64,000 bases of DNA from an uncultured delta proteobacterium (lineage in GTDB: Bacteria; Desulfobacterota; Desulfovibrionia; Desulfovibrionales; Desulfovibrionaceae): contig CAILNX010000034.1 in the NCBI GenBank assembly GCA_903835685.1, positions 1 through 64,000 on the forward strand. Direction: 5' to 3'. The notes under the pieces are model-generated. The model had not been told where the DNA came from and ran no database searches. It saw only the letters and a program-made list of their open reading frames with translations. The position numbers and the translations under genes are program-made. Numbering within the stretch: position 1 is the stretch's first letter; every line of letters starts with the position of its first letter. Shown piece after piece: positions 1 through 64,000 of this stretch.

Positions 1-179
1 ATGCCTTCAACGGCATCATCCCCCTCGCACGAACCATGCGGGAGGAAATCCAGGCTTTAAGGGACTGGGCCAAGAACCGAGCAAGAGTGGCCAACACTCC
101 AGAGGATGAGCCGCCTGCCCAGCGCAGGATTCGCAAGCCCATCCTCAACATCGTGACCAATGAACCCCCAACCCAATAA
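1..179 (+). CDS. C-terminal fragment of an unidentified protein (5' end outside window)
   Basis: The frame beginning at base 3 is open from the left edge to TAA at 177-179 and encodes the last 58 residues of a protein, beginning AFNGIIPLARTM and ending NEPPTQ. The segment is charged, probably helical up to about residue 30, then a proline-rich tail. The next gene follows within 15 bases behind a strong AAGGAGG-type ribosome site, so it heads or continues the same operon. In related mobile-element clusters an AAA ATPase often precedes DUF1257 genes, but nothing in this tail proves that. Confidence 0.6.
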   Translation, partial: AFNGIIPLARTMREEIQALRDWAKNRARVANTPEDEPPAQRRIRKPILNIVTNEPPTQ

Positions 180-192
180 GGAGGAACACGTT

Positions 193-453
193 ATGCCCCG
201 AAAATTGAGCCTTTACCCGCTCAAAGGCATAGCCAACCGCCGAAATGTAACTACCGGTCTGTTTGACCGGCTGTTTCGGTGGATCGCCATGCTCTACCTG
301 AAACGGACCATGAAGACCCCGGCCGATTACCAGGCCCTGGTCCTCATGCTCAAAAGGAGGTCCCGTGTCGCACATCAGCAAGATCGAACTGGTAGTCAAC
401 GACCTGGCCGCACTCAAGGAAGCCTGCCAGAACCTGGGTTTCGAGTTCCGTGA
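193..453 (+). CDS. Hypothetical 86-aa protein
   Basis: The ATG at 193 has an excellent ribosome site (AAGGAGG at about 178-184) and is preferred over an in-frame ATG at 160 inside the previous gene. The protein is strongly basic, beginning MPRKLSLYPLKGIANRRN. Its last 29 codons overlap the next gene, whose own ribosome site lies inside this one, so the true end may be functionally unimportant. I do not recognise a family. The position in a tightly packed plus-strand operon suggests a role accessory to the element's DNA metabolism; this is inference only. Confidence 0.5.
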   Translation: MPRKLSLYPLKGIANRRNVTTGLFDRLFRWIAMLYLKRTMKTPADYQALVLMLKRRSRVAHQQDRTGSQRPGRTQGSLPEPGFRVP

Positions 454-784
454 AGGACAAAGAAGCTACGCCTGGTATGGCAAATGGGTCGGTCGATTCG
501 AACTGCCCGAAGGTCTGCCTGAAATAGACCTGGGCAAATGTGACCACGCCATCCGCATCCCCGGTGCATCATATGAAATCGGCATCCTCAAGAAGGATCA
601 GAACTATCTGCTCCTCTGGGACGAATGGGACAAAGGAGGGCTACGTGCAAAACTTGGCCACAACGCTGGCATCCTGAAACAGGCATACGCCCTGTCCAGG
701 GTGAAGCGTGAAGCCAGGAAAAAGAACTACCGGTTCGCCCAGAAGAAGATTCCGAACGGTATCCGGCTGGTTCTGACCGCCTAG
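365..784 (+). CDS. DUF1257 (Ycf35-like) family protein
   Basis: The 139-aa product starts at GTG 365, placed five bases after AAGGAGG. The opening MSHISKIELVVNDLAALKEACQNLGFE resembles the DUF1257/Ycf35 family, whose members typically open MSHF.T..T.I.D.EAL..A...LG. The middle has many aromatic and acidic residues and the C-terminus is basic. The biochemical function of DUF1257 is unknown; in cyanobacteria, plastids and mobile elements it co-occurs with AAA ATPases and DUF2997 proteins. A DUF2997-like gene follows about 100 bases downstream, which supports the call. Confidence 0.65.
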   Translation: MSHISKIELVVNDLAALKEACQNLGFEFREGQRSYAWYGKWVGRFELPEGLPEIDLGKCDHAIRIPGASYEIGILKKDQNYLLLWDEWDKGGLRAKLGHNAGILKQAYALSRVKREARKKNYRFAQKKIPNGIRLVLTA

Positions 785-886
785 CCCTTCCTGCCTTTTA
801 TCCCACCTGCCTTAACCTGCCTCTCATACCCACCTGCCTACCCCCTTTAGATCGGCGCTTTCCAGCGCCAAGGGAGTCGTCTGCCC

Positions 887-1084
887 ATGAAGCAGATTGT
901 CATCGACGTCATGGCCGACGGAGAGATCAAGATCGAAACCAAAGGTTTCACCGGCCCAGTATGTCTGGAGGAATCCCAATTCCTGAAGGACTTGCTCGGC
1001 AAGGAAATCTCCGTCCAACTGTGTCCGGTCTTCTACCAGAAGCGCCGGAAGATCCTCAAGAAACACATCCCCATCTGTGGATGA
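887..1084 (+). CDS. DUF2997-like small protein
   Basis: This 65-aa protein begins MKQIVIDVMADGEIKIETKGFTGPVCLEESQFL. That pattern (K.I.......G.I.IET.GF.G..C......L) is the hallmark of DUF2997 proteins, which are usually about 60 aa and of unknown function. The extension after residue 45, with a basic QKRRKILKKH segment, is somewhat unusual. It lies in the same operon as the DUF1257-like gene. The 102-base gap before it contains a repetitive run of CCTGCC/CCACCTGCC units but no obvious gene. Confidence 0.65.
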   Translation: MKQIVIDVMADGEIKIETKGFTGPVCLEESQFLKDLLGKEISVQLCPVFYQKRRKILKKHIPICG

Positions 1085-1108
1085 AAACCCTCTACAAGGA
1101 GAAACACC

Positions 1109-2041
1109 ATGTCCAAGATCAACGACGGCATTTTCCAGAAGGCCTGTTTAGTCCAGCTCGCATCATCGTCCTGGAACGGCCAGAAGATGCTGCCCAATTC
1201 CGTTATGGAAAGCATGGGCAACTCGGACTGGATCAAGGGCCGCAAGCACTTGATCAACCCCGAACTGCTCTCGCCCATCAAGACCACCATCCAGAAGGCC
1301 CGGCACCTGCTCATGAAGACGGCCCTGCCGTTCCCCATGCAGGGGCTGTTCCTCGTCCCCAAGGATTCCATCCTGGACGTGGATGGCCACCTGGAGCTCA
1401 TCAAGGCCGAGTTCTGGAACAAGGTTGATACCTTCCAGGACTTTTACGCCGAAGCCCGTGACGAAGCCAAGCAAGTGCTCGGAGACCTGTTTCAGGAATC
1501 CGACTACCCGGCCGACATCCGGTCCAAGTTCCGTCTGGAATGGCGCTTCCTGCTCCTGGACATACCCTCCAAGGCGAGCATCCTGCCGCCCGAGGTCTAT
1601 GCCCGCGAAAAGGACAAGTTCCGCTCCATGATGGAGGAGGCCCAAACCATGGCCCTCTCCGCCCTGCGCGAGGAATTCGGCGACATCATCCACTCCCTCG
1701 TGGACAAGCTGAATTCCCCTGCTGACGGCAAGCCCAAGGCCATCAAGTCCAACTTCATGCTGAAGCTGGCCGACTTCCTGGATTCGTTCCAGGACCGAAA
1801 CATCTTCAACGACGAGAAGCTGGCCGAACTCGTGGAACAGTCCCGCGCGGTCCTCAAGACCATGCGCGGCGGCTCCCTCGGCTACAGCCTCAACTACAAC
1901 GAGGTTCTCAAGCAGAAGGTCTCCAACGAAATGGCAACGCTGAAGGACGCCATCGATGCGGCAATCGAAGAAATGCCCCGGCGCAGGATCAGAATGAACG
2001 ACAACGAAAACGTCTCTGACCCGCTCCTCATGGCTGCCTAA
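1109..2041 (+). CDS. Hypothetical 310-aa mobile-element protein (DUF3150-like?)
   Basis: The start ATG at 1109 follows ACAAGGAGAAACACC. The protein is predominantly helical and charged; residues about 120-220 (DFYAEARDEAKQVLGD.. through ..ALREEFGDIIHSLVDKL) look like long amphipathic helices and could form a coiled coil. There is no signal peptide, membrane segment or catalytic motif I can recognise. Proteins of this length and position, between DUF2997 and an exonuclease in element operons, have been annotated DUF3150; I suggest this only tentatively. A homopolymeric C run follows the stop (about 2051-2059). Confidence 0.55.
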   Translation: MSKINDGIFQKACLVQLASSSWNGQKMLPNSVMESMGNSDWIKGRKHLINPELLSPIKTTIQKARHLLMKTALPFPMQGLFLVPKDSILDVDGHLELIKAEFWNKVDTFQDFYAEARDEAKQVLGDLFQESDYPADIRSKFRLEWRFLLLDIPSKASILPPEVYAREKDKFRSMMEEAQTMALSALREEFGDIIHSLVDKLNSPADGKPKAIKSNFMLKLADFLDSFQDRNIFNDEKLAELVEQSRAVLKTMRGGSLGYSLNYNEVLKQKVSNEMATLKDAIDAAIEEMPRRRIRMNDNENVSDPLLMAA

Positions 2042-2128
2042 GCGATCCTGCCCCCCCCCGCCCCGGGAGGAGGATGTCCGCACTGGATGTCCTCCTCCCC
2101 ATCTCTACACCCAAAAAGGAGAACGAGA

Positions 2129-3004
2129 ATGATCAAGTTCTCGAAATCAAAGCTGAATACTTACATCAGCTGCGGCGAGAAGTACCGAATCCATTACGAA
2201 CTGGGCATCCGTGCCCGAAAGACTTCAAACACCCTTGTTGAAGGAAGCTGCATCCACCACCTCGTGGAAACCGGCATCGCCTATGGTGACCAAATCTCCG
2301 ATGTGTTGGAACACGCCTCCATTCACTTCTGGGAAGGCCACCCTTTTGACCGGTGCGCCTATGACTCGGAAGAGTCCTACCTGCTGGCCCAGGCAATCTG
2401 TCTGGAGCAATCCAGGCAATTCCTGGACCTGCTTGGTCCTCAACACGCACAAGCTATCGAGCTTCATCTCGAGCGTCCCTTGATTCACCCCCTGACCGGG
2501 GAGGATCATTCGGACATCATTCTGAATGGCTTCATCGACCTGGTGCTCGTCGGCGAAGACGGTCGGCCCATCATCGTGGACCTGAAGACCGTTGCCCGCC
2601 GTCCCCAGGAAGGCATGAGCCGTTTGGCTCTCGAACTGAGCATGTATTCCTACCTCATGGAGGAACGACTGCCGGTCCAAGAGATTACTCGAACTAATGT
2701 CGCCCTGGTCTACCTGATCAGGACCAAGCTCCCCCAGTTGCACTGGGACTCAAGCGTCAGGACCCTGCACCACCTGCTGGACCTGTACGCCATCTGTCGA
2801 AAGGTGGCCGAAGACATCAACCAGGCGATCTATTACCGAAACCCTGGGATGCACTGCGGCTACTGCGATTCGAAAAGCCTCTGCTACCATCTGCCTGAAC
2901 AAGCCGTCCTCATCTTCGGTGAGGAAAACTGGCAACTGTACGTGGATGACATGCTCACCCGCGAACAAGGCCTGCCCAACATGGCCCTTGCAGCCAACTA
3001 CTGA
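2129..3004 (+). CDS. PD-(D/E)XK (RecB/Cas4-like) nuclease with probable 4Fe-4S cysteines
   Basis: ATG at 2129 follows AAAAAGGAGAACGAGA; an upstream in-frame ATG at 2087 lacks a site. In the 291-aa product the RecB-type nuclease residues are visible: H43 (GSCIHHLVE), D137 (GFIDLV), then D151 and K153 (IIVDLKT). Cys15 near the N-terminus and Cys243, Cys246 and Cys252 near the C-terminus are spaced as in Cas4, AddB and other 4Fe-4S nucleases. Such proteins are 5'-3' or 3'-5' DNA exonucleases in recombination. No cas genes or CRISPR array are nearby, so a recombination role with the downstream P-loop ATPase is more likely than adaptation. Confidence 0.8.
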   Translation: MIKFSKSKLNTYISCGEKYRIHYELGIRARKTSNTLVEGSCIHHLVETGIAYGDQISDVLEHASIHFWEGHPFDRCAYDSEESYLLAQAICLEQSRQFLDLLGPQHAQAIELHLERPLIHPLTGEDHSDIILNGFIDLVLVGEDGRPIIVDLKTVARRPQEGMSRLALELSMYSYLMEERLPVQEITRTNVALVYLIRTKLPQLHWDSSVRTLHHLLDLYAICRKVAEDINQAIYYRNPGMHCGYCDSKSLCYHLPEQAVLIFGEENWQLYVDDMLTREQGLPNMALAANY

Positions 3005-3016
3005 AAGGCATCGGGC

Positions 3017-3220
3017 ATGTCGCTGGTATGCGACTGGTGCGGCCAACCCATCCAATCCGGTGAACGATATACGGCCATGCGTCTGAATTTGGTGCGGCAG
3101 CTCACCTTGCGTTTGCAAGAGCTGACCGTGCTCCACACTCGTGGCTGCGTTCAGCGGTTTGAATCCTACGTCATCAAAAAGATCGCCAAAGGAGAACTTC
3201 CCCATGTTCAAGAAAGCTGA
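3017..3220 (+). CDS. Small cysteine-containing (zinc-ribbon-like) protein
   Basis: A 67-aa product, MSLVCDWCGQPI..., starts 12 bases after the nuclease stop with GAAAGG upstream. A CxxC pair at residues 5 and 8 and a later HTRGC suggest a metal-binding zinc-ribbon-like fold, with one ligand less certain. Its end overlaps the ATPase start by 17 bases, indicating translational coupling. No specific family is recognised. Confidence 0.55.
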   Translation: MSLVCDWCGQPIQSGERYTAMRLNLVRQLTLRLQELTVLHTRGCVQRFESYVIKKIAKGELPHVQES

Positions 3221-4163
3221 AAGAAAGATCGCCAAGCTCCGGCTGGCCCTCATCGGCCCGTCGGGTGCTGGCAAAACGTATTCGGCCCTGCTCATCGCCA
3301 AAGGCTTGAGTGGCAAGATCGCCATGATCGACACCGAACGCGGCAGTGGGTCCCTCTATGCGGACCTGGCCAATTACGATGTCCTTCAGATCAACCCGCC
3401 GTTCACGCCCCAGAAGTATGTGGACGCGATCCACGCTGCCGAGAAGGCCGGGTATGAAGTGCTCATCATTGATAGCCTGTCCCATGCCTGGTCTGGCCCT
3501 GGAGGCGTCCTGGAGATTCAGGACAAGGTGGCCAAGTCCACTCGGAACTCGTTTTCCGCGTGGAGAGAAGTCACCCCCCAGCACAACCTGCTGGTGGATA
3601 CCATCCTGGCGGCTGCATGCCATGTCATCGTGACCATGCGCACCAAGACCGCCTATGAGGTCGTCACTGAAGGAGGCAAGACCAAAGTCTCCAAGGTGGG
3701 GACCAATCCCGTTCAACGGGAAGGCATGGAGTACGAGTTTACCGTGGTCATGGACCTGTCCATCGACGGCCATGTGGCCTCGGCCTCCAAAGACCGAACC
3801 AGCCTCTTCGACGGCGCGTACTTCACGCCCGGCGCGGAGACCGGTCTGAAACTCATGGGGTGGCTGAACTCTGGTGCTGCTGAAGCTCCTGATTCCGCCG
3901 ACCCACAACAACCCAAACAAGATGCCCCGGATCCGTCCTTCTGGATCCGGCACATGCATCAACTCTTCGAAGGCCTCCGTTTGGAGGCGCTCCTCGGAGA
4001 GTATTTCCAGTATGTCCAGGACCGCTACAAGGTCCCGGACATCAACGACCTGACCAAGGATCAATGGAACGAGCAGCTGACCATGCTGCGCCAATGCCTC
4101 GGAAGTCCAACCAAGAAGGAGAAATTTGTCGATATATTAAGCCAATGGAAGATGGCTGCGTAA
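3204..4163 (+). CDS. P-loop ATP-binding protein of phage/element recombination type (AAA_24/Sak4-like)
   Basis: The ATG at 3204 follows AAAGGAGAACTTCCCC; the product is 319 aa. Walker A is GPSGAGKT at residues 18-25, and VLIIDSLSHAW with D90 acts as Walker B. A stretch around TVVMDLSIDGHVASASKDRT resembles the phage nucleotide-binding ATPases that load recombinases or anneal single strands. After residue about 230 the protein carries an unrelated charged tail. Family members act in homologous recombination or replication of phages and ICEs. Next to a RecB-like nuclease the likely job is DNA end processing and strand exchange for the element. Confidence 0.75.
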   Translation: MFKKAERKIAKLRLALIGPSGAGKTYSALLIAKGLSGKIAMIDTERGSGSLYADLANYDVLQINPPFTPQKYVDAIHAAEKAGYEVLIIDSLSHAWSGPGGVLEIQDKVAKSTRNSFSAWREVTPQHNLLVDTILAAACHVIVTMRTKTAYEVVTEGGKTKVSKVGTNPVQREGMEYEFTVVMDLSIDGHVASASKDRTSLFDGAYFTPGAETGLKLMGWLNSGAAEAPDSADPQQPKQDAPDPSFWIRHMHQLFEGLRLEALLGEYFQYVQDRYKVPDINDLTKDQWNEQLTMLRQCLGSPTKKEKFVDILSQWKMAA

Positions 4164-4173
4164 CAATTTTACC

Positions 4174-4204
4174 GGGGTCGCTCATGCGGCCCCATTATCT
4201 TTTT
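4174..4204 (+). terminator. Rho-independent terminator of the element's plus-strand operon
   Basis: An 8-bp stem (GGGGTCGC / GCGGCCCC, with one G-U pair) and a TCAT loop are followed by a T-rich run ending TCTTTTT. It lies 10 bases after the ATPase stop. The oppositely directed res gene ends about 110 bases further on, so this separates two convergent transcription units. Confidence 0.7.
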
Positions 4205-4315
4205 GGCAAGGGGGGAAATCTGGGGGTGGGTCCCCTTGGAAAAACTGGACCTGTGTTCCGGGCCAGTTTCCCAGTTTTTTCAATGGAGTACGAGCTATCT
4301 TTCTATCAACATACA

Positions 4316-7294
4316 CTATACTTCATCCGCTGTTACAACCACTGCAAACTGCACCCCAAGCGCATCGAAATGTTTTTGTCCGCAACGGACCTTGTCCGCT
4401 TCACTGGTTCGCAGTTTAAGAAAGTCCTTGGTCCCCTTGGTTTCACGTACCAAGTAGAGCGTCTGGTCATTGTGCTTAAGGATGGCCCAGTCCGGATTGT
4501 ACTTTCCGATTGGTGTGTCGATCTCAAACCATGCAGGCAGTTTCACAAAAAGCTTGATGTCTTCACGTTGATCCAGCCGCCTGGCGAATTCGCGCTCAAT
4601 GTCGGAATCATACGCGACATATTCGTACACAGATTTTTCGACCTTGAGCGACGTCAAATAGTTAATCAGCTCTTCATTCTTGAAGCGCATCATCTCCCAC
4701 TCTGTTTCTCGTCCGGCCCCTTGAATGCGTTCGTACTTGATTCCGTCAACAAGAAGTCTGTGCAGCTCATATTTAAGAATTCGGGCGACGCCATCCAAGA
4801 ACCGCTGGGGGTTGTTGAAGAATTCAGGCAACCGCTCGGATTTTTCGAGAATGAGCGCGAGGGTGGATCGGGTCAGCTCCGTCTCGTTTTGCAAGTATGC
4901 CAGGATGTCCGGCACTGGCCTGGCTCCCAGGTCAACCTTTTCCGTGGAAGTGCTGATGGCTGTGCCGGTGACGCCGGCCTTGGTCACGTCCACCTTGGCC
5001 GCGACGACTTGGATGGAGGGCTTCTCAATCTTCTCCATGTTCTGCTTCACGGCTTCAACGGCCCGTCCCACAAGGGCGTCCGTCTCGAACTCCACGCGGT
5101 AGGTGGTTCGTGGCTTGATCTTGTCCCAGAGGGCTGCGAATTCAGGGCTCAGCGTCACGTTCTTCTTGAGCTTGTTGGGGCCGTCGTCCCTCTCGCGGCG
5201 GATATGCCTTTCAATCATGTAGCTTGACAGGAGGTCAATGACCGCCGGGGCCAGGTCGCTGTGTTCCTCGGGCAGGTTCAGGGTGAAGTCCAAACGGCTC
5301 GGGGTGAAGGCTGGCTGGATGCGGCCATCGGCATCCAACATCTTCTGCGCCACGAGGGCCGCCTTGATGCTTTCTGCTGCAACCTTGCCGATGGGCTGTT
5401 CTGCACCCTCCACGACCTGGACGAGCTTGGCTATGGCCGTCAGGGGCACCTTGCCGAAGGTGACACCGCAGTCCTCCTCGTATTCGGTCTGCAAAGCCCG
5501 GGCGAAATCCTCATAGCTCTCGTTGGCCATGACATAGAGCTTGTTGACCGAAGCGTCCTTGATACGCGCGCCGCTCTGGTCCACGGGCAGGCGCAGGCCT
5601 CGGCCGATCTCCTGCCGCTTTTTCATCGGGCTTTGCGTCTCGTTCAAGGTGCAAATCTGGAACACGTTGGGATTGTCCCACCCTTCACGCAGAGCGGAGT
5701 GGCTGAAGATGAAGCGCAGGGGCTCCTCCATGGAGAGAAGGCGCTCCTTCTCCTTCATGATGAGGTTGTACACCTCGTCGTCGGCCTGGGTATCGCCGCG
5801 CGTGTCCTTGAGTGCCCCCTTTTTGTCCTGTGCGAAATAGCCGTTGTGAAGCCGCTCCACCGATTCCTTGAGCCAGGGTAGGGACTGATAGCGTTCCTCC
5901 TTGGTCAAGGCCGACAGCTCCTCCTCAAACGCCTTGGCGAACTTGCCCTGCACGGGGCCGGAATCATCATAGTCCCGGTAGTTGGCCACCCGGTCGACAA
6001 AGAACAACGAGAGCACCTTGATGCCGCGCTCCTGGACTTGCAGTTCCTTGTCCAGATGCCGCTTGACCGTGTGCTTGATCTGGGCTCGCCAGATGTCGGC
6101 ACGCATGCCGCCCAGCTCATCGCCCAGGCGCATGGTGCGCCCGTTGGAAAAGCGGATGTACTCGCTGCCGGGTTCAGCCCAAATTTCAGCGACCTCAAAG
6201 CCTGATTTGTAACAGGCCCGTTCATTGGAAAGTGTGAACAGATCCGCACCCCGTTTCACGGTGACGGATTTCTCCTTCGGTCCATCAGCTCCTTGCACAT
6301 GAATGCGCACTTTCGCCTTAATGCTCGGTTTGTAATCAACCTTTTCCACCCGCACGAATGCGTCGTTGGCCGCGCCTTCGGCGTTGGCGCTGGCGACGAC
6401 GATTTGCTTGACCAGCCCGAGGCTGAAGGCCCTCACCGGGTCCAGCCGGTAGACCAGGTTGTACGGGTTCCGGTGGGTGGCCGAGTACCGCAGGGTGCAG
6501 AGAGGATTCAGGGCCTTGATGGCTTCCTGGGCCCTGTCCGTGGAATCCACGCTCTGGGGCTCGTCGATGATGACGATGGGCCGGGCCGCCTGCACGAATT
6601 CGATGGGCTGGCGGCCGGAAAGCTTGTCGCTCTCCTTGTAGATGACGTTGCTCTTCTGCTCGTCCTCGGTCCCGGTGAAATTCTTGCGGAACGCGTCGAT
6701 GTTGATGACCAGAATTTGCAGCGTGTTGCTCGTGGCGAACTGGCGCAGGCGGTTGATGCGCTTGGCGTCGTAGACGAAATGCTCAAAGCACAGTGCGTTG
6801 TATATGCTCCGGAAATGTTCGGCGGTGATCTCGATGTTCTTGAGCACGCCCTCGCGGATGGCCACGCTGGGCACCACGATGATGAACTTCTGGAATCCGT
6901 AGCGCTGGGACAGCTCGAATATGGTGCGCAGGTACACGTAGGTCTTGCCCGTGCCGGTCTCCATCTCCACAGAGAAATGCGGGCAGGGGCGCTCCTGGTT
7001 GGCCGGGGTGTCGAACAGGTTCCAGGCCTCCAGATCGGCGGCCGGGTCAGCCACCTCAATGTCGTTTTGTTCCTGCACAGCCCGGGTGTTGGCCTTCAAC
7101 TTGTCCCAATCCAAGAGAAGCCGGTTTCCAAGCCCCAGCTCCGTGCGTTCCTGGCCTTCCAGAAGAGGTAGGCCCTCGCGCATCTGGATGACGGAATACT
7201 CCGGGGCTCCTTGGGGCTGGCCCTTGAAAAGATCGGTTATGGCCGCCAGGGCGTCGAGCTGAAATTGTTGGTTCCTGTCGAATTGAAGCTTCAT
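4316..7294 (-). CDS. res: Type III-like restriction subunit Res (helicase plus PD-(D/E)XK nuclease)
   Basis: The 992-aa product has a superfamily 2 helicase core: METGTGKT (Walker A, residues 111-118), DEPQ (Walker B, 244-247) and QEIGRGLRLPVD as motif VI. A C-terminal nuclease signature is visible near residues 930-955 (NPDWAI followed by VRETKGT). This order is that of type III restriction Res subunits, which translocate and cleave DNA with a Mod methyltransferase partner. The start overlaps the rhuM stop by four bases (ATGA), so the two are co-translated. All catalytic motifs appear intact. Confidence 0.88.
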   Translation of the reverse strand: MKLQFDRNQQFQLDALAAITDLFKGQPQGAPEYSVIQMREGLPLLEGQERTELGLGNRLLLDWDKLKANTRAVQEQNDIEVADPAADLEAWNLFDTPANQERPCPHFSVEMETGTGKTYVYLRTIFELSQRYGFQKFIIVVPSVAIREGVLKNIEITAEHFRSIYNALCFEHFVYDAKRINRLRQFATSNTLQILVINIDAFRKNFTGTEDEQKSNVIYKESDKLSGRQPIEFVQAARPIVIIDEPQSVDSTDRAQEAIKALNPLCTLRYSATHRNPYNLVYRLDPVRAFSLGLVKQIVVASANAEGAANDAFVRVEKVDYKPSIKAKVRIHVQGADGPKEKSVTVKRGADLFTLSNERACYKSGFEVAEIWAEPGSEYIRFSNGRTMRLGDELGGMRADIWRAQIKHTVKRHLDKELQVQERGIKVLSLFFVDRVANYRDYDDSGPVQGKFAKAFEEELSALTKEERYQSLPWLKESVERLHNGYFAQDKKGALKDTRGDTQADDEVYNLIMKEKERLLSMEEPLRFIFSHSALREGWDNPNVFQICTLNETQSPMKKRQEIGRGLRLPVDQSGARIKDASVNKLYVMANESYEDFARALQTEYEEDCGVTFGKVPLTAIAKLVQVVEGAEQPIGKVAAESIKAALVAQKMLDADGRIQPAFTPSRLDFTLNLPEEHSDLAPAVIDLLSSYMIERHIRRERDDGPNKLKKNVTLSPEFAALWDKIKPRTTYRVEFETDALVGRAVEAVKQNMEKIEKPSIQVVAAKVDVTKAGVTGTAISTSTEKVDLGARPVPDILAYLQNETELTRSTLALILEKSERLPEFFNNPQRFLDGVARILKYELHRLLVDGIKYERIQGAGRETEWEMMRFKNEELINYLTSLKVEKSVYEYVAYDSDIEREFARRLDQREDIKLFVKLPAWFEIDTPIGKYNPDWAILKHNDQTLYLVRETKGTKDFLKLRTSEADKVRCGQKHFDALGVQFAVVVTADEV

Positions 7295-8331
7295 TCCTTT
7301 TCCCTTCCGCCGTTGCCCTGTCCTTCGATCCGTTTGACTTCCCGCTCGAAGTCGCTTTCAAAGGCCTGATCCTGCTTGACCCGGAACGCCTCATACTGTT
7401 CTTCAGCAAGCCGCCTGGCCACTTCGGCGGAGACGGTCCCGGCGTTGGTCAGCACCTCGTACTCATTGAACGCGAGAAAGGCGTCCAGGCGGTCCACCCA
7501 GTCGGCCATGCGCATGGGTATCTGCCGGGCCGCCTGGTTGGTCGCGTAATCCAGGTACATGGTGACGATGCGCTCCAGTTCCTTGATTTCCGTTTCGACC
7601 AGATAGTTTTTGGCCACACTGACGTCTGATTTGTGGATCTTTCCTTGCGGGGCATTCTTCCAGGTGGTGAGCCCCATGGACGGCCTGGAGGCGTCGGCCC
7701 GCTGGGCGATGATCTCGGCGGCTGTGCGCCCAGTGACCGCCCAGTGCATCTTGTTTTGCACGGTCTTGAAGAAAGTCTGGGTGATGGCCGCATTCCGGTC
7801 GTAGTCGATGCTGCACTGCTCATAGATGTCAGTGATTTTGAGATAAAATCGGCGCTCGCTGGCTCGAATCTCCCTGATCCGTTCCAGGAGTTCGTCAAAA
7901 TAGTCCTTGCCGAAGCGCTTGTTCAGCTTCAGGCGTTCGTCATCGAGCACGAAGCCCTTGATGATGAATTCCTTCAGGGTGTTGGTCGCCCAGATGCGGA
8001 ACTGCGTGGCCTGGAGGCTGTTCACCCGGTAGCCCACGGCGATGATGGCGTCTAAATTGAAGAAATCCACCTCACGGCCGACATTACGACCACCTTCATT
8101 TTGAACTACTCGAAATTTTCGATGAGTTGCCTTTTCGTCCAACTCACCGGACTTAAAGATTTCTTTTAAATGGTAAGTGATTGTGTGGGGTTCCACTCCA
8201 AACAATTCGGCCATGCGGCGCTGGTTCAGCCAGAAGGTCTCATCCTGATAGGAGACCTCGACATGGGCCACGCCCGAGGGCGAGGTATAGAGAATGATGT
8301 CGCCGGTCGTTGGCTGCTGATCGAGAGTCAT
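7291..8331 (-). CDS. rhuM: RhuM family protein
   Basis: ATG at 8331 is chosen because it lies 7 bases past the mod stop with GGCAGGAT upstream; codons before it run inside mod. The 346-aa product shows typical RhuM features: an N-terminal ETFWLNQRRMAELFGVEPHTITYHLKEIFKSGELDE segment with HTH-like character, then a strongly conserved stretch (FFNLDAIIAVGYRVNS..ATQFRIWATNTLKEFIIKGF). RhuM was named from a Salmonella pathogenicity island, but its biochemical role is not settled. It is often found inside restriction-modification loci, as here between mod and res, and may modulate that system. Confidence 0.85.
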   Translation of the reverse strand: MTLDQQPTTGDIILYTSPSGVAHVEVSYQDETFWLNQRRMAELFGVEPHTITYHLKEIFKSGELDEKATHRKFRVVQNEGGRNVGREVDFFNLDAIIAVGYRVNSLQATQFRIWATNTLKEFIIKGFVLDDERLKLNKRFGKDYFDELLERIREIRASERRFYLKITDIYEQCSIDYDRNAAITQTFFKTVQNKMHWAVTGRTAAEIIAQRADASRPSMGLTTWKNAPQGKIHKSDVSVAKNYLVETEIKELERIVTMYLDYATNQAARQIPMRMADWVDRLDAFLAFNEYEVLTNAGTVSAEVARRLAEEQYEAFRVKQDQAFESDFEREVKRIEGQGNGGREKE

Positions 8332-8338
8332 ATCCTGC

Positions 8339-10351
8339 CTACACCGTCTGGAATTTGTTGATGCCCTTGGTCTTGAAGATCTGCACGGCATTGGCCTTGA
8401 GCTGGTCATTCCCGGCAAAACCCTCGTCCAGGCAGACCACCCGCTCGGGCTTCACCTCCGCCATGGCCCGGATAAGCTCCATGGTCAGGGCGCGGTCCAG
8501 GCAGATCAAGAGAGCCCCACCAGCCACGCTGTAAACGGTCTTGCCTTCCATGGTGAGCGTTTCGACCGGGGTGGTGAGGGGGAAGCCGCTCTTGAGCAGA
8601 AGCTCGTAAAGAATGTCTTCGGGGGTCCGGTCGGGCCGTATGTGATTGACGTGGTCGAGAAGCTGCAATTGCAGGGCCTGGGCATCCTGGGGCACGTCGG
8701 CGTTCCAGGGCTTGAAATTGGATTCAGCAAGCTTGAAGACGCGGAAACCGAAGTCCTTTTTATATACTGTTCCCCCCAGTAGGCTTGGCTGTGTAGCTGC
8801 AATGTTTGACTTCAATATTTTTATACATCTCCTGATTCTTTCTTTTGTTATCTCAGCAACAGTGTGAAGGGATATGGCTAGCGCGTTACGTCCTGACTCA
8901 TTGTCTGGAAAAATTGGCTCTGGCAACTGTACACAAATAAAATGACGTTGTTCATTTGACTTTGCATTTGTTAATAATGTACTGTGTGCAGTTGTGCCAC
9001 TTCCAGAAAAAAAATCCATAATAATATCACCTGGAGAAGTCATGTATTCTATTAGGCGTTCGATGTCTGAATAGCTTTTTGGATTATCGAAAACTTTTTT
9101 CCCGAAAAATAGCTTTGCAAAGTCTTGACTTGCTTTTTGTGCATAGCTAAATGCCACACTACGCATTACTTGGTCATCTTTATCAAATAAATTTCTACGC
9201 ACAGAAGGAAGTGTTAATTCATTCGGACCAAATACAATATTCCCTCGATCAATTTCCTCCTTCATGCGCTCATATGTTGGCCACCTCCAACCACCTCCTG
9301 GAATTTTACATGCCTTCCCAGTCGTTGGATGTAGAACTTCATAGCGAGGCCCACCACCACCAGGCCAACTCGCATCACCATCTGTCCTGTATGGGCCCCT
9401 TTCATCAACTTTTGTGTAACGAGTAAGCGGCATCCGGGGATCGTCTTCCTCGAACTTTGAAAAGTATTCCCGCAAACCTTGCGCGACTAATGCCCAATTG
9501 CCAGAATGGAGCCTGCGCAAACGTTCAAATTCATCCCTTACGTCTTCTACGCCTTCTTTTGGCGCGCGAAGTCGAATATTATTATCTGCAAACCATTGCT
9601 TATTGCGAGCATAAACGAGCATGTATTCATGGCCAATCGAAAATAATTTTGCATCATTTTTCCTATTTCGATCAAAAACTAACACAGCTATGAAATTCTC
9701 TTCACCAAATATCTCATTCAACATTGTCCTAAAATTACACAACTCACTATCATCTATACTCGCAACAAAAAAACCATCATTTTTTAATAAATTTCTTGAC
9801 AAATAAACGCGTGGATATAACATATTAATCCACTTTGAATGATAGCGACCATCGCTCTCCATATTAGTGCCAAACTTTCTTCCACTGGCATCCATTTGGC
9901 CAGTATATTCTAAATATGTATCTAAACTTTCACTATAATTATCTGGATATATGAAATCATTCCCCGTGTTGTAAGGTGGATCAATGTAAATCATCTTAAC
10001 CTTGTCTAGATATGACTTCTGCATTAACTTGAGGACTTCCAGATTGTCGCCTTCAATAATGAGATTGCCAGTGGCATCAAATTCGACGCTTTCTCGTTCA
10101 CAGGGTCTCAACGTCGCTTGGCTCGGCTGCTGAACAGTCTTGAAGCAATCCGCTTTACCCGGCCAATTCATTCCATATCGCTCCCGCCCCACGTCCACAG
10201 CCTCACCCAAGGCCAACTTCAGGCGATCGAAATCCAATTTCCCCCCTTCCGTCAGCGCTTCCGGGAACAGGCGCAGAAGCGCCTGACGCTTTTCCTCGGC
10301 AATGTCAGGGGTGGCGAGATCGAATTTTTCGGGCTTATCCGGCGTGCTCAT
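8339..10351 (-). CDS. mod: Type III-like DNA methyltransferase Mod (beta class)
   Basis: The 670-aa product has the catalytic motif DPPYNTG at residues 124-130, followed about 320 residues later by the SAM-binding motif DFFSGSGTTA (446-455). This order is that of beta-class N6-adenine methyltransferases and type III Mod subunits, with the target recognition domain between the motifs. The gene is a compositional mosaic: from about 10,020 down to 8,790 (residues about 110-520) the DNA is AT-rich, while both ends match the GC-richer neighbours. That suggests exchange of the recognition segment by recombination. The start overlaps the stop of the 39-aa ORF upstream (ATGA). Confidence 0.9.
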   Translation of the reverse strand: MSTPDKPEKFDLATPDIAEEKRQALLRLFPEALTEGGKLDFDRLKLALGEAVDVGRERYGMNWPGKADCFKTVQQPSQATLRPCERESVEFDATGNLIIEGDNLEVLKLMQKSYLDKVKMIYIDPPYNTGNDFIYPDNYSESLDTYLEYTGQMDASGRKFGTNMESDGRYHSKWINMLYPRVYLSRNLLKNDGFFVASIDDSELCNFRTMLNEIFGEENFIAVLVFDRNRKNDAKLFSIGHEYMLVYARNKQWFADNNIRLRAPKEGVEDVRDEFERLRRLHSGNWALVAQGLREYFSKFEEDDPRMPLTRYTKVDERGPYRTDGDASWPGGGGPRYEVLHPTTGKACKIPGGGWRWPTYERMKEEIDRGNIVFGPNELTLPSVRRNLFDKDDQVMRSVAFSYAQKASQDFAKLFFGKKVFDNPKSYSDIERLIEYMTSPGDIIMDFFSGSGTTAHSTLLTNAKSNEQRHFICVQLPEPIFPDNESGRNALAISLHTVAEITKERIRRCIKILKSNIAATQPSLLGGTVYKKDFGFRVFKLAESNFKPWNADVPQDAQALQLQLLDHVNHIRPDRTPEDILYELLLKSGFPLTTPVETLTMEGKTVYSVAGGALLICLDRALTMELIRAMAEVKPERVVCLDEGFAGNDQLKANAVQIFKTKGINKFQTV

Positions 10352-10467
10352 TGATTCACCTCAAGGGACAGGATGTCTTTCTGTACATAGCGTTTGAACT
10401 CTTCCACGGACGTGAAGCACTGGTAGCCCGCCCGACTGGCAAGGGCAAGGACAGTCGATATCTTCAT
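10348..10467 (-). CDS. Small 39-aa ORF coupled to mod
   Basis: An ATG at 10467 with AAAGGA six bases upstream opens a 39-codon frame (MKISTVLALASRAGY...SLEVNQ) whose TGA overlaps the mod ATG. The arrangement argues that it is translated, either as a small protein or as a leader that couples translation to mod. Its composition (one short hydrophobic stretch, a basic-acidic tail) shows no known family. Confidence 0.5.
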   Translation of the reverse strand: MKISTVLALASRAGYQCFTSVEEFKRYVQKDILSLEVNQ

Positions 10468-10507
10468 GGTGTTCCTTTGGGGAGCTCGTGTTCCGGCTTT
10501 AATGCCC

Positions 10508-13414
10508 TTAGTCCAGGCTCCACCTCAAGGTGAAAAGAGGGTCCATCTCGATGTGCTGTTCCAACCGCCTGCTGATTTCATCCAACAAGGCGTCCTTCTG
10601 GCGGTCGATGTCCCGGCTGGCGGCGTCGTAGTCCCGCCAAGCCTCATCACGCTTGGCCTCCAGAGTCCGTACCGCACGTTGCCGCTCCAGTTTGTCCGGG
10701 AGGGTGGGGGCCAGACGGGCATCTTTCTTGGCCTGCTTGAGCGCCTCGTCCAGGACTTCCAGTTCGGCCTTGAGTGAGGCCCGCCTGTCATCCGCCCAGC
10801 GGTCCAGCTTCTCCATTTCCGTGTCGAACCAGCGGCCGTTGCGGGAGGTCACGTCTTCCAGCATGGCCATGCGACGACGCCCTTGTTCAGCATCCAACAG
10901 CGCGGCAACGGCGGAAGGTGGCGCTGTGGCCCCCCCTTGGCTTCCTGACAAATCGAACAGACGACGGCACTGGGTCTCATCCATGGGTGAACCGTCCTCG
11001 CAGACGCCAGACATCACCACAACATCCTCAGTCTCCAGGGCGCTCATGGTCACATGCGCACAGGAGAGCCATCCGCCCCGTCCGATCAGCGATTCGAGCA
11101 CCGTAATTTTCTTGCCGCTGGAACTGTAGTGAAAGGCCACCTCTGCCGTGGGCGTGGCAAGGGCCATGCCTCGTTCCAGTACCCGTTGGGCCAGGGGGTG
11201 CCCCACCCGGTAAAGGTTGGCGTCTGTCACGTCCCGACCCATGCGATAGGGACCGGGATGGATGTTCTGACCGGGGAAGGGATTTCTGTTCAGCATGAAG
11301 CTGAAGCGCTGCTCATCGAATTGGGCGTCGTTGGCCAGGAGGTGGCAGGTAAGGCTCCATAGCTGCTCGTTGAAGCGATCCAGCACGGCATGGCTCTGGA
11401 TACGGACCTTCTCCACCACTTCCTGGTCGAAGTTGTCCAGGAGCATTTCCCGCGCGTCACGCTGGCCCTGGGATATCTCTTCCTCAAGCTCGCGCTGGAG
11501 CTGGTCGAATTCGAACTGTATCTGCTCCGGCGTCCGGCACTGCTGATAGATGGTTGCGATACGCTTTTCGAAATCCACCCCGGACTCCACCGCGCCCAAC
11601 ACCTCGTCGCTTGCGCCAAACACCCCGTTGAAGAGCTGGAATTTCTCGGCCAGCAATTCATAAACGCGCAGGTCCGCCGCATTCCTCTTGTTGAGAAAGT
11701 TGACCACCACCACGTCGAATTTCTGGCCGTAGCGATGGCAGCGGCCGATGCGCTGCTCAATGCGTTGCGGGTTCCAAGGCAGATCATAGTTGACCACGAG
11801 GTTGCAGAACTGAAGGTTGATACCCTCGGCCGCAGCCTCGGTGGCAATGAGGATGGAGGCGTTGTCGCGGAAATTCTCGACCAGGGCCGCGCGCATGTCG
11901 GCGCTGGGCGACCCGGTAATGCGATCAGTCCCGGCGTTCTTGGCCAACCAGCGCTGATAGATAGCCTTGGAAAGCGGATCGGTATTGGACCCGTTGAAAA
12001 GCATGGCCTGGCCCGCGAATTCGGTCTGCTCCAATACCCGGAACAGATACTCCTGTGTCCGTCGGGATTCGGTGAATATGACCGCCTTCTGCTGAAGGGT
12101 GGCCGCGCCCTGGGTCTTCTGAGCATTGGCCGAGGCGGTGAAGCCCCGACGCAGGGCAGTGAGCAGCACCTCGCCTTTGGAGTTCTTGGAGATGGATTTC
12201 GCCAGGGCCAGGAATTCCCGAAGCTGGGCCATCTCCAGGCGCAGTTCGTCCAGTTGCGCAGGCGTCAGACGCTTCTTTTCCGCTGGCCCACCGCCGTTCT
12301 CCTCCCCCTCCCATTCGTCGGCCAGTTCATCCAGATCCTCCCAATCCTCGGGAAGCTCGCTCGGGGGTGTCTCAACCGCCGTGGCCTCGGCCTCGGCAGC
12401 TTCCAGACGCTGCACCAGGCCGTCCAACGTGCCGGAAATGGCGTAGGTCGAGGAGGCCAGGAGCTTGCGCAGGATGAGGGTCATAAGCTGACGCTGGCTG
12501 GCGGGAAGGGCATAGAGCGTGGGGCGGCGCAGATAGTCGGAAACAAAGTCATAGAGCCGCTGCTCTTCCTCGGTAGGCACGAACTCCTGCACCAGGGCAT
12601 GGCGGTTCGTGTACTTCACGTACTCCAGCACCTGCCGCCGCAGGGTGCGCTTGCACAGAGGCTTTAGCCTCTCCTTCAGCTCGGAAAAGTCCGCATCGTT
12701 CCCGGGGCGGGCAAACCGGGCGCGATAGCTCTTCAGGTCTCCAAAGGCAAAATCGTCGATGATGCTGACCAGACCATAGAGTTCAAGCAGGGAGTTCTGA
12801 AGGGGCGTGGCTGTGAGCAGAACCTTGGGGAAAGGGGCCACCGCCTGTTTGATGGCCAGAGCGATCTTGCTTGACCCCTTATAGACGTTCCGCAGCCGGT
12901 GCGCCTCGTCGATGACCACGAGGTCCCAGGCAACTTGCCGGAGATAGGGTTCCTTGGACTTCACAAACTGATAGGAGCAAAGAATGATCCCGTCCTGCTG
13001 AAACGGGTTCAGATTACCTGCCCGAATAGCCTCATTGAAGCTTCGGGCCTCCAAGATCACAGAAGGGAGGAAAAATTTGTCCGCAAGTTCCTGGACCCAC
13101 TGTTTGCGAAGGTTGGCCGGAACAATGACCACCATGCGCCGTTTGCGCTCGGCCCATTTCTGAGCAAGCAACAACCCGGCCTCAATGGTCTTGCCCAGGC
13201 CGACTTCGTCAGCAAGGATAGCCCCCTTGGAAAAGGGGCTACGGAAGGCGAAGAGCGCCGCTTCAACCTGGTGGGGGTTCAGGTCAACTTGCGCGTCGGC
13301 AAGCACAGCCGCTAGTTTCTCAACATTGTCCGAAGCGCACCGCTTGGTGAGTTCATAAGCAAAAAATTTGGCGTGGAAATCGGTGCTGCCCACTTGGGAT
13401 ATATTTCCAGTCAT
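10508..13414 (-). CDS. SNF2/RapA-like superfamily 2 helicase
   Basis: The 968-aa product carries DEVGLGKT (Walker A, residues 69-76), VVIDEAH (DEAH at 169-172), LTATPLQNS (motif III), and a helicase C lobe with ATEAAAEGINLQFCNLVVNYDLPWNPQRIEQRIGR. That is the SNF2 signature, closest in style to RapA-type bacterial helicases. An acidic linker lies near residues 335-370, and the C-terminal 200 residues are charged and probably coiled coil. SNF2 proteins are double-stranded DNA translocases and are found in several phage-defence systems. Here it precedes mod in the same operon, so it likely acts with the methylase and Res. No DrmA/DrmB partner is present. Confidence 0.87.
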   Translation of the reverse strand: MTGNISQVGSTDFHAKFFAYELTKRCASDNVEKLAAVLADAQVDLNPHQVEAALFAFRSPFSKGAILADEVGLGKTIEAGLLLAQKWAERKRRMVVIVPANLRKQWVQELADKFFLPSVILEARSFNEAIRAGNLNPFQQDGIILCSYQFVKSKEPYLRQVAWDLVVIDEAHRLRNVYKGSSKIALAIKQAVAPFPKVLLTATPLQNSLLELYGLVSIIDDFAFGDLKSYRARFARPGNDADFSELKERLKPLCKRTLRRQVLEYVKYTNRHALVQEFVPTEEEQRLYDFVSDYLRRPTLYALPASQRQLMTLILRKLLASSTYAISGTLDGLVQRLEAAEAEATAVETPPSELPEDWEDLDELADEWEGEENGGGPAEKKRLTPAQLDELRLEMAQLREFLALAKSISKNSKGEVLLTALRRGFTASANAQKTQGAATLQQKAVIFTESRRTQEYLFRVLEQTEFAGQAMLFNGSNTDPLSKAIYQRWLAKNAGTDRITGSPSADMRAALVENFRDNASILIATEAAAEGINLQFCNLVVNYDLPWNPQRIEQRIGRCHRYGQKFDVVVVNFLNKRNAADLRVYELLAEKFQLFNGVFGASDEVLGAVESGVDFEKRIATIYQQCRTPEQIQFEFDQLQRELEEEISQGQRDAREMLLDNFDQEVVEKVRIQSHAVLDRFNEQLWSLTCHLLANDAQFDEQRFSFMLNRNPFPGQNIHPGPYRMGRDVTDANLYRVGHPLAQRVLERGMALATPTAEVAFHYSSSGKKITVLESLIGRGGWLSCAHVTMSALETEDVVVMSGVCEDGSPMDETQCRRLFDLSGSQGGATAPPSAVAALLDAEQGRRRMAMLEDVTSRNGRWFDTEMEKLDRWADDRRASLKAELEVLDEALKQAKKDARLAPTLPDKLERQRAVRTLEAKRDEAWRDYDAASRDIDRQKDALLDEISRRLEQHIEMDPLFTLRWSLD

Positions 13415-13466
13415 GTTCTTGCATTCATTCTTATTTCGCCGGTCCTGTGGAGGGAATCTCTACAAA

Positions 13467-13757
13467 TTACTCTTCAGAATTCAGCGTCGCCCGAAACTTC
13501 CGGGATAGCCTGAACACAACCACCTTCCTGGCAGGCAGTGTGATCGCCGTATTTGTCTGGGGATTTCGGCCACGCCTTGGTTCCTTGGCGTAGACCTCGA
13601 ATTTGCCGAAGCCGCTGAACAGGAGATGCTGATCCTTCTTCAAAGCCCCGGTCATGAGCTCCAGGAGGCTATTGACATACTCCTGAATATCGGTCCTGTG
13701 ACGGTCAGTCTTCTCGTAGATGGCCTCAACGATGGCGGCTTTGGTCAAGGTAGGCAT
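13467..13757 (-). CDS. HU/IHF family DNA-binding protein
   Basis: ATG at 13757 has AGGAG upstream and gives a 96-aa product of normal length for the family. It begins MPTLTKAAIVEAIYEKTD and contains FSGFGKFEVYAKEPRRGRNPQTNTAITLPARKVVVF, the HU/IHF DNA-binding arm signature; GRNPQT is the IHF-like form. Such proteins bend DNA and assist recombination or transcription. It is the first gene of the minus-strand operon, 52 bases before the SNF2 helicase, and may serve the integrase or the defence genes. The 285 bases upstream (13758-14042) hold no convincing gene. Confidence 0.9.
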   Translation of the reverse strand: MPTLTKAAIVEAIYEKTDRHRTDIQEYVNSLLELMTGALKKDQHLLFSGFGKFEVYAKEPRRGRNPQTNTAITLPARKVVVFRLSRKFRATLNSEE

Positions 13758-14042
13758 GGTGGTAGCTCCTCTTGAAAGTCTGCCTTGGATATGCCAGACG
13801 GGGGTAGGATTGTCTATGATGATATGGGGTTCGGCGGAAAGCAGCACCGTCTGTGACCTGGGAGAAAATGGCGATGACCACCAAGCGTTTCTTCGCTCCT
13901 CTCAAGATCCTCAAGGGAGAGATCAGGTGCGCAGTAGAGCAGCAGAAATACCCGATGCATATTCCATAGCAAGAGCGTGCCATGGCAGAGTTGGGATGGT
14001 GGCTGAGCGCTAATAATCGCGTTATGCCTCAAGAATAACGTG

Positions 14043-15200
14043 TTATTTTTTTATCTTGCCGCCCTTTGGATTGTAATACTTGTTATATATTTTTGCAATT
14101 GGTTTTATTTTTTCATTTATATATTGTGAGGTAAGAAAATTATCTTTTGCAAATGATACTAGATCATTTTTCCAGCCTTCATTGTATGGTATTCTCTCAT
14201 GATGTCCGGACAGAAGAAGGCCGAAGTATTCTTTAAAAAAATTAAATTTTGTTGTTTCCTCGAATATTTCGCCAGCATTTTTAGATATATATGCGAATAT
14301 TTTGTCATTGTATTTCCCAGCTAGATGTGCTGACATTTGGTGGTGCCAAAGCTTGGATCCGTTTTCCCATAAATTGTTGGCTTCTTTGAGTAGTTCTTCA
14401 CAGAACAATGTCCTAAATTTGTATCGAGTGCTTTTCATTGCTGTTCTGCTACTTCCTGACGCGATTTGATCTTCAAGTCCAGAAATGAATGCAAACGCAA
14501 GACTTTTCTCGTCTTTTGTGGCCTCGCTAAGGATTGCAGATGTCAAAAATTTTAGAATTGTAGATGAAGATGCTTGTATGTCTAGCAATCCAAAGCCAAT
14601 AGATGACATATAATAAAGGTCAAGATTGTGAAAGTATTCACGTACAGGCCAAAATATTTCATCATTTACATCTGTACTGTCTACTGCTGACATTTCTGCT
14701 TCTATTAATGAGCTAAATAAGTATGAAAATGTTTTAATATAAATATGAATTAGCTTATAAAGTTCAAATTTATTGCGTTTACTGTCAGTGCTTAGTATTT
14801 TGTAGATAAAGTTGTCTGCACTTTTTATATTTATACCAATTGTTAAAAACCACCTACCAAATTCTTTGTCTTCAAGTTTATATAGCTCAGCAATGGGGTA
14901 AAAGTCATTTACATCCGCTATACGCCTGAAATTCATTCGAACTACAGATATTATTTTTTTTAGATTGTCATCGGGTTTGTCAATTTCGAGTATTTTCTTT
15001 AGGCTAAGGTTTCTAAGCCGCTTTAACTTATCTATAATTGCTTTGCTCTGTTTGATTGAGGCTGCGGCTATAAATTTGAGTTTAAAAAAATATGTGAAAA
15101 CTAATAATTCGATTTGTTCCTCTTTGTCTGGAAACATGTCCCACACTTTATAGCTCAAAAATGATCGATCGCTCTGTTTTTGTATTTGTTCCTCAGACAT
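14043..15200 (-). CDS. AT-rich orphan gene of unknown function (385 aa)
   Basis: The frame starts at ATG 15200 with GGGGGAACGGCT upstream and is open for 385 codons in DNA far more AT-rich than everything around it, which signals recent acquisition. The protein is rich in Lys, Ile, Phe, Tyr and Ser and looks all-helical, with a basic C-terminus (YNPKGGKIKK). I see no signal peptide, clear membrane helix, P-loop or nuclease motif. It sits as single-gene cargo between a restriction operon and the integrase, a usual place for uncharacterised defence genes, but no function can be assigned. Confidence 0.75.
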   Translation of the reverse strand: MSEEQIQKQSDRSFLSYKVWDMFPDKEEQIELLVFTYFFKLKFIAAASIKQSKAIIDKLKRLRNLSLKKILEIDKPDDNLKKIISVVRMNFRRIADVNDFYPIAELYKLEDKEFGRWFLTIGINIKSADNFIYKILSTDSKRNKFELYKLIHIYIKTFSYLFSSLIEAEMSAVDSTDVNDEIFWPVREYFHNLDLYYMSSIGFGLLDIQASSSTILKFLTSAILSEATKDEKSLAFAFISGLEDQIASGSSRTAMKSTRYKFRTLFCEELLKEANNLWENGSKLWHHQMSAHLAGKYNDKIFAYISKNAGEIFEETTKFNFFKEYFGLLLSGHHERIPYNEGWKNDLVSFAKDNFLTSQYINEKIKPIAKIYNKYYNPKGGKIKK

Positions 15201-15306
15201 AGCCGTTCCCCCATCTCATCGAATTATTCTTCAGGTATCACACCTAGCCTAGCCCCGTTTGCGGCACCATCCCTTCGGCATAAGCCACGGTCAGGAGAAC
15301 CAGACC

Positions 15307-15672
15307 ATGGCCTCTGACCAGTTTGAAAAGCAAGGCAAACCAGATATACAGACCCCCGAGGAGGTCGCTCTGTTCCTGCGCAAAAGTTGTAGCTGGGTCT
15401 ACAAGCATTGGCAAGAATTGGGCGGCGTGAAGCTCGGGGGTTCTCTCTTTTTCCCAAGCGAGGAGGACCTTTATGAGCGTTTATTTCAAAAAGGGCAGAG
15501 GCTGGCGGTACGACTTCATGATCAACGGCAAGCGGTACACGGAAGCCTGGTTCGAGACAAAGCTCCAGGCAAAGCAAGCCGAAGCCAAACAAAGGGAGGA
15601 GGTGAAAAACCCGACGATTCAGGAAACCGGAACAGACATGACCTTCTTGGACCTCGTAAACCTGCGGCTTGA
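15307..15672 (+). CDS. Excisionase-like HTH protein (AlpA/HTH_17 type)
   Basis: ATG at 15307 follows CAGGAGAACCAGACC. The first 55 residues (IQTPEEVALFLRKSCSWVYKHWQELGGVKLGGSLFFPSEEDLYERLF) form the winged-helix HTH typical of MerR-like excisionases: a helix-turn-helix, then a short strand and the LFFP wing. The remaining 66 residues are encoded in the out-of-frame overlap with the integrase and look like non-homologous, low-information sequence. Family members bind attachment-site DNA and steer integrase toward excision, or act as regulators. Its position immediately before int supports an excisionase role. Confidence 0.65.
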   Translation: MASDQFEKQGKPDIQTPEEVALFLRKSCSWVYKHWQELGGVKLGGSLFFPSEEDLYERLFQKGQRLAVRLHDQRQAVHGSLVRDKAPGKASRSQTKGGGEKPDDSGNRNRHDLLGPRKPAA

Positions 15673-16564
15673 CCACGCCAAAGCCTACAGTTCCGAGCGT
15701 CACTATAAGGAGTTCGTCTACTTGGGCAAACGGTGGGTCCGAGAATGGGGGGATATAGCTGTTTCAGACTTGACCGAGGACATGATCCTAGCCTTCGTTC
15801 TGAAACGCCGAAAGGTCTCACCCATTACGGCGAACAAGGAGATTCGGTATCTCCGGGCGACATTCAACCATGGCGTCAAAAAGCGGTACATAAAGGAAAA
15901 CCCTGCCGAAGGGATGGACTTCTTCCCGGTGGAGAAAAGAGTCAAATATGTTCCGCTCCCTACTGATCTCGATAAGGTCATGGCCATGGCGGAGCCGGAG
16001 ACCAGGGATTATCTGTGCGTGCTTCGGGAAACCATGGCGCGGGTCAGCGAAGTGAATCGGCTCACCTGGGATGACGTCAACCTCCAGGAGCGGCACGTCA
16101 TCCTGTACACGAGGAAGAAGAAGGGTGGCCATTTGACCCCCCGCAAGGTTCCCATGACGGACAAGCTTCATGATGTGCTGGCGAGGCTACATGCCGGGCG
16201 GGATAGAAAGAAGCCGTGGGTCTTTTGGCATACCTGCACGAGTAGCAAGACCGGCGAGACCCTGATCGGGCCTTATCAGGACAGGAAGAAGATCATGGCC
16301 ACCCTGTGCAAGAAGGCTGGGGTTAGGTATTTCCGATACCACGCCTTCCGGCATTCCGGCGCGACTGTCATGGAAAACAACCATGTGCCGCTTGGTTCGA
16401 TTCAGCGGATTCTCGGGCATGAGAACCGATCAACGACCGAAATCTATCTGCATAGTCTGGGAGATTCGGAGAGATCAGCCATGGCGATCTTTGAGCGGGC
16501 GACGGGAAATTCACACACGGTTTCACACACAAAAGAAAAAGGGGTTACGGACAATGTCTCATAA
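15473..16564 (+). CDS. Tyrosine recombinase (phage-type integrase)
   Basis: The start ATG at 15473 follows AGGAGG by six bases. The 363-aa product has an N-terminal arm-binding region (YFKKGRGWRYDFMINGKRYTEAWFETK), a SAM-like core-binding domain (about 55-140) and the catalytic domain with ARVSE (first Arg), HAFRHSG (H-x-x-R), LGH and the nucleophile Tyr in TTEIYLHS. All catalytic residues are present. The gene ends 13 bases before a tRNA-Arg 3' end, the classical arrangement for an element integrated at a tRNA. It will integrate or excise the element, with the HTH protein upstream. Confidence 0.93.
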   Translation: MSVYFKKGRGWRYDFMINGKRYTEAWFETKLQAKQAEAKQREEVKNPTIQETGTDMTFLDLVNLRLDHAKAYSSERHYKEFVYLGKRWVREWGDIAVSDLTEDMILAFVLKRRKVSPITANKEIRYLRATFNHGVKKRYIKENPAEGMDFFPVEKRVKYVPLPTDLDKVMAMAEPETRDYLCVLRETMARVSEVNRLTWDDVNLQERHVILYTRKKKGGHLTPRKVPMTDKLHDVLARLHAGRDRKKPWVFWHTCTSSKTGETLIGPYQDRKKIMATLCKKAGVRYFRYHAFRHSGATVMENNHVPLGSIQRILGHENRSTTEIYLHSLGDSERSAMAIFERATGNSHTVSHTKEKGVTDNVS

Positions 16565-16577
16565 CCCCTTGAATTCA

Positions 16578-16600
16578 TGGTGCGCCCGGCAGGATTCGAA
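16578..16600 (-). other. Probable integrase attachment site (tRNA-Arg 3' end)
   Basis: Tyrosine integrases commonly use the T arm and 3' end of tRNA genes as the crossover site. Here the integrase stop lies 13 bases from the CCA end, so the core of attR or attL must overlap this segment. The matching direct repeat at the other end of the element is outside the window. Confidence 0.6.
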
Positions 16601-16654
16601 CCTGCGGCCTACGGATTCGTAGTCCGGCGCTCTATCCAGCTGAGCTACGGGCGC
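16578..16654 (-). tRNA. tRNA-Arg (anticodon ACG), CCA encoded
   Basis: Read on the minus strand, a 77-base cloverleaf is complete: a 7-bp acceptor stem (GCGCCCG/CGGGCGC), D arm with AGCTGGATA, an anticodon loop CTACGAA giving ACG, TTCGAAT in the T loop, and 3' ACCA. The first anticodon-stem pair is a C-U mismatch; the other four pairs are intact. The ACG anticodon decodes CGN Arg codons after deamination. Its 3' end abuts the integrase, making it the attachment site. Confidence 0.95.
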
Positions 16655-16667
16655 GTGGGAAGGGTTG

Positions 16668-16696
16668 CTTTAATCCCCCGGGGGGGGCGCAGTCAA
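16668..16696 (-). promoter_or_regulatory. Promoter of tRNA-Arg
   Basis: On the minus strand TTGACT (16696-16691) and TTAAAG (16673-16668) are separated by exactly 17 bases, close to the sigma70 consensus. The -10 ends 13 bases before the tRNA 5' end, so the transcript would have a leader of about 7 bases. Confidence 0.65.
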
Positions 16697-16760
16697 GGGG
16701 AAAATGCAACATCCTGTCAAGGCCAGGGATAGGGCCAGGGCGCCGACCGTCGCCCGGCCC

Positions 16761-16787
16761 AAAAAAAGGGAGGCCGGAGCCTCCCTT
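16761..16787 (-). terminator. Terminator of serA
   Basis: On the minus strand a 7-bp GC-rich stem (GGGAGGC/GCCTCCC) with a 4-base loop is followed by seven T residues. It lies 27 bases past the serA stop codon. Confidence 0.88.
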
Positions 16788-16813
16788 GGATGAAACATGA
16801 TCCGGCGATAGGC

Positions 16814-18004
16814 CTAGTAGACCACCCGCTTGACCCCGTCGATCTTCTCCAGGGCCTCCAGGACCTTTTTGCTGGGCCGCTGGTGCACGGTGTACACGGA
16901 CTGCACAAAGGTGGAGAGCTTGCGGGAAGTGTTCTCCCGGATGTTCACGCCCATCTCGCCCAGCACGGTGCCGAACTTGCCGAACATGCCCGGCTTGTCC
17001 TCGTGGGTGATGAACAGGGTGTAAATCTTCTTGCCTTCCTCCTCCACGTTCTCGCCCACGTTCACCGAATTGGCGAAATCACCCCGGCGCAGGTAGTGGG
17101 TGGTGACTTCGGCCACTTCCAGGCTGGTCTTGCGCACGGCGTTGAAGGTGGAGGCCCCCAGGTGGGCGGAGAGCACGATGTTGTCCAGTTCCCGGAGCTT
17201 GCACACAAAGGGCTCGCCCTCTTTCTTGGGCTCCTTCTCGTAGCAGTCCAGGGCCGCACCGCCGATGCGCTTCTCTTTGAGCGCCGCATAGAGCGCGTCC
17301 TCGGACACGTTCTTGCCCCGGGAGGCGTTGATGAGATAGCCGGTGGGCTTCATGAGCTTGAGCTCGCGCGCGCCCACGATGACCTTGGTCCCGCCGGTGT
17401 GCAGGCTGATGAAATCCGAGTCCGTGAAAATCTGGTCGATGTCGTCCACGTACTCCACGTTGGAGTCGATGGCCCGGTACAGGTCGTAGCCGATGGTCTT
17501 CATGCCCAGGGCCCGGGCCTTTTCAGCCAGGCACTGGCCGATGCGGCCGCAGCCGATGATGCCCAGCGTCTTGCCGAAGAGCTCGTTGCCCTGGAAGGGC
17601 TTCTTGTGCCACACGCCCTGCATGAGGGTGGCGTGGGCAAAGGGCACCTTGCGGGCCACGGCGAAAATCAGACCCAGGGCGTGCTCGGCCGTGGCGTTGG
17701 TGTTGCCGTTGGGCGCGAACTTGACAATGACCCCGCACTCCTTGGCCGCCTCCAGGTCGATGTTGTCCACCCCGACCCCGCCCCGGCCCACGATTTTCAG
17801 CTTGCCGTGGTCTTTGGTCCCGGCCTCGATGACCTCGCGGGTGACCTTGGTGGCGCTACGCACGAGTAAGGCGTCGAACTCGCCGATCTCCTTCAGCAGT
17901 TGCTCGGGATCGCGCTTGGCGGTCTCCACCTCGAAATTCTCGGCCTTCAGGTACTCGATGGCCTCGGCGGCCAGGCCGTCATTGGCCAGAATGCGCATTT
18001 TCAT
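16814..18004 (-). CDS. serA: D-3-phosphoglycerate dehydrogenase with ACT domain
   Basis: The 396-aa product is a D-2-hydroxyacid dehydrogenase. It has a catalytic domain entry (NDGLAAEAIEYLK), GRGGVGVDNID, the NAD-binding GCGRIG at residues 151-156, the INASRG motif with the conserved Arg, and LSAHLGAST with the catalytic His. Residues about 322-396 form an ACT domain (YTLFITHEDKPGMFGKFGTVLGEMGVNI), the site of serine feedback in this family. It oxidises 3-phosphoglycerate to 3-phosphohydroxypyruvate in the first step of serine synthesis. The gene lies 9 bases downstream of a class V aminotransferase, an arrangement that fits the next pathway step. Confidence 0.9.
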   Translation of the reverse strand: MKMRILANDGLAAEAIEYLKAENFEVETAKRDPEQLLKEIGEFDALLVRSATKVTREVIEAGTKDHGKLKIVGRGGVGVDNIDLEAAKECGVIVKFAPNGNTNATAEHALGLIFAVARKVPFAHATLMQGVWHKKPFQGNELFGKTLGIIGCGRIGQCLAEKARALGMKTIGYDLYRAIDSNVEYVDDIDQIFTDSDFISLHTGGTKVIVGARELKLMKPTGYLINASRGKNVSEDALYAALKEKRIGGAALDCYEKEPKKEGEPFVCKLRELDNIVLSAHLGASTFNAVRKTSLEVAEVTTHYLRRGDFANSVNVGENVEEEGKKIYTLFITHEDKPGMFGKFGTVLGEMGVNIRENTSRKLSTFVQSVYTVHQRPSKKVLEALEKIDGVKRVVY

Positions 18005-18013
18005 GGGTGACTC

Positions 18014-19150
18014 CTAGGCGCTTATGAGCACGGCTTTTAAGGTCTCAAGATAGGGGGCCAGCATGTCCGGGGTGATGTCGCCCATGTGCCCCACGCGGAA
18101 CACGGCGGGCTTGCCGGCCTCTTCCAGGGCGGTGTTCAGCTTGGCGTAGCCCGGGTCGAAGAGGTAGCCATGCCCGCGCATGGCCTCCTTCACTTCCTTG
18201 AGCTTGGCCCCGGTCATGGCCATGGGGCATTTGACCGTGCTCACCGTGGCCGAGCGGAAGCCCTCCTGGGCGAACGGCTCGTATCCGGGCAGGGTGAGTA
18301 TCCAGGCCTGGACCATGTCCCGCATGACCGCGTGCCGGGCGAAGCGGTTCTCCACCCCTTCCTTGTTCACGATATCCTCGAGCTGCACGTAGAGCTGGTT
18401 GGCCAGGGTGCAGTTGGGCGTGGTCAGGGTCTGGTTCTTCTCGGCCCGGCCGAGCTGGCCGATCAGGTCCGTGGTCAGGCCCCGGTTCTTCACGGTCTTG
18501 GCCTTTTCCACGGCTTCTTTGCTCACGAAGGCGATGCCGAAACCAGCGGGCAGGCCCAGGCTCTTCTGGGTGGAGGTGGAGTACATGGCCGCGCCGGAGG
18601 CAACGATGCAGGTGGGCGCGCCGCCAAAAAGGCTCACCCCGTCCACCAGGGCCATGGCCCCGTGCTTGCGGATCAAGGCGCACGCGGCGGTCATGTCGTT
18701 GGTCACGCCCGTGGAGGTCTCGTTGTGGGTCACGGTGACCACCTGGGGCTTGTGCTCCACCAGGGCCGCTTCCAGCCCGGCCAGGTCAATGGCCCGGCCG
18801 GGCTCGAACTTGAGCTGGGCGTTCTTTTTGCCGTTGACCACGGCCATTTTGTGGTAGAAATCGCCGAAAGCGCCCACGGACACGTTCAGCACGGTCTCGT
18901 TGTCCGCCACCAGGGAACGGATGGAGGCCTCCAGGGCGTTGGAGCCCGACCCGTTGAAAATAATGACCTGGTGGTCGTCGCCCACCTGGGCCACCTTCTT
19001 TAAGTTGGCCATGATGGGCTTGAAACGCTTGGCGTTTTCGGAATCCCGGTGCCCGAACTCGGGCAGGAGCCCGGCCTGGCGGATCTCCGGCCGGACATAG
19101 GTGGGACCGGTGATGAAAAGTTTCAAATCGGCAAAAGGGGTCTGGCTCAT
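18014..19150 (-). CDS. Class V PLP aminotransferase (phosphoserine aminotransferase-like)
   Basis: The 378-aa product begins LFITGPTYVRPEIRQA, as in the alanine-glyoxylate/serine-pyruvate aminotransferase group. The PLP lysine is in STQKSLGLPAG (K196), and VDGVSLFGGAP holds the aspartate that contacts the pyridine nitrogen. It is not the usual SerC sequence, but in several bacteria this class performs phosphoserine transamination, and coupling to serA supports that. An alternative is serine-glyoxylate or alanine-glyoxylate transamination. The 268 bases upstream contain no gene and hold the divergent promoters for this operon and cheX. Confidence 0.8.
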   Translation of the reverse strand: MSQTPFADLKLFITGPTYVRPEIRQAGLLPEFGHRDSENAKRFKPIMANLKKVAQVGDDHQVIIFNGSGSNALEASIRSLVADNETVLNVSVGAFGDFYHKMAVVNGKKNAQLKFEPGRAIDLAGLEAALVEHKPQVVTVTHNETSTGVTNDMTAACALIRKHGAMALVDGVSLFGGAPTCIVASGAAMYSTSTQKSLGLPAGFGIAFVSKEAVEKAKTVKNRGLTTDLIGQLGRAEKNQTLTTPNCTLANQLYVQLEDIVNKEGVENRFARHAVMRDMVQAWILTLPGYEPFAQEGFRSATVSTVKCPMAMTGAKLKEVKEAMRGHGYLFDPGYAKLNTALEEAGKPAVFRVGHMGDITPDMLAPYLETLKAVLISA

Positions 19151-19418
19151 GGGGGGTCGCCCTCCTTACGTAGAGTCCAGGCGCGGGTCCGGTGGGGCCG
19201 GGACCGGCCGGCAGGGTGTGCCATATATCATCTGGACCATGGTGTCCAGAAAGGGCGACGGCCGGGGGAACATCCGACTCAAGCCGCGCAAGAATCACCA
19301 CTCTTTGCCGCCCCTCCCTTGACCGTTGCCGGTGAAAAAAGCTACTTCTCCTCTTCCTCATCCCGATCACAACCTCGGAGGCCTCTTCAAGCGGCCCGGG
19401 GATGACAAGGAGCAAAAC

Positions 19419-19877
19419 ATGGACGTGGAACTGGCCAAACCCTTCATCAAGGCGGTCGTGGACGTGCTGTCCATGATGGCTTTCATCACCCCCAAGGCCG
19501 AACGGCCCTATGTCAAGAAGGGCAACGTGGCCACCGGGGACGTCACCGGCCTGGTGGGCCTCACCGGGTCCAAGGTCGGCAGCGTGTCCATCTCCTTTGA
19601 CAAGGCTTGCGCCATCGCCATCGTCAAGAACATGCTCGGCGACGACATCCAGGACATCATGCAGGACGTGAAGGACGCCGTGGGCGAGATCACCAACATG
19701 GTTTCCGGCCAGGCCCGGGCCGGGCTTTCGGAAATGGGCATCTCCATGCAGGGATCGACGCCCACGGTCATCATCGGGGACAATCACACCATCGCCCATG
19801 TGACCAATGCGCCCATCATGGCCATCCCCTTCACCACCGAAGCCGGAAATTTCACCATCGAATTCTGTTTCGAGTAA
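19419..19877 (+). CDS. cheX: CheX-type chemotaxis phosphatase
   Basis: ATG at 19419 follows AAGGAGCAAAAC; an upstream in-frame start at 19326 is poor. The 152-aa product has the CheC/CheX fold marks: the core LVGLTGSKVGSVSISFDKACAIAIVKNML, then DVKDAVGEITNMVSGQARAGL, in which the E-I-T-N-M helix carries the catalytic E..N pair of CheX phosphatases. CheX dephosphorylates CheY-P. The next gene encodes a receiver domain protein, a plausible substrate or partner. Confidence 0.85.
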   Translation: MDVELAKPFIKAVVDVLSMMAFITPKAERPYVKKGNVATGDVTGLVGLTGSKVGSVSISFDKACAIAIVKNMLGDDIQDIMQDVKDAVGEITNMVSGQARAGLSEMGISMQGSTPTVIIGDNHTIAHVTNAPIMAIPFTTEAGNFTIEFCFE

Positions 19878-19942
19878 CGATCCAAGAATGACCGCCGGGT
19901 CGCGAAAGCGGCCGGGCTCAAAGCTACGGGAGGCGTCCCCCC

Positions 19943-21547
19943 ATGGAAAAATTGAGCGGTTTCAGAGAGAAGGACTATCTCGAACAGGTCACTCTGCTCT
20001 ATGAGATCGACAAGGCCAAGGATACGGCCGCCCTGCCCGAACTCATGGACCTGTTCATGAACCCCACCCGCGACCAAGCCGTGGACCGCATGGTGGTCAA
20101 CGCCCTGCACGCGATCCTGGCCACCAGTCCGCAAGCCACCATCGAGGGCCTGGCCTCGCCCCATCCCGGGGTGCGCACCCTCTGCGTGCAGGTGTCCGGC
20201 GAATCCCGTTTTCCCGAGGCCACCCCGGCCCTCTTGAAGCTCATCGAGACCGAGACCGACCAGGACTTCGTGTACGAGGTGCTCACGGCCCTGTCCCGGA
20301 TCAAGACCCCGGAAGGTCTGCCCTCGTTCCGCAAACACATGACCTCGGAAGAACCGTACATCTCCACCCTGTGCGTCTCCATGCTCGGCACGTACAAGGA
20401 CGCCGAGAGCGTCCCGGCCCTGGTGGCCATGCTGAACGACAGCGACTCGGACACGCGATACGAACAGTGCGACCTGTCCACCTGGGAGGTGGTCAAGGCC
20501 CTGGCGGCCATCGGCACGGACGAGGCCCTGGCCAGCATCACCGCCAAGCTGCGCCACAGAAACCCCACGGTGCGCCGGATCATCACCGACTGCCTGACCG
20601 CCATGGGCGAGAGGCCCATCCCCTTCCTGGCCCAGGCCTTCGCCCAGAAGGCCGCGGACACCGCAGCCGTGGACCAGCAGACCCTGGCGGCCAACGTCCT
20701 GGGCTTCATCGGCCACAAGAAAGGGGCCGACGTCCTGGTGGCGGCCATCGACCGAGGCGTCGTCGAACACGCAAACGTCAAATACGCGGTGTACGAGGCC
20801 CTGGGCCGCATCGGGAGCATGAAGGGCGTCATCTGCCTCATGGACGGCTTGGACGAGAGTGACGAACTCATCCTCATGGCCGTGGTCACGGCCCTGGACC
20901 GGCACGTGAACCCGGGCATCCTGAAAAATCTCACCGGCCGCCTGGCCGCCAGGGGGCCAGTGGCCGATCAGTTGGCCAGGGCCGTGGCCTCGGCCAGGGC
21001 CTTGAACATTTTCACCGGGCTGTACGCAGACCCGGCCATGGCCGAAATCCTGGTGAACGCCGTGTGCCTGTCCAAGGACCCAGTGGTCGTGGAGGCCTTC
21101 CGCGAGGCCCTCTCCGCCCTGGGCACGGACCAGGCCAAGGCCCATGCGGCCAAACTCCCGGACGTGACCGCCAAGGCCGGGGCCAAGAAGGCCATTGCCG
21201 CTGACGACTCCAAGTCCATGCTGGCCCTGTACCGCAACATCCTGACCGACCTGGGCGTGACCCCGCTCACGGCCACCAACGGCCAGGAGGCCGTGGACCA
21301 CCTGGACCAGGGCGAGGTCCCGGATCTGGTCATCACGGACATGAACATGCCGGTCATGGACGGCATGGAGTTGACCAACAAGATCCGGTCCACCCCGGGA
21401 CTGGAGGCCGTGCCCATCATCATGGTCACTACCGAGTCCGAGGGGTCCCAGCGCGAGATGGCCGCCAAGGCCGGGGTCACGGATTTTTTGACCAAGCCCT
21501 TCAAGCCCGCCCAACTGGCCGAACTGGTGCGCAAGTACCTGGGCTGA
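19943..21547 (+). CDS. HEAT-repeat protein with C-terminal response-regulator receiver domain
   Basis: The 534-aa product starts at ATG 19943. Residues about 20-400 are repeating helical units of HEAT/PBS-lyase type (for example KAAPELMDLF-like and EALASITAKLRHRNPTVRRIITDCL segments). Residues about 415-534 are a receiver domain: acidic pocket AADDSKSM, phosphoacceptor Asp in DLVITDMNMPVMDG, switch residue in VTTESEG, and the Lys in FLTKPFKPAQL. It would be phosphorylated by a histidine kinase and dephosphorylated perhaps by the adjacent CheX. The HEAT scaffold suggests protein-protein interactions. No output DNA-binding or enzyme domain is present. Confidence 0.85.
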   Translation: MEKLSGFREKDYLEQVTLLYEIDKAKDTAALPELMDLFMNPTRDQAVDRMVVNALHAILATSPQATIEGLASPHPGVRTLCVQVSGESRFPEATPALLKLIETETDQDFVYEVLTALSRIKTPEGLPSFRKHMTSEEPYISTLCVSMLGTYKDAESVPALVAMLNDSDSDTRYEQCDLSTWEVVKALAAIGTDEALASITAKLRHRNPTVRRIITDCLTAMGERPIPFLAQAFAQKAADTAAVDQQTLAANVLGFIGHKKGADVLVAAIDRGVVEHANVKYAVYEALGRIGSMKGVICLMDGLDESDELILMAVVTALDRHVNPGILKNLTGRLAARGPVADQLARAVASARALNIFTGLYADPAMAEILVNAVCLSKDPVVVEAFREALSALGTDQAKAHAAKLPDVTAKAGAKKAIAADDSKSMLALYRNILTDLGVTPLTATNGQEAVDHLDQGEVPDLVITDMNMPVMDGMELTNKIRSTPGLEAVPIIMVTTESEGSQREMAAKAGVTDFLTKPFKPAQLAELVRKYLG

Positions 21548-21570
21548 TCCCCCTTCCCCGTCCTTTTTCC

Positions 21571-21609
21571 GCCCCGGACCCTCGCGAGGGTCCGGGGCCA
21601 TCGATTTTT
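21571..21609 (+). terminator. Terminator of the cheX operon
   Basis: A near-perfect palindrome of about 13 bp per arm (GCCCCGGACCCTC/GAGGGTCCGGGGC) is followed after a few bases by TTTTT. It starts about 24 bases after the receiver gene stop. Confidence 0.75.
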
Positions 21610-21707
21610 GGCCCCCGGCTTGACATGCGGCCCTGAACGCGCCATCAGTTCGTAATACGCCGTCCAGCCCCTTGGGCGGAGCAAACCCGCCAGCCGGGAG
21701 GACCGCC

Positions 21708-21965
21708 ATGACCAGAAAGGTCAAATCCGTCAGGGTTCCCAGGGAACTGGAGAGCCTCAACCTTTCAGCCCTGATCCGGGAATGCGAGGCCTATCTGCGG
21801 GACATCGAGTCCGCCACCCTGCTGAAAGCCCAGGGCAACAAGGAGGCGGCCGAGGCCCTGCTGCGCACCCGCCACCACGACCTGGGCCGCAAGGTGGGCA
21901 AGATGGTCTGGACCGCCCGGGTGGAGTTCCACAAGCGCCAGGAAGCCGAGGCTGGCGTTCCTTGA
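21708..21965 (+). CDS. Hypothetical 85-aa protein
   Basis: The ATG at 21708 follows GGGAGGACCGCC and is preferred over an ATG at 21672. The protein is basic at its start (MTRKVKSVRVPRELESLNL) and helical, with a repeated R/K-E-x-A pattern (AYLRDIESATLLKAQGNKEAAEALLRT). I recognise no family. It stands alone between two transcription units. Confidence 0.6.
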   Translation: MTRKVKSVRVPRELESLNLSALIRECEAYLRDIESATLLKAQGNKEAAEALLRTRHHDLGRKVGKMVWTARVEFHKRQEAEAGVP

Positions 21966-21977
21966 TGAAACCGGGTC

Positions 21978-22010
21978 AGAAGAAAGAATAAGAATTATTA
22001 TTTCAAATTG
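21978..22010. repeat. AT-rich dispersed element copy
   Basis: An AT-rich patch in otherwise GC-rich DNA, sharing AGAATAAGAATTATTA with the copy at 39.06 kb. It lies in the 150-base gap before larE. Unlike the 24.57, 32.92 and 39.05 kb copies, it has no CAAG/CTTG ends. Confidence 0.4.
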
Positions 22011-22115
22011 TTGCGCACCCGCGAAAGACATGGCCAACTCCTGAATCCGACCCGAGCGTTGCATCCTCGAATTTCGTTGCTATCATGACCGTGCAGGACC
22101 AGAACAAACCTTCGC

Positions 22116-22868
22116 ATGAACACCCTTTTCACCCCCCTTCTTGAGCGCCTGCGCGCTATCGGCCCGCTGGTGGCCGCCTTTTCCGGCGGGGTGGACAGCA
22201 CCCTGCTGGTGCGCGCGGCGTCTCAGGCCTTGGGGCCTGACCTCCTGGCCGTGACCGCGGCCACGGAATTCACCCCGGCCCGGGACCTGGACCTGGCCCG
22301 GGACAAGGCCCGGCTCCTGGGCCTGGGCCACGAGGTCCTGGAACTTTCCGTGCTGGCCGACCCCCAGGTGGCGGCCAATCCCCCCCGGCGCTGCTATCAC
22401 TGCAAGCGGCTCATCTTTTCCGCCATCAAGGAGCGCTTCCCGGGCCTGCCCCTGGTGGACGGGACCAATGCCGACGACGACCCGGCCCGGCCCGGCCTGG
22501 TGGCCCTGGCCGAACTGGGGGTGATCTCCCCGCTCAAGGACTGCGGCCTGGTCAAGGCCGAGGTCCGGCGGCTCTCGGCCTGGCTCGGCCTGCCCGGGTT
22601 CGACGCGCCCTCCAACAGTTGCCTGGCCACCCGGCTTTTGCCCGGCCAGACCATCACCCGGGCCGAACTCGGCCGGGTGGAGGCCCTGGAAGAGGCCTTG
22701 CGCGCGCTCGGACTTGAGGATATCCGGGCCAGGAACCAGGGCGCACATCTGCGCCTGGAGGTCCAGGCCCGGGACCTGCCCCTGGCCCGGGACCTGCTGC
22801 CCGACATCAAGACCCAGGCTGGGGGCATCGGCTTCACATCCGTCAGCCTGGCCGAGAGGAACCCATGA
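22116..22868 (+). CDS. larE: LarE, ATP-dependent sacrificial sulfur transferase
   Basis: The 250-aa product has the PP-loop SGGVDST at residues 23-29 near the N-terminus, RCYHCKR, and SNSCLATRLLPGQ, whose Cys is the sulfur-donor position in sacrificial LarE proteins. LarE adenylates and then thiolates the biscarboxylated pyridinium made by LarB. The result is the dithiocarboxylate that LarC nickelates for the lactate racemase pincer cofactor. The stop overlaps the larB start by four bases. The only Cys near that position is the single one in SNSCLATR, so the sacrificial rather than the Fe-S type is more likely. Confidence 0.9.
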   Translation: MNTLFTPLLERLRAIGPLVAAFSGGVDSTLLVRAASQALGPDLLAVTAATEFTPARDLDLARDKARLLGLGHEVLELSVLADPQVAANPPRRCYHCKRLIFSAIKERFPGLPLVDGTNADDDPARPGLVALAELGVISPLKDCGLVKAEVRRLSAWLGLPGFDAPSNSCLATRLLPGQTITRAELGRVEALEEALRALGLEDIRARNQGAHLRLEVQARDLPLARDLLPDIKTQAGGIGFTSVSLAERNP

Positions 22869-23617
22869 ATTTCGATCAAATGCTGGACGACTTCAAGGCC
22901 GGCGGGCTGTCCCGCGAAGACCTGAAAAAGGTCCTGATGGAGAAGACCTATACGGACATCGGCCTGGCCAAGCTGGACACCCACCGCTGCCAGCGCCGGG
23001 GCTTTCCCGAGGTGGTCTACTGCCGGGACAAGACGCCTGAGCAGGTGGAGCTCATCTTCGTGGAGATGAGCCGCCGGGACAGCCGCATCCTGGGCACCAA
23101 GGCCACACCCGAGCAGTACGAGCGCCTGCGGCCGCTGCTTTCCGTCACCTACGACCCGGTCTCCCGGCTCCTGGTCCACGCCCGCACGGACATGCCCGGG
23201 CGCGGCAAGGTGGTGGTCATCAGCGCCGGGACCTCGGACCTGCCCATTGCCGAGGAAGCGGCCCAGACCGCCGAGTTTCTGGGCAGCAACGTGCTGCGCC
23301 ATTTCGACTGCGGGGTGGCCGGCATCCACCGGCTGCTGGCCGTGACCGGAGAGTTCGCCGACGCCGGGGCCGTGGTGGCCGTGGCCGGAATGGACGGGGC
23401 CTTGCCCACGGTGGCTGCCGGACTCACGGCCAAGCCGGTCATCGCCGTGCCCACCAGCGTGGGCTACGGGGCCAGCTTCCAGGGCCTGGCCGCGCTGCTG
23501 ACCATGCTGAACACCTGTTCACCCGGGGTAGCCGTGGTGAACATCGACAACGGGTTCGGCGCAGGCTACCTGGCCAACCAGATCAACCTCCAGTCCCTGC
23601 CCCAGGCCAAAGGCTAG
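22865..23617 (+). CDS. larB: LarB, pyridinium-3,5-biscarboxylic acid mononucleotide synthase
   Basis: The 250-aa product begins with a short helical region and contains LDTHRCQRRGFPEVVYCRDKTPEQ and a C-terminal AIR-carboxylase-like domain: SAGTSDLPIAEEAAQTAEFLG, FDCGVAGIHRLL, and LNTCSPGVAVVNIDNGFGAG with the catalytic Cys region. LarB carboxylates nicotinic acid adenine dinucleotide to start the nickel-pincer cofactor. Coupling with larE is by overlap; larC begins three bases after the stop. Confidence 0.92.
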   Translation: MNFDQMLDDFKAGGLSREDLKKVLMEKTYTDIGLAKLDTHRCQRRGFPEVVYCRDKTPEQVELIFVEMSRRDSRILGTKATPEQYERLRPLLSVTYDPVSRLLVHARTDMPGRGKVVVISAGTSDLPIAEEAAQTAEFLGSNVLRHFDCGVAGIHRLLAVTGEFADAGAVVAVAGMDGALPTVAAGLTAKPVIAVPTSVGYGASFQGLAALLTMLNTCSPGVAVVNIDNGFGAGYLANQINLQSLPQAKG

Positions 23618-23620
23618 CGC

Positions 23621-24592
23621 ATGCACCATCATCATGGACAGGGCGGGGGACACGGCGGGGCCGCGCCCCGCGAGGTCGGCCGCCACGCCATCCGCGACCC
23701 GCACCACGGCGGCCAGGGCCGCCACAGCCAGGCCGAGCCCCTGGGCCGCCGTGATGTGGACCCCAACGAACCCTTGAGCAGCGACCCGGGCTTGAGCCAC
23801 ATTGAGCACGGCCCGGACCTGCGATCCGGCTCGGCCTCGACCCTGTACCTGGACTGCGCCCTGGGCGTGAGCGGGGACATGCTCCTGGCCGCCCTGGCCC
23901 ATGCGGGCGATCTTTTCGAGCCCCTGCGCGCGGCCCTGGCCACCCTGCCCCTGGACGCCTACACCCTGGAATTTTCGGAAAAACGCGTGGCCGGGCTGGC
24001 CACCCGCCATGTGGAGGTGATCCAGACCAAACCCCAGCCCCTGCGCCATCTCCCGGACTTGATCGACATCGTGGACAAAAGCGGCCTGTCCGCCGGGCTG
24101 AAAGTCCGGGCCGCCCAGGTCTTCACCCTCCTGGGCCAGGCCGAGGCCACGGTGCACGGCCTGCCCCTGGGTGAGGTGCATTTCCACGAGATCGGGGCCG
24201 TGGACACCATCGTGGACGTGGTCGGGGTGCTCTGGCTGGTGGAGGCCCTGGCCCCGGCCCGGATCATGGCCTCGGCCGTGAACCTGGGCTCGGGATTCGT
24301 GCGCATGGACCACGGGACCCTGCCGGTCCCGGCCCCGGCCGTGGCCGAACTGGCCAAGGGCCTGGCCGTGTTCTCCACGGACTTGGGGATGGAGGCGGCC
24401 ACGCCCACGGGCATGGCCCTGATCAAATACCTGGTCCAGAATTTCGGGCCTTTGCCCCTGGGCCGCATGCTGGCCGTGGGCGTGGGCTCGGGCGGCCGCT
24501 CCTCGGACGAGAGGCCGACCTTTTTGCGGGCCTTCCTGCTGGAAAACCTGGACGTGACCAATAACGGGGCAACAAGTTCAATTTATTTATAA
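23621..24592 (+). CDS. larC: LarC nickel insertion protein, C-terminal domain missing
   Basis: The 323-aa product has a His-rich N-terminal extension of about 70 residues (MHHHHGQGGGHGG..., with repeated HH and HG), probably a nickel store. LarC proper starts at STLYLDCALGVSGDML and includes the conserved GEVHFHEIGAVDTIVDVVG. The frame then stops after LENLDVTNNGATSSIYL, so the LarC2 domain of about 120-150 residues is absent. The stop falls in an AT-rich palindrome (24573-24604) followed by htrA. Known LarC proteins need LarC2 for nickel-cytidylyl chemistry, so this copy may be inactive or split from a distant LarC2. Confidence 0.8.
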   Translation: MHHHHGQGGGHGGAAPREVGRHAIRDPHHGGQGRHSQAEPLGRRDVDPNEPLSSDPGLSHIEHGPDLRSGSASTLYLDCALGVSGDMLLAALAHAGDLFEPLRAALATLPLDAYTLEFSEKRVAGLATRHVEVIQTKPQPLRHLPDLIDIVDKSGLSAGLKVRAAQVFTLLGQAEATVHGLPLGEVHFHEIGAVDTIVDVVGVLWLVEALAPARIMASAVNLGSGFVRMDHGTLPVPAPAVAELAKGLAVFSTDLGMEAATPTGMALIKYLVQNFGPLPLGRMLAVGVGSGGRSSDERPTFLRAFLLENLDVTNNGATSSIYL

Positions 24593-24604
24593 TTTGTTTT
24601 CTTG
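24573..24604. repeat. AT-rich CAAG...CTTG element at the larC end
   Basis: A 32-base AT-rich segment begins CAAG and ends CTTG, the same frame length and ends as the copy at 32919-32950. It overlaps the last codons and stop of larC, so its arrival may have truncated the gene. Confidence 0.45.
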
Positions 24605-24639
24605 GTTTTCTGGTCGCGCCCCTGAACGGAGCAAACCCC

Positions 24640-25995
24640 ATGCGAATCCACTCCCGTCTCCTGATCTTCCCGGCGCTCCTTTTGGTCTTAAGCCTCGCCC
24701 TGCCCAATACCGCCCAGGCCTCGCACACGGACGACGACGTGCGCATGACCCCGGTGGTCCGGGCCGTGCAGGCTTCGGCCGCGGCCGTGGTGAACATCTC
24801 CTCGGCCCGCATGGTGGAGCGCCGCACGGGCTTTGAGGGCAATCCCCTGGGCTCGTTTCTGAACGACCTCTACGGCCTGGACCAGAAACGCCAGTTCAGG
24901 GCCGAGAACCTGGGTTCCGGGGTGATCATCGACGGGGCCAAGGGACTGGTGCTGACCAACGCCCACGTCATAGCCGGGTCCAGCGACATCACCGTGCGCC
25001 TTCAGGACGGCCGGGAGATCAAGGCCGAACTGGTGGGCTCGGATTCGGATTTCGACCTGGCCGTGCTCAAGGTGGAGACCGCCCAGCCCCTGCCCCAAAT
25101 ACGCATGGCCGACTCCTCGGACATCCTCATCGGCGAGACGGTCATCGCCATCGGCAACCCCTTTGGCTTCAGCCACACCGTGACCACGGGTGTAGTCTCG
25201 GCCTTGAACCGCTCCATCAAGACCCCGGACGGGGTGTTCACGGACTTCATCCAGACCGATGCGGCCATCAATCCGGGCAACAGCGGCGGCCCGCTTTTGA
25301 ACTTGAAAGGCGAACTCATCGGGGTGAACACGGCCATCAAAAGCGACGCCCAGGGCATCGGGTTCGCCATTCCCATCAACAAGGCCAAGCGGGTGATGAA
25401 CGAACTCTTGAGCACCGGCCAGGTCTCGCCCGTGTGGCTGGGGATCTTCGGCCAGAGCGTGGACCAGCGGGTGGCTGCCTATTACGGCCTGGCCCAGCCC
25501 CAGGGCCTGCTGGTCACCGAGGTCTCGCCCGGTTCCCCGGCCGCAAAGGCCGGGATCAAGCCCGGGGACCTGATCCAGGAACTGGGTGGGGTCAAGGTGG
25601 CGGACAAGAACCACTATCTGGACATCCTCAAGAACCACACCCGGGGCGAGGCCCTGTCCGTGAAGCTCAAGCGCGGGAGCCAGACCCTGACCATCGAGGC
25701 CGAACCAGCCCCCCTGACCGAGGACATCGTCCTGGCCCTGACCCGGGAGCGATGGGGGCTCATCCCCTCCCAGGCCCGCCAGACCCAGGGTGTGCTCCTG
25801 GAAGCGGTGCGGCCCGGCAGCCCGGCCCAGCGCCTGGAACTGGCCCCGGGCGACCTGGTGGTCCAGATCGGCAACATCCGGGTCAAGGGCATGGCCGAGT
25901 TTTTGTCCGCGGCCATGGCCTACCGGCTCCAGAACAACATCCTTTTGGGCGTGGTGCGGGGCGGGCGGCTCTATTACGCCCGGCTGGTCCTGTAG
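24640..25995 (+). CDS. Periplasmic HtrA/DegP-type serine protease
   Basis: ATG at 24640 follows GGAGCAAACCCC. The 451-aa product has a signal peptide (RLLIFPALLLVLSLALPNTAQA, cleavage near residue 27), a trypsin-like domain with His in LTNAHVIAG, Asp in SDFDLAVLK and Ser in NPGNSGGPLLN, and two PDZ domains (about 265-345 and 375-450). It would degrade or refold damaged envelope proteins. No sensor gene is beside it. The second PDZ is well preserved, as in DegP rather than the single-PDZ DegS. Confidence 0.9.
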   Translation: MRIHSRLLIFPALLLVLSLALPNTAQASHTDDDVRMTPVVRAVQASAAAVVNISSARMVERRTGFEGNPLGSFLNDLYGLDQKRQFRAENLGSGVIIDGAKGLVLTNAHVIAGSSDITVRLQDGREIKAELVGSDSDFDLAVLKVETAQPLPQIRMADSSDILIGETVIAIGNPFGFSHTVTTGVVSALNRSIKTPDGVFTDFIQTDAAINPGNSGGPLLNLKGELIGVNTAIKSDAQGIGFAIPINKAKRVMNELLSTGQVSPVWLGIFGQSVDQRVAAYYGLAQPQGLLVTEVSPGSPAAKAGIKPGDLIQELGGVKVADKNHYLDILKNHTRGEALSVKLKRGSQTLTIEAEPAPLTEDIVLALTRERWGLIPSQARQTQGVLLEAVRPGSPAQRLELAPGDLVVQIGNIRVKGMAEFLSAAMAYRLQNNILLGVVRGGRLYYARLVL

Positions 25996-26081
25996 GCCCA
26001 GAGGCCGGACAGCCACGGCCCCGGGCCATGAACCGTCCGTCGGGTTCCTGGAACATTTCACCGAAATGTCGCGCGCGCGCC

Positions 26082-26110
26082 TTGCCAGAACCCTTCGATA
26101 TGTATATATG
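26082..26110 (+). promoter_or_regulatory. Sigma70-like promoter upstream of the glycogen-binding gene
   Basis: TTGCCA (26082-26087) and TATATG (26105-26110) are separated by exactly 17 bases, in a stretch more AT-rich than the flanks. The leader to the ATG at 26179 would be about 60 bases. The 183-base gap otherwise holds no gene. Confidence 0.5.
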
Positions 26111-26178
26111 ATGGTGGTTCATACTTGAGCAACTGCCCGGCTTCATAACGATTTCACGCTCATGCAAGGGGGGAGAAC

Positions 26179-26487
26179 ATGGCCCTGAAAAAAGACTACC
26201 TGAAGAAGAAAGAGATGTGCAAAGTGCGGTTTTCCCTGCCCAAGGAGGCTGTCCCGCAGGTGAAAAAGGTCTCCCTGGTGGGCGAATTCAACGACTGGAG
26301 CACCACGGACACGCCCATGAAAAAGCAGAAGGATGGGTCCTTTGCCGTGAGCCTGGACCTAAAAATCGGCAACGAGTACCAGTTCCGCTATCTGCTGGAC
26401 GAAGAGACCTGGGAGAACGACTGGGCCGCCGACCGCTACCAGCTCGACGCGAGCACCGGGGCGGACAATTCCGTGGTCATCGTCTAG
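26179..26487 (+). CDS. Small CBM48/isoamylase-N-like (glycogen-binding) protein
   Basis: ATG follows GGGGGAGAAC. The 102-aa product matches the early-set fold of CBM48: VKKVSLVGEFNDWSTTDTPMKKQKDGSFAVSLDLKIGNEYQFRYLLDEETWENDWAADRY. Aromatic residues of the glycogen-binding face (W and Y) are present and there is no catalytic domain. Stand-alone proteins of this type have been suggested to bind glycogen or act as regulators; no glycogen gene is beside it. Confidence 0.8.
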   Translation: MALKKDYLKKKEMCKVRFSLPKEAVPQVKKVSLVGEFNDWSTTDTPMKKQKDGSFAVSLDLKIGNEYQFRYLLDEETWENDWAADRYQLDASTGADNSVVIV

Positions 26488-26555
26488 GAGCGACCGAAGG
26501 ACGCACACATCGGTTTCGCGCTGCCGCAGGCCAGCAGCGTGACGTTTTTCGACCC

Positions 26556-26587
26556 AAAAAAGGGAGCCATCCGGCTCCCTTTTTTTT
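26556..26587. terminator. Bidirectional terminator
   Basis: A 7-bp stem (GGGAGCC/GGCTCCC) is flanked by A6 on the left and T8 on the right, so it can end both the plus-strand glycogen-binding gene and the minus-strand transporter. Confidence 0.9.
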
Positions 26588-26611
26588 GTCTTGTTCCGGC
26601 CGAGGAACGCC

Positions 26612-27814
26612 TCAGGCCGTCCTGAGGGCCAACTTCTCCTGCACCAGGCTCAACGAGGCAGCCACGATGAGCATGCCTGCCGAGATCAGGTAGGCCATGG
26701 TGTAGGCGCCCGTGGCGTCGGCAATGAGCCCGGCCAGGATGGGGCCGAACACCCCGCCCACGCCCCAGGCCGTGAACAGGATGCCGTAGTTCAGGCCGAA
26801 ATTCTTGGTGCCCCACTGGTCCGCGGTCTTGGACGGGAAGAGCGACAGGCAGGACCCGTAGCAGAAGCCCACGGCCGCAGCCCCCACGAAGAATCCCGCG
26901 CCCGAGGACAGCTGGGAGAAAAGCCCCATGGTCACGGCCTGGACCAGGCAGACCAGGGCGATGGTCCGGGTGCGGCCGATGCGGTCCGAGACCATCCCGG
27001 CCACGATGCGGCCCGAGGCGTTGAAAATGGCCAGCAGGGCCACGAACTGGTACCCCACGGTAAGGGCGTTCCCGGACTGGGTGGCCACGATCTTGGCCAG
27101 GTGCCCGATGATCATGAGTCCGGCCGTGGCCGCGCACACGTACTGGGTATAGAGCAGATAGAACATGGGCGTGCGCACCATGTCCCGCCAGCCCTGGGCC
27201 ACGGCCACCGGGGCTCCGGCCACAACCGGCGCGGCCGGGGGATTGACGATGAACTGGCACAACAGCCCGGTGACCACGGCAAAGGCCACCCCCAGGATGC
27301 GGAAGGCCCCGGAGAGCCCGTGGGCGTCGAGCAGGTAACGGCTCAAAGGCGCGATGTACACCGGGGCCAGGCCGAACCCGCTGACCACGATGCCGGTGAT
27401 GAGCCCCTTGCGCTCGGGCGGAAACCATTTCACCGCCGCCGGGGTGGCTGCCGAGTAGCCCAGGCCGAACCCGGACCCGGCCAGGACCCCGAAGCCGATC
27501 AGGGCCGGAAGCATGTTCTGCGGAGTGGTGAAGCTGGCCACGAACAGACCCAGGCCGGTGAGCAGGGCCCCGGCCGTGGCCACCAGGCGCGGCCCCAGGC
27601 GGTCCTGGAGGCGGCCGGCCGGGATCATCACCAGGGCAAAGACCCCAATGGCCAGGGTGTAGGGCAGGGCCGACTGGGTCTTGGTCCAGCCCATGCCCCC
27701 GCTCTCCACGCTCTCGGTGAACTGCTTGCCGAACACACTCCAGGCGTAGAGCACACCCAGGGCCAGGTTCAGGCCCGTTCCGGAAAAAACCACCAGCCAG
27801 CCTTTGTTCTTCAT
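26612..27814 (-). CDS. MFS transporter of the oxalate/formate antiporter (OFA) family
   Basis: ATG at 27814 with AAGGAGCGGGAG upstream gives a 400-aa protein with about 12 hydrophobic helices. The start (KNKGWLVVFSGTGLNLALGVLYAWSVFGKQF) and YSAATPAAVKWFPPERKGLITGIVVSGFGLAPVYIAP are characteristic of OFA-type monocarboxylate antiporters. Substrates in related proteins include oxalate, formate, lactate and pyruvate; neighbouring acetate genes make a small monocarboxylate most likely. It is monocistronic, since terminators lie on both sides. Confidence 0.85.
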   Translation of the reverse strand: MKNKGWLVVFSGTGLNLALGVLYAWSVFGKQFTESVESGGMGWTKTQSALPYTLAIGVFALVMIPAGRLQDRLGPRLVATAGALLTGLGLFVASFTTPQNMLPALIGFGVLAGSGFGLGYSAATPAAVKWFPPERKGLITGIVVSGFGLAPVYIAPLSRYLLDAHGLSGAFRILGVAFAVVTGLLCQFIVNPPAAPVVAGAPVAVAQGWRDMVRTPMFYLLYTQYVCAATAGLMIIGHLAKIVATQSGNALTVGYQFVALLAIFNASGRIVAGMVSDRIGRTRTIALVCLVQAVTMGLFSQLSSGAGFFVGAAAVGFCYGSCLSLFPSKTADQWGTKNFGLNYGILFTAWGVGGVFGPILAGLIADATGAYTMAYLISAGMLIVAASLSLVQEKLALRTA

Positions 27815-27876
27815 CTCCCGCTCCTTGTGCCCCGTTCGGGAACACGCTCTGGCCGCAAGCACCCAACAATACGAAA

Positions 27877-27904
27877 GAAAAAAAGGGCTCCGTTGCCGGA
27901 GCCC
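27877..27904 (-). terminator. Terminator of acs
   Basis: On the minus strand an 8-bp stem (GGGCTCCG/CGGAGCCC, 4-base loop) is followed by TTTTTTTCTTT, 18 bases after the acs stop. Confidence 0.88.
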
Positions 27905-27921
27905 CTGTCTGTCGCCGACTC

Positions 27922-29907
27922 CTACTTGCCGGTCAATTCCTTGTTGCCGTCGATGAGGCTGGTGACCACCGTGGGGTCGGCCAGGGTGGAGGTGTCGCCC
28001 AGGTTGGAGGTGTCACCCTCCACGATCTTGCGCAGGATGCGGCGCATGATCTTTCCGCTGCGGGTCTTGGGCAGGCCCGGGGTGAGCTGGATGGCTTCGG
28101 GCGTGGCGATGGGTCCGATCTCCTTGCGCACGTGGGCCTTGAGCTCCTTGATGATCTCGTCGCTCTCACGGATTCCGGACTTCAGGGTCACGTAGGCGTA
28201 GATGGCCTGGCCCTTGATCTCGTGCGGCATGCCCACCACCGCGGCCTCGGCCACGCTGGGGTGGGAGACCAGGGCCGACTCGATCTCGGCCGTGCCCATG
28301 CGGTGGCCGGACACGTTGATCACGTCGTCCACCCGGCCCATGATCCAGAAATAGCCGTCCTCGTCCTGGCGCGCGCCGTCGCCGCTCTCATAGACTCCGG
28401 GGAAGCCCTGGAAATACTGAGACTTGAAGCGCTCGGGTGCGCCCCAGACCCCGCGCAGCATGCCCGGCCAGGGCTTGCGGATGACCAGGAACCCGCCCTG
28501 GTTGGCCGGAACCTCCACCCCGTTCTGGTCCACGATGGCCGCGTCGATGCCCGGCAGGGGCAGGGAGGCCGACCCGGGCTTGGTGGGCGTGGCGTAAGGC
28601 AGGGAGGCGATGATGTGCCCGCCGGTCTCGGTCTGCCACCAGGTGTCGGTAATGGGCAGTTTCCCCTTGCCGATGTTGGTGTGGTACCACATCCAGGCCT
28701 CGGGATTGATGGGCTCGCCCACGGTCCCCAGGATGCGCAGGGAGGAAAGGTCGTGCTTCTGGGTCCACTTCTCGCCCTCGCGCATGAGGGCGCGGACCAC
28801 CGTGGGCGCGGTGTAGAAGATATTGACCCGGAATTTCTCGCAGATCTGCCAGAAGCGGTCCGGACCCGGGTAGGTGGGCACGCCCTCGAACATGAGGGAG
28901 GTGGCGCCCAGGGCCAGGGGGCCGTAGACGATGTAGGAATGGCCCGTGACCCAGCCGATGTCCGCGGTACACCAGTGCACGTCGTCGTCTTTCAAGTCGA
29001 AGACCCACTGGCAGGTGTGGGCCACGTAGGTCAGGTACCCGCCCGTGGTGTGGTACACGCCCTTGGGCTTGCCCGTACTGCCGCTGGTGTACAGGATGAA
29101 CAGGGGGTCCTCGGAATCCATGCTCTCGCAGGGGCAGAAGCTTTCGATGTCCTCGGCGTTCACCTCGTCCTGCCACCAGGAGTCGCGGCCCTCGACCATG
29201 GCCACTTCGTTGCCCGCGCTTTTGGCCACGATGACCCGCTCAACCGTGGGGCACTCCTTGAGGGCCTCGTCGGACGCGGGCTTCAAGGGAATGGTCTTGC
29301 CCGCGCGGTTGACCCCGTTGCCGCAGATGAGCACCTTGGCCTGGCAGTCGTTCAAACGGTCGCGCAGGCTGTGGGAGCTGAATCCCGCGAACACGATGCT
29401 GTGCGGAGCGCCCAGGCGGGCGCAGGCCAGCATGGCGATGGCCAGTTCCGGGACCATGGGCAGGTAGATGCCCACCCGGTCGCCTTTGCGCACGCCCATT
29501 TTTTTCAAGACGTTGGCGAAGCGGCAGACCTCGCGCAAGAGCATCTCGTAGGTGTAGACCTTGACCGCATCGTCCTTCTCGCCCTGCCAGATGATGGCCG
29601 CCTTGTTGCGCCGCCCGTTTTTCACGTGGCGGTCCAGGCAGTTGTAGGTCAGATTCAGTTTCCCGCCCAGGAACCAGCCCACGCGGGGAACATTGAAATC
29701 ATAGTCCAGGACCGTGTCCCACTTCTTTTCCCAGGTCAGCAGCTCCTCGGCCCGCTCGGCCCAGAACCCTTCCATGTCCTCGATGGAGCGCTTGTATATC
29801 TGCCGGTATTGCTCCAGGCTTTTGACGCAGGCCGTGTCCAGCGTCGGGGGCGCGAACAGCCGTTTCTCGTGCATCAAATTCTCGATGTTCTTCTCCGTGC
29901 CGCTCAT
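27922..29907 (-). CDS. acs: Acetyl-CoA synthetase (AMP-forming)
   Basis: ATG at 29907 gives a 661-aa product, the normal Acs length. The adenylation motif YTSGSTGKPKG, TDTWWQTETGG and the C-terminal RSGKIMRRILRK with the acetylatable Lys are all present. It converts acetate, ATP and CoA to acetyl-CoA. A conserved-looking GTATGGTC motif lies about 98 bases upstream (30006-30013) and also upstream of the acetate symporter operon. The 242-base leader region otherwise has no gene. Confidence 0.95.
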   Translation of the reverse strand: MSGTEKNIENLMHEKRLFAPPTLDTACVKSLEQYRQIYKRSIEDMEGFWAERAEELLTWEKKWDTVLDYDFNVPRVGWFLGGKLNLTYNCLDRHVKNGRRNKAAIIWQGEKDDAVKVYTYEMLLREVCRFANVLKKMGVRKGDRVGIYLPMVPELAIAMLACARLGAPHSIVFAGFSSHSLRDRLNDCQAKVLICGNGVNRAGKTIPLKPASDEALKECPTVERVIVAKSAGNEVAMVEGRDSWWQDEVNAEDIESFCPCESMDSEDPLFILYTSGSTGKPKGVYHTTGGYLTYVAHTCQWVFDLKDDDVHWCTADIGWVTGHSYIVYGPLALGATSLMFEGVPTYPGPDRFWQICEKFRVNIFYTAPTVVRALMREGEKWTQKHDLSSLRILGTVGEPINPEAWMWYHTNIGKGKLPITDTWWQTETGGHIIASLPYATPTKPGSASLPLPGIDAAIVDQNGVEVPANQGGFLVIRKPWPGMLRGVWGAPERFKSQYFQGFPGVYESGDGARQDEDGYFWIMGRVDDVINVSGHRMGTAEIESALVSHPSVAEAAVVGMPHEIKGQAIYAYVTLKSGIRESDEIIKELKAHVRKEIGPIATPEAIQLTPGLPKTRSGKIMRRILRKIVEGDTSNLGDTSTLADPTVVTSLIDGNKELTGK

Positions 29908-30005
29908 GTTGGACTCCCTTGGTTGGGTTTGATGGTGGATGACGCCACAGGGTTTCTTGGTCCTGAAGGGACGGTCAGGCCGGATGAGCCCCTGGCGCGA
30001 GAGCC

Positions 30006-30013
30006 GACCATAC
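30006..30013 (-). promoter_or_regulatory. Candidate shared regulatory motif upstream of acs
   Basis: On the minus strand the segment reads GGGGTATGGTCGG, and the symporter operon has GGAGTATGGTCAG at a similar distance from its start codon (98 versus 105 bases). It may be a promoter element or an operator; the sequence alone does not say which. Confidence 0.35.
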
Positions 30014-30149
30014 CCCAGCCTGGAATTCGGATTCCAGTCCTTTCCGGTGAATGGCAGGATGTGGCGGTAAAAGGGGGACCGGCCGGGCGGCCGGAATTTC
30101 CCCCGTCGAACGGGCGAAATGCGGGGGTGAACGGTCGAAGATAAACGGG

Positions 30150-30878
30150 CTAGCCCAGCCCCACCCGGGGCCGCTGGGCGTTCCACAGGTCTTTTAAGGT
30201 CACGATGCGGCCGCCGCGCATCTTCTTGACCAGGAAGAGGAAGAGGTAGGCGGTCTGCAGGGCGTCGGCCAGGGCGTCGTGCCGGGGGAAGTCCGGCAGG
30301 CCGTGGCGCAGCGAGAGGCTGGAAAGGGAATAGGACAGGGTGTCCAGGTGTGCGCCCAAGTAGGCGTTGGGACGGCGCTCCTCGTAGGCCTGGGCCATGC
30401 GCAGGGTGTCGATGCAGGGGTTGGCCAGGCCTTGGCCGAAGAGCCGGCGGGCCTCGCGGTTCAAAAACCCCATGTCCAGATCGATGTAATGCCCCACCAG
30501 CACGGCCCCGCCGCACCAGTCGATGAACGCGGCCAGGACCTCGTCCAGGGCCGGGGCCGACTCCAGGCTCTCGGGGGTCAGCCGGTGGATGAGCGTGGAG
30601 CCCGTGGCCGCCATGTCCGTGGGCCGCACCAGGGAGGAGAAGCTCGCGGCCGGGCGGATGGTCAGGCCCTCGATGCGCACGGCCCCGATGGACAGGATCT
30701 CCCCGGTCTTTACGTCCATGTCCGAAAGCTCGGTGTCCAGGACCACGAAGGAGTGCCCGGCCAGGGGCAGGGCCTGGTTGAGGCCTGCGCAGGCTTCCTG
30801 GTTACGGGCCATGAGGGCGTGGACCTCGGCCGGTTTTCCGGCAAACAGGCGCGCCAGGCGCGAGATGAGGCCCGGCAT
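30150..30878 (-). CDS. DEDDh 3'-5' exonuclease (DnaQ-like)
   Basis: The 242-aa product has exonuclease motifs LDTELS (ExoI; D-x-E), GHYIDLDMGFLN (ExoII) and HDALADALQTAYL (ExoIII with the DEDDh His). An N-terminal stretch of about 40 residues precedes the fold. It resembles the epsilon-like exonucleases found next to DUF294 proteins and acs/actP in many proteobacteria. The substrate there is unknown, but association with nucleotidyltransferases suggests nucleotide or RNA turnover rather than replication proofreading. The gene lies four bases downstream of the first DUF294 gene. Confidence 0.85.
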   Translation of the reverse strand: MPGLISRLARLFAGKPAEVHALMARNQEACAGLNQALPLAGHSFVVLDTELSDMDVKTGEILSIGAVRIEGLTIRPAASFSSLVRPTDMAATGSTLIHRLTPESLESAPALDEVLAAFIDWCGGAVLVGHYIDLDMGFLNREARRLFGQGLANPCIDTLRMAQAYEERRPNAYLGAHLDTLSYSLSSLSLRHGLPDFPRHDALADALQTAYLFLFLVKKMRGGRIVTLKDLWNAQRPRVGLG

Positions 30879-30882
30879 GCCC

Positions 30883-32814
30883 CTACTCCCCGGCCCCGGG
30901 ACGCGGCCCCTCTTTCAGGACCATTTTCAGGAAATCCTGCATGCGCCGGACCAGGCCGAAGGAGTCTTTGAGCATGCGCCGCTCCAGGTCCGTGAGCGCG
31001 GCCGGGTCGATGAAATGGTCCGGGGCCTGCCCGGCCTCGGAGCGGGCCAGTTGCCGGGAGAGCCGGAGCTGGGTCAGGAAGGCGAAGGAGTCCCGGGCCT
31101 CCCGGGCCAGGTCCACGGGCAGGACCCCCATCTCGGCCAGCCGGGTCAGGCGTGGAAGCGTCCCGGTCTCGGGCACGGTATGCTTCAGGGCCAGGACCCG
31201 GGCGAAGTCCACGAACACCGCGATGCCCCGGCGCTTCAGGTCCAGGGCGTTCTGGTGCGCCCCGTCCTGCTCCACCAGGAAATTCCGGAAAAAGGACAGG
31301 GGCGCGTCAGCCTCCAGGCAAGGCTCGGCCAGGCGGGCCAGGAAGTCCCGGTCACGGGCCAGGGCCGTGACCCGCTCGCGCAGGGCCAGGGCCAGGGAGG
31401 CCTGGCCGTGCCCGGCTCTGAAATCGAAACAGGCCGCGTGCCGGGCCACTTCCTCGGGCCGGTGCTCGGCGGTCAGGGCGGCGAAACGCCCGGTCCAACC
31501 GGCAAGCGACAGGCGCAGGGCCGGGTTGTCCGCCATGAGGCCCCCGGGGCAGCGGGGCAGGCCGCAGCGGGCCAGGTGCTCCACGGCCTTTTTGGTCAGG
31601 GCCGTGAAAAAGATGTCCGCGGCCCGCAGGATGATCTCGTCCTCCCGGTCCTCGAAAATGAGGGCGTTGTCCTGGTCCGAGGCCAGGTTGCGCTCGCCCC
31701 GGCCCTCGCCGCCCAGGACCAGCCAGCAATAAGGGACAGGGGTCGGGCCGTAAGCCCGGTGCAGAAGCTCCAAGACCTTGCGCAGGATGGCGTCGGACAT
31801 GATGGTCAGGAGCCGGTTCAAGTCCCGGGACGTGGCCCCCTCGTCCAGCAGGGCGCGGACCACCAGCGGCAGTTTGCCGGACAGGGAGTACAGGGCGTCG
31901 AACTCCCGGGCGTCCAGGATGCGGCGGTACAGGGTCATGGGCGAGACGCCCTGCTCCAGGAGGATGTCGTGGGAGGAGATGACCCCGGACACCCGGCCCT
32001 GGTCGGTCACGGCCAGATGGTGGATGCCCCGGCTCATCATCCGGGCCAGGGCCTCGAAATTGCTCTCGCTGCCCTCGATGGATTCCACGGGCACGCTCAT
32101 CATGGTCTCCACCGGGGCGTCCACGCTCACGCCCAGGGCCACGGCCCGGCGCAAATCCCGATCCGTGACCACGCCCATGGCCGCTCCCGAGGCGTCCCGG
32201 ATGAGGATGGAGCCCACCCGCTCCTCCTCCATGATCCGGGCCGCCCGGCGCAGGGACACGCCCATGGGGGTGTCCACCACGCTACGGCGCACGGTCTGGC
32301 CCACGGGCCGGGCGTACAGGGCCCCGCCCCGGGACCCGGCCTCGCGCCGGAAACGCAGTTCCTCGAAGACCTTGGCCAGATAGTTCTCGGAAAAACCGCG
32401 CAGGAAGAATCCGGCCGCCTCGGGCCGGGCGGCCACCAGGGCCACAAAGGCCTCTCGCGCGATGGTGATGAAAAAGGTGTCCTCCACGGTCTCCACGCTG
32501 AACTCGGCCGGGGTGCCCTGGAACACGCTGGCCACGCCCACGAAGCCCTTCTCGCCCCGATAATCCAGGAGGGTGGTGGTCCCGTCCGGCTCGCGGAAAA
32601 ACACCCGCACCCCGCCCTTTTGCACCAGGTGCACGGCGTCCAGCACGGTCTTGCCCTGGTCCATGATCAGCTCGCCCTTGGGCCGGAAATCCACCCGGCA
32701 ATGGGCGGCCAGCCCGGCCAGGGTCTCGGGGTCCAGTTCGGAAAAGGGCAGGACGCCCTTCAAATAGGCCTGCACGAAATCCGGCTGCACGGAAGGGTCG
32801 TTCAAGCGGGCCAT
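30883..32814 (-). CDS. cNMP-binding/CBS/DUF294 nucleotidyltransferase-like regulator (first copy)
   Basis: ATG at 32814 with AAGGGGACCCC upstream is chosen; an in-frame start at 32919 would run through an AT-rich intergenic patch. The 643-aa product has a cyclic-nucleotide-binding domain (about 25-130), two CBS domains (about 160-280), the DUF294 nucleotidyltransferase core with GEGRGERNLASDQDNALIFED, and a DUF294 C-terminal domain. The glycine-rich and D-x-D residues appear intact. It is related to GlnD-type signalling enzymes and is usually found with acetate transport genes, probably as a sensor-regulator. Confidence 0.85.
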   Translation of the reverse strand: MARLNDPSVQPDFVQAYLKGVLPFSELDPETLAGLAAHCRVDFRPKGELIMDQGKTVLDAVHLVQKGGVRVFFREPDGTTTLLDYRGEKGFVGVASVFQGTPAEFSVETVEDTFFITIAREAFVALVAARPEAAGFFLRGFSENYLAKVFEELRFRREAGSRGGALYARPVGQTVRRSVVDTPMGVSLRRAARIMEEERVGSILIRDASGAAMGVVTDRDLRRAVALGVSVDAPVETMMSVPVESIEGSESNFEALARMMSRGIHHLAVTDQGRVSGVISSHDILLEQGVSPMTLYRRILDAREFDALYSLSGKLPLVVRALLDEGATSRDLNRLLTIMSDAILRKVLELLHRAYGPTPVPYCWLVLGGEGRGERNLASDQDNALIFEDREDEIILRAADIFFTALTKKAVEHLARCGLPRCPGGLMADNPALRLSLAGWTGRFAALTAEHRPEEVARHAACFDFRAGHGQASLALALRERVTALARDRDFLARLAEPCLEADAPLSFFRNFLVEQDGAHQNALDLKRRGIAVFVDFARVLALKHTVPETGTLPRLTRLAEMGVLPVDLAREARDSFAFLTQLRLSRQLARSEAGQAPDHFIDPAALTDLERRMLKDSFGLVRRMQDFLKMVLKEGPRPGAGE

Positions 32815-32852
32815 GGGGTCCCCTTGGGTCGCGAGCGCGAGGCCGTATGTGG

Positions 32853-32881
32853 CAAGAAAGAAGAAGAATTTATTTTCATTG
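32853..32881. repeat. AT-rich element near DUF294 start
   Basis: A 29-base purine/AT-rich patch starting CAAGAAAG lies upstream of the first DUF294 gene. It resembles the other dispersed copies but is less symmetric, ending ATTG. Confidence 0.3.
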
Positions 32882-32918
32882 GTGCGCCCCAGAGTTGACA
32901 AGGCCTTTTCCATACACA

Positions 32919-32950
32919 CAAGAATAAGAAATAATTATTCTTATCTCTTG
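32919..32950. repeat. AT-rich imperfect palindrome (CAAG...CTTG)
   Basis: The 32-base sequence starts CAAGAATAAGAA and ends ATTCTTATCTCTTG; its two arms are near inverted repeats. The last 15 bases (TATTCTTATCTCTTG) recur at the end of the copy at 39049-39102. Confidence 0.65.
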
Positions 32951-32977
32951 GTTGATCTTGTTTGGGGATCTCCACCC

Positions 32978-34885
32978 TCAGGTCAACAATCTCAGGCCGT
33001 AGCGGTTGAAGAGCAAAGACTGGAAGTCAGCCACCACCTTGAAGGCGGATTTGAGCCCCTCGCGCTCCCGGGCCGAGAGCCGGTCGGGCTGGACAAAGTT
33101 GTCCATGACCGCGCCAGAGCGCCAGGCCCGCACCTGGAACCGGGCGCGCAGGGACTGGAACAGGTCCCAGGCCTCGGCCAGGGCCTGGGCCGTCCCGGCC
33201 GAAAACACCCCCTGGGCCGTGAGCAGCCGCAGCCGCTCGGGCGTGGAGGTCTCGGCGAGCCCCAAGTCCAGGGCCAGGGTCTTGATGCCCTGGGTCAGGG
33301 GAAAGACCCCGCCCTTCTTGATGTCCAGTGCGCCCTTGCGCTCCCCGCTCTTCTCCACCACCAGGGCATTGAAAAAGCTCACGGGCGGACTGAAACGCAA
33401 GGCCTCCCGGGCCATGTACTTGAGGATGATGGGCGCGGACTTGGCCCGCCGGGCCAGATGGGCGCGCAGGTCCCGGGCCAGCCGGGCCTCGCCCTTGACC
33501 AGCCGCAGATCGGCCAGCAGGGAGAGCCGCAAGAGGGCCTCCTCGTCCCCGGTCTCGAACAGGGCGTCCACGTCCTTTTTCCAGGCCGAAAGACTCATGT
33601 TCCAGCGCGAGTTGGAGACCATGACCCCGTGCGGGCAGGGCGGCACCCCGGCAGCCAGGAGCAGTTCCTCCATGGCCTGGCCCAGGGCCAGGAAATGCAG
33701 GCCGCTGTCCCCGCCCCCCGCTCCCCCCGTTCCCTCGACATCCTCGAAGACCAGGGCGTTGTCCTGGTCCGTGCCCAGGCACTGCTCCTTGCGGCCCTCG
33801 CTACCCAGGGCCAGCAGGGCGAAGGGGGCCTGACCATCTCCCGGGTTTCCGGCGCCCAGGCCCATGGCCGCCAGGTCCATGGCCCGGATCATGAGCTGGT
33901 CGTACAGCTCGCTGACCAGGCGACCCATGCGGTCCACGGGAATGCCCTCGCTCAATCCCCGGGCGGCCAGCTTGCGCAGGGTGTCCACGCTGCGGGCCAG
34001 GTCTTGGGCCGTTTTCGCCTCGGCCATGTCCCGGGCCAGGGAGGCCGGGCTCTCGCCCTTGGCCGCCAGCATGTCCCGCTCACCGATGACCGACAATACC
34101 CGGCCCTGGTCGTCCTGCACGGCCAGCCGCCGGATGTTGTGCCGGATCAGCCGGGAAAATCCCTCAAACAGCAGCTCCCCCTCCCCCACGCCAATGACCG
34201 GGGAGCTCATGACCTCCCCCACCCGCAAGGCCCGGGCGTCCGCCCCGGGAGCCACCACCTTCTTCAGGATGTCCCGTTCGGTCAGGATGCCCGTGGCCGC
34301 CTCCGGACTCCCGGCCAGGCAGAAGGTGGCGTCGGCCTCGGCCATGCGCCGGGCGGCCTCGGCCACGCTGTCCGTGGGGTCCACGAACAGGGGCTTCTGC
34401 CCGCCCACGTCCCGGATGCACAGGCCCAGGAAAGGGTCCCCGGCCGACCGTGCGGCCGCGTCCCGGGCCTGGTCCAGGGTCAGGGACCGGGCCTGACTCA
34501 AGCGCTGGAAATAGGAATGGACCATGGCCGGGGCCGTCAGGGCCTCGAACTTGGCCCAGGGCAGGGCCAGGATAAGACTCTCCTCCAGGGCCAGGGCCGC
34601 AAGCTCCGGCCCGCCGAACCGGGGCTCGAACCCCCAGATCCCGCCTTCCAGCAAGGTCCCGGCCTTGAGCTCCCCGCTTTTCAGCTCCACCGCGCCCCGG
34701 GCCAGGATCAGGACCGCGCCGTCCGGTACTGCGGCCGGGACCAGGCCCGGGCCGTCTCCGGCCAGGCTCTGGCCCTCGGCCAGACCCGCCAGGACCAGCG
34801 ACGGCAAAGCCTCCTCCAGCACCGCCCGGGGCAGGCTGGAGAAAGGGTAGGCCTGAAAAAGCATCTCCCGTTCGGGCTGGGTCAT
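32978..34885 (-). CDS. DUF294 nucleotidyltransferase-like regulator (second, diverged copy)
   Basis: The 635-aa product parallels the previous gene: an N-terminal cNMP-like region (1-125), CBS pair (about 155-270), DUF294 core with GSEGRKEQCLGTDQDNALVFED, and the C-terminal domain. In contrast to the first copy, the N-terminal region lacks the FGE...PRTA-like phosphate-binding cassette, so cyclic nucleotide binding is probably lost. The core catalytic residues remain. The tandem pair suggests duplication and divergence, perhaps for different signals. Confidence 0.8.
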   Translation of the reverse strand: MTQPEREMLFQAYPFSSLPRAVLEEALPSLVLAGLAEGQSLAGDGPGLVPAAVPDGAVLILARGAVELKSGELKAGTLLEGGIWGFEPRFGGPELAALALEESLILALPWAKFEALTAPAMVHSYFQRLSQARSLTLDQARDAAARSAGDPFLGLCIRDVGGQKPLFVDPTDSVAEAARRMAEADATFCLAGSPEAATGILTERDILKKVVAPGADARALRVGEVMSSPVIGVGEGELLFEGFSRLIRHNIRRLAVQDDQGRVLSVIGERDMLAAKGESPASLARDMAEAKTAQDLARSVDTLRKLAARGLSEGIPVDRMGRLVSELYDQLMIRAMDLAAMGLGAGNPGDGQAPFALLALGSEGRKEQCLGTDQDNALVFEDVEGTGGAGGGDSGLHFLALGQAMEELLLAAGVPPCPHGVMVSNSRWNMSLSAWKKDVDALFETGDEEALLRLSLLADLRLVKGEARLARDLRAHLARRAKSAPIILKYMAREALRFSPPVSFFNALVVEKSGERKGALDIKKGGVFPLTQGIKTLALDLGLAETSTPERLRLLTAQGVFSAGTAQALAEAWDLFQSLRARFQVRAWRSGAVMDNFVQPDRLSAREREGLKSAFKVVADFQSLLFNRYGLRLLT

Positions 34886-34934
34886 GGCGCGCTCCTGGGC
34901 CAGGGGTCAGACAAAAGTCTTGGGAGGGACTGGA

Positions 34935-34962
34935 GGGGAACCTTTCGGAAGAGAGGTTCCCC
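34935..34962 (-). terminator. Possible terminator of actP
   Basis: A 9-bp stem (GGGGAACCT/AGGTTCCCC) with a 10-base loop lies between actP and the next gene. There is no strong T run, so termination may be weak. Confidence 0.4.
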
Positions 34963-34988
34963 CCCAGCCTTTTCTACACGTTTCTCCC

Positions 34989-36536
34989 CTACTCCGCACC
35001 CACGCCCAGGTAGTTGCGGATCTTCTGTTCCTCGTAGCGTTCCTGTTCGGCCAGGTCGGGCCTTAAAACCGAGCCCAGCCAGCCCGCGAAAAAGGCCCCG
35101 AACATGGAGATGATGGCCGGGTTCTTCAAGGGGAAGATGGCGGCCGGGTACTTGAACACGTCCACCCACACGGTGGGGCTGATGATGATCAGGCCCACGG
35201 CCAGGACAGTGCCGGTGGCGATACTGGCCACCGCGCCAAAGGTGCTGAACTTGCGCCAGAGGATGGACAGGAGCAGGGCCGGGAAGTTGGCGCTGGCCGC
35301 GATGGCGAAGGCCAGGCCGACCATGAAAGCCACGTTCTGGCCCTTGAAGGCAATGCCCAGTCCCACGGCCAGGACGCCCAGGAAGAGGGTGGCCCGCTTG
35401 GCCACCTTCACTTCCTCTTCTTCCGAGGACTTGCCGCCCCGGAACACGTTCACGAACAGGTCGTGGGACAGGGTGGTGGCCCCGGCCAGGGTCAGTCCGG
35501 CCACCACGGCCAGGATGGTGGCAAAGGCCACGGCCGCGATGAAGCCCAGGAACATGGTCCCGCCCGTGGCCTCGGCCAGGAGCAGGGCGGCCATGTTTCC
35601 GCCCTTGTCCATCTTGGTGATGATGTCCTGGCCCACCAGGACCATGGCCCCGAACCCGATGATGAAGGTCAGGATGTAGAAGTAGCCGATCAGGCCCGTG
35701 GCGTAGAACACGGATTTGCGGGCGGCCTTGGCGTCGGGCACGGTGTAGAAGCGCATGAGGATGTGCGGCAGTCCGGCCGTGCCGAACATGAGCGCCAGGC
35801 CCAGGGACACGGCGTCCCAGGGATTGGCCACCAGGCCGCCGGGCTCGAGCACCTTGGCCCCGTACTTGGCCGTGGCGGCCGCGAAGAGATTCACCGGGTT
35901 CATGTCGAACTTGGAGAGCACGATGAAGACCATGACCGTGGCCCCGCCGAGCAGCAGGCAGGCCTTGATGATCTGCACCCAGGTGGTGGCCAGCATGCCG
36001 CCGAAGAGCACGTAGGAGATCATGACCGCGCCCACGATGATGATGGCCGTTTCATATTGCAGGCCGAAAACCATCTTGATGAGCGAGCCCGAGCCCACCA
36101 TCTGGGCGATCAGGTAGAAGGACACGGTCATGAGCGAGCCCACGGAGGCCGCGATGCGGACGGGTTTCTGCTTCAAACGGTAGGCCACCACGTCGGCAAA
36201 GGTGTACTTGCCCAGGTTGCGCAGGGGCTCGGCGATGAGGAACATGATGATGGGCCAGCCCACCAGAAAGCCGATGGAGTAGATGAGCCCGTCGTAGCCT
36301 TTCAGGGACACGAGACCGGCGATGCCCAAAAACGAGGCCGCGCTCATGTAGTCCCCGGCCAGGGCCAGGCCGTTCTGCCACCCGGTCACGCTGCGCCCGG
36401 CCGCGTAGAACTGGGAGGCGGATTTGCTCTTTTTGGCCGCCCAGTAGGTGATGCCCAGGGTGCCGCAGATGAAGACAAAGAAGAAGAGGATGGAGGTCAG
36501 GTTCGGTTGCCCGATGGTGGAGGAGAATTCGTTCAT
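34989..36536 (-). CDS. actP: Sodium:solute (cation/acetate) symporter
   Basis: The 515-aa product has about 13 hydrophobic helices and SSS-family motifs such as [32 protein letters not shown] and [28 protein letters not shown]. It is ActP-like, importing acetate or other short-chain acids with Na+ or H+. The DUF485 gene precedes it by three bases, and acs lies in the same region, so acetate uptake plus activation is the natural reading. Confidence 0.9.
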
Positions 36537-36539
36537 GGC

Positions 36540-36842
36540 TTACTCCTTCAAGGTGCCGCGGATGCGTTTCACCAGGTCGTCGTAGGTGGTGTTGGCCCAG
36601 GCCACGTAGATTCCGGTCATGACCCAGGAGGCCAGGATGACCACCAGGCCGACGATCATGCCCACGGTCATGGTCTCCCCGACCTTGGTGGCCAGGGTTT
36701 CCTTGTGGAAGGCCAGTACCAGGATGTATCCGTAATAAATGGCCAGCATGACGGCCGTAAGAATCAGGGAAACGGTCCATTTCTTGACCACCAGGGTCTG
36801 AAACAGGTTCAGGTCGATCTTCAGGGGTTTTTCCGCGCTCAT
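36540..36842 (-). CDS. DUF485 (YjcH-like) membrane protein
   Basis: ATG at 36842 follows AAGGAGGAAGGT. The 100-aa product has two hydrophobic helices (WTVSLILTAVMLAIYYGYILVLAF and TVGMIVGLVVILASWVMTGIYVAW) and the FHKETLATK loop of the DUF485 family. It is nearly always encoded before actP and is thought to assist the symporter. Confidence 0.9.
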   Translation of the reverse strand: MSAEKPLKIDLNLFQTLVVKKWTVSLILTAVMLAIYYGYILVLAFHKETLATKVGETMTVGMIVGLVVILASWVMTGIYVAWANTTYDDLVKRIRGTLKE

Positions 36843-37255
36843 ACCTTCCTCCTTGGCTCACATGTTTCGACCCGGCCTGTGGCCCCGTCCCGGCCAGCCT
36901 CCCCTGCTTGTGCGGCGCAGGGGGCGGGTCCTCGCTGCTTTCGGCCTGACCATACTCCAAAACGCAAGCCCTTGGGGGGGTTCATTCGGTAAACGGCCGC
37001 CAGGGAGCGTGAGCGGCCGTGTATGGCGCGGAGTTTCGATAAGCGGGCGGATGGTGGAAACGGCGGGGGTGGACGGCGAACGAACGGCGGCCCAGGGACG
37101 GTGAACGGGGCCAGCCCGACTGGCGATCAGTCGGCGGTCGGCCGACGGTCAGCCGGTTTGGGGCCTTTTCGCCGTTCATGGACCGAAAGCGCAAGAATCG
37201 GGTGGCGTCAGGCCGGGCCAGGCCCTATATTCTCCCCAAGTTCAGGAGGCACAGC
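36843..37255. other. Intergenic region between actP operon and DMT transporter
   Basis: 413 bases with no convincing gene. It holds the GTATGGTC motif at 36948-36955 (minus strand), an inverted repeat with 8-bp arms (ACGGCCGC at 36993-37000 and GCGGCCGT at 37013-37020), and a second short GC palindrome around 37130-37150. Both flanking operons start here. Confidence 0.5.
36948..36955 (-). promoter_or_regulatory. Candidate shared regulatory motif upstream of actP operon
   Basis: The minus strand reads GGAGTATGGTCAG, 105 bases before the DUF485 start codon, matching the acs copy at 11 of 13 positions. Confidence 0.35.
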
Positions 37256-38149
37256 ATGGACCTGGGGAGTTGTCTTCGGCTTTTGAGCCTGTCGGCCATT
37301 TGGGGCGGGTCGTTCCTGTTCATGCGCATCGGCGCGCCGGTCCTCGGCCCGGCCTGGCTCATGGAGGGGCGGGTGGGCTCGGCCGCACTGTTTTTGGCCG
37401 TGGTGGCCGTGCTGTGCGGCCAAGGGCTCCAGGCCCGACGCCACTGGCGGCCCTGCCTGTTCATGGGCCTGGTCAATTCCGCCCTGCCCTTTCTGCTCTT
37501 CGGGTACGCGGCCCAGACCCTGTCCGCCTCCCTGCTCTCGGTGCTGAACGCCTTTTCCCCCATCTGGGGGGCGCTCATCGCCGCGGCCTGGACCCGCACG
37601 CCCCTGACCGCAAGGACCATGGCCGGTCTGGCCCTGGGCCTGGTCGGGGTGGCGGTCCTGGTCGGGTTCGACGGGGTAACGGGTGAGCCCGGGGCTTTCG
37701 GGGCCATCCTGGCCGCCTTGGGCGCGACCCTTTTGTACGGAATCGCCACCAATTACGCCAAGTCCGTGCGGGGCGTGACGCCCCTGGCCCTGGCCCACGG
37801 CAGCATGTGGGCAGCCACCCTGATGCTCGCCCCGGCCCTGCCCTTTTTCCCGCCCGCCTCGGCGCCCGGGCCGGGCGTGCTGGCGGCCGTGCTGGCCCTG
37901 GGCGTGGTCTGCAGCGGCCTGGCCTATCTGCTCTATTTCCGGCTCATTGCCGATATCGGGGCGGCCCCGGCCCTGACCGTGACCTATCTCATTCCGGTGT
38001 TCGGCATCCTGTGGGGCTGGCTCTTTCTCGGGGAGCCCCTGGGCTGGCGCACCCTGGCCGGGACCGGGGTGGTCATCCTGGGCGCGGCCCTGGTCACAGG
38101 ATTCTCGCCCCGGATGTTCTTCCGACCCAAGGAGGCGGCCAATGCCTGA
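37256..38149 (+). CDS. DMT superfamily (EamA) transporter
   Basis: ATG at 37256 follows AGGAGGCACAGC; an upstream frame opening at 37178 is less likely. The 297-aa product has ten hydrophobic helices in two EamA repeats (LSAIWGGSFLFMRIGAPVLGPAWLMEGRVG and TYLIPVFGILWGWLFLGEPLGWRTLAGTGVVILGAAL). Members export amino acids or other small metabolites; the substrate is unknown. It overlaps the next gene by eight bases. Confidence 0.85.
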   Translation: MDLGSCLRLLSLSAIWGGSFLFMRIGAPVLGPAWLMEGRVGSAALFLAVVAVLCGQGLQARRHWRPCLFMGLVNSALPFLLFGYAAQTLSASLLSVLNAFSPIWGALIAAAWTRTPLTARTMAGLALGLVGVAVLVGFDGVTGEPGAFGAILAALGATLLYGIATNYAKSVRGVTPLALAHGSMWAATLMLAPALPFFPPASAPGPGVLAAVLALGVVCSGLAYLLYFRLIADIGAAPALTVTYLIPVFGILWGWLFLGEPLGWRTLAGTGVVILGAALVTGFSPRMFFRPKEAANA

Positions 38150-39023
38150 GGCACGGACAGACCAGGGTTCGCGGCAGTACGAGACCGTGGCCCGGGCCAT
38201 CGCCTTTATCCGGGCCAAGGCCCTGGACCAGCCCAGCCTGGCGGACATCGCGGCAGCCGTGGGCCTGAGCCAGTTCCATCTGCAACGGGTGTTCTCACAG
38301 TGGGCCGGGCTCTCGCCCAAGCGGTTCCTCCAGTATGTGACCAAAGAACACGCCGTCAAAGCCCTGCGGGAGTCCGGGGACGTGCTCGGCGCGGCCATGC
38401 AGACCGGGCTGTCCGGCCCGGGCCGTTTGCACGACCTGATGGTCAGTTGCGAGGCCATGACCCCGGGCGAGATCAAGGCCCAGGGGGAGGGGCTGGGAAT
38501 AGGCTACGGGTTCGCGGCCACACCCTTTGGCCAGGCCCTGATCGGATGGACCGGGCGCGGGGTCTGTTTCCTGGCCTTCCGGGACGGGGACCAGGAGGCC
38601 GGGGTCCTGGAGCTGGCCGGGCAATGGCCCAAGGCCGGGCTTCAGCGCGACGATGCCGGGGCTGAAAGCCTGGCCGGACGCATCTTCCCGGCCACGCCCC
38701 GGCCCGGTGGTCTGCATCTGGTGCTGCGGGGCACGAACTTCCAGGTCAAGGTCTGGGAGGCCCTTCTGCGCACCGAGCCGTCCCAGGTGCTGTCCTACCG
38801 CAGACTCGCGGCCCTGGCCGGATTCCCCAAGGCCCCCAGGGCCGTGGGCTCGGCCCTGGCCGCCAATGTGCTGGGCTATCTCATCCCCTGCCACCGGGTG
38901 ATCCGGGAGAGTGGGGAGATCGGGAACTACCGCTGGGGGGCGGAGCGCAAGCTGGCCATGCTGGCCTGGGAGGCCGGAAGGGTGGGGCAGGATTCGGCAG
39001 GGGATGCGGCCCGGTCGGGATGA
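38142..39023 (+). CDS. AraC-type HTH fused to methylated-DNA-cysteine methyltransferase (Ada C-half-like)
   Basis: The 293-aa product has an AraC helix-turn-helix region (about 15-105: LADIAAAVGLSQFHLQRVFSQWAGLSPKRFLQY) and a C-terminal O6-methylguanine methyltransferase with the active-site PCHRVIRESGEIGNYRWGAERK. The N-terminal Cys4 methylphosphotriester sensor of Ada is missing. Such proteins repair O6-methylguanine by irreversible transfer to the Cys of PCHRV. Translational coupling to the DMT exporter is curious but may be incidental. Confidence 0.9.
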   Translation: MPEARTDQGSRQYETVARAIAFIRAKALDQPSLADIAAAVGLSQFHLQRVFSQWAGLSPKRFLQYVTKEHAVKALRESGDVLGAAMQTGLSGPGRLHDLMVSCEAMTPGEIKAQGEGLGIGYGFAATPFGQALIGWTGRGVCFLAFRDGDQEAGVLELAGQWPKAGLQRDDAGAESLAGRIFPATPRPGGLHLVLRGTNFQVKVWEALLRTEPSQVLSYRRLAALAGFPKAPRAVGSALAANVLGYLIPCHRVIRESGEIGNYRWGAERKLAMLAWEAGRVGQDSAGDAARSG

Positions 39024-39048
39024 TCCGGAATTTGGCCTTTTGCTGGCG

Positions 39049-39102
39049 CAAGAATAAGAACGAAGAATAAGAATTATTAAAAAAAGGTATTCTTATCTCT
39101 TG
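39049..39102. repeat. AT-rich element (CAAG...CTTG), longer copy
   Basis: A 54-base AT-rich segment starts CAAGAATAAGAA and ends TATTCTTATCTCTTG, sharing both ends with the 32919-32950 copy. It lies between convergent genes. Confidence 0.65.
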
Positions 39103-39134
39103 TTTCCAAGGGGTCCGGCCCCGCAAACATGGCC

Positions 39135-40319
39135 CTACCCGCCCGAATGCCTCTTGCCCCGGCTGTCCTTCTTCTCCAGCCGCTTGGCCACCCGGATGGC
39201 CTCCAGGAGGTCCTGCTCCAGGTCCTCGGCCTGGATGGGGGTCAGGTCCGAGGCCAGCAGCCCTTCGTCCAGGATGGTCTGGCCCACCTTTTTGCCCACC
39301 ACGTGCAGGATCTTCTCCCGGGCGGCCTCGCCAGCCAGGGCGTAGGCGGCCTGGGTGCGGAAATACCCCAGCCTGCGGAAAACCTCCTCCAGGGTGGCGT
39401 TGTCCACCTCCAGGATGTCGTCCACGGTCTCCAAATCCTCCGGGGCCTTGCGCCGCCGGGTCTGGTCCAGCACGCGATGTCCGGCCTGGTGCAGCCAGGC
39501 CAAGGCCCGCTCCCGGTGCAGGAAGAAGAGGTCCTCGGGAATCTCCCCCCGGGCCATCTTGGCGTACACCGCCTGGGGCGTGGCCCGGGCCTCGGCCGCG
39601 AAATCGCCCAGGTCCAGGTACTCCATGTCCAGCAACCGCTCGGGCAGGTTGACCTCCCCAGGCACGGCCGCAGCCGTGGCCAGAAATTCCTCGGGCCGGG
39701 GCAGGGTCAGGCTGGTGTGCACAAAGGCCTTGGACCGCCGGGTCTTTTTTTCCTCCAGCCGGACCACCAGGCCGAGCCCGGTCAGCTTGTCCAGAACGGT
39801 CTCGATCTCGGCCTGGGAGAGCTGGGCCAGGTCCTTGACCGCCTGGCAGAGTTCGGCGTGATCCACGCGCGGTTCGGCCTTCTGGCCCTGGCGCAGGGCC
39901 TCGATGGTGTGCAGGAAATGCAGGGTCCGGCATACGGTCATGAAGCCGCAGCGGGACTCCCCGGCCTGGATGCGCCGGTCGGCGTCCCTGAGCCGGGCCG
40001 TGAGCTGGCGGACCATGTGCCGCACGGTCTGGGGGCTCTGGGCCAGGAGGCTTTCCACCAGGCCCTCGTCCAGGACCACCAGGGTGCAATACTCGGCGGC
40101 CATGGCCGAGGCCGTGCGCAGGTCCTTGTTGATGATGGCCATTTCCCCGAACAGCTCGCCCTCGCCCAGCCGGGCCAGGACCACCTTGCGGTTGTTCACC
40201 GTGCGGAAGATGGTCACGGCCCCCTGCTTCACCAGATAGGCCACGTTGCGCACGGCCCCTTCCCGGAAAATGAGCTGCCCCTTGGAAAAGGTCACGATCT
40301 TGGGCGCAAAGGAGGTCAT
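39135..40319 (-). CDS. cNMP-binding protein with FliG-C-like domain (paralogue 1)
   Basis: ATG at 40319 gives 394 aa. Residues about 10-125 are a cyclic-nucleotide-binding domain (FSKGQLIFREGAVRNVAYLVKQGAVTIFRTVNN through GEGELFGEMAIINKDLRTASAMA, with the phosphate-binding cassette). After a helical linker, residues about 300-390 (ETVDDILEVDNATLEEVFRRLGYFRTQAAYALAGEAAREKILHVVGKKVGQTILDEG) follow the FliG C-terminal pattern, including the charged helix and the SQRAA-like segment. It is a paralogue of the protein at 43108-44274. The gene is divergent from nagZ and lies beside a MotAB pair. Confidence 0.7.
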   Translation of the reverse strand: MTSFAPKIVTFSKGQLIFREGAVRNVAYLVKQGAVTIFRTVNNRKVVLARLGEGELFGEMAIINKDLRTASAMAAEYCTLVVLDEGLVESLLAQSPQTVRHMVRQLTARLRDADRRIQAGESRCGFMTVCRTLHFLHTIEALRQGQKAEPRVDHAELCQAVKDLAQLSQAEIETVLDKLTGLGLVVRLEEKKTRRSKAFVHTSLTLPRPEEFLATAAAVPGEVNLPERLLDMEYLDLGDFAAEARATPQAVYAKMARGEIPEDLFFLHRERALAWLHQAGHRVLDQTRRRKAPEDLETVDDILEVDNATLEEVFRRLGYFRTQAAYALAGEAAREKILHVVGKKVGQTILDEGLLASDLTPIQAEDLEQDLLEAIRVAKRLEKKDSRGKRHSGG

Positions 40320-40437
40320 GGGATGAGGCCCTGCCTGGGCTGGGGTGACTGAACCATCCCTCTCATGATAAAAGATGTCCTCGCGTCCGGTCAACGCCTT
40401 ATCCGAAAACTCGCCCTGAAAATCCACGGAGCCGCCC

Positions 40438-41571
<1,134 letters not shown>

Positions 41572-41574
41572 AAA

Positions 41575-42300
41575 TTACCGCTCGCCCCCGGCGTGGATGA
41601 GCAGGGTCACCCGGCGGTTGCGGGCCTGGTTTTCCGGGATGTCCCGGCCCAGGGGGTCGGTGTTGGGGGCCACGGGCTTGGTGTCGGCCAGGCCCACCAC
41701 CCGCACCCGCTCCTTGGGCAGGCCCTGGCTGATGAGGTAGCGGGCCACGGACGCGGCCCGGGCCGCGGACAGCTCCCAGTTGGAGGGAAAGGCCGGGGAG
41801 CTGATGGGCAGGTTGTCTGTGTGCCCCTCCACGGACAAGGGATGGCCCGAGGCCTTGAGCGGCCCGGCCAGTTGGGCCAATATCTCTTGGGCTCGGGGCG
41901 TGAGTTCGGCCTGGCCGAGCTGGAAGAAGATGGCCCCTTTTAAGTCCACGGTCACGGCGTCCGGCCGCAGTTTCACGTCCACGGCCTCGTCCTTGCGGCC
42001 CGTGACCCGGGCCAGGTCGGCCTGGAGGGTGAACAGGGACTGGGGCGGGGCGGGCGGGGGCGGAATGACCTCGGCCCGGACCTCGGACTTGGGCGGAGGC
42101 GGGGGCGGGGCGGCCTGGGGCTTGACCCCCAGGCTGTCGGCCAGGTTTTCCGAGACCACGGCGAATTTCTTCTGGTCCACGGTGGCGATGGCCAGGATGA
42201 GCACGAAAAAGCACATGAGCGTGGTCATCAGGTCGGCCAGGCTGATGGGCCAGTTGTCCGGCGCGCCGTGAGATTTCTTCTTGAAATTGCGGATGGCCAT
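41575..42300 (-). CDS. MotB/OmpA-type peptidoglycan-binding stator protein
   Basis: The 241-aa product has one membrane helix (SLADLMTTLMCFFVLILAIATVD), with Asp23 placed like the ion-binding aspartate of MotB. A proline-rich linker (residues about 65-85) and an OmpA domain with VEGHTDNLPISSPAFPSNWELSAARA follow. It pairs with the MotA-like protein 16 bases upstream. No flagellar genes are near, so it could be a flagellar stator or serve a distinct motor or energy-transducing system. Confidence 0.85.
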   Translation of the reverse strand: MAIRNFKKKSHGAPDNWPISLADLMTTLMCFFVLILAIATVDQKKFAVVSENLADSLGVKPQAAPPPPPPKSEVRAEVIPPPPAPPQSLFTLQADLARVTGRKDEAVDVKLRPDAVTVDLKGAIFFQLGQAELTPRAQEILAQLAGPLKASGHPLSVEGHTDNLPISSPAFPSNWELSAARAASVARYLISQGLPKERVRVVGLADTKPVAPNTDPLGRDIPENQARNRRVTLLIHAGGER

Positions 42301-42316
42301 GGCCTCTCCCCTGGCC

Positions 42317-43111
42317 CTATTTGAGCGTGGGTCGGCCGGACGTGGCCTTGATGGAGGACCACTGACGCGGGGGCAGGTAGCCTTTGAGCTTGTCCATGAC
42401 AATGGCCGAGGGGGTCTTGTCCTTGATGAACAGGATGCCGTCCCTTATCACGCACATGAGCGTGGTGATCTCCTCGATGCGCTTCTCCACCTTCACGGCA
42501 AAGGGGGTGAAGACCAGGTTGGCGCAGAGCACCCCGTACAGGGTGGTGGTCAGGGACACGGCCATGGCCGGGCCGATGCCCGCGATGTTCCCGCCCATGG
42601 ACTGCATCATGGAGATGAGCCCGATCAGGGTGCCGATCAGGCCAAAGGCCGGAGACAGGACGGACATGGTCCGGAAGATGCCGGCCGCGCCAAGTTCCTG
42701 ATCGTGGTACTGCTCGATGCGGTTGTCCAATATCTCCTTGATCTCGTCCTTGGAGTACCCATCCGAGAGCATCTGCAGGGCGCTCTTGAAGAAATCGTTG
42801 TCCACCGAACGGATCTTCTGCTCCAGATGGGAGTCGCCCTTGGCCCCCACGTCGCGGGAAAGGCCCACCAGCACGTTGATGTAATTGCCGATGGGCAACT
42901 CCTCGGCCTTCAAGGCCATGCCGAAGAGCCCGAACACGCGCATGACCTCTTTCAAGGGATAGCAGATGAAGGTGGCCGCAATGGTCCCGCCGAGCACGAT
43001 GGCGATGCCGTGCACATTGATGAACACGGCCACGGAGTCCGTGGCGCTGTAGGTGGCCAGGCCCAGGATGCCCACGCCGAAGACGATGCCCAGGATGGTG
43101 GCGATGTTCAT
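42317..43111 (-). CDS. MotA-like stator protein
   Basis: The 264-aa product has four hydrophobic helices (IATILGIVFGVGILGLATYSA, IAIVLGGTIAATFICYPL, FGLIGTLIGLISMMQSMG, MAVSLTTTLYGVLCANLVFTPFA) and a cytoplasmic loop between the second and third, as in MotA/ExbB. It conducts ions with the MotB-like partner. Its start overlaps the stop of the upstream cNMP-FliG-like gene (ATGA), so all three are co-translated. Confidence 0.85.
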   Translation of the reverse strand: MNIATILGIVFGVGILGLATYSATDSVAVFINVHGIAIVLGGTIAATFICYPLKEVMRVFGLFGMALKAEELPIGNYINVLVGLSRDVGAKGDSHLEQKIRSVDNDFFKSALQMLSDGYSKDEIKEILDNRIEQYHDQELGAAGIFRTMSVLSPAFGLIGTLIGLISMMQSMGGNIAGIGPAMAVSLTTTLYGVLCANLVFTPFAVKVEKRIEEITTLMCVIRDGILFIKDKTPSAIVMDKLKGYLPPRQWSSIKATSGRPTLK

Positions 43112-44274
43112 CCCTGCACCCCTTTGAGCTCCTTGAGCAGGGCGATGAGCTCGTCCTGGATGTCCCGGGCCTCGGCCTCATCCACCTGCCGCCGCCCGGC
43201 CTCTTCCTCCACCACGGAGGCGATCTTCTTGGCCAGGCAGGAGCGCAGCTTGCTTCTGGTCTCCTCGTCGGCAATGGCCAGGAGCACCCCGATCTTGTAG
43301 TAGCCCAGGCGGGTCAGGGCCTCTTTCAGGGTGGCCCCGTCCATGAACTGCACGTCGGAAACGTCCTCGAAATCCTCCACGGACTTTCTGCGGCGCTTGA
43401 CCTTCTTGAAGAAATCCTTGCCCTTCTGGTCGGCCCAGGCATGGGTGTGGGCCTTGTTGAAGAAGAACAGGGTCTCGGGAATCTCGCCCTGGCTGATCTT
43501 CTTGTAGATGATCTCCGGCTCGCTCTCCACGTACTCGGCCAGCTCGTAGATGTCCTCGTAGGCGAATTCGGCCGTGGCCGTGTAGTCGTGGCGCTGGAGC
43601 TCCTTGAACAGGCTCTCGGCCACGGAGAGAAAGGTCATGGGGTCGGCCAGGTTGATGAACCGCTCGTTGAACACCCCGGAGCCCTTGAGGGTCTGCACGG
43701 TCAGGATGCGCAACCGGGCCAGCTTGTCCAGGATGGCGTCGATCTCGAGCTGGCTGACCAGGATGATGTCCTTGATGGCCTTGGAGGCCTTGGAATAGGG
43801 CAGGCCCATGCCGTGGTTGGGATTCTTGCGGGCCTCGGCCGGGGGCGTGGACTGGTGCAGGCGGAAGGACATCTCCAGGATGCGGCAGACGCTTAAGAAC
43901 GTGCTCTTGGCGTCGCTCTCGGGCAGAAGGGAATCGGTCTTCTGCATGCGGCGGACTAAAAGCTTGGTCAAATGCTGGATGGTGCGCGGGCACTGGGAGA
44001 GCAGATTGGTCATCATCTGCTCGGTGACCACGGTGAGTTCGCAGAATTCCGCAGCCTCGGCGTCAGCCGTGCGCGGGGCCCGGGAGATCACCCCCATTTC
44101 CCCGAAAAGCTCCCCTTCCTTGAGCCGGTCCAGGATAATGCGCTTGTTGTTGATGGTCTTGCAGATGAGCACCGTCCCCTTGCGGATCAGGTAGGCTACA
44201 TTGGATTCCTGACCTTCCTTGAAGATGGTCTGGCCTTTGTAGAAACTCTTCAGGTTCGGCGACGGGCTGAGCAT
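43108..44274 (-). CDS. cNMP-binding protein with FliG-C-like domain (paralogue 2)
   Basis: The 388-aa product has a cyclic-nucleotide-binding domain (FYKGQTIFKEGQESNVAYLIRKGTVLICKTINN, GEGELFGEMGVISRAPRTADAEA; about residues 8-120). A helical middle and a FliG-C-like region follow (FEDVSDVQFMDGATLKEALTRLGYYKIGVLLAIADEETRSKLRSCLAKKIASVVEEE; about 305-385). That region matches the FliG pattern F..L...DD..I...L......L..AL....E..R.....N.S.RAA..L. It heads an operon with MotA/MotB-like genes. A role coupling a second messenger to stator or rotor function is inferred. Confidence 0.75.
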   Translation of the reverse strand: MLSPSPNLKSFYKGQTIFKEGQESNVAYLIRKGTVLICKTINNKRIILDRLKEGELFGEMGVISRAPRTADAEAAEFCELTVVTEQMMTNLLSQCPRTIQHLTKLLVRRMQKTDSLLPESDAKSTFLSVCRILEMSFRLHQSTPPAEARKNPNHGMGLPYSKASKAIKDIILVSQLEIDAILDKLARLRILTVQTLKGSGVFNERFINLADPMTFLSVAESLFKELQRHDYTATAEFAYEDIYELAEYVESEPEIIYKKISQGEIPETLFFFNKAHTHAWADQKGKDFFKKVKRRRKSVEDFEDVSDVQFMDGATLKEALTRLGYYKIGVLLAIADEETRSKLRSCLAKKIASVVEEEAGRRQVDEAEARDIQDELIALLKELKGVQG

Positions 44275-44490
44275 GGCTCCCTCGATTGGTTCCAGCGGTC
44301 CATGGCGGGAAAGGCTTTCCTGCCTTATCTGATTTTGAAGGGAAAGTTAAGCGGGAAAAGGAGCCAGCCAGGAAGAGCACTGGACGGAAGACGGGCAAAT
44401 GTTGCATGATTGACACAGAGTCGCCGTGTTTGTGTCGCAGGGCCAAGGCAGAACAAGTCCGATTCAAGACCGCAACCCGTGGAGCTGACC

Positions 44491-45180
44491 GTGAGCAAGG
44501 AACGCATCGTGGTCGTTGAGGACAACCCGGACACCAGACAGCTTTTGGAGTACACCTTAAGCGCCTCGGGGTTCGAAGTGTTTTGCGCCGCCGACGGCGA
44601 GGCCGGCCTGAAAGTGGCCCTGGACAAACGCCCGGCCCTGGTGGTCCTGGACCTGATGCTCCCGGCCATGGACGGGCTGGAGGTCTGCCGCAGGCTCAAG
44701 CAATCCCCGGCCACGGCAGGCGTGCCGGTGATCATGCTCACGGCCAAGGCCGAGGAAGTGGACCGCATCGTGGGCCTGGAGCTTGGGGCCGACGACTACA
44801 TGACCAAGCCCTTCAGCCCCCGGGAACTGGCCCTGCGCGTGCGGGCCGTGTTGCGCCGGGCCGGGGCCGGAGCGGAAGCCCCGACCGAGAAATGGTCCAG
44901 GGACGGCCTGGTGGTGGATTTCCAGGCCCACACCCTGACCGTGGACAACGAGAACGTGGCCCTGACCGCCACGGAATTCAAGCTCCTCTCGGAACTGATC
45001 CGGCACGCGGGCAAGGTCCGCACCCGGGACACCCTGCTGGACACGGTCTGGGATACCCATTTCGAGGGCTATTCCCGCACCGTGGACACCCATATCCGCC
45101 GTTTGCGCCAGAAGCTCGGCCCCTACGCCGACTGGGTGGAGACCGTGCGCGGGGTGGGCTACCGCTTCACCGCCCGCTAG
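44491..45180 (+). CDS. OmpR/PhoB-type response regulator (orphan)
   Basis: GTG at 44491 follows GTGGAGCTGACC; the frame upstream of it lacks family similarity. The 229-aa product has a receiver with EDN acidic pocket, phosphoacceptor in VVLDLMLPAMDG, LTAK and MTKPFSP, then a winged-helix domain (ALTATEFKLLSELIRHAGKVRTRDTLLDTVW..VDTHIRRLRQKLG...TVRGVGYRF). No histidine kinase gene is adjacent. The 216 bases before it also carry the start region of the divergent cNMP-FliG gene. Confidence 0.88.
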   Translation: MSKERIVVVEDNPDTRQLLEYTLSASGFEVFCAADGEAGLKVALDKRPALVVLDLMLPAMDGLEVCRRLKQSPATAGVPVIMLTAKAEEVDRIVGLELGADDYMTKPFSPRELALRVRAVLRRAGAGAEAPTEKWSRDGLVVDFQAHTLTVDNENVALTATEFKLLSELIRHAGKVRTRDTLLDTVWDTHFEGYSRTVDTHIRRLRQKLGPYADWVETVRGVGYRFTAR

Positions 45181-45306
45181 GGCTCCCGACAGGGCGGGCT
45201 CCGCCCCATCTTCGCTCCAGATTTGATCTTTGGGCCAAGACCCGATAGATAGGTCCTTTGGCTGCGGGCGTCCTGCCTCGGCCCACGTCCACATGGAGAG
45301 CCCTGC

Positions 45307-46047
45307 GTGTCCCTGGAAACCCTGCTCCAAGATTACGGATATCTGGCCCTTTTCATCGGCACCTTCCTGGAAGGGGAGACCATCCTGATCATTGCCGGAT
45401 TCATGGCCTACACCGGCCAGTTGGACCTGCACTACTGCATCGGCTCGGCCCTGGCCGGGAGTTTCGCCGGGGACCAGTTCGCCTTCTACGTGGGCCGATG
45501 GAACAGCAAATGGATCATGAAGCGCCTGTGCAAATGGAAGAGCAAGGTGGACAAGGTCCAAGACCTGCTGAAGAAGCACCAGAACCTGCTCATCCTGAGC
45601 TTCCGCTTCTTCTACGGCCTGCGCAACGTGACCCCCTTCTCCCTGGGCATCAGCCACGTGCATCCGTTCCGCTACTTCATCTTCAACCTCATGGGCGCGG
45701 TGGTCTGGGCCGTGAGTTTCGGGTACGCGGGCTACCATCTGGGCAGCGTGGCCACCCAGTTCGTGTCCGAGGACCAGCTCAAGCACGCCCAGTATTATAT
45801 CCTGGGCGGGGTCATGAGCTTTTTCGGGCTCCTCTGGCTCCTCGGGAAGATCCGGAGTTCGGTCATCGCCCGCAGGAACGGGACGAGCGTGTGCCCGGAC
45901 CCGGACCAGCTCCTGGCTGAATTGTCCGAGCTTCCCAAGGCCCCGGACCCGGTAGCGTCCCTGGCCGGGCCAGTGGACCTTCCCGCTGAACCGGAACAGT
46001 CCCCCACGGAACCGGCCGCGCCTCTCAAGGACTCGGCCAAGCCCTGA
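45307..46047 (+). CDS. DedA/SNARE-associated family membrane protein
   Basis: GTG start at 45307. The 246-aa product has the VTT/DedA core: LALFIGTFLEGETILIIAGFMAYTGQLDL, GSFAGDQFAFYVGRW and the FRFFYGLRNVTPFSLGISHVHPFRYFIFN motif. Four to five hydrophobic helices are followed by a proline-rich C-terminus. DedA proteins act as lipid scramblases/undecaprenyl-phosphate transporters. Confidence 0.85.
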   Translation: MSLETLLQDYGYLALFIGTFLEGETILIIAGFMAYTGQLDLHYCIGSALAGSFAGDQFAFYVGRWNSKWIMKRLCKWKSKVDKVQDLLKKHQNLLILSFRFFYGLRNVTPFSLGISHVHPFRYFIFNLMGAVVWAVSFGYAGYHLGSVATQFVSEDQLKHAQYYILGGVMSFFGLLWLLGKIRSSVIARRNGTSVCPDPDQLLAELSELPKAPDPVASLAGPVDLPAEPEQSPTEPAAPLKDSAKP

Positions 46048-46063
46048 CCCTGTTTTTGCGAAA

Positions 46064-46094
46064 GCAAAAGCCCGGCAGGCATGTGCCTTCCGGG
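46064..46094 (-). terminator. Terminator of the glycan/radical SAM cluster
   Basis: On the minus strand an 11-bp stem with one mismatch (CCCGGAAGGCA/TGCCTGCCGGG) is followed by CTTTTGC. It lies 37 bases past the stop of the terminal glycosyltransferase. Confidence 0.6.
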
Positions 46095-46130
46095 CCGATT
46101 CATGGTCATTGGTCCTGAAATTCCCCTGGC

Positions 46131-46949
46131 TCACCCCTGCCGGGACAGAAACGCCCTCGCCTCCCCCACCAGCCTCTTGGATTCCTCCAACAGCCGCTTC
46201 CAGCTTTCCGGCGCGTGCAGGTCCACCTCCCGGCTTCGGTCGTGATCCCGCAGGCTCATGAGCGCCTTGGGGATGTGCCGGAACACGGCCCCGTTCAGGG
46301 CGAAACGCTGGAACAGCTCGTGGTCGTGGGCCAACAGGTTCGGGTCGTACCAGCCGAAACGCTCGTGCAAATCCCGGCGGTAGAGCTTGGCCACGCCGCA
46401 CAGATACCAGTCCGCGAAACAGGCCTGAAAGGAGTACTCCGGCAGGGAGAACTGCCTGAGTATCCGTCCCCCGCCGTCCACGATGAACATGTCCGCGTAG
46501 ACGAAGTCCGCGCCCTGCTCCAGTACGGCGACCATCTCGGAAAGCATGGACGGAAAGCAGGCATCGTCGGAGGGCACGTAGGTGCAGTATTTCCCGGCGC
46601 AGGCCGCAAAACCCGTGTTCAGGGTCGGGGCCAGGCCCTGATTCTTCTCATGGGTCAGGACGCGCAGGACGCGGCCCTCCCGCTGATACCTCGGATGGTG
46701 GACCCGCCTGATCTCGTCCCGTTCCTGGTCGTAATAACTGGCGAAGGAGCGTTCGTCCTTTTCCACATCCCGCAGGAAATCTTCCAGGACCAAGGTCGTG
46801 CCGTCGGATGACCCGTCGTTGACCAGCACGATTTCCAGATTCGGCCAGTCCTGGAACCAGATCGAATCCAGGCAGGCCGCCAGGAATTCGGCCTGGTTGT
46901 AGGTGGGGACGATGACCGAGACCAGGGGCGGTTGGGACGAGCGCGTCAT
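46131..46949 (-). CDS. Glycosyltransferase family 2
   Basis: ATG at 46949 shares its A with the upstream gene's TGA. The 272-aa product has the GT-A start LVSVIVPTYNQAEFLAACLDSIWFQDWPNLEIVLVNDGSSDGT, a DDACFPSMLSEMV segment, and LLAHDHELFQRFALNG near the catalytic base. It transfers a sugar from a nucleotide donor, probably at the cytoplasmic face. It is the last gene of the minus-strand cluster. Confidence 0.88.
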   Translation of the reverse strand: MTRSSQPPLVSVIVPTYNQAEFLAACLDSIWFQDWPNLEIVLVNDGSSDGTTLVLEDFLRDVEKDERSFASYYDQERDEIRRVHHPRYQREGRVLRVLTHEKNQGLAPTLNTGFAACAGKYCTYVPSDDACFPSMLSEMVAVLEQGADFVYADMFIVDGGGRILRQFSLPEYSFQACFADWYLCGVAKLYRRDLHERFGWYDPNLLAHDHELFQRFALNGAVFRHIPKALMSLRDHDRSREVDLHAPESWKRLLEESKRLVGEARAFLSRQG

Positions 46950-48328
46950 CAAGCCACCTTGGCCCTCCGGGCCTCCACATGCTTGTGCCAGGCTTCCTCG
47001 GCCATGTGGTGGGCCTTGACCAGGTCTTCGGCGGACAGGGCCTCGGTACGGACCACGGCCTGGTGGTAGCCGTCGTAGTCGTCTAAGTCCCGGCTCACCA
47101 GGAAGCCTTTCTCTTCCAACAGCTTGTGGAAGCGGCTGCCCGGAAATGGCGTCGCGATGGAGAGCTGCATGCTGTCCGGGTCCAGTTCGACCATCAGGTC
47201 CATGGTCTGGCGGATGGTGTCCCAGGTTTCGCCGGGCAGGCCGATCATGAAGGTCAGGTGGTAGCGGATACCCAGCTCCCGGGTGATCTTCACGGTTTCC
47301 TTGACCTTTTCCAGGTCCAGACCCTTGCAGGCGGATTTGAGCAGGTCCTGGGACCCGGACTCCACGCCGTATTTCAGACCGGCCAATCCGGCCTCGCGCA
47401 GGGCGGTGAGCATCTCCCGGTCCATCTGGTCGGCCCGGGCCATGATGGCCCAGGGCAGGTTCAGGCCCCGGTCCTTGATCTCCTTGGCCAGGGCCAGGAT
47501 GCGGGGCTTGCCCACGTTGAAGGTGTCGTCGTCGAAATAGAAGGATTTAAATCCGTAGGTCGCAACACAATGTTCGATCTCGTCCACCACGTCCTTGGGC
47601 GAGCGGGTGCGGTAGGTGTTGCCGCCGTACATGAGCTGGGGCCAGGTGCAGAAGATGCACTGGAAGGGGCAGCCCCGGGAGGCGATGATTTGCAGACTGG
47701 GGGTGGGGATGCCGCCGGGGTTGTCCCAGTAGTTCATCATGGGCAGGTCTTCGCGGGCGGGCCAGGGGAAGGCGTCCAGGTCCTTTTGCATGAAGACGTG
47801 GGCGCTTTTCACGGCCTGGCCAGAGGCGTCGCGATAGATGATGCCCGGGACTGCGGACACGTCCCCGCCCTCCTTCAGGCAGTTGACCAGGGAGAGGAGA
47901 TTGAATTCGTATTCGCCGACCAGGGCGTAGTCGATGTCCGGGTGCTGGTCCAGGAAGGAGGCCTCGGAGATGCCGAAATGGGGACCGGCCACCACCATGG
48001 TGGTCTTGGGGCCGAGCATGGCCCGGGTGGCGGCGATGATTTTCAAGTCCACCCGCAGGGAGGCCGAGGAGATCTCGTAGAGAACGACATCAGGGGCGAA
48101 GTCCTTGACCCGGGCCAGGAATTCGTCGTCGCTGATGCGTTCGGCGATCCCGTCCACCAATTTGGTCTCGATCCCGTTCTTTTTCAGCAGCGAGGTGGCG
48201 TAGGCCAGGAAGAAGGGAAAGGGCATGTACGGGCAGCCGTCGTTCTCGAAATGGGGCCAGCGGGAGCCCGCGCGCACACCGTAGAAACCGGGTTTGCTCC
48301 AGGGTGCGTTGCCGAAGAATACTTTCAT
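46949..48328 (-). CDS. B12-binding radical SAM protein
   Basis: The 459-aa product begins [24 protein letters not shown], followed by a cobalamin-binding-like Rossmann domain (to about 150, PDVVLYEISSASLRVDLKI). The radical SAM CxxxCxxC follows in ASRGCPFQCIFCTWPQ. The rest is the TIM barrel with [12 protein letters not shown] and GVESGSQDLLKSACKGL. Its whole architecture matches the protein at 57188-58570. Such enzymes often methylate unactivated carbons or rearrange sugars. Confidence 0.87.
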   Translation of the reverse strand: MKVFFGNAPWSKPGFYGVRAGSRWPHFENDGCPYMPFPFFLAYATSLLKKNGIETKLVDGIAERISDDEFLARVKDFAPDVVLYEISSASLRVDLKIIAATRAMLGPKTTMVVAGPHFGISEASFLDQHPDIDYALVGEYEFNLLSLVNCLKEGGDVSAVPGIIYRDASGQAVKSAHVFMQKDLDAFPWPAREDLPMMNYWDNPGGIPTPSLQIIASRGCPFQCIFCTWPQLMYGGNTYRTRSPKDVVDEIEHCVATYGFKSFYFDDDTFNVGKPRILALAKEIKDRGLNLPWAIMARADQMDREMLTALREAGLAGLKYGVESGSQDLLKSACKGLDLEKVKETVKITRELGIRYHLTFMIGLPGETWDTIRQTMDLMVELDPDSMQLSIATPFPGSRFHKLLEEKGFLVSRDLDDYDGYHQAVVRTEALSAEDLVKAHHMAEEAWHKHVEARRAKVA

Positions 48329-48347
48329 GGTCGATCCCTCTTAAAAA

Positions 48348-48361
48348 AGAATAATTATTCT
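48348..48361. repeat. AT-rich palindrome
   Basis: A perfect 14-base palindrome (AGAATAATTATTCT) between two genes; the upstream gene's stop codon overlaps it. It is the smallest member of the AT-rich elements. Confidence 0.4.
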
Positions 48362-49673
48362 AGGACAGCAGAACGGTTTTCAGTTCGGCGCAGGCCCGGT
48401 CCAGGTTGAAGCGCTGCTCCACGGCCCGGCGGCCCGCCGCTCCCATGGCCTTGCGCTTCTCCCCGGAAAGGAAAAGCTCGACCATGCTTTGCGCGAATTG
48501 TTGCATATCCCGGGCCAAAAGCCCAGTTTCCCCGTGCTCCAGAAAATAGGGGGCCTCGCCCACGATGGTGGAGATGGTGGGCTTGGCGCAGGCCATGTAC
48601 TCGAAGACCTTGGTGGGGCTCTTGCTCTTGTGGAAATGCGAGGGCTCCACCAGGCAGTACAGGCCCACGTCCATGGCCGCCAGATAGGCGGGCATCTGGT
48701 CCGGGGCCAGCCAGCCCGGGGCCTCCATGTTATACTCGGCAAACCGCGTGGCCATCTGCTCCTGGACCCGCTTGTAGAAGTCCCCGCCGCCCACGATGGA
48801 CAGTTTCAGGGCCTCGCGGTGGTACTCCCCACGTTTCTTCAGCTCCTCGCAAGCCAGGGCGAAGCTCTCCACCATGAACATGACGTTGTCGTAAGTGAAG
48901 TCCTGGAACACCGTGCCCACCCAGGAGAAGAGCACGGGCTGGCCGGGGGTCCTGGGGGCGTCCACGGGCTGGAATTTCTCGATGTCCACATAGGTGGGGA
49001 TGACCGGGATGTTCCGGAAATGCCGCCCGATGCGGTCCTCCAGATCCCGGCTGGAGACCACGCAGGTGTCGCAGTAGGAGGCGAAGAAGTCGAAGAGCTT
49101 CTTGACCTGCACCGTGCCAAAGACCCGGTAGTCCAGGATCCAGTCGTCGATGTCCATGACGATGCGCGAGCCGTTCACCAGTTTCAGGGCCAGGGGCACC
49201 AGGAAATCGTAGTTGGGCCGCTGCTCGAAGATGATCATCCGGCCTTTGGGCAGAAGCTCCCAGAAGGCGATGAAATTGTAGATCATCTTCTCCACCTCCC
49301 AGATGCGCCGGAAGGGGAAGGGGAAATGGTGCAGGGTGCGGAAGCGGTCCCAGTAGGCGTAGACCGAGGCGTTCACCCCGATCTTCTTCAGATGGTCGCA
49401 AAAATGGTAGCAGCGCACCCGGGTGGGGGCCACCTTGTGCCCCTCGAAGGAGAAGAGCACCACCTCCCGGCCCTCCCAGGCCAAGGCCCCGGCCGACAGC
49501 ACGCGCAGGCTGACCAGAACCCACTGGCCCGCCAGGCGCAGGGCGGCCACGGGCAGGAGCACCACGAACCAGGCCCCCATGAGCGCCAGGGCCAGGACCA
49601 GATCCAGGCGAAAGAGGACCTGGCGCTTGAAGCTGATCCAGCATTTTTCGGAAAAGGTTTTGGGCGCGGCCAT
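48360..49673 (-). CDS. Glycosyltransferase (GT-B fold, family 4-like) with N-terminal membrane segment
   Basis: ATG at 49673, with CAGGAGTAAAGACC upstream, gives 437 aa. Residues about 20-65 are strongly hydrophobic (VLALALMGAWFVVLLPVAALRLAG), anchoring the enzyme. The C-terminal half has GT-B features: FSWVGTVFQDF, LSIVGGGDFYKRVQEQM, GLYCLVEPSHFHKSKSPTKVFEYMACAKPTISTIVGEAPYFLEHGETGLLA. The first CDS residues sit 7 bases past the upstream stop. Confidence 0.82.
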   Translation of the reverse strand: MAAPKTFSEKCWISFKRQVLFRLDLVLALALMGAWFVVLLPVAALRLAGQWVLVSLRVLSAGALAWEGREVVLFSFEGHKVAPTRVRCYHFCDHLKKIGVNASVYAYWDRFRTLHHFPFPFRRIWEVEKMIYNFIAFWELLPKGRMIIFEQRPNYDFLVPLALKLVNGSRIVMDIDDWILDYRVFGTVQVKKLFDFFASYCDTCVVSSRDLEDRIGRHFRNIPVIPTYVDIEKFQPVDAPRTPGQPVLFSWVGTVFQDFTYDNVMFMVESFALACEELKKRGEYHREALKLSIVGGGDFYKRVQEQMATRFAEYNMEAPGWLAPDQMPAYLAAMDVGLYCLVEPSHFHKSKSPTKVFEYMACAKPTISTIVGEAPYFLEHGETGLLARDMQQFAQSMVELFLSGEKRKAMGAAGRRAVEQRFNLDRACAELKTVLLS

Positions 49674-49680
49674 ATGGTCT

Positions 49681-51705
49681 TTACTCCTGAAAGGTCCGGG
49701 GAAGAGGGACAGAGGCCGGGGCCTCGGCCAGGGCCGGGTCCAGGGCCAGGGCTTTCTCGCGGCTGGCCCGGGCCTCGGCCGGACGCCCCAGGGCGGCCAG
49801 CAGAAAGGCCCGGTCCAGATGGAAACGGGCGAAATCGGCCTTGAGGCTAACGGCTCGGTCGTAGGCGGCCAGGGCCGGGACGGAGCGGCCGAGCTGGGCC
49901 AGGACATTGGCCAGCCGCCAGTGGAACCAGGCAAAGCCCGGGTCCAGAGCGGCCGCAGCCTCCAGATGGGCCAGGGCCTCGGCCGGGCGACCCAGGCGTT
50001 GCAAGACCATGCCCAGGTTGAACCGGGACCAGGGGAAATTTCCGTCCAAATCCACGGCCCGGGACAGATGGGTCAGGGCCTCCACGTCCCGGGACAGGGC
50101 CATGAGGCTCACGCCCAGGTCGTAGCGGGAAAAGGGCTTGCCCGGGTCCAGGGCCACGGAGGCGGAAAGCGACTCGGCGGCCCGGGCGTGGTCCTTCACA
50201 TCCTGGAGGGCCAGGCCGAGCATGTGCCGCACATGGGCATTGTCCGGATAGAGCCGGGCGGTCTCCTCCAGCAGGGGCAGGGCCTCGGCGGCCCGGCCCC
50301 GGCGGCGGAGCAGGTCGCCCAGGTCGGCCCGGGGATAGGCGTGGGTGTCGAGCTGCACGGACCGGGAGAGTTCGGCCTCGGCCCGGTCCAGGTCCCCGCG
50401 TCCCTGGAAGACCAGGCCACGCAAATGGCAGGCCCGGGCCTGGTAGCCGCTCCTGGCCGGGACGAGGTCCAGGAGGGCCAGGGCCTCGTCCTCCTGGCCT
50501 GAAAGGCGCAAGGCCCCGGCCAAGTCCACGGCCACGGCCAGGCAGCGGGGGGACTCCTCCCAGGCTTGACGCAGCAGGGCCACGGCCGCCTCCTGGTCCC
50601 CCAGGTCGGACAGGGCCTTGCCCAGGCCGTGCCTCGCGCCCGGGGACTCGGCCCGGGCCAGGGAGGCTGAAAACACGCGCCGGGCCTTGCGCGGCTCTTC
50701 CTGTTTCAGCAGATCGAACCCCAGCTCCATGAGCCGCTGGGCCTTGCCGATGTACTGGCAGCCCATGAGGCAGAGGCGGCAGGAGCGCCGGAAATGCTGG
50801 AATCCCCGCCAGGGGGCCGAGGCGTAGAGTTCTTCAGGAGAGAGAGTCGAAAGCGACCCCAGGGGCTCGCAGAACAGGCAGCCCCGGGCCTCCAAGGCGG
50901 AATTGACGAAGATGAAGCGGTTGGCCCCGCAGACCTGTCGGGGTCCGCCGGGCCGGGTGAAAAATTCAGGCAGGGCCGCGAGCATTTCCAGGGAGTTGTC
51001 CACCCGGGCCGGTTCGCGGGCTTTGAGGTCGGACAGGGCCGCCACCTGCTCGGCCAGAAGATTCAGGAACGTCGCATCGGCCTCGGGCCGTACCACAGGT
51101 CCGGGCTTCGGGCCGTACGTGTCGCCGTCAGGACCGTACACCGGGCCAAAGGGGTGGAAAGGCTGGAAGAGCACGCTGTCCAGGCCCAGGCCCAGGAGCT
51201 CCCGGGCCAGATCGGCCAGATGGGCCACGTTGTCCGGGGAGACGATGGTGATGGTCCCGATCTGGGCCGGACAGGCCGCCCGGCGCGGGTCGTCGGCAAT
51301 GGCCCGCAAATGGCCCATGACCGTGGCAAAGGTCCCGGCCTTGCCCCGGGAGCGGTCGTGGGCCTCGGGGTCTAGGGCGTCCACCGAGACCTTGAAGGAG
51401 GACACGCCCAGGTCCGCCAGGTGGAAGAACAGGTCCGGGGTCAGCAGGGTGCCGTTGCACACCAGTTGGGTTTCCTGGAAATGGCGGGCCGAGGCCGCGC
51501 AGATCTCCGCGCAGCCCGGGTGGACCAGGGGTTCGCCCCCGGTCAGCGTCGTGAATTTGACGCCGCTCGCGGCCAGGGGTCCGAACACCCGGTCCTCGAC
51601 CTCGGCCGCGCTTTTGCCCGGACCCGTGCGCTCGGGCAGATAGCAGCCCGGGCAGGCCAGGTTGCAGCGCTCGGTGAGCTGGAAATGCAGGGTGTGCGGG
51701 TTCAC
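49681..51705 (-). CDS. Radical SAM protein with C-terminal TPR array
   Basis: The start is GTG 51705 after AGAGG. The 674-aa product begins with LTERCNLACPGCYLPERTG (CxxxCxxC) and a SPASM-like Cys region (GCLFCEPLG, CRLCLMGCQY), which may bind additional Fe-S clusters. From about residue 325 it is a TPR array (GARHGLGKALSDLGDQEAAVALLRQ, AWFHWRLANVLAQLGRSVPALAAYDRAV and others). The TPR tail suggests protein interaction or scaffold function. Confidence 0.82.
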   Translation of the reverse strand: MNPHTLHFQLTERCNLACPGCYLPERTGPGKSAAEVEDRVFGPLAASGVKFTTLTGGEPLVHPGCAEICAASARHFQETQLVCNGTLLTPDLFFHLADLGVSSFKVSVDALDPEAHDRSRGKAGTFATVMGHLRAIADDPRRAACPAQIGTITIVSPDNVAHLADLARELLGLGLDSVLFQPFHPFGPVYGPDGDTYGPKPGPVVRPEADATFLNLLAEQVAALSDLKAREPARVDNSLEMLAALPEFFTRPGGPRQVCGANRFIFVNSALEARGCLFCEPLGSLSTLSPEELYASAPWRGFQHFRRSCRLCLMGCQYIGKAQRLMELGFDLLKQEEPRKARRVFSASLARAESPGARHGLGKALSDLGDQEAAVALLRQAWEESPRCLAVAVDLAGALRLSGQEDEALALLDLVPARSGYQARACHLRGLVFQGRGDLDRAEAELSRSVQLDTHAYPRADLGDLLRRRGRAAEALPLLEETARLYPDNAHVRHMLGLALQDVKDHARAAESLSASVALDPGKPFSRYDLGVSLMALSRDVEALTHLSRAVDLDGNFPWSRFNLGMVLQRLGRPAEALAHLEAAAALDPGFAWFHWRLANVLAQLGRSVPALAAYDRAVSLKADFARFHLDRAFLLAALGRPAEARASREKALALDPALAEAPASVPLPRTFQE

Positions 51706-51718
51706 CGGGGCCTCTCGC

Positions 51719-53137
51719 TTACAGGGCCAGGCCTTGGCGCACCAGGAGGTGCTCCAGGTAGGTGTGGTTCACGGCATAGGCGTCCAGGCCCATCCAGCGG
51801 GACACGGACACGGACAGCTCCCGGAAGTTCGGGACAGCCGGGAAGACGCGGGCCGGGTAGCCCTTGTAGGACGGGGGGATGTGGGCCAGGTTCTCGTGGT
51901 AGAGATAGCGGCGGCAGGTGCGGCCGATCTGGGCCAGGTATTCCTCCACCTGGGCCAGCTCCATCTCGGAAAAACTGATGGTGTTGATGAACAGGTCCAC
52001 GCTCATGTTTGCAAGCCGGGGAACCATGAAATTGGGCATGAGCAGGATGTCGTAGTCCTCGAACAGGGCCGGGGTGAGCGCCAGGTCCGGGTCCTCAAAG
52101 AGCAGGATGCGTTTATCCGGATAGGCCATGTTCAGATAATAGGATGAAATGATGAGGTTTTCCGGCAGGTCGAAATTCACGTAGGCCACGGGCCGGCCCA
52201 TGCGCTGGAGAAAATAGGCGAACCCGCCGAATCCCCCGCCGATCTCGGCCACCACGGGCCGGGGAACATCGGCCAGGAGCCGCAGGCAGTTGGCGGCCCG
52301 GAAATGGTTGGGAAAGGAGTTCCAGTTGATGAGCGCCCCGTCCACCAGGACCCCGTAGGGGTTGCCGATGGGCGGCAGGCCAGCCTCGCGCAGGTCCGGG
52401 GCCGGGTCCAGGCTGTATTGCCAGACCTGAAAATTGTGGGCCAGCCAGGGCAGGCTCCTGGCCTTGCAAAAACGCTTGAACTCCTGGCGGCCGCCCATGA
52501 TGTACAGGCTGGCGTCGTGGCGGCAGAAATTGTTCAGGGTCTCGGTGACCGGACCCACGGCTGCGGCCGGGTCCAGGCTTTCCAGGGCTCTGGCCGTGTC
52601 CGCCAGGAGCATTCCCCAGTTCTCCCCGGCCCGGTACAGAGGAGGGATATTGGCTGTCTCGGCCCTGGCCCGCAAATAGGCGTCCAGCAGTCGGCGGACC
52701 AGGGCCTGTTGCTCCCGGACCGGAACCAGCGGGGCCACGTCCTGGATCATCTTGGTCCCGATGGGATGGGTGATCGGGGTGGCCTTGACCCGGTCCCCGC
52801 AGAGCTCCATGTGCTCGGAATAGAGGCAGACGTCAAAGCCCAGGCGCTCCAGGCAGGCGGCCGGGTCCTCCAGAAAGGGCACGATCCGGTCCAGGGGCAG
52901 GCCCAGACGCACGGCCTCTTCCCGCACCTGGGCCACGGCCTGGCAGGCGATGACCAGAAAATCGTGGGCCTGGCCGGGCGCGTCCGCTGGCGCGATGACC
53001 TTGCGGCCCAGCCAGTCCGCGCCCCATTTGTCCGGGTCGGCGTCCACGTAGGCCGTGACGCACTGCGCGTTCACACCCAGGGCCTTGTACAGGGCCTGGG
53101 CGCCCAGGCCCGCGCCCCAGACCAGAATCCTGGTCAT
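51719..53137 (-). CDS. Putative sugar O-methyltransferase (TIGR04371-like) with Rossmann N-terminal module
   Basis: The 472-aa product has an N-terminal module (ILVWGAGLGAQALYKALG...VTAYVDADPDKWGADWLGRKVI; residues 1-90) like the PglD-type nucleotide-binding domain. The methyltransferase part has VVAEIGGGFGGFAYFLQRMG, FDLPENLIISSYYLNMAYPDKRI and FINTISFSEME, the pattern of the putative sugar O-methyltransferase family TIGR04371. It overlaps the upstream radical SAM gene by four bases. Substrate is presumably a sugar on a glycan. Confidence 0.78.
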   Translation of the reverse strand: MTRILVWGAGLGAQALYKALGVNAQCVTAYVDADPDKWGADWLGRKVIAPADAPGQAHDFLVIACQAVAQVREEAVRLGLPLDRIVPFLEDPAACLERLGFDVCLYSEHMELCGDRVKATPITHPIGTKMIQDVAPLVPVREQQALVRRLLDAYLRARAETANIPPLYRAGENWGMLLADTARALESLDPAAAVGPVTETLNNFCRHDASLYIMGGRQEFKRFCKARSLPWLAHNFQVWQYSLDPAPDLREAGLPPIGNPYGVLVDGALINWNSFPNHFRAANCLRLLADVPRPVVAEIGGGFGGFAYFLQRMGRPVAYVNFDLPENLIISSYYLNMAYPDKRILLFEDPDLALTPALFEDYDILLMPNFMVPRLANMSVDLFINTISFSEMELAQVEEYLAQIGRTCRRYLYHENLAHIPPSYKGYPARVFPAVPNFRELSVSVSRWMGLDAYAVNHTYLEHLLVRQGLAL

Positions 53138-54876
53138 GCGCTTGTCCTCCCGGTCGGGGTCTGCCCCGGTTTCCCGAGGGCTTCCAGGCCCTGGCGGAAG
53201 CGCTCCTCGTCCGGTTTCAAGTCCATGGCCCGGCGATAGGAGACCTCGGCCTCGGCCTTGCGGCCCAGGGCGGCCAAGGCCTCGGCCAGGCGGAAGTGGA
53301 ACCAGGGAAAGGAGGGGTCCAGGTCGGCGGCCCGGGCCAGGTAGGTGGCGGCCTTGCCCGGCTCCTGGTCCTCCAGGTGCAAAAGGCCCAGGTCGAACAC
53401 CGGCCAGGGAAAGTTCGGGGCCATGTCCGCAGCCTTGTGGAACTCGTCCCGGGCCTCGTCCCGGCGGCCGGTGCGCTTGAGCACCACGCCCAAATCGTAA
53501 TGGGGATAGGGGAAGTCCGGGTCCAACTTGATGGCCCGCCGGAACTCGGCCTCGGCCTCCAGGTTCTTGCCCTGGCGGGAGAGTTCCAGCCCCTGGTCGA
53601 AACGGGACTGGGCGTTGTCCGATCGCAGTTTGTCGAATTTCTCTTCCCAGCGCCGCACCAGGTCGTAATCCACGGTTTTTATGAGCGGCATCTTGCGCAC
53701 GATGTTCATTTCGTAGTGGTTGAAGTCCGTGGTCAGAAGCTGGCCAGCGGCTTTGAGTTCCTCGAAATAGTGGGTGCCGGGAAAGGGCACCATCCAGTTG
53801 TAGTAGAAGGCCGAGGGGGCCAGTTCCTCGATGAAGGAGTAGTCCAGGGCGATGTCTTCCTCGGTCTCACCGGGCACGCCCACCAGGATGTTGGCCAGGG
53901 TCAGCTTGCCCGTGCGCTTCCAGATGCGCCCGGCTTTCAGGTTCATTTCCCGGGTGGTCTGCTTGTGCATGAGTTTTAATTTGCGATCCGAGCCGGACTC
54001 GAATCCGAAGCTGATCAGGTTGCAACCCGTGGCCGCCAGGCGGTCGGCCATGTCCTGGTCGAAGAAGTCCACCCGGGCGCTGATGTCGTATTCCACGTCC
54101 ATCTTGCGCTCGGTGATGATGTCCGTGAACTCGCGCACCCGGGTGCGGTTGACCACGAACATGTCGTCCATGATGAAGAATTTGCGGATGCCCATGGCCA
54201 GGAAGCGGTCCATCTCGGCGATGATGCTTTGCGCCGAGCGCATCTTGATGCGCGGGCCGTACAGGGCCTTTTGCACCGGCTGACAGTACTTGCACTGACC
54301 CGGGCAGCCCCGGCTGGTGACGATGAACCCGCAGTGCTTGCGCCGGGCGATGTTCTCGTACACCGGGGAGAGATAGGGCAGGGGCCGGTTCTCGATGTCT
54401 TTCAGCGGGGTCGGGTGGATTTCGTGGGGCGGCTTGCGGCCCTGGCTATAGGCGGCGGCGATGTCCACCATCACCTCCTCGCCCTCGCCCAGGACCACGT
54501 GGTCGAATTCCGGGATGGCCAGGCCGTCGTAGGGCGCGCAGGTCACGTGCGGCCCTCCGGCCACGGTGGGGATGCCCAAGGACTGGGCGATGGCGCACAA
54601 ACGTATGGCGAACTCCCGGTTGGGCGTCTGGAATCCGACACCGAGCAGCCCGGGCTTCATTTCCTTGAGCCGGGTCTCCACCTCTTCCCAGCCCGTGACC
54701 AGACGCAGGTCCAGGTACTCCACCTCGTGCCCGGCGGCCTTCAAGGCCCCGCCGATGAGGGTCAGGCCGTAGGGGATGATGTAGGTGTCCAGCCCGTCGA
54801 AAGTGGGCGTGAAATGACGCTCGAAAGCGTCGAACCCGATGTTGCGGATGCCAACGTGGCTCAAGACGACCAGCAT
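53134..54876 (-). CDS. B12-binding radical SAM protein with C-terminal TPRs
   Basis: The 580-aa product has a cobalamin-binding-like domain (YIIPYGLTLIGGALKAAGHEVEYLDLRL, VAGGPHVTCAPYDGLAIPEFDHVVLGEGEE), a radical SAM domain with CPGQCKYCQPV, FFIMDDMFVVN, and FGFESGSDRKLKLM. Residues 425-560 hold three TPR units (FDQGLELSRQGKNLEAEAEFRRAIKLDPDFPYPHYDLGVVLKRTGR and next). Its TPR tail resembles that of the 49681 gene. Confidence 0.86.
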   Translation of the reverse strand: MLVVLSHVGIRNIGFDAFERHFTPTFDGLDTYIIPYGLTLIGGALKAAGHEVEYLDLRLVTGWEEVETRLKEMKPGLLGVGFQTPNREFAIRLCAIAQSLGIPTVAGGPHVTCAPYDGLAIPEFDHVVLGEGEEVMVDIAAAYSQGRKPPHEIHPTPLKDIENRPLPYLSPVYENIARRKHCGFIVTSRGCPGQCKYCQPVQKALYGPRIKMRSAQSIIAEMDRFLAMGIRKFFIMDDMFVVNRTRVREFTDIITERKMDVEYDISARVDFFDQDMADRLAATGCNLISFGFESGSDRKLKLMHKQTTREMNLKAGRIWKRTGKLTLANILVGVPGETEEDIALDYSFIEELAPSAFYYNWMVPFPGTHYFEELKAAGQLLTTDFNHYEMNIVRKMPLIKTVDYDLVRRWEEKFDKLRSDNAQSRFDQGLELSRQGKNLEAEAEFRRAIKLDPDFPYPHYDLGVVLKRTGRRDEARDEFHKAADMAPNFPWPVFDLGLLHLEDQEPGKAATYLARAADLDPSFPWFHFRLAEALAALGRKAEAEVSYRRAMDLKPDEERFRQGLEALGKPGQTPTGRTSA

Positions 54877-54981
54877 GGGAACCTCGTTCGGTGTTCAGGC
54901 GGCCTTATGACCTGCCGCCACGGGACCGGCGAAAAACAACGCGCCAAAAAGATTGCAAACCCCGCGCCAAAGCATTGTCCA

Positions 54982-56316
54982 TCATACGGCCCGCATGCCC
55001 AGAAAGGTGGGGCAGGTCAAGCAGCGGCCGTGCGGCCGCCCGCCCGGGGCCAGGCCCGAGAGCAGCCGGGTGTACCCCGGCCCGTTCCAGATCTCCGCAA
55101 AGGGTTTTTCGAGCACATTGCCCATGGAGGGCAGGGCGGCCCCGTGCAGGCAGCAGGGAAAAATCTCGCCGTCGGCCCGCACCGCCACCCACTCAAAGGC
55201 CGAGAAGCAGCGGAAGGCGGCCGGGGGCGTGGACGCAAACCGGGGACGGCCCGAAAGCTCGGGAAAGGCCTCGGGCAGGAGCACGCGCACCCCGCGCTCC
55301 TTGGACCGGGCCAGGACCCGGGCAAAGGCCTGAAGGACCTGGTCCCTGGGGATGTCCGAAAGGCGCTGGCCGGGCACGCACAGCTTGTCCGTCGGGAAGT
55401 CCGCTGGCATCTCGCCCATGGCCTCCTCGTAGGTGTACATGGGCACGTAGGACACGGCGTCCAGGCCCAGGTCAGCGGCCAGGTCCACCAGATCGGCCAT
55501 CTCGGCCAGGTTGGCCCGCATGCAGGTCACGTTGAAGAACAGGGTCCCGGTGGCCCCGTAGGTCTTTTTCAGCCCGGCCAAATGGCGGACAGAGGCCGTG
55601 AACCGGTCGAAATCCACGGAGCGGATGTCCCGGTACAGGGCCGGGGAGGCCGCCTCAACGGAAATGAACAGGTCCGCGAGCAGGTTGTTGGACAGAAGGT
55701 AGCGGAAGATCGTGTCGTCCCGGGCCGTGCCGTTGGTCACGAAGCTGAACCGGGTCCAGCCCCGGGCCACGGCCGCCTGAAGCATGGGAATGAGGCCCGG
55801 CACCAGGGTGAACTCCCCGCCGTGCATGGCCAGGAGTTCGAAGCGCTCCGGGGAAAAGCCGTCCAGAAGCTTCAGGAAGGTGTCCTGGTCCAGGGTCCAG
55901 TCCCACTCGGTTGTGTGCTTCAGGCGGATGCAGTGGCGGCAGCACAGGTTGCAGGCCCAGTTCAGGGGGATGTTCAGCACCCGCCAGCGGGGGTGCTGAT
56001 ACCTGGCCTGGCCCAGGCGGTGGTAGAGCCCGCGCTCGGGGTCCTCGATGCCCGGGAAGGACAGGATGCGCTCCCGGCCAATGCCCAGGCCGATGAGTTG
56101 GGCCTCCATGGCCGCGTGGGCGTGGGAGGCCGTGAGAAAGAGGTCGCAGCCCAGGCTCGAGGCCAAGTCCGGGCGCACGATAGGCCGCCCCTGGAAGGTC
56201 CCGCCCTGTTGGGCCGGGTCGTTGTCCAGATAGGCCACCACTTCAAAGCCCAAGGCGCTCAGGTTCTCCTCGGCCAGATCCGCGCCCGAGCCGGTGCCGA
56301 ACACCGCGGCCTTCAT
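54982..56316 (-). CDS. Rossmann-radical SAM/SPASM fusion protein
   Basis: The 444-aa product has a PglD-type N-terminal module (AAVFGTGSGADLAEENLSALGFEVVAYLDNDPAQQGG; residues 1-85), then a radical SAM domain with CNLCCRHCIRLKH, MHGGEFTLVPGLIPML and a C-terminal SPASM-like Cys cluster (FRCFSAFEWVAVRADGEIFPCCLHG..CLTCPTFLG). Its N-terminal module is of the same kind as that in the sugar methyltransferase at 51719. A 105-base gap separates it from the next gene downstream. Confidence 0.82.
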   Translation of the reverse strand: MKAAVFGTGSGADLAEENLSALGFEVVAYLDNDPAQQGGTFQGRPIVRPDLASSLGCDLFLTASHAHAAMEAQLIGLGIGRERILSFPGIEDPERGLYHRLGQARYQHPRWRVLNIPLNWACNLCCRHCIRLKHTTEWDWTLDQDTFLKLLDGFSPERFELLAMHGGEFTLVPGLIPMLQAAVARGWTRFSFVTNGTARDDTIFRYLLSNNLLADLFISVEAASPALYRDIRSVDFDRFTASVRHLAGLKKTYGATGTLFFNVTCMRANLAEMADLVDLAADLGLDAVSYVPMYTYEEAMGEMPADFPTDKLCVPGQRLSDIPRDQVLQAFARVLARSKERGVRVLLPEAFPELSGRPRFASTPPAAFRCFSAFEWVAVRADGEIFPCCLHGAALPSMGNVLEKPFAEIWNGPGYTRLLSGLAPGGRPHGRCLTCPTFLGMRAV

Positions 56317-57188
56317 GCCCCCCGCCTTTGGGCCGAACAGGCACGGGCCAGCTCCCGCCAGTCCCAGAACAGGGCTCCGGCCAGAAAGAGCAGGCTGACC
56401 AGGGCGTTGCCTGGGTCCCGGTCCTGGAAATCCTTGGCCAGCAGGCGCAGGGCCTTTTTCAGGTCCCGGAGGTTGGCGGCCAGGGTCCCGGCCAGGTCAA
56501 CGGGCGCGTAGCTCCCGAAATAATGCCATTTCCAGCAGGTCCGGGCCACGGACAGGGCCGTGTCCTGGCGCAGATGGGTGCAGCGGGCGGCCGGGGTGTA
56601 CACCAGGGTGCAGCGGTCCCGTATCTTCTCGCAGAGCTTCACGTCCTCGGCATTGGTCCGGCAGCGGGGATCGTAGCCCCCGGCCTCGGTGAGCGCCGCG
56701 CGGCGGAACAGGGTGTTGGACCCGAACAGAAAGGGCGGCTTCTCCCGCCGCACAGGCCCCCAGCTCTGGCGCATGTGCGCGTCGCGCCAACGGTCCCCCG
56801 GGGCGATTCGGTGGCCCTCGATAAGCTCCCCGCCCACGCCCCAGACCACCTCCCGACCCGGGCCGTCCATCTCGGCGGCCAGGGCGGCCAGCCAGTCCGG
56901 CTCGGCCACCACGTCGGCGTCGAGCGAGGCCACCAAGGCCCCGGCGGACTCGCGCAGGCCCGTGTTCCGGGCCTCGGCCAGACCCAGGTTCTCCCCGTGG
57001 GACACCACCCGCAGGGGGACCGGGGACCACGCGCCCAGTGTGCGGGCCATTTCCGCCGTCTTGTCCGTGGACCCGTCGTCGATAATCAAAATTTCGCGCG
57101 GGAGCAGGATCTGGGCGAATACCGCCGGAAGCACCCGCTCCAGAAAGGGCTCGGCATTGAAGCAGGGCAGGTACAGGGAGATGTCCAT
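56313..57188 (-). CDS. Glycosyltransferase family 2
   Basis: The ATG overlaps the TGA of the upstream gene by one base. The 291-aa product has DISLYLPCFNAEPFLERVLPAVFAQILLPREILIIDDGSTDKT, LDADVVAEPDWL with the D-x-D-type acid pair, and FRRAALTEAGGYDPRCRTNAEDVKLCEKI. These mark an inverting GT-A enzyme. It belongs to the same co-translated set as the flanking radical SAM genes. Confidence 0.88.
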   Translation of the reverse strand: MDISLYLPCFNAEPFLERVLPAVFAQILLPREILIIDDGSTDKTAEMARTLGAWSPVPLRVVSHGENLGLAEARNTGLRESAGALVASLDADVVAEPDWLAALAAEMDGPGREVVWGVGGELIEGHRIAPGDRWRDAHMRQSWGPVRREKPPFLFGSNTLFRRAALTEAGGYDPRCRTNAEDVKLCEKIRDRCTLVYTPAARCTHLRQDTALSVARTCWKWHYFGSYAPVDLAGTLAANLRDLKKALRLLAKDFQDRDPGNALVSLLFLAGALFWDWRELARACSAQRRGA

Positions 57189-58570
57189 CAACCCCGGACC
57201 TCCCGAAAGGCCTTCCAGGCCTGGCGGAAGGCCTCGGCCCCGGCCTCGATCTCCGTGCCGGTCAATTCCTTGGTGCGCACCACGCAGCCCTGGCCGCCGT
57301 CGTACAACTCGTGGTCCGTGGCCAGAAGATAGCCCTTGTCCTTGGCCCAGGCGTGGAAGCGGGTGCCCGGGAAGGGTGTGGCAAAGGACAGTTGCAGGGA
57401 GTCCGGGGACAGCTCCAGGGCCAGGTCCAGGGTCTGGCGCATGGTCTCGGCCGTCTCGCCCTTGAGCCCCAGGGTGAAGGTCAGGTGCACGCGCACCCCG
57501 ATCTTCTTGGTGTAGGCCACCATGCGCCGGGCGGTCTCAAGGTCCAGACCCTTGCCGCAGGCGTCCACCACGCTTTGGCTCCCGGACTCGATGCCGTATT
57601 TCACGGCGAACAGCCCGGCCGCCCGCAGGGCGTCCAGGGTCTCCTCGTCCATGCCGTCGGCCCGGGCCATGACCGCCAGATGCACGCCCAGGTCCTTGTC
57701 CCCAATGGCCTGGGCCAGGGACAGGACCCGGGCCTTACCCAGGTTGAAGGTGTCGTCGTCGAAATACACGGTCTTGAACCCGTAGCGGCCCACCACCGTG
57801 GCCATCTCCTCGGCCACATCCTGCGGGTCGCGCACCCGGTAGACGTTGCCCCCGTACATGGTCTCGGGCCAGAGGCAGAAGTCACAGCGGTGCGGACAGC
57901 CCCGGCTGGCCAGCATGTTGACCATGGGCTCGGGCACCCCGCAAAAGGGGTCCCGGTACTTGAGCATGGGGAAATGCCCCCAGGACGGCCAGGGCAGGTC
58001 GTCCAGGCGGCCCAGGTCCCGCCGGGCGTTGGCCCGGATGGCCCCGTTTTCCCCGCGCCAGGCCAGGCCACGCACCTTTTCCGGCGCAAATGAACCGGAC
58101 AGGAGCCCCTGGACCATTTCGGCCAGGGTCCATTCGTATTCGCCGATGAGGCAGAAATCCACGCACCCATTGTCCGCCAGGGCCGTCTCCGGATGGATGG
58201 TCACCTGGGGACCGGCCCAGGCCAGCAGGGCCTTGGGCAGAAGCTCCCGGGTGCGCCGGGCGTGCCTTGCGTCCTGGGCAAAGGAGGCGGCCGCCGTCTC
58301 GGCCAGGACCAGGTCCGGGGCAAAGGCCACGACCTCGGCCTCGTACTCTTCGTTTGTGAGCCCCTCGGCTATGGCGTCCAGGGCCTTGACTTCTGCCCCC
58401 CCCTGTCGCTCCAGGAGGGCGGCGGCCTGGGCCAGGAAAAAGGGGAAAGGCAGGTAGGTCAGGCTTTTGGGTCCGTCGGCCCGCATGGTGAAGGGCCAGC
58501 GCGATCCGGCCCGCACCCCGTAGAGGTGGGCGGATTTCTTCCAAGGGGGGTTGGCTAGGAGGATGCGCAT
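57188..58570 (-). CDS. B12-binding radical SAM protein (paralogue of 46949-48328)
   Basis: ATG at 58570 lies inside the end of the upstream epimerase gene. The 460-aa product begins [24 protein letters not shown] and has [24 protein letters not shown] as the radical SAM site, and [37 protein letters not shown]. The parallels to the protein at 46949-48328 (same order, same motif spacing, same N-terminal GVRAGSRWP) show gene duplication. Confidence 0.87.
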
Positions 58571-59628
58571 GACGCGGCCACACAGCCCTTGTGGATGTCG
58601 GTCATGATGGCCATGAGATCGTACTGGTACTCCCAGGCCGGGTAGTGGGTCTGGAACTTGTTCACGTCGCTCACCCACCACATATGGTCGCCGATGCGGT
58701 TGGTCTCCTGGTAGGTCCAGTCCATGGTGTTGCCGGAAATCTCCTCGCAGATGCTGATGGCCTCCAGCATGGAGCAGTTGGAGTGGCGGCCGCCTCCGGC
58801 GTTGTACACCTCGCCCGGCCGGGGCTTTACGTGGAAATGCCAGAACATGTTCACCAGGTCGTGGGAGTGGATGTTGTCCCTCACCTGCTTCCCCTTGTAC
58901 CCGAAGACCGTGTACGGCCGCTTGGTCACCGCGCAGCGCATGAGGTAGTTCAAAAACCCGTGCAACTGGGTGCCGGAGTGGGCCGGGCCGGTGAGGCAGC
59001 CGCCCCGAAAACACACGGTATTCATGCCGAAATAGCGGCCGTATTCCTGCACCATGACGTCGGCCGCCACCTTGGAGGCCCCGAACACGCTGTGCTTGGT
59101 GTGGTCGATGCTCATGTCCTCGTCGATCCCGCGCTCGAAATACGGGTGCGCCCGGGACACCTCCCAGCGGGTGGGCAGCTCCTCCAGGGGCAGGAAATTG
59201 GGCGTGTCCCCGTACACCTTGTTGGTGGAGGTGAAGATGAAGGAGGCCGTCGGGCAATGCTTGCGGGTCATCTCCAGGAGCACCAGGGTGCCGTTGGCGT
59301 TCACCGTGAAATCCGTGATGGGGTCCGTGGCCGCCCAGTCGTGGGAGGGCTGGGCCGCTGTGTGGATGACGATTTTGATATCCGCCCCGAACTCGGCGAA
59401 GATCTTCTCCATGGCCGGGAGGTCCCGGATGTCCCCGGGCCGGTGGGTGTAGCGGGGAAGCTCGGCTTCCAGGATTTTGCGGTTCCAGTCCGTGGAGGCC
59501 TCGGCCCCGAAAAAGACCTGGCGCATGTCGTTGTCCACGCCGACCACGAGAAAGCCCTTATCGTGGAAGAAGCGGCAGGTTTCCGAGCCGATGAGTCCGG
59601 CCGAGCCAGTGACCAGTGCGATGTCCAT
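58555..59628 (-). CDS. NAD-dependent sugar epimerase (CDP-tyvelose epimerase-like)
   Basis: The 357-aa product has the Rossmann start [51 protein letters not shown] and the SASKVA-type lysine region ([19 protein letters not shown]), whose usual Tyr is replaced by the sequence HSVFGASK. The [19 protein letters not shown] segment is typical of the CDP-paratose/tyvelose epimerase branch. It makes an activated sugar donor for the cluster's glycosyltransferases. Confidence 0.83.
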
Positions 59629-59640
59629 TGTTTCAAGCCC

Positions 59641-60705
59641 TCACAGGATGTGTCGCAGGGATTCCCTGTTTTTTTCGATCCAGCAGGCGATGTCGGCCAC
59701 GATGTCCCGGGCCGAGGTCCGGGGCGCCCAGCCCGTGGCCGCCCGCACCTTGGCCGTGTCCGTCAGATACCAGGGGATGTCCCCCACCCGGGTCTCGGGC
59801 ACGGCCTGGATGTCAACTTTTTGGCCGGTGGCCTCCTGGGCCAGGGCCGTGAGCTCCGCAAGGGACACGCTGACCTCGGGGCCGCCGCCCACATTGTAGA
59901 CCTGGCCCTGGTGCCGGGGCAGGTCGTCCATCTGGAGGCGGACGAGCTCGTACAGGTCGGCCACGTGCAGGATGTCCCGCACCTGCTTGCCCGTGCCCCC
60001 ATAGCCCAGGTATGCAAGCTTGGCTCCAAAAATGTGCTTGGCCACCCACAGGACCATGAAGCCCTGGTCCACCTTGCCCATCTGCCAGGGGCCGGTGAGC
60101 ACCCCGCAGCGGTTGACCACGGCGGTGAGTCCGTACATCTCCCCGTATTCGGCCATGAGCAGCTCCGAGGCCAGCTTGGTGGCCCCGTAGAGCGTGCGCG
60201 CCCCGTCCAAGGGAAAGGTCTCGGCGATTCCGGCCGGGCTGACCCCGGGCAGGGTCTGGGGGCCGGACAGCTCGAAGCGGGTGGCGGTCTCCTGGAAGAT
60301 TAGGTCCCGGATGGGGGCCATGGGATAGACCCGGCTGGTGGACAGGAAGATCATGGCCGCGCCGCGCATGCGGGCCAACTCCAGGCAGTTGATGGTGCCC
60401 AGGAGATTGGTGTTCAGCAGATAGGCGGGCGAGCCGCCGTACCCGGCCAGGACCGAGGGCTCGGCCGAGCATTCCAGGATCAGGTCCGGGTTCCCGGCCG
60501 CGTCCAGGTCCTCGGGGCTCCTGATGTCCCCGTGCAGGAAGTCCACCCCGCCCTCTTTCAGGCGCGGCAGGTTCAGTTCCGAGCCCCGACGCTTCAGGTT
60601 ATCCAGGGCCGTGACCTTGACCCCGGGCAAATCGCGTTTCAGGGACAGGCCCAGGTTGGAACCCACGAACCCGGCCCCGCCGGTGATGAGGATGTGCTTA
60701 AACAT
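59641..60705 (-). CDS. NAD-dependent epimerase/dehydratase
   Basis: The 354-aa product opens ILITGGAGFVGSNLGLSLKRD with the NAD-binding GxxGxxG. STSRVYPM and YGATKLASELLMAEYGEMYGL (Y-x-x-x-K) supply the catalytic residues, and NRCGVLTGPWQMGKVDQGF is typical for this group. It is a second enzyme of the extended SDR family and probably acts on the same or a related sugar nucleotide. It lies 12 bases upstream of the other epimerase. Confidence 0.87.
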   Translation of the reverse strand: MFKHILITGGAGFVGSNLGLSLKRDLPGVKVTALDNLKRRGSELNLPRLKEGGVDFLHGDIRSPEDLDAAGNPDLILECSAEPSVLAGYGGSPAYLLNTNLLGTINCLELARMRGAAMIFLSTSRVYPMAPIRDLIFQETATRFELSGPQTLPGVSPAGIAETFPLDGARTLYGATKLASELLMAEYGEMYGLTAVVNRCGVLTGPWQMGKVDQGFMVLWVAKHIFGAKLAYLGYGGTGKQVRDILHVADLYELVRLQMDDLPRHQGQVYNVGGGPEVSVSLAELTALAQEATGQKVDIQAVPETRVGDIPWYLTDTAKVRAATGWAPRTSARDIVADIACWIEKNRESLRHIL

Positions 60706-61648
60706 GGCATCCGGCCTCCAGCCGGTCGATCATTTCCGTGACCTGGGCCAGGGCATGGCCGCAGAAAACCCCGGCCTGCTCCCGAGCCTCAGGCTCGCGC
60801 AGGGACATTTCTCCCAGGACCAGGGGCCAGGCGTAGACCCGGCCCTGGAACCGGGCCAAGGCGTGGCCCTTGTACTCCGCCAGGGCCTCCTGGGTCCGCT
60901 CGTCCTGGTGGCGCACCCAGATGCAACTCACGCACAGCTCGTAGGGCGGATGGTGGCGGATAGTGGCGAAGTCCCGCACATGGCCGAGGGCGTGGCGCAG
61001 CTCGAAATCCCAGCAGCAGGCGTTCACCGTGCCGTCAAAGGCCACGGTAAAGGTGTTGTCCACGATCCAGGGGCAGGCCCGGGCGTGGGCGGCCGGGTCT
61101 GCATTCACCGGCTTGTATCCGGTGAGGTACCCGGCCCAGTTGGCGGCCTGATAACTCTCGAAGCGGTCCAGGGTCAGGCCTTCGGCCAGGGCGTACAGCT
61201 CCTCCTGGGTGTTGTCCGCCTCGGCGTAGACCATGACGCCCGAGCCGCTCTTCTCCTTCCAGGCCAGGACCTCCTTGTAGCGGGCGCAGGAGTCCGGGGT
61301 GTGCAGGCTGACGTGCAGCCAGTCCAGGCCGCCTGCGCTCAAATCCGCGAACATGGCCTCGGTCAGGAGAATCCCGTTGGTGTGCAGGCCCAGGTACAGG
61401 TCCGGCCGCAGGGCCTTGGCCCGGGCCGCCCAGTCCACGCACTGGGGATGGAGCAGGGGCTCGCCCCGCCAGCTCAGTTCGGTGTAGCCGCTTGCGTGCT
61501 CCAGGCAGGCCAGGAAGGTGGCCTCGTCCATGAGCCCGGCCGGAACCTTGGCCTTGCCCTGGAAGCATTGGGGGCAGCGCAGGTTGCAGGTGTTGGTCAG
61601 CTCGATGGAGCGGATGATGCCTGGACCGAAATCGTTTGCATTACTCAT
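60698..61648 (-). CDS. Radical SAM/SPASM-type protein
   Basis: The 316-aa product starts SIELTNTCNLRCPQCFQGKAK (CxxxCxxC) and ends with Cys residues (VNACCWDFELRH, YELCVSCIWVRHQ) that could bind an auxiliary cluster. It is shorter than most SPASM enzymes, ending in CGHALAQVTEMIDRLEAG. It overlaps the epimerase start by eight bases. Confidence 0.83.
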   Translation of the reverse strand: MSNANDFGPGIIRSIELTNTCNLRCPQCFQGKAKVPAGLMDEATFLACLEHASGYTELSWRGEPLLHPQCVDWAARAKALRPDLYLGLHTNGILLTEAMFADLSAGGLDWLHVSLHTPDSCARYKEVLAWKEKSGSGVMVYAEADNTQEELYALAEGLTLDRFESYQAANWAGYLTGYKPVNADPAAHARACPWIVDNTFTVAFDGTVNACCWDFELRHALGHVRDFATIRHHPPYELCVSCIWVRHQDERTQEALAEYKGHALARFQGRVYAWPLVLGEMSLREPEAREQAGVFCGHALAQVTEMIDRLEAGCHV

Positions 61649-61677
61649 GAAAGCTCAAGGCTCCTGGTGCTGTGTTC

Positions 61678-61752
61678 CAAGAACAAGATAAGAAAAGAAA
61701 AATAAAATATACATATAACTTGTTATAACTACTTATCTTTTCTTTTTCTTTG
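61678..61752. repeat. AT-rich intergenic element
   Basis: A 75-base AT-rich block, starting CAAGAACAAGATAAG and ending CTTTTTCTTTG, with purine-rich left and pyrimidine-rich right arms that could pair. It fills the 127-base gap between two radical SAM genes and is the largest of the AT-rich elements. Confidence 0.5.
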
Positions 61753-61775
61753 TGGCCTCTTTCGTGGATTCCCCA

Positions 61776-64000
61776 TCAGTACGGCGGATTCCGGAACAAC
61801 GGGTTCTTCATGGGGTGGACCGGAGGCGTCCAGGGAAGGCCCAAATCCGGCAGCAAATCCCCGTAGGCCGCGAAATCGAATCTCCCCTGGTCCGAGCATT
61901 GGGCCAGCTCCCTGGCCCGGTCCAGGAGGGCCTTGGCCTCTTCCATCTGACCCAGTCCCGCCTTGGCTTTTGAGGTGCAGTACAGGGCGAAGATGTTGTT
62001 CGGGTCCTTGGCCAGGAAGGTGGCGTAGATGTCCACGGCCCTCTGGTAGGTCCCGTCCCGCAGGCTGATGCTGCGGGTGAAATTGTACTCGTAGCTCATG
62101 CGGCAGACCAGGTCGGACAGCTCGTAGGCGCTGACCTCCTCGGTGTCAAAGGCCCGCAAATAGAAGGAATTGCCGGTCCACTGGGACACGTCGTCGGCCT
62201 TGAAATAGCCCCGCTCCACGTATTTGCGAAATATCTCCGTGCCCACCAGGGGGATGGCCTTGGAGAACACGATCCAGTCCGTGCTCAAGGTCTTGGCGTA
62301 GGCGTAGGACTCGGCCATGAGCTCTTTGGTCTCGTCGGGCAGGCCCACGATCCAGTAGCAGATGCTCATGACCCCCTTGCTCCGCACGTACTCGATCAAG
62401 CGCCGGGCCTTGTCCAGGTTGCAGCGCTTGTTGATGATGTTCTTCTGGGTGTACTCGGACCCGGATTCGATGGCAAAGGTGAAGGCCGAGCACCCAGTGT
62501 CCACCATGGCGTCGATGATCTCCTCGTCCATGGTGCCCACGTGCAGGCCGTTGGGGAACTGCATCTCCAGGCCCGGGATGTTCATGGCCCGCAGTCCGGC
62601 CAGGATGGCCAGGAGCCGCTTCTTGTTGGCGGTCATGAGGTCGTCCCAGGGCACGAACAGGCTCACCCCGTATTTCTCGTACAGGATGCGGGCCTCGGCC
62701 AGCACGTTATCCACCGAGCGAAAGCGCACGTTGCGGCCGTGCACGGTGTGGGCCGAGCAGTAGGTGCATTTGTTCGGGCAGCCCCGGGTGGCCTGGAACC
62801 CGGCCGAGCGCTTGGTCCCGGGCGGCATGAGCCAGTTGCGCCAGCCGGTCTCCGGGGCCAGGTACCCGTCGATCTCCAGGATGTCCCAGTCCGGAAAGGG
62901 CAGCTCGTCCAGGTCCGGCACGGGCTCGGCCATTTCCAGGCCGCCCAGTTGCACCAGATCCTTGCGGGCGTAGAGCCCCTTGATCCCGTCCATGGACCGG
63001 CCCTGGCCCTTGCGGGCCACGAAGTCCACAAAGGCGATCTCCCCTTCCCCGCGCAGCACGTAGTCCACCAGATGGTTGCGCAACAGGATGGGCGTGGTGT
63101 TGCTGGCGTGCACCCCGCCCACGATGGTCACGGCCTGGGGCCAGAGTTCCTTGAGCACTTCCAGGATGGGGTTGAACATGGAGTAGGACACGGAGAAATT
63201 GAACGAAATGGCGATGATGTCCGGGGTAAATCCCACCGAGCGCACGGTCTCCTCCCGGATGAACTCGCGCTCCTGGTCAAAGACCACGGAATCCTTGAGC
63301 CGCAGGGCGTAATCGATGAGCCCCACCCGACCCAGGTCGCTGTGCTTCTTGATGGTCGAGGACAGATACAGAAGGCCCAGGGGCAGGACCAGCTGGGGGA
63401 AGAGCGTCTTTTCCGAGAGCAGGATGTCCCGGATGGTTCCGTAGCTGTAGAGCGGAAGATGCACGAAGAGCACGTTGGGACGGCCCGAATTCCGGGCCAT
63501 GTCGTGCCGGGCCTTGCGCCTGGCGGTCAGGCGGCGGGTGCGCGGCGCGGCCTGGTTTTTTTCCCGGCAGGCGCGGACCACGGCGGCCAGGCCGGTCCGG
63601 CCCATGGAGGCCAGCAGGCCCTCGGCCCGCATCAGCATGCCCTCGTCCCCGTAGCGCGTGAATTCACGGATGAACAGCCGCACGGCGGCCTTGGGACGGC
63701 CCATGGCCTCAAGAACCTGGGCCTGCTTGCAGGCCAGTTCGCGGAAAAACGGCCGCACGGCCTCGATCTCGGCCAGCACGGCCAGGGCTTCCTGGGAACG
63801 CCCGGCATAGCGCAGCACATCGGAGATGTTCAGCTTCACGTCCAGGCGGAAGGGCTCGCGCTCCAGGACCTGGCCAAAGGCAGCCACGGCCCGGTCAAAG
63901 TCCCTGGCCGCCGAGAGCACGCCGCCCCGGGTGCGCAGGGCCTCCATGTCCCCGGGGTTCTCCTCGATGACCCGGTCCAGGAGGGCCAGGGCCTCGGCAT
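61776..64000 (-). CDS. TPR-B12 radical SAM-TPR protein (5' end outside window)
   Basis: The frame is open from the right edge, so the N-terminus is missing. The visible 740 or so residues are TPR-like (to about residue 130 of the visible ATG-started part), then a cobalamin-binding-like domain (LVLPLGLLYLSSTIKKHSDLGRV), radical SAM with CPNKCTYCSAHTVHG, FVPWDDLMT and AIESGSEYTQKNI, and one more TPR near the end (AVDIYATFLAKDPNNIFALYCTSKAKAGLG). An internal Met at 63500 could be a separate start, but it lacks a good ribosome site, so one fused protein is favoured. Confidence 0.8.
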   Translation of the reverse strand, partial: AEALALLDRVIEENPGDMEALRTRGGVLSAARDFDRAVAAFGQVLEREPFRLDVKLNISDVLRYAGRSQEALAVLAEIEAVRPFFRELACKQAQVLEAMGRPKAAVRLFIREFTRYGDEGMLMRAEGLLASMGRTGLAAVVRACREKNQAAPRTRRLTARRKARHDMARNSGRPNVLFVHLPLYSYGTIRDILLSEKTLFPQLVLPLGLLYLSSTIKKHSDLGRVGLIDYALRLKDSVVFDQEREFIREETVRSVGFTPDIIAISFNFSVSYSMFNPILEVLKELWPQAVTIVGGVHASNTTPILLRNHLVDYVLRGEGEIAFVDFVARKGQGRSMDGIKGLYARKDLVQLGGLEMAEPVPDLDELPFPDWDILEIDGYLAPETGWRNWLMPPGTKRSAGFQATRGCPNKCTYCSAHTVHGRNVRFRSVDNVLAEARILYEKYGVSLFVPWDDLMTANKKRLLAILAGLRAMNIPGLEMQFPNGLHVGTMDEEIIDAMVDTGCSAFTFAIESGSEYTQKNIINKRCNLDKARRLIEYVRSKGVMSICYWIVGLPDETKELMAESYAYAKTLSTDWIVFSKAIPLVGTEIFRKYVERGYFKADDVSQWTGNSFYLRAFDTEEVSAYELSDLVCRMSYEYNFTRSISLRDGTYQRAVDIYATFLAKDPNNIFALYCTSKAKAGLGQMEEAKALLDRARELAQCSDQGRFDFAAYGDLLPDLGLPWTPPVHPMKNPLFRNPPY

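Follow-up and report, generated by a model that had tools for sequence, protein, structure and literature searches.

Sugar-acting radical enzymes have been described chiefly in antibiotic and hopanoid biosynthesis; AprD4 is not known to contain cobalamin, and AprD3 is an SDR. In the accessible text of the respective sources, AprD4 is a radical SAM (rSAM) 1,2-diol dehydratase that performs deoxygenation and requires the reductase partner AprD3 (PMC5461906), HpnJ is a B12-type rSAM that forms the cyclitol ether on a carrier-attached sugar (PMC12583986; PMC13142503), the CDP-tyvelose 2-epimerase TaTyvE loses its activity with CDP-glucose upon N125A or K126A substitution (PMC13098431), and FlmG provides a precedent for a TPR domain binding flagellin in the cytoplasm (PMC7591256).

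The locus analysed here, from a sulfate-reducer-like bacterium, comprised 15 genes, all on the minus strand, at C34:46131-67955; the window (the whole 64,000-nucleotide stretch of DNA that was analysed) stopped at position 64000. Seven of these genes encoded rSAM proteins, with eight rSAM modules, five of which were B12-type by Pfam. The sequence-only reading had described seven rSAM genes, four with a B12-type N-terminal domain, woven among glycan genes, and this observation was confirmed and found to be understated: PF04055 scored over the cut-off in 7/7 genes; the motif CxxxCxxC, absence of which had been named as a refuter, was present in each of the seven genes and in 8/8 modules; PF02310 matched four of the seven (over the cut-off in genes 46949, 53134, and 61776 and at 30.6 bits, just below the cut-off of 32.1, in gene 57188); and the two GT2, one GT-B, two SDR, and one sugar O-methyltransferase genes were all recovered by Pfam and NCBIfam TIGR04371. 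The family 2 glycosyltransferases were GT2a (46131..46949; PF00535 7e-28), the last gene of the unit, and GT2b (56313..57188; PF00535 8.1e-30). The GT-B enzyme was GT4 (48360..49673; PF13692), the start of which was corrected from 49934 to about 49673. The methyltransferase was NanM-type (51719..53137; TIGR04371 106.5 bits, cut-off 44), with zero matches in the Pfam scan and an N-terminal Rossmann-like domain read by eye. Rightward past the window, gene 61776 extended to C34:65714, its two B12-rSAM modules bringing the module total to eight, and the same-strand unit continued by two genes: a TPR protein (65797-67065), the N-terminus of which looked GT-like by eye, and an FkbM methyltransferase (67131-67955). 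The spacing had been given as mostly 1-16 base overlaps or tiny gaps; the 16-base overlap did exist, but gaps of 31, 105, and 127 bases also occurred, the last being the largest. A cobD/cobQ-like cobalamin gene was located on the same strand, 43 bases upstream of the unit.

Besides B12a and B12b (see below), the rSAM proteins were as follows: (i) rSAMTPR (49681..51705; PF04055 5.9e-18) with a C-terminal TPR array; (ii) B12TPR (53134..54876; PF02310, PF04055, TPR) with B12-binding and rSAM domains plus C-terminal TPRs; (iii) RossSPASM (54982..56316; PF04055, PF13186) with an N-terminal Rossmann-like domain read by eye; (iv) SPASM2 (60698..61648; PF04055 1.4e-12) with a weak SPASM-like C-terminus (PF13186 21.3 bits, cut-off 21.5); and (v) dblB12 (61776..65714, the window holding the C-terminal part to 64000), a 1312-aa tandem B12-rSAM/TPR/B12-rSAM protein with two PF04055 and two PF02310 stretches. 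N-terminal PF02310 was matched in 5/5 B12-type modules (both dblB12 modules scored as one protein; only B12b below the cut-off), which placed the five in the B12-binding subclass by this domain, with cobalamin use predicted. The whole genome (3.94 Mb) contained 46 Radical_SAM matches over the cut-off, eight of them inside the cluster (17.8 kb) versus 0.21 expected (Poisson P ~7e-11 for a fixed place), a value assuming independence, which is false here because two pairs of modules were in-cluster duplicates: B12a and B12b shared 46% identity, and the two halves of dblB12 shared 47.6%. Among 118 other relatives (the window's own genome subtracted in all such tallies), six had one match each to dblB12 at E<=1e-40 and none had a match covering both halves, the best being 32% over one half in G059; no plasmid record had 80% of dblB12 covered at one place; and RossSPASM had zero matches at E<=1e-25.

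The cluster probably makes and attaches an unusual sugar, rearranged by radical chemistry or deoxygenated, that would become part of a surface glycan, plausibly that of flagellin. The type of chemistry was approached through B12a (46949..48328; PF04055, PF02310) and B12b (57188..58570; PF04055 3.7e-20). HpnJ was the best NCBIfam profile for both (258.8 bits each), less than half of its cut-off (TIGR03471, 577.6 bits), and B12a was about 30% identical to the annotated HpnJ of Mycetohabitans. AprD4, the structure of which was solved with paromamine according to the entry title, was the closest PDB sequence of both, with scores below the AprD4 cut-off (NF033070, 500 bits) at 154.2 bits for B12a and 109 bits for B12b. 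AprD4 was also the closest fold to the predicted B12a model among the matches listed (Z 37.2, rmsd 2.8 over 426 residues, 25% identity; next entry 29.5); B12a as modelled thus shares the overall AprD4 fold, a likeness that shows no function. C-methylation, the default of the sequence-only reading, was unsupported as the leading reading since these nearest enzymes act on sugars without methylating, and methylation is possible for the other B12 modules.

The HpnJ profile hit, together with a hopene cyclase gene in the genome, which counts against the sugar reading, would suit a modification of hopanoids or other lipids by HpnJ-like B12a and B12b; this is highly improbable given the sub-cut-off scores and low identity above, the location of the cyclase gene on a different contig (C32), the frequency of glycosyltransferases beside B12a homologues (raw counts, no baseline; see below), and the fact that none of the 15 genes was assigned as HpnI or HpnK (GT2 hits to HpnI-type profiles stayed far below the cut-off). 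The AprD4 likeness of B12a would also suit a specialised-metabolite cluster (aminoglycoside-like or RiPP-like) instead of a structural glycan, as would the SPASM rSAMs, for which peptides are often substrates and peptide modification is frequent, and a plasmid of Eleftheria terrae carrying a B12a relative with a second cobalamin-dependent protein, an SDR, a PIG-L deacetylase, a WecB-type GT, and two GT4s. This alternative is improbable: transporter and aminotransferase families were unmatched among the 15 genes, and the intergenic gaps, by their lengths alone, leave little space for a precursor gene between genes.

Returning to the sugar for a surface glycan, SDR1 (58555..59628; PF01370) and SDR2 (59641..60705; PF01370) both had TaTyvE (9rl0) as their best PDB match (2e-35 and 6.9e-40, respectively). 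The Thr-Tyr-Lys triad plus TNK segment of CDP-tyvelose 2-epimerases was complete in neither: SDR1 had Phe at the catalytic Tyr position, as found in 18/20 aligned rows (the L082 SDR2 match, being the same gene as its SDR1 match, was left uncounted), and SDR2 had TSR replacing TNK. The Phe in place of Tyr makes SDR1 unlikely to be a working C2-epimerase on its own. Neither SDR reached the cut-off of 4,6-dehydratase profiles, and Pfam matched no sugar nucleotidyltransferase among the 15 genes; these results and the Phe of SDR1 count against the preferred reading.

Related gene runs occurred in distant bacteria and archaea (gene calls in relatives by a codon-score script with approximate starts; names such as PseB, PseC, and Wzm/Wzt by eye from translations unless Pfam is given). 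G507, an uncultured deltaproteobacterium, had homologues of 8/15 genes within ~11 kb, with a Maf-like PF01973 gene one gene away. The core of twin SDRs, B12-rSAM, and GT4 was shared by a further genome from the phylum and by an acidobacterial MAG; the orders observed were SDR1-SDR2-B12a-GT4 in G424 and SDR1-SDR2-GT2-B12a-GT4-GT4 in L121. G040 carried a GT2a homologue (67% identity) and, at the edge of a stretch holding pseudaminic-type genes (NeuB by Pfam; PseB/PseC-like by eye), the run B12a-GT4-rSAMTPR. Co-occurrence in other genomes, the lack of which had been named as a refuter, was borne out in part, but it was sparse and confined to subsets: the 15 loci found through SDR1 included SDR2 in four and a B12a-type gene in four, and the 80 loci found through B12a included SDR1 in three and SDR2 in two. 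This sparseness and the lack of RossSPASM matches in relatives were counted against the preferred reading. Conservation of the cluster across the family was rejected, with B12a (E<=1e-60) in 8/118 other relatives and SDR1 (E<=1e-85) in 15/394 phylum genomes. The earlier remark that the order matched no known glycan pathway was fair, since the stretches compared in other genomes held subsets and no paper on such a cluster was found in the literature searched, subscription papers being outside its reach.

B12a homologues were found in many Omnitrophota and in archaea, often adjoining glycosyltransferases, other rSAMs, and ABC exporters, and three Omnitrophota loci had arrays of 8-10 rSAMs. Among 117 immediate neighbours from 72 loci, rSAMs and glycosyltransferases were the most frequent families: 21 rSAM, 12 Glycos_transf_1, 9 ABC_tran, 7 Glycos_transf_2, and 4 Wzt_C matches by Pfam (raw counts without a baseline from randomly chosen rSAM or glycan loci; one protein may match several families). 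The scan covered 117/121 genes and 72/79 loci, four genes being dropped: two from L097, which is the syntenic cluster, plus one each from L124 (an ORF of doubtful status) and L157; the list had beforehand excluded genes >700 aa, at stretch ends, or with stops, with L083 outside the set and L180 and L181 unused.

These neighbours bear on a second acceptor, in which the same sugar chemistry feeds into a surface polysaccharide that is exported or into a lipid-linked glycan of the O-antigen kind, the export machinery lying elsewhere in the genome. This is a serious possibility, though not a likely one: besides the ABC_tran and Wzt_C counts, Wzt-like ATPase genes lay beside B12a homologues in L137, L141, L148, and L149 (joined by an ABC-2 permease-like gene in all but L137), an ABC transporter gene lay near the G424 set, and GT4 had an N-terminal hydrophobic stretch (all read by eye), while the window's own genome had one Wzt_C match (C14). 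Against it, flippase, polymerase, transporter or exporter (including Wzm/Wzt), and initiating transferase families were unmatched among the 15 genes, Maf-like or NeuB-type genes occurred in the G507 and G040 contexts, and a protein partner would better fit the TPR fusions. The TPR arrays were fused to four of the cluster's own proteins; they were parts of enzymes and not separate regulators, and the suggested regulation by TPR partners was unsupported.

For the preferred reading, the acceptor would be a surface polymer, with flagellin the first choice at slightly less than an even chance and a lipid-linked or exported glycan the second. No flagellin gene was located near the cluster (flagellins on C17, C18, and C29) and no Maf-like PF01973 gene in the locus (two on C56), which was counted against a flagellin acceptor. 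The occurrence of B12a homologues in many Omnitrophota and archaea, some beside ABC exporters, also indicates that flagella are not their general role.

What stood of the overall sequence-only reading was a glycan locus with partial co-occurrence, and what fell was default C-methylation and TPR regulation. In the proposed pathway, the paired CDP-tyvelose-epimerase-like SDRs would act on a sugar, probably nucleotide-linked; B12a and B12b would abstract hydrogen from a sugar carbon, leading to deoxygenation or skeletal rearrangement; the remaining B12-rSAM modules, together with the three rSAMs of SPASM or TPR type, may carry out additional radical modifications; O-methylation would fall to the NanM-type and FkbM-type enzymes; the GT2s and GT4 would assemble the glycan in the cytoplasm; and the TPR arrays may hold the four proteins on a common partner or acceptor. 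A bolder proposal, speculative and rather unlikely, is that the set of twin SDRs plus AprD4/HpnJ-like rSAM represents an undescribed sugar pathway, in which Tyr-less SDR1 and SDR2 function as a pair while the radical enzyme either removes oxygen from the sugar or rearranges its carbon skeleton. Surface glycans built by radical chemistry would then form a class common to Desulfobacterota, Omnitrophota, and some archaea, with rSAM arrays replacing ordinary sugar-modifying enzymes. Should the eight radical modules indeed serve a glycan of the cell surface or flagella, radical chemistry would be a routine glycan-diversification tool of anaerobes. The locus offers three targets (the Tyr-to-Phe SDR family, the tandem two-module B12-rSAM, and the TPR-tethered rSAMs), and related chemistry is testable in a named strain, Solidesulfovibrio carbinolicus DSM 3852, which has a related rSAM- and pse-rich locus.

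Compared to the known systems, the cluster displayed the following likenesses and differences: (i) HpnJ, as partly described, is likewise a B12-type rSAM acting on a carrier-bound sugar and gave the top profile for B12a/B12b, but the cluster had no HpnI/HpnK counterparts assigned and its scores and identity were low; (ii) AprD4 was nearest to B12a in PDB sequence and fold, and SDR genes lie nearby in the cluster, just as AprD4 needs a reductase partner, but the identity was low and the score was far under the family cut-off; (iii) CDP-tyvelose 2-epimerases (9rl0, 1orr) shared TNK with SDR1 and YxxxK with SDR2, but differed in the Tyr of SDR1 and the TNK of SDR2; (iv) FlmG (TPR plus glycosyltransferase, Caulobacter flagellin), so far as its source describes it, likewise fuses a glycan enzyme to TPRs in cytoplasmic protein glycosylation, but the cluster TPRs were mainly on rSAM enzymes, the likeness being one of domain make-up without sequence comparison; and (v) the nonulosonic-acid, pseudaminic-type loci of Desulfovibrionaceae, as annotated in S. 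carbinolicus pDCAR1, combine rSAM, pseB/pseC/pseF, a NeuB-type synthase, and glycan genes, and G040 and G059 had similar gene kinds by eye, while the window cluster had no pse/neu genes among its 15, the NeuB genes of its genome being on C35 and C56.

The genome of the window was 3.94 Mb in 65 contigs, and the cluster was located on contig C34 (80,867 bases). The sequence-only reading had called for rightward extension of this contig, and the unit indeed continued past 64000 as a 15-gene run on the minus strand (C34:67955 down to 46131), with spacing between adjacent genes from overlaps of at most 16 bases to gaps of at most 127 bases. It displayed the transcription order FkbM methyltransferase–TPR protein with GT-like N-terminus (assigned by eye; no Pfam match in that part)–dblB12–SPASM2–SDR2–SDR1–B12b–GT2b–RossSPASM–B12TPR–NanM–rSAMTPR–GT4–B12a–GT2a, including B12-type radical SAM genes (B12a, B12b, B12TPR, and the tandem two-module dblB12), other radical SAM genes (SPASM2, RossSPASM, and rSAMTPR), epimerase-like SDR1/SDR2, glycosyltransferases (GT2a, GT2b, and GT4), and sugar O-methyltransferase NanM. 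NanM (51719–53137) and RossSPASM (54982–56316) appeared by eye to have similar N-terminal Rossmann-like domains, with no Pfam match in that part. A fused aminotransferase/CbiA/GATase_3 gene (cobD-cobQ-like cobalamin gene; C34:67999–70629, L006 6999–9629) lay 43 bases upstream on the same strand, and co-expression of this cobalamin synthesis gene with the B12-type radical SAM genes is possible. Downstream were a plus-strand VTT-domain gene and, beyond it, minus-strand genes whose products were MotA-like, MotB-like, and cNMP-binding; at 39135–44274, MotA-/MotB-like genes were flanked on both sides by proteins with cNMP-binding/CRP-like matches. Elsewhere in the window, 4316–16654 (G+C dipping to 41–46%) was a likely integrated element adjoining tRNA-Arg (16578–16654) and carrying genes for a type III restriction-like protein (4316–7294), a DNA methylase (8339–10351), an SNF2-type helicase (10508–13414), and a phage-type integrase (15473–16564).

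The dense radical SAM run noticed earlier was real: 8 of the 46 Radical_SAM matches over cut-off in the genome (47 listed) fell within 17.8 kb of cluster, against 0.21 expected. Identity was 47.6% between the two dblB12 halves, 45.8% between B12a and B12b, 44% between TPRs of the GT-like protein and the dblB12 linker, and 40% between those of rSAMTPR and B12TPR. Judged by these sequence identities, the run was enlarged partly through duplication, so its eight radical SAM modules need not represent eight chemistries; from the duplicate pairs, we read them as six lineages.

The C-methylation mentioned earlier among reactions of B12 radical SAM enzymes found no counterpart for B12a and B12b in their nearest known enzymes. 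The AlphaFold model of B12a was confident (mean pLDDT 94.3); AprD4 was its closest PDB entry both by sequence and by Foldseek, and VIA-align gave AprD4 Z 37.2 (next entry, 29.5). The nearest NCBIfam for both B12a and B12b was HpnJ, below its cut-off. In excerpts of the sources, AprD4 (PMC5461906) and HpnJ (PMC12583986, PMC13142503) act on sugar moieties without methylating. B12TPR and dblB12 may still be methylating enzymes: the top NCBIfam scores were 115.3 bits (BchE) for B12TPR and 167.1 bits (a P-methyltransferase family) for the portion of dblB12 inside the window, each far under cut-off.

SDR1 and SDR2 shared CDP-tyvelose 2-epimerase as top match. According to an excerpt of PMC13098431, TaTyvE has the triad Thr124, Tyr164, and Lys168, and N125A or K126A abolishes its activity with CDP-glucose. 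Compared to TaTyvE, window-type SDR1 lacked Tyr while SDR2 lacked TNK: (i) Phe occupied the catalytic Tyr position in 18/20 aligned SDR1 rows, window included, the only Tyr-bearing rows being the most distant matches (L082 and L115), and TNK was kept in 18/18 Phe-type rows; and (ii) SDR2 kept Tyr in 8/8 rows and had TSR or SSR in 7/7 rows covering the TNK segment. The two have thus lost complementary pieces and may act jointly; some SDR1 loci had no detected SDR2.

Conserved neighborhoods were recovered as subsets (in G507, G040, G424, and L121), but all 15 genes occurred together in none of the stretches examined in other genomes. G507 (uncultured delta proteobacterium AM4_bin-625; C19:154682–165750) harbored homologues, 44–72% identical, of eight cluster genes: rSAMTPR, SDR1, SDR2, B12a, GT4, NanM, GT2b, and B12TPR (422 aa, too short for TPRs). 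In G040, a stretch bearing PseB/PseC-like genes (by eye) and NeuB (Pfam) ended in homologues of GT2a and GT2b on one side and in B12a–GT4–rSAMTPR on the other; SDR2–SDR1 lay on a separate contig. G424 carried contiguous SDR1–SDR2–B12a–GT4, and L121 (Acidobacteria MAG) SDR1–SDR2–GT2–B12a–GT4–GT4. Among 15 loci found via SDR1 (some incomplete), SDR2 and a B12a-type gene were each nearby in 4 at E ≤ 1e-15; among the best 80 of 323 loci via B12a, GT4-type genes were found in 11, GT2b-type in 8, B12TPR in 4, rSAMTPR and SDR1 in 3 each, and SDR2 in 2.

Flagellin may be the glycan acceptor, with slightly under an even chance. It is favored by the Maf-like (PF01973) protein of G507, one radical SAM gene beyond the homologue set, by a NeuB- or pse-type gene context in G040, G059, and Solidesulfovibrio carbinolicus, by the TPR fusions (precedent: FlmG, in an excerpt of PMC7591256), and by no exporter family being matched among the cluster genes; however, the flagellin and Maf genes of the window genome sit on other contigs, and some B12a homologues from other phyla have exporters beside them. 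The window genome also contained two NeuB genes (C35 and C56), one Wzt_C (C14), and a hopene cyclase (C32).

The 117 immediate neighbors scanned (of 121 listed, from 72 B12a-homologue loci; one protein may match several families) gave raw counts of 21 Radical_SAM, 12 Glycos_transf_1, 9 ABC_tran, 8 SPASM, 7 Glycos_transf_2, and 4 Wzt_C among the matches listed (25 of 63 families). Counted with a home-made profile within 18.5 kb in the best 80 of 323 B12a loci, many of them short, radical SAM modules were most numerous in L141 (10), L137 (9), L156 (8), and L148 and L149 (7 each), while 40/80 loci had a single module. L137, L141, and L156 were from Omnitrophota, and L148 from an archaeon. By eye, a Wzt-like ATPase gene adjoined the array in L137, L141, L148, and L149, and an ABC-2 permease-like gene stood beside it in the same loci except L137. 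Because of these neighbor families and arrays, the window cluster is an example of a recurring kind of radical SAM-rich glycan locus, of which no description was found in the literature searched. Plasmid pDCAR1 of S. carbinolicus (L192) carried a pseudaminic-type locus, in which five genes were annotated as radical SAM within the 40 kb covered. By annotation, an Eleftheria terrae plasmid (L191; NZ_CP106952.1) had a compact set of PIG-L deacetylase, WecB-type GT, B12a relative, second cobalamin-dependent protein, SDR, and two GT4s, reminiscent of the HpnI–HpnK–HpnJ steps. The window cluster is a real, unusually radical SAM-dense glycan cluster with a putative sugar product, acceptor, and role for cobalamin, and on present evidence it represents a variation on a known type rather than a categorically new system.
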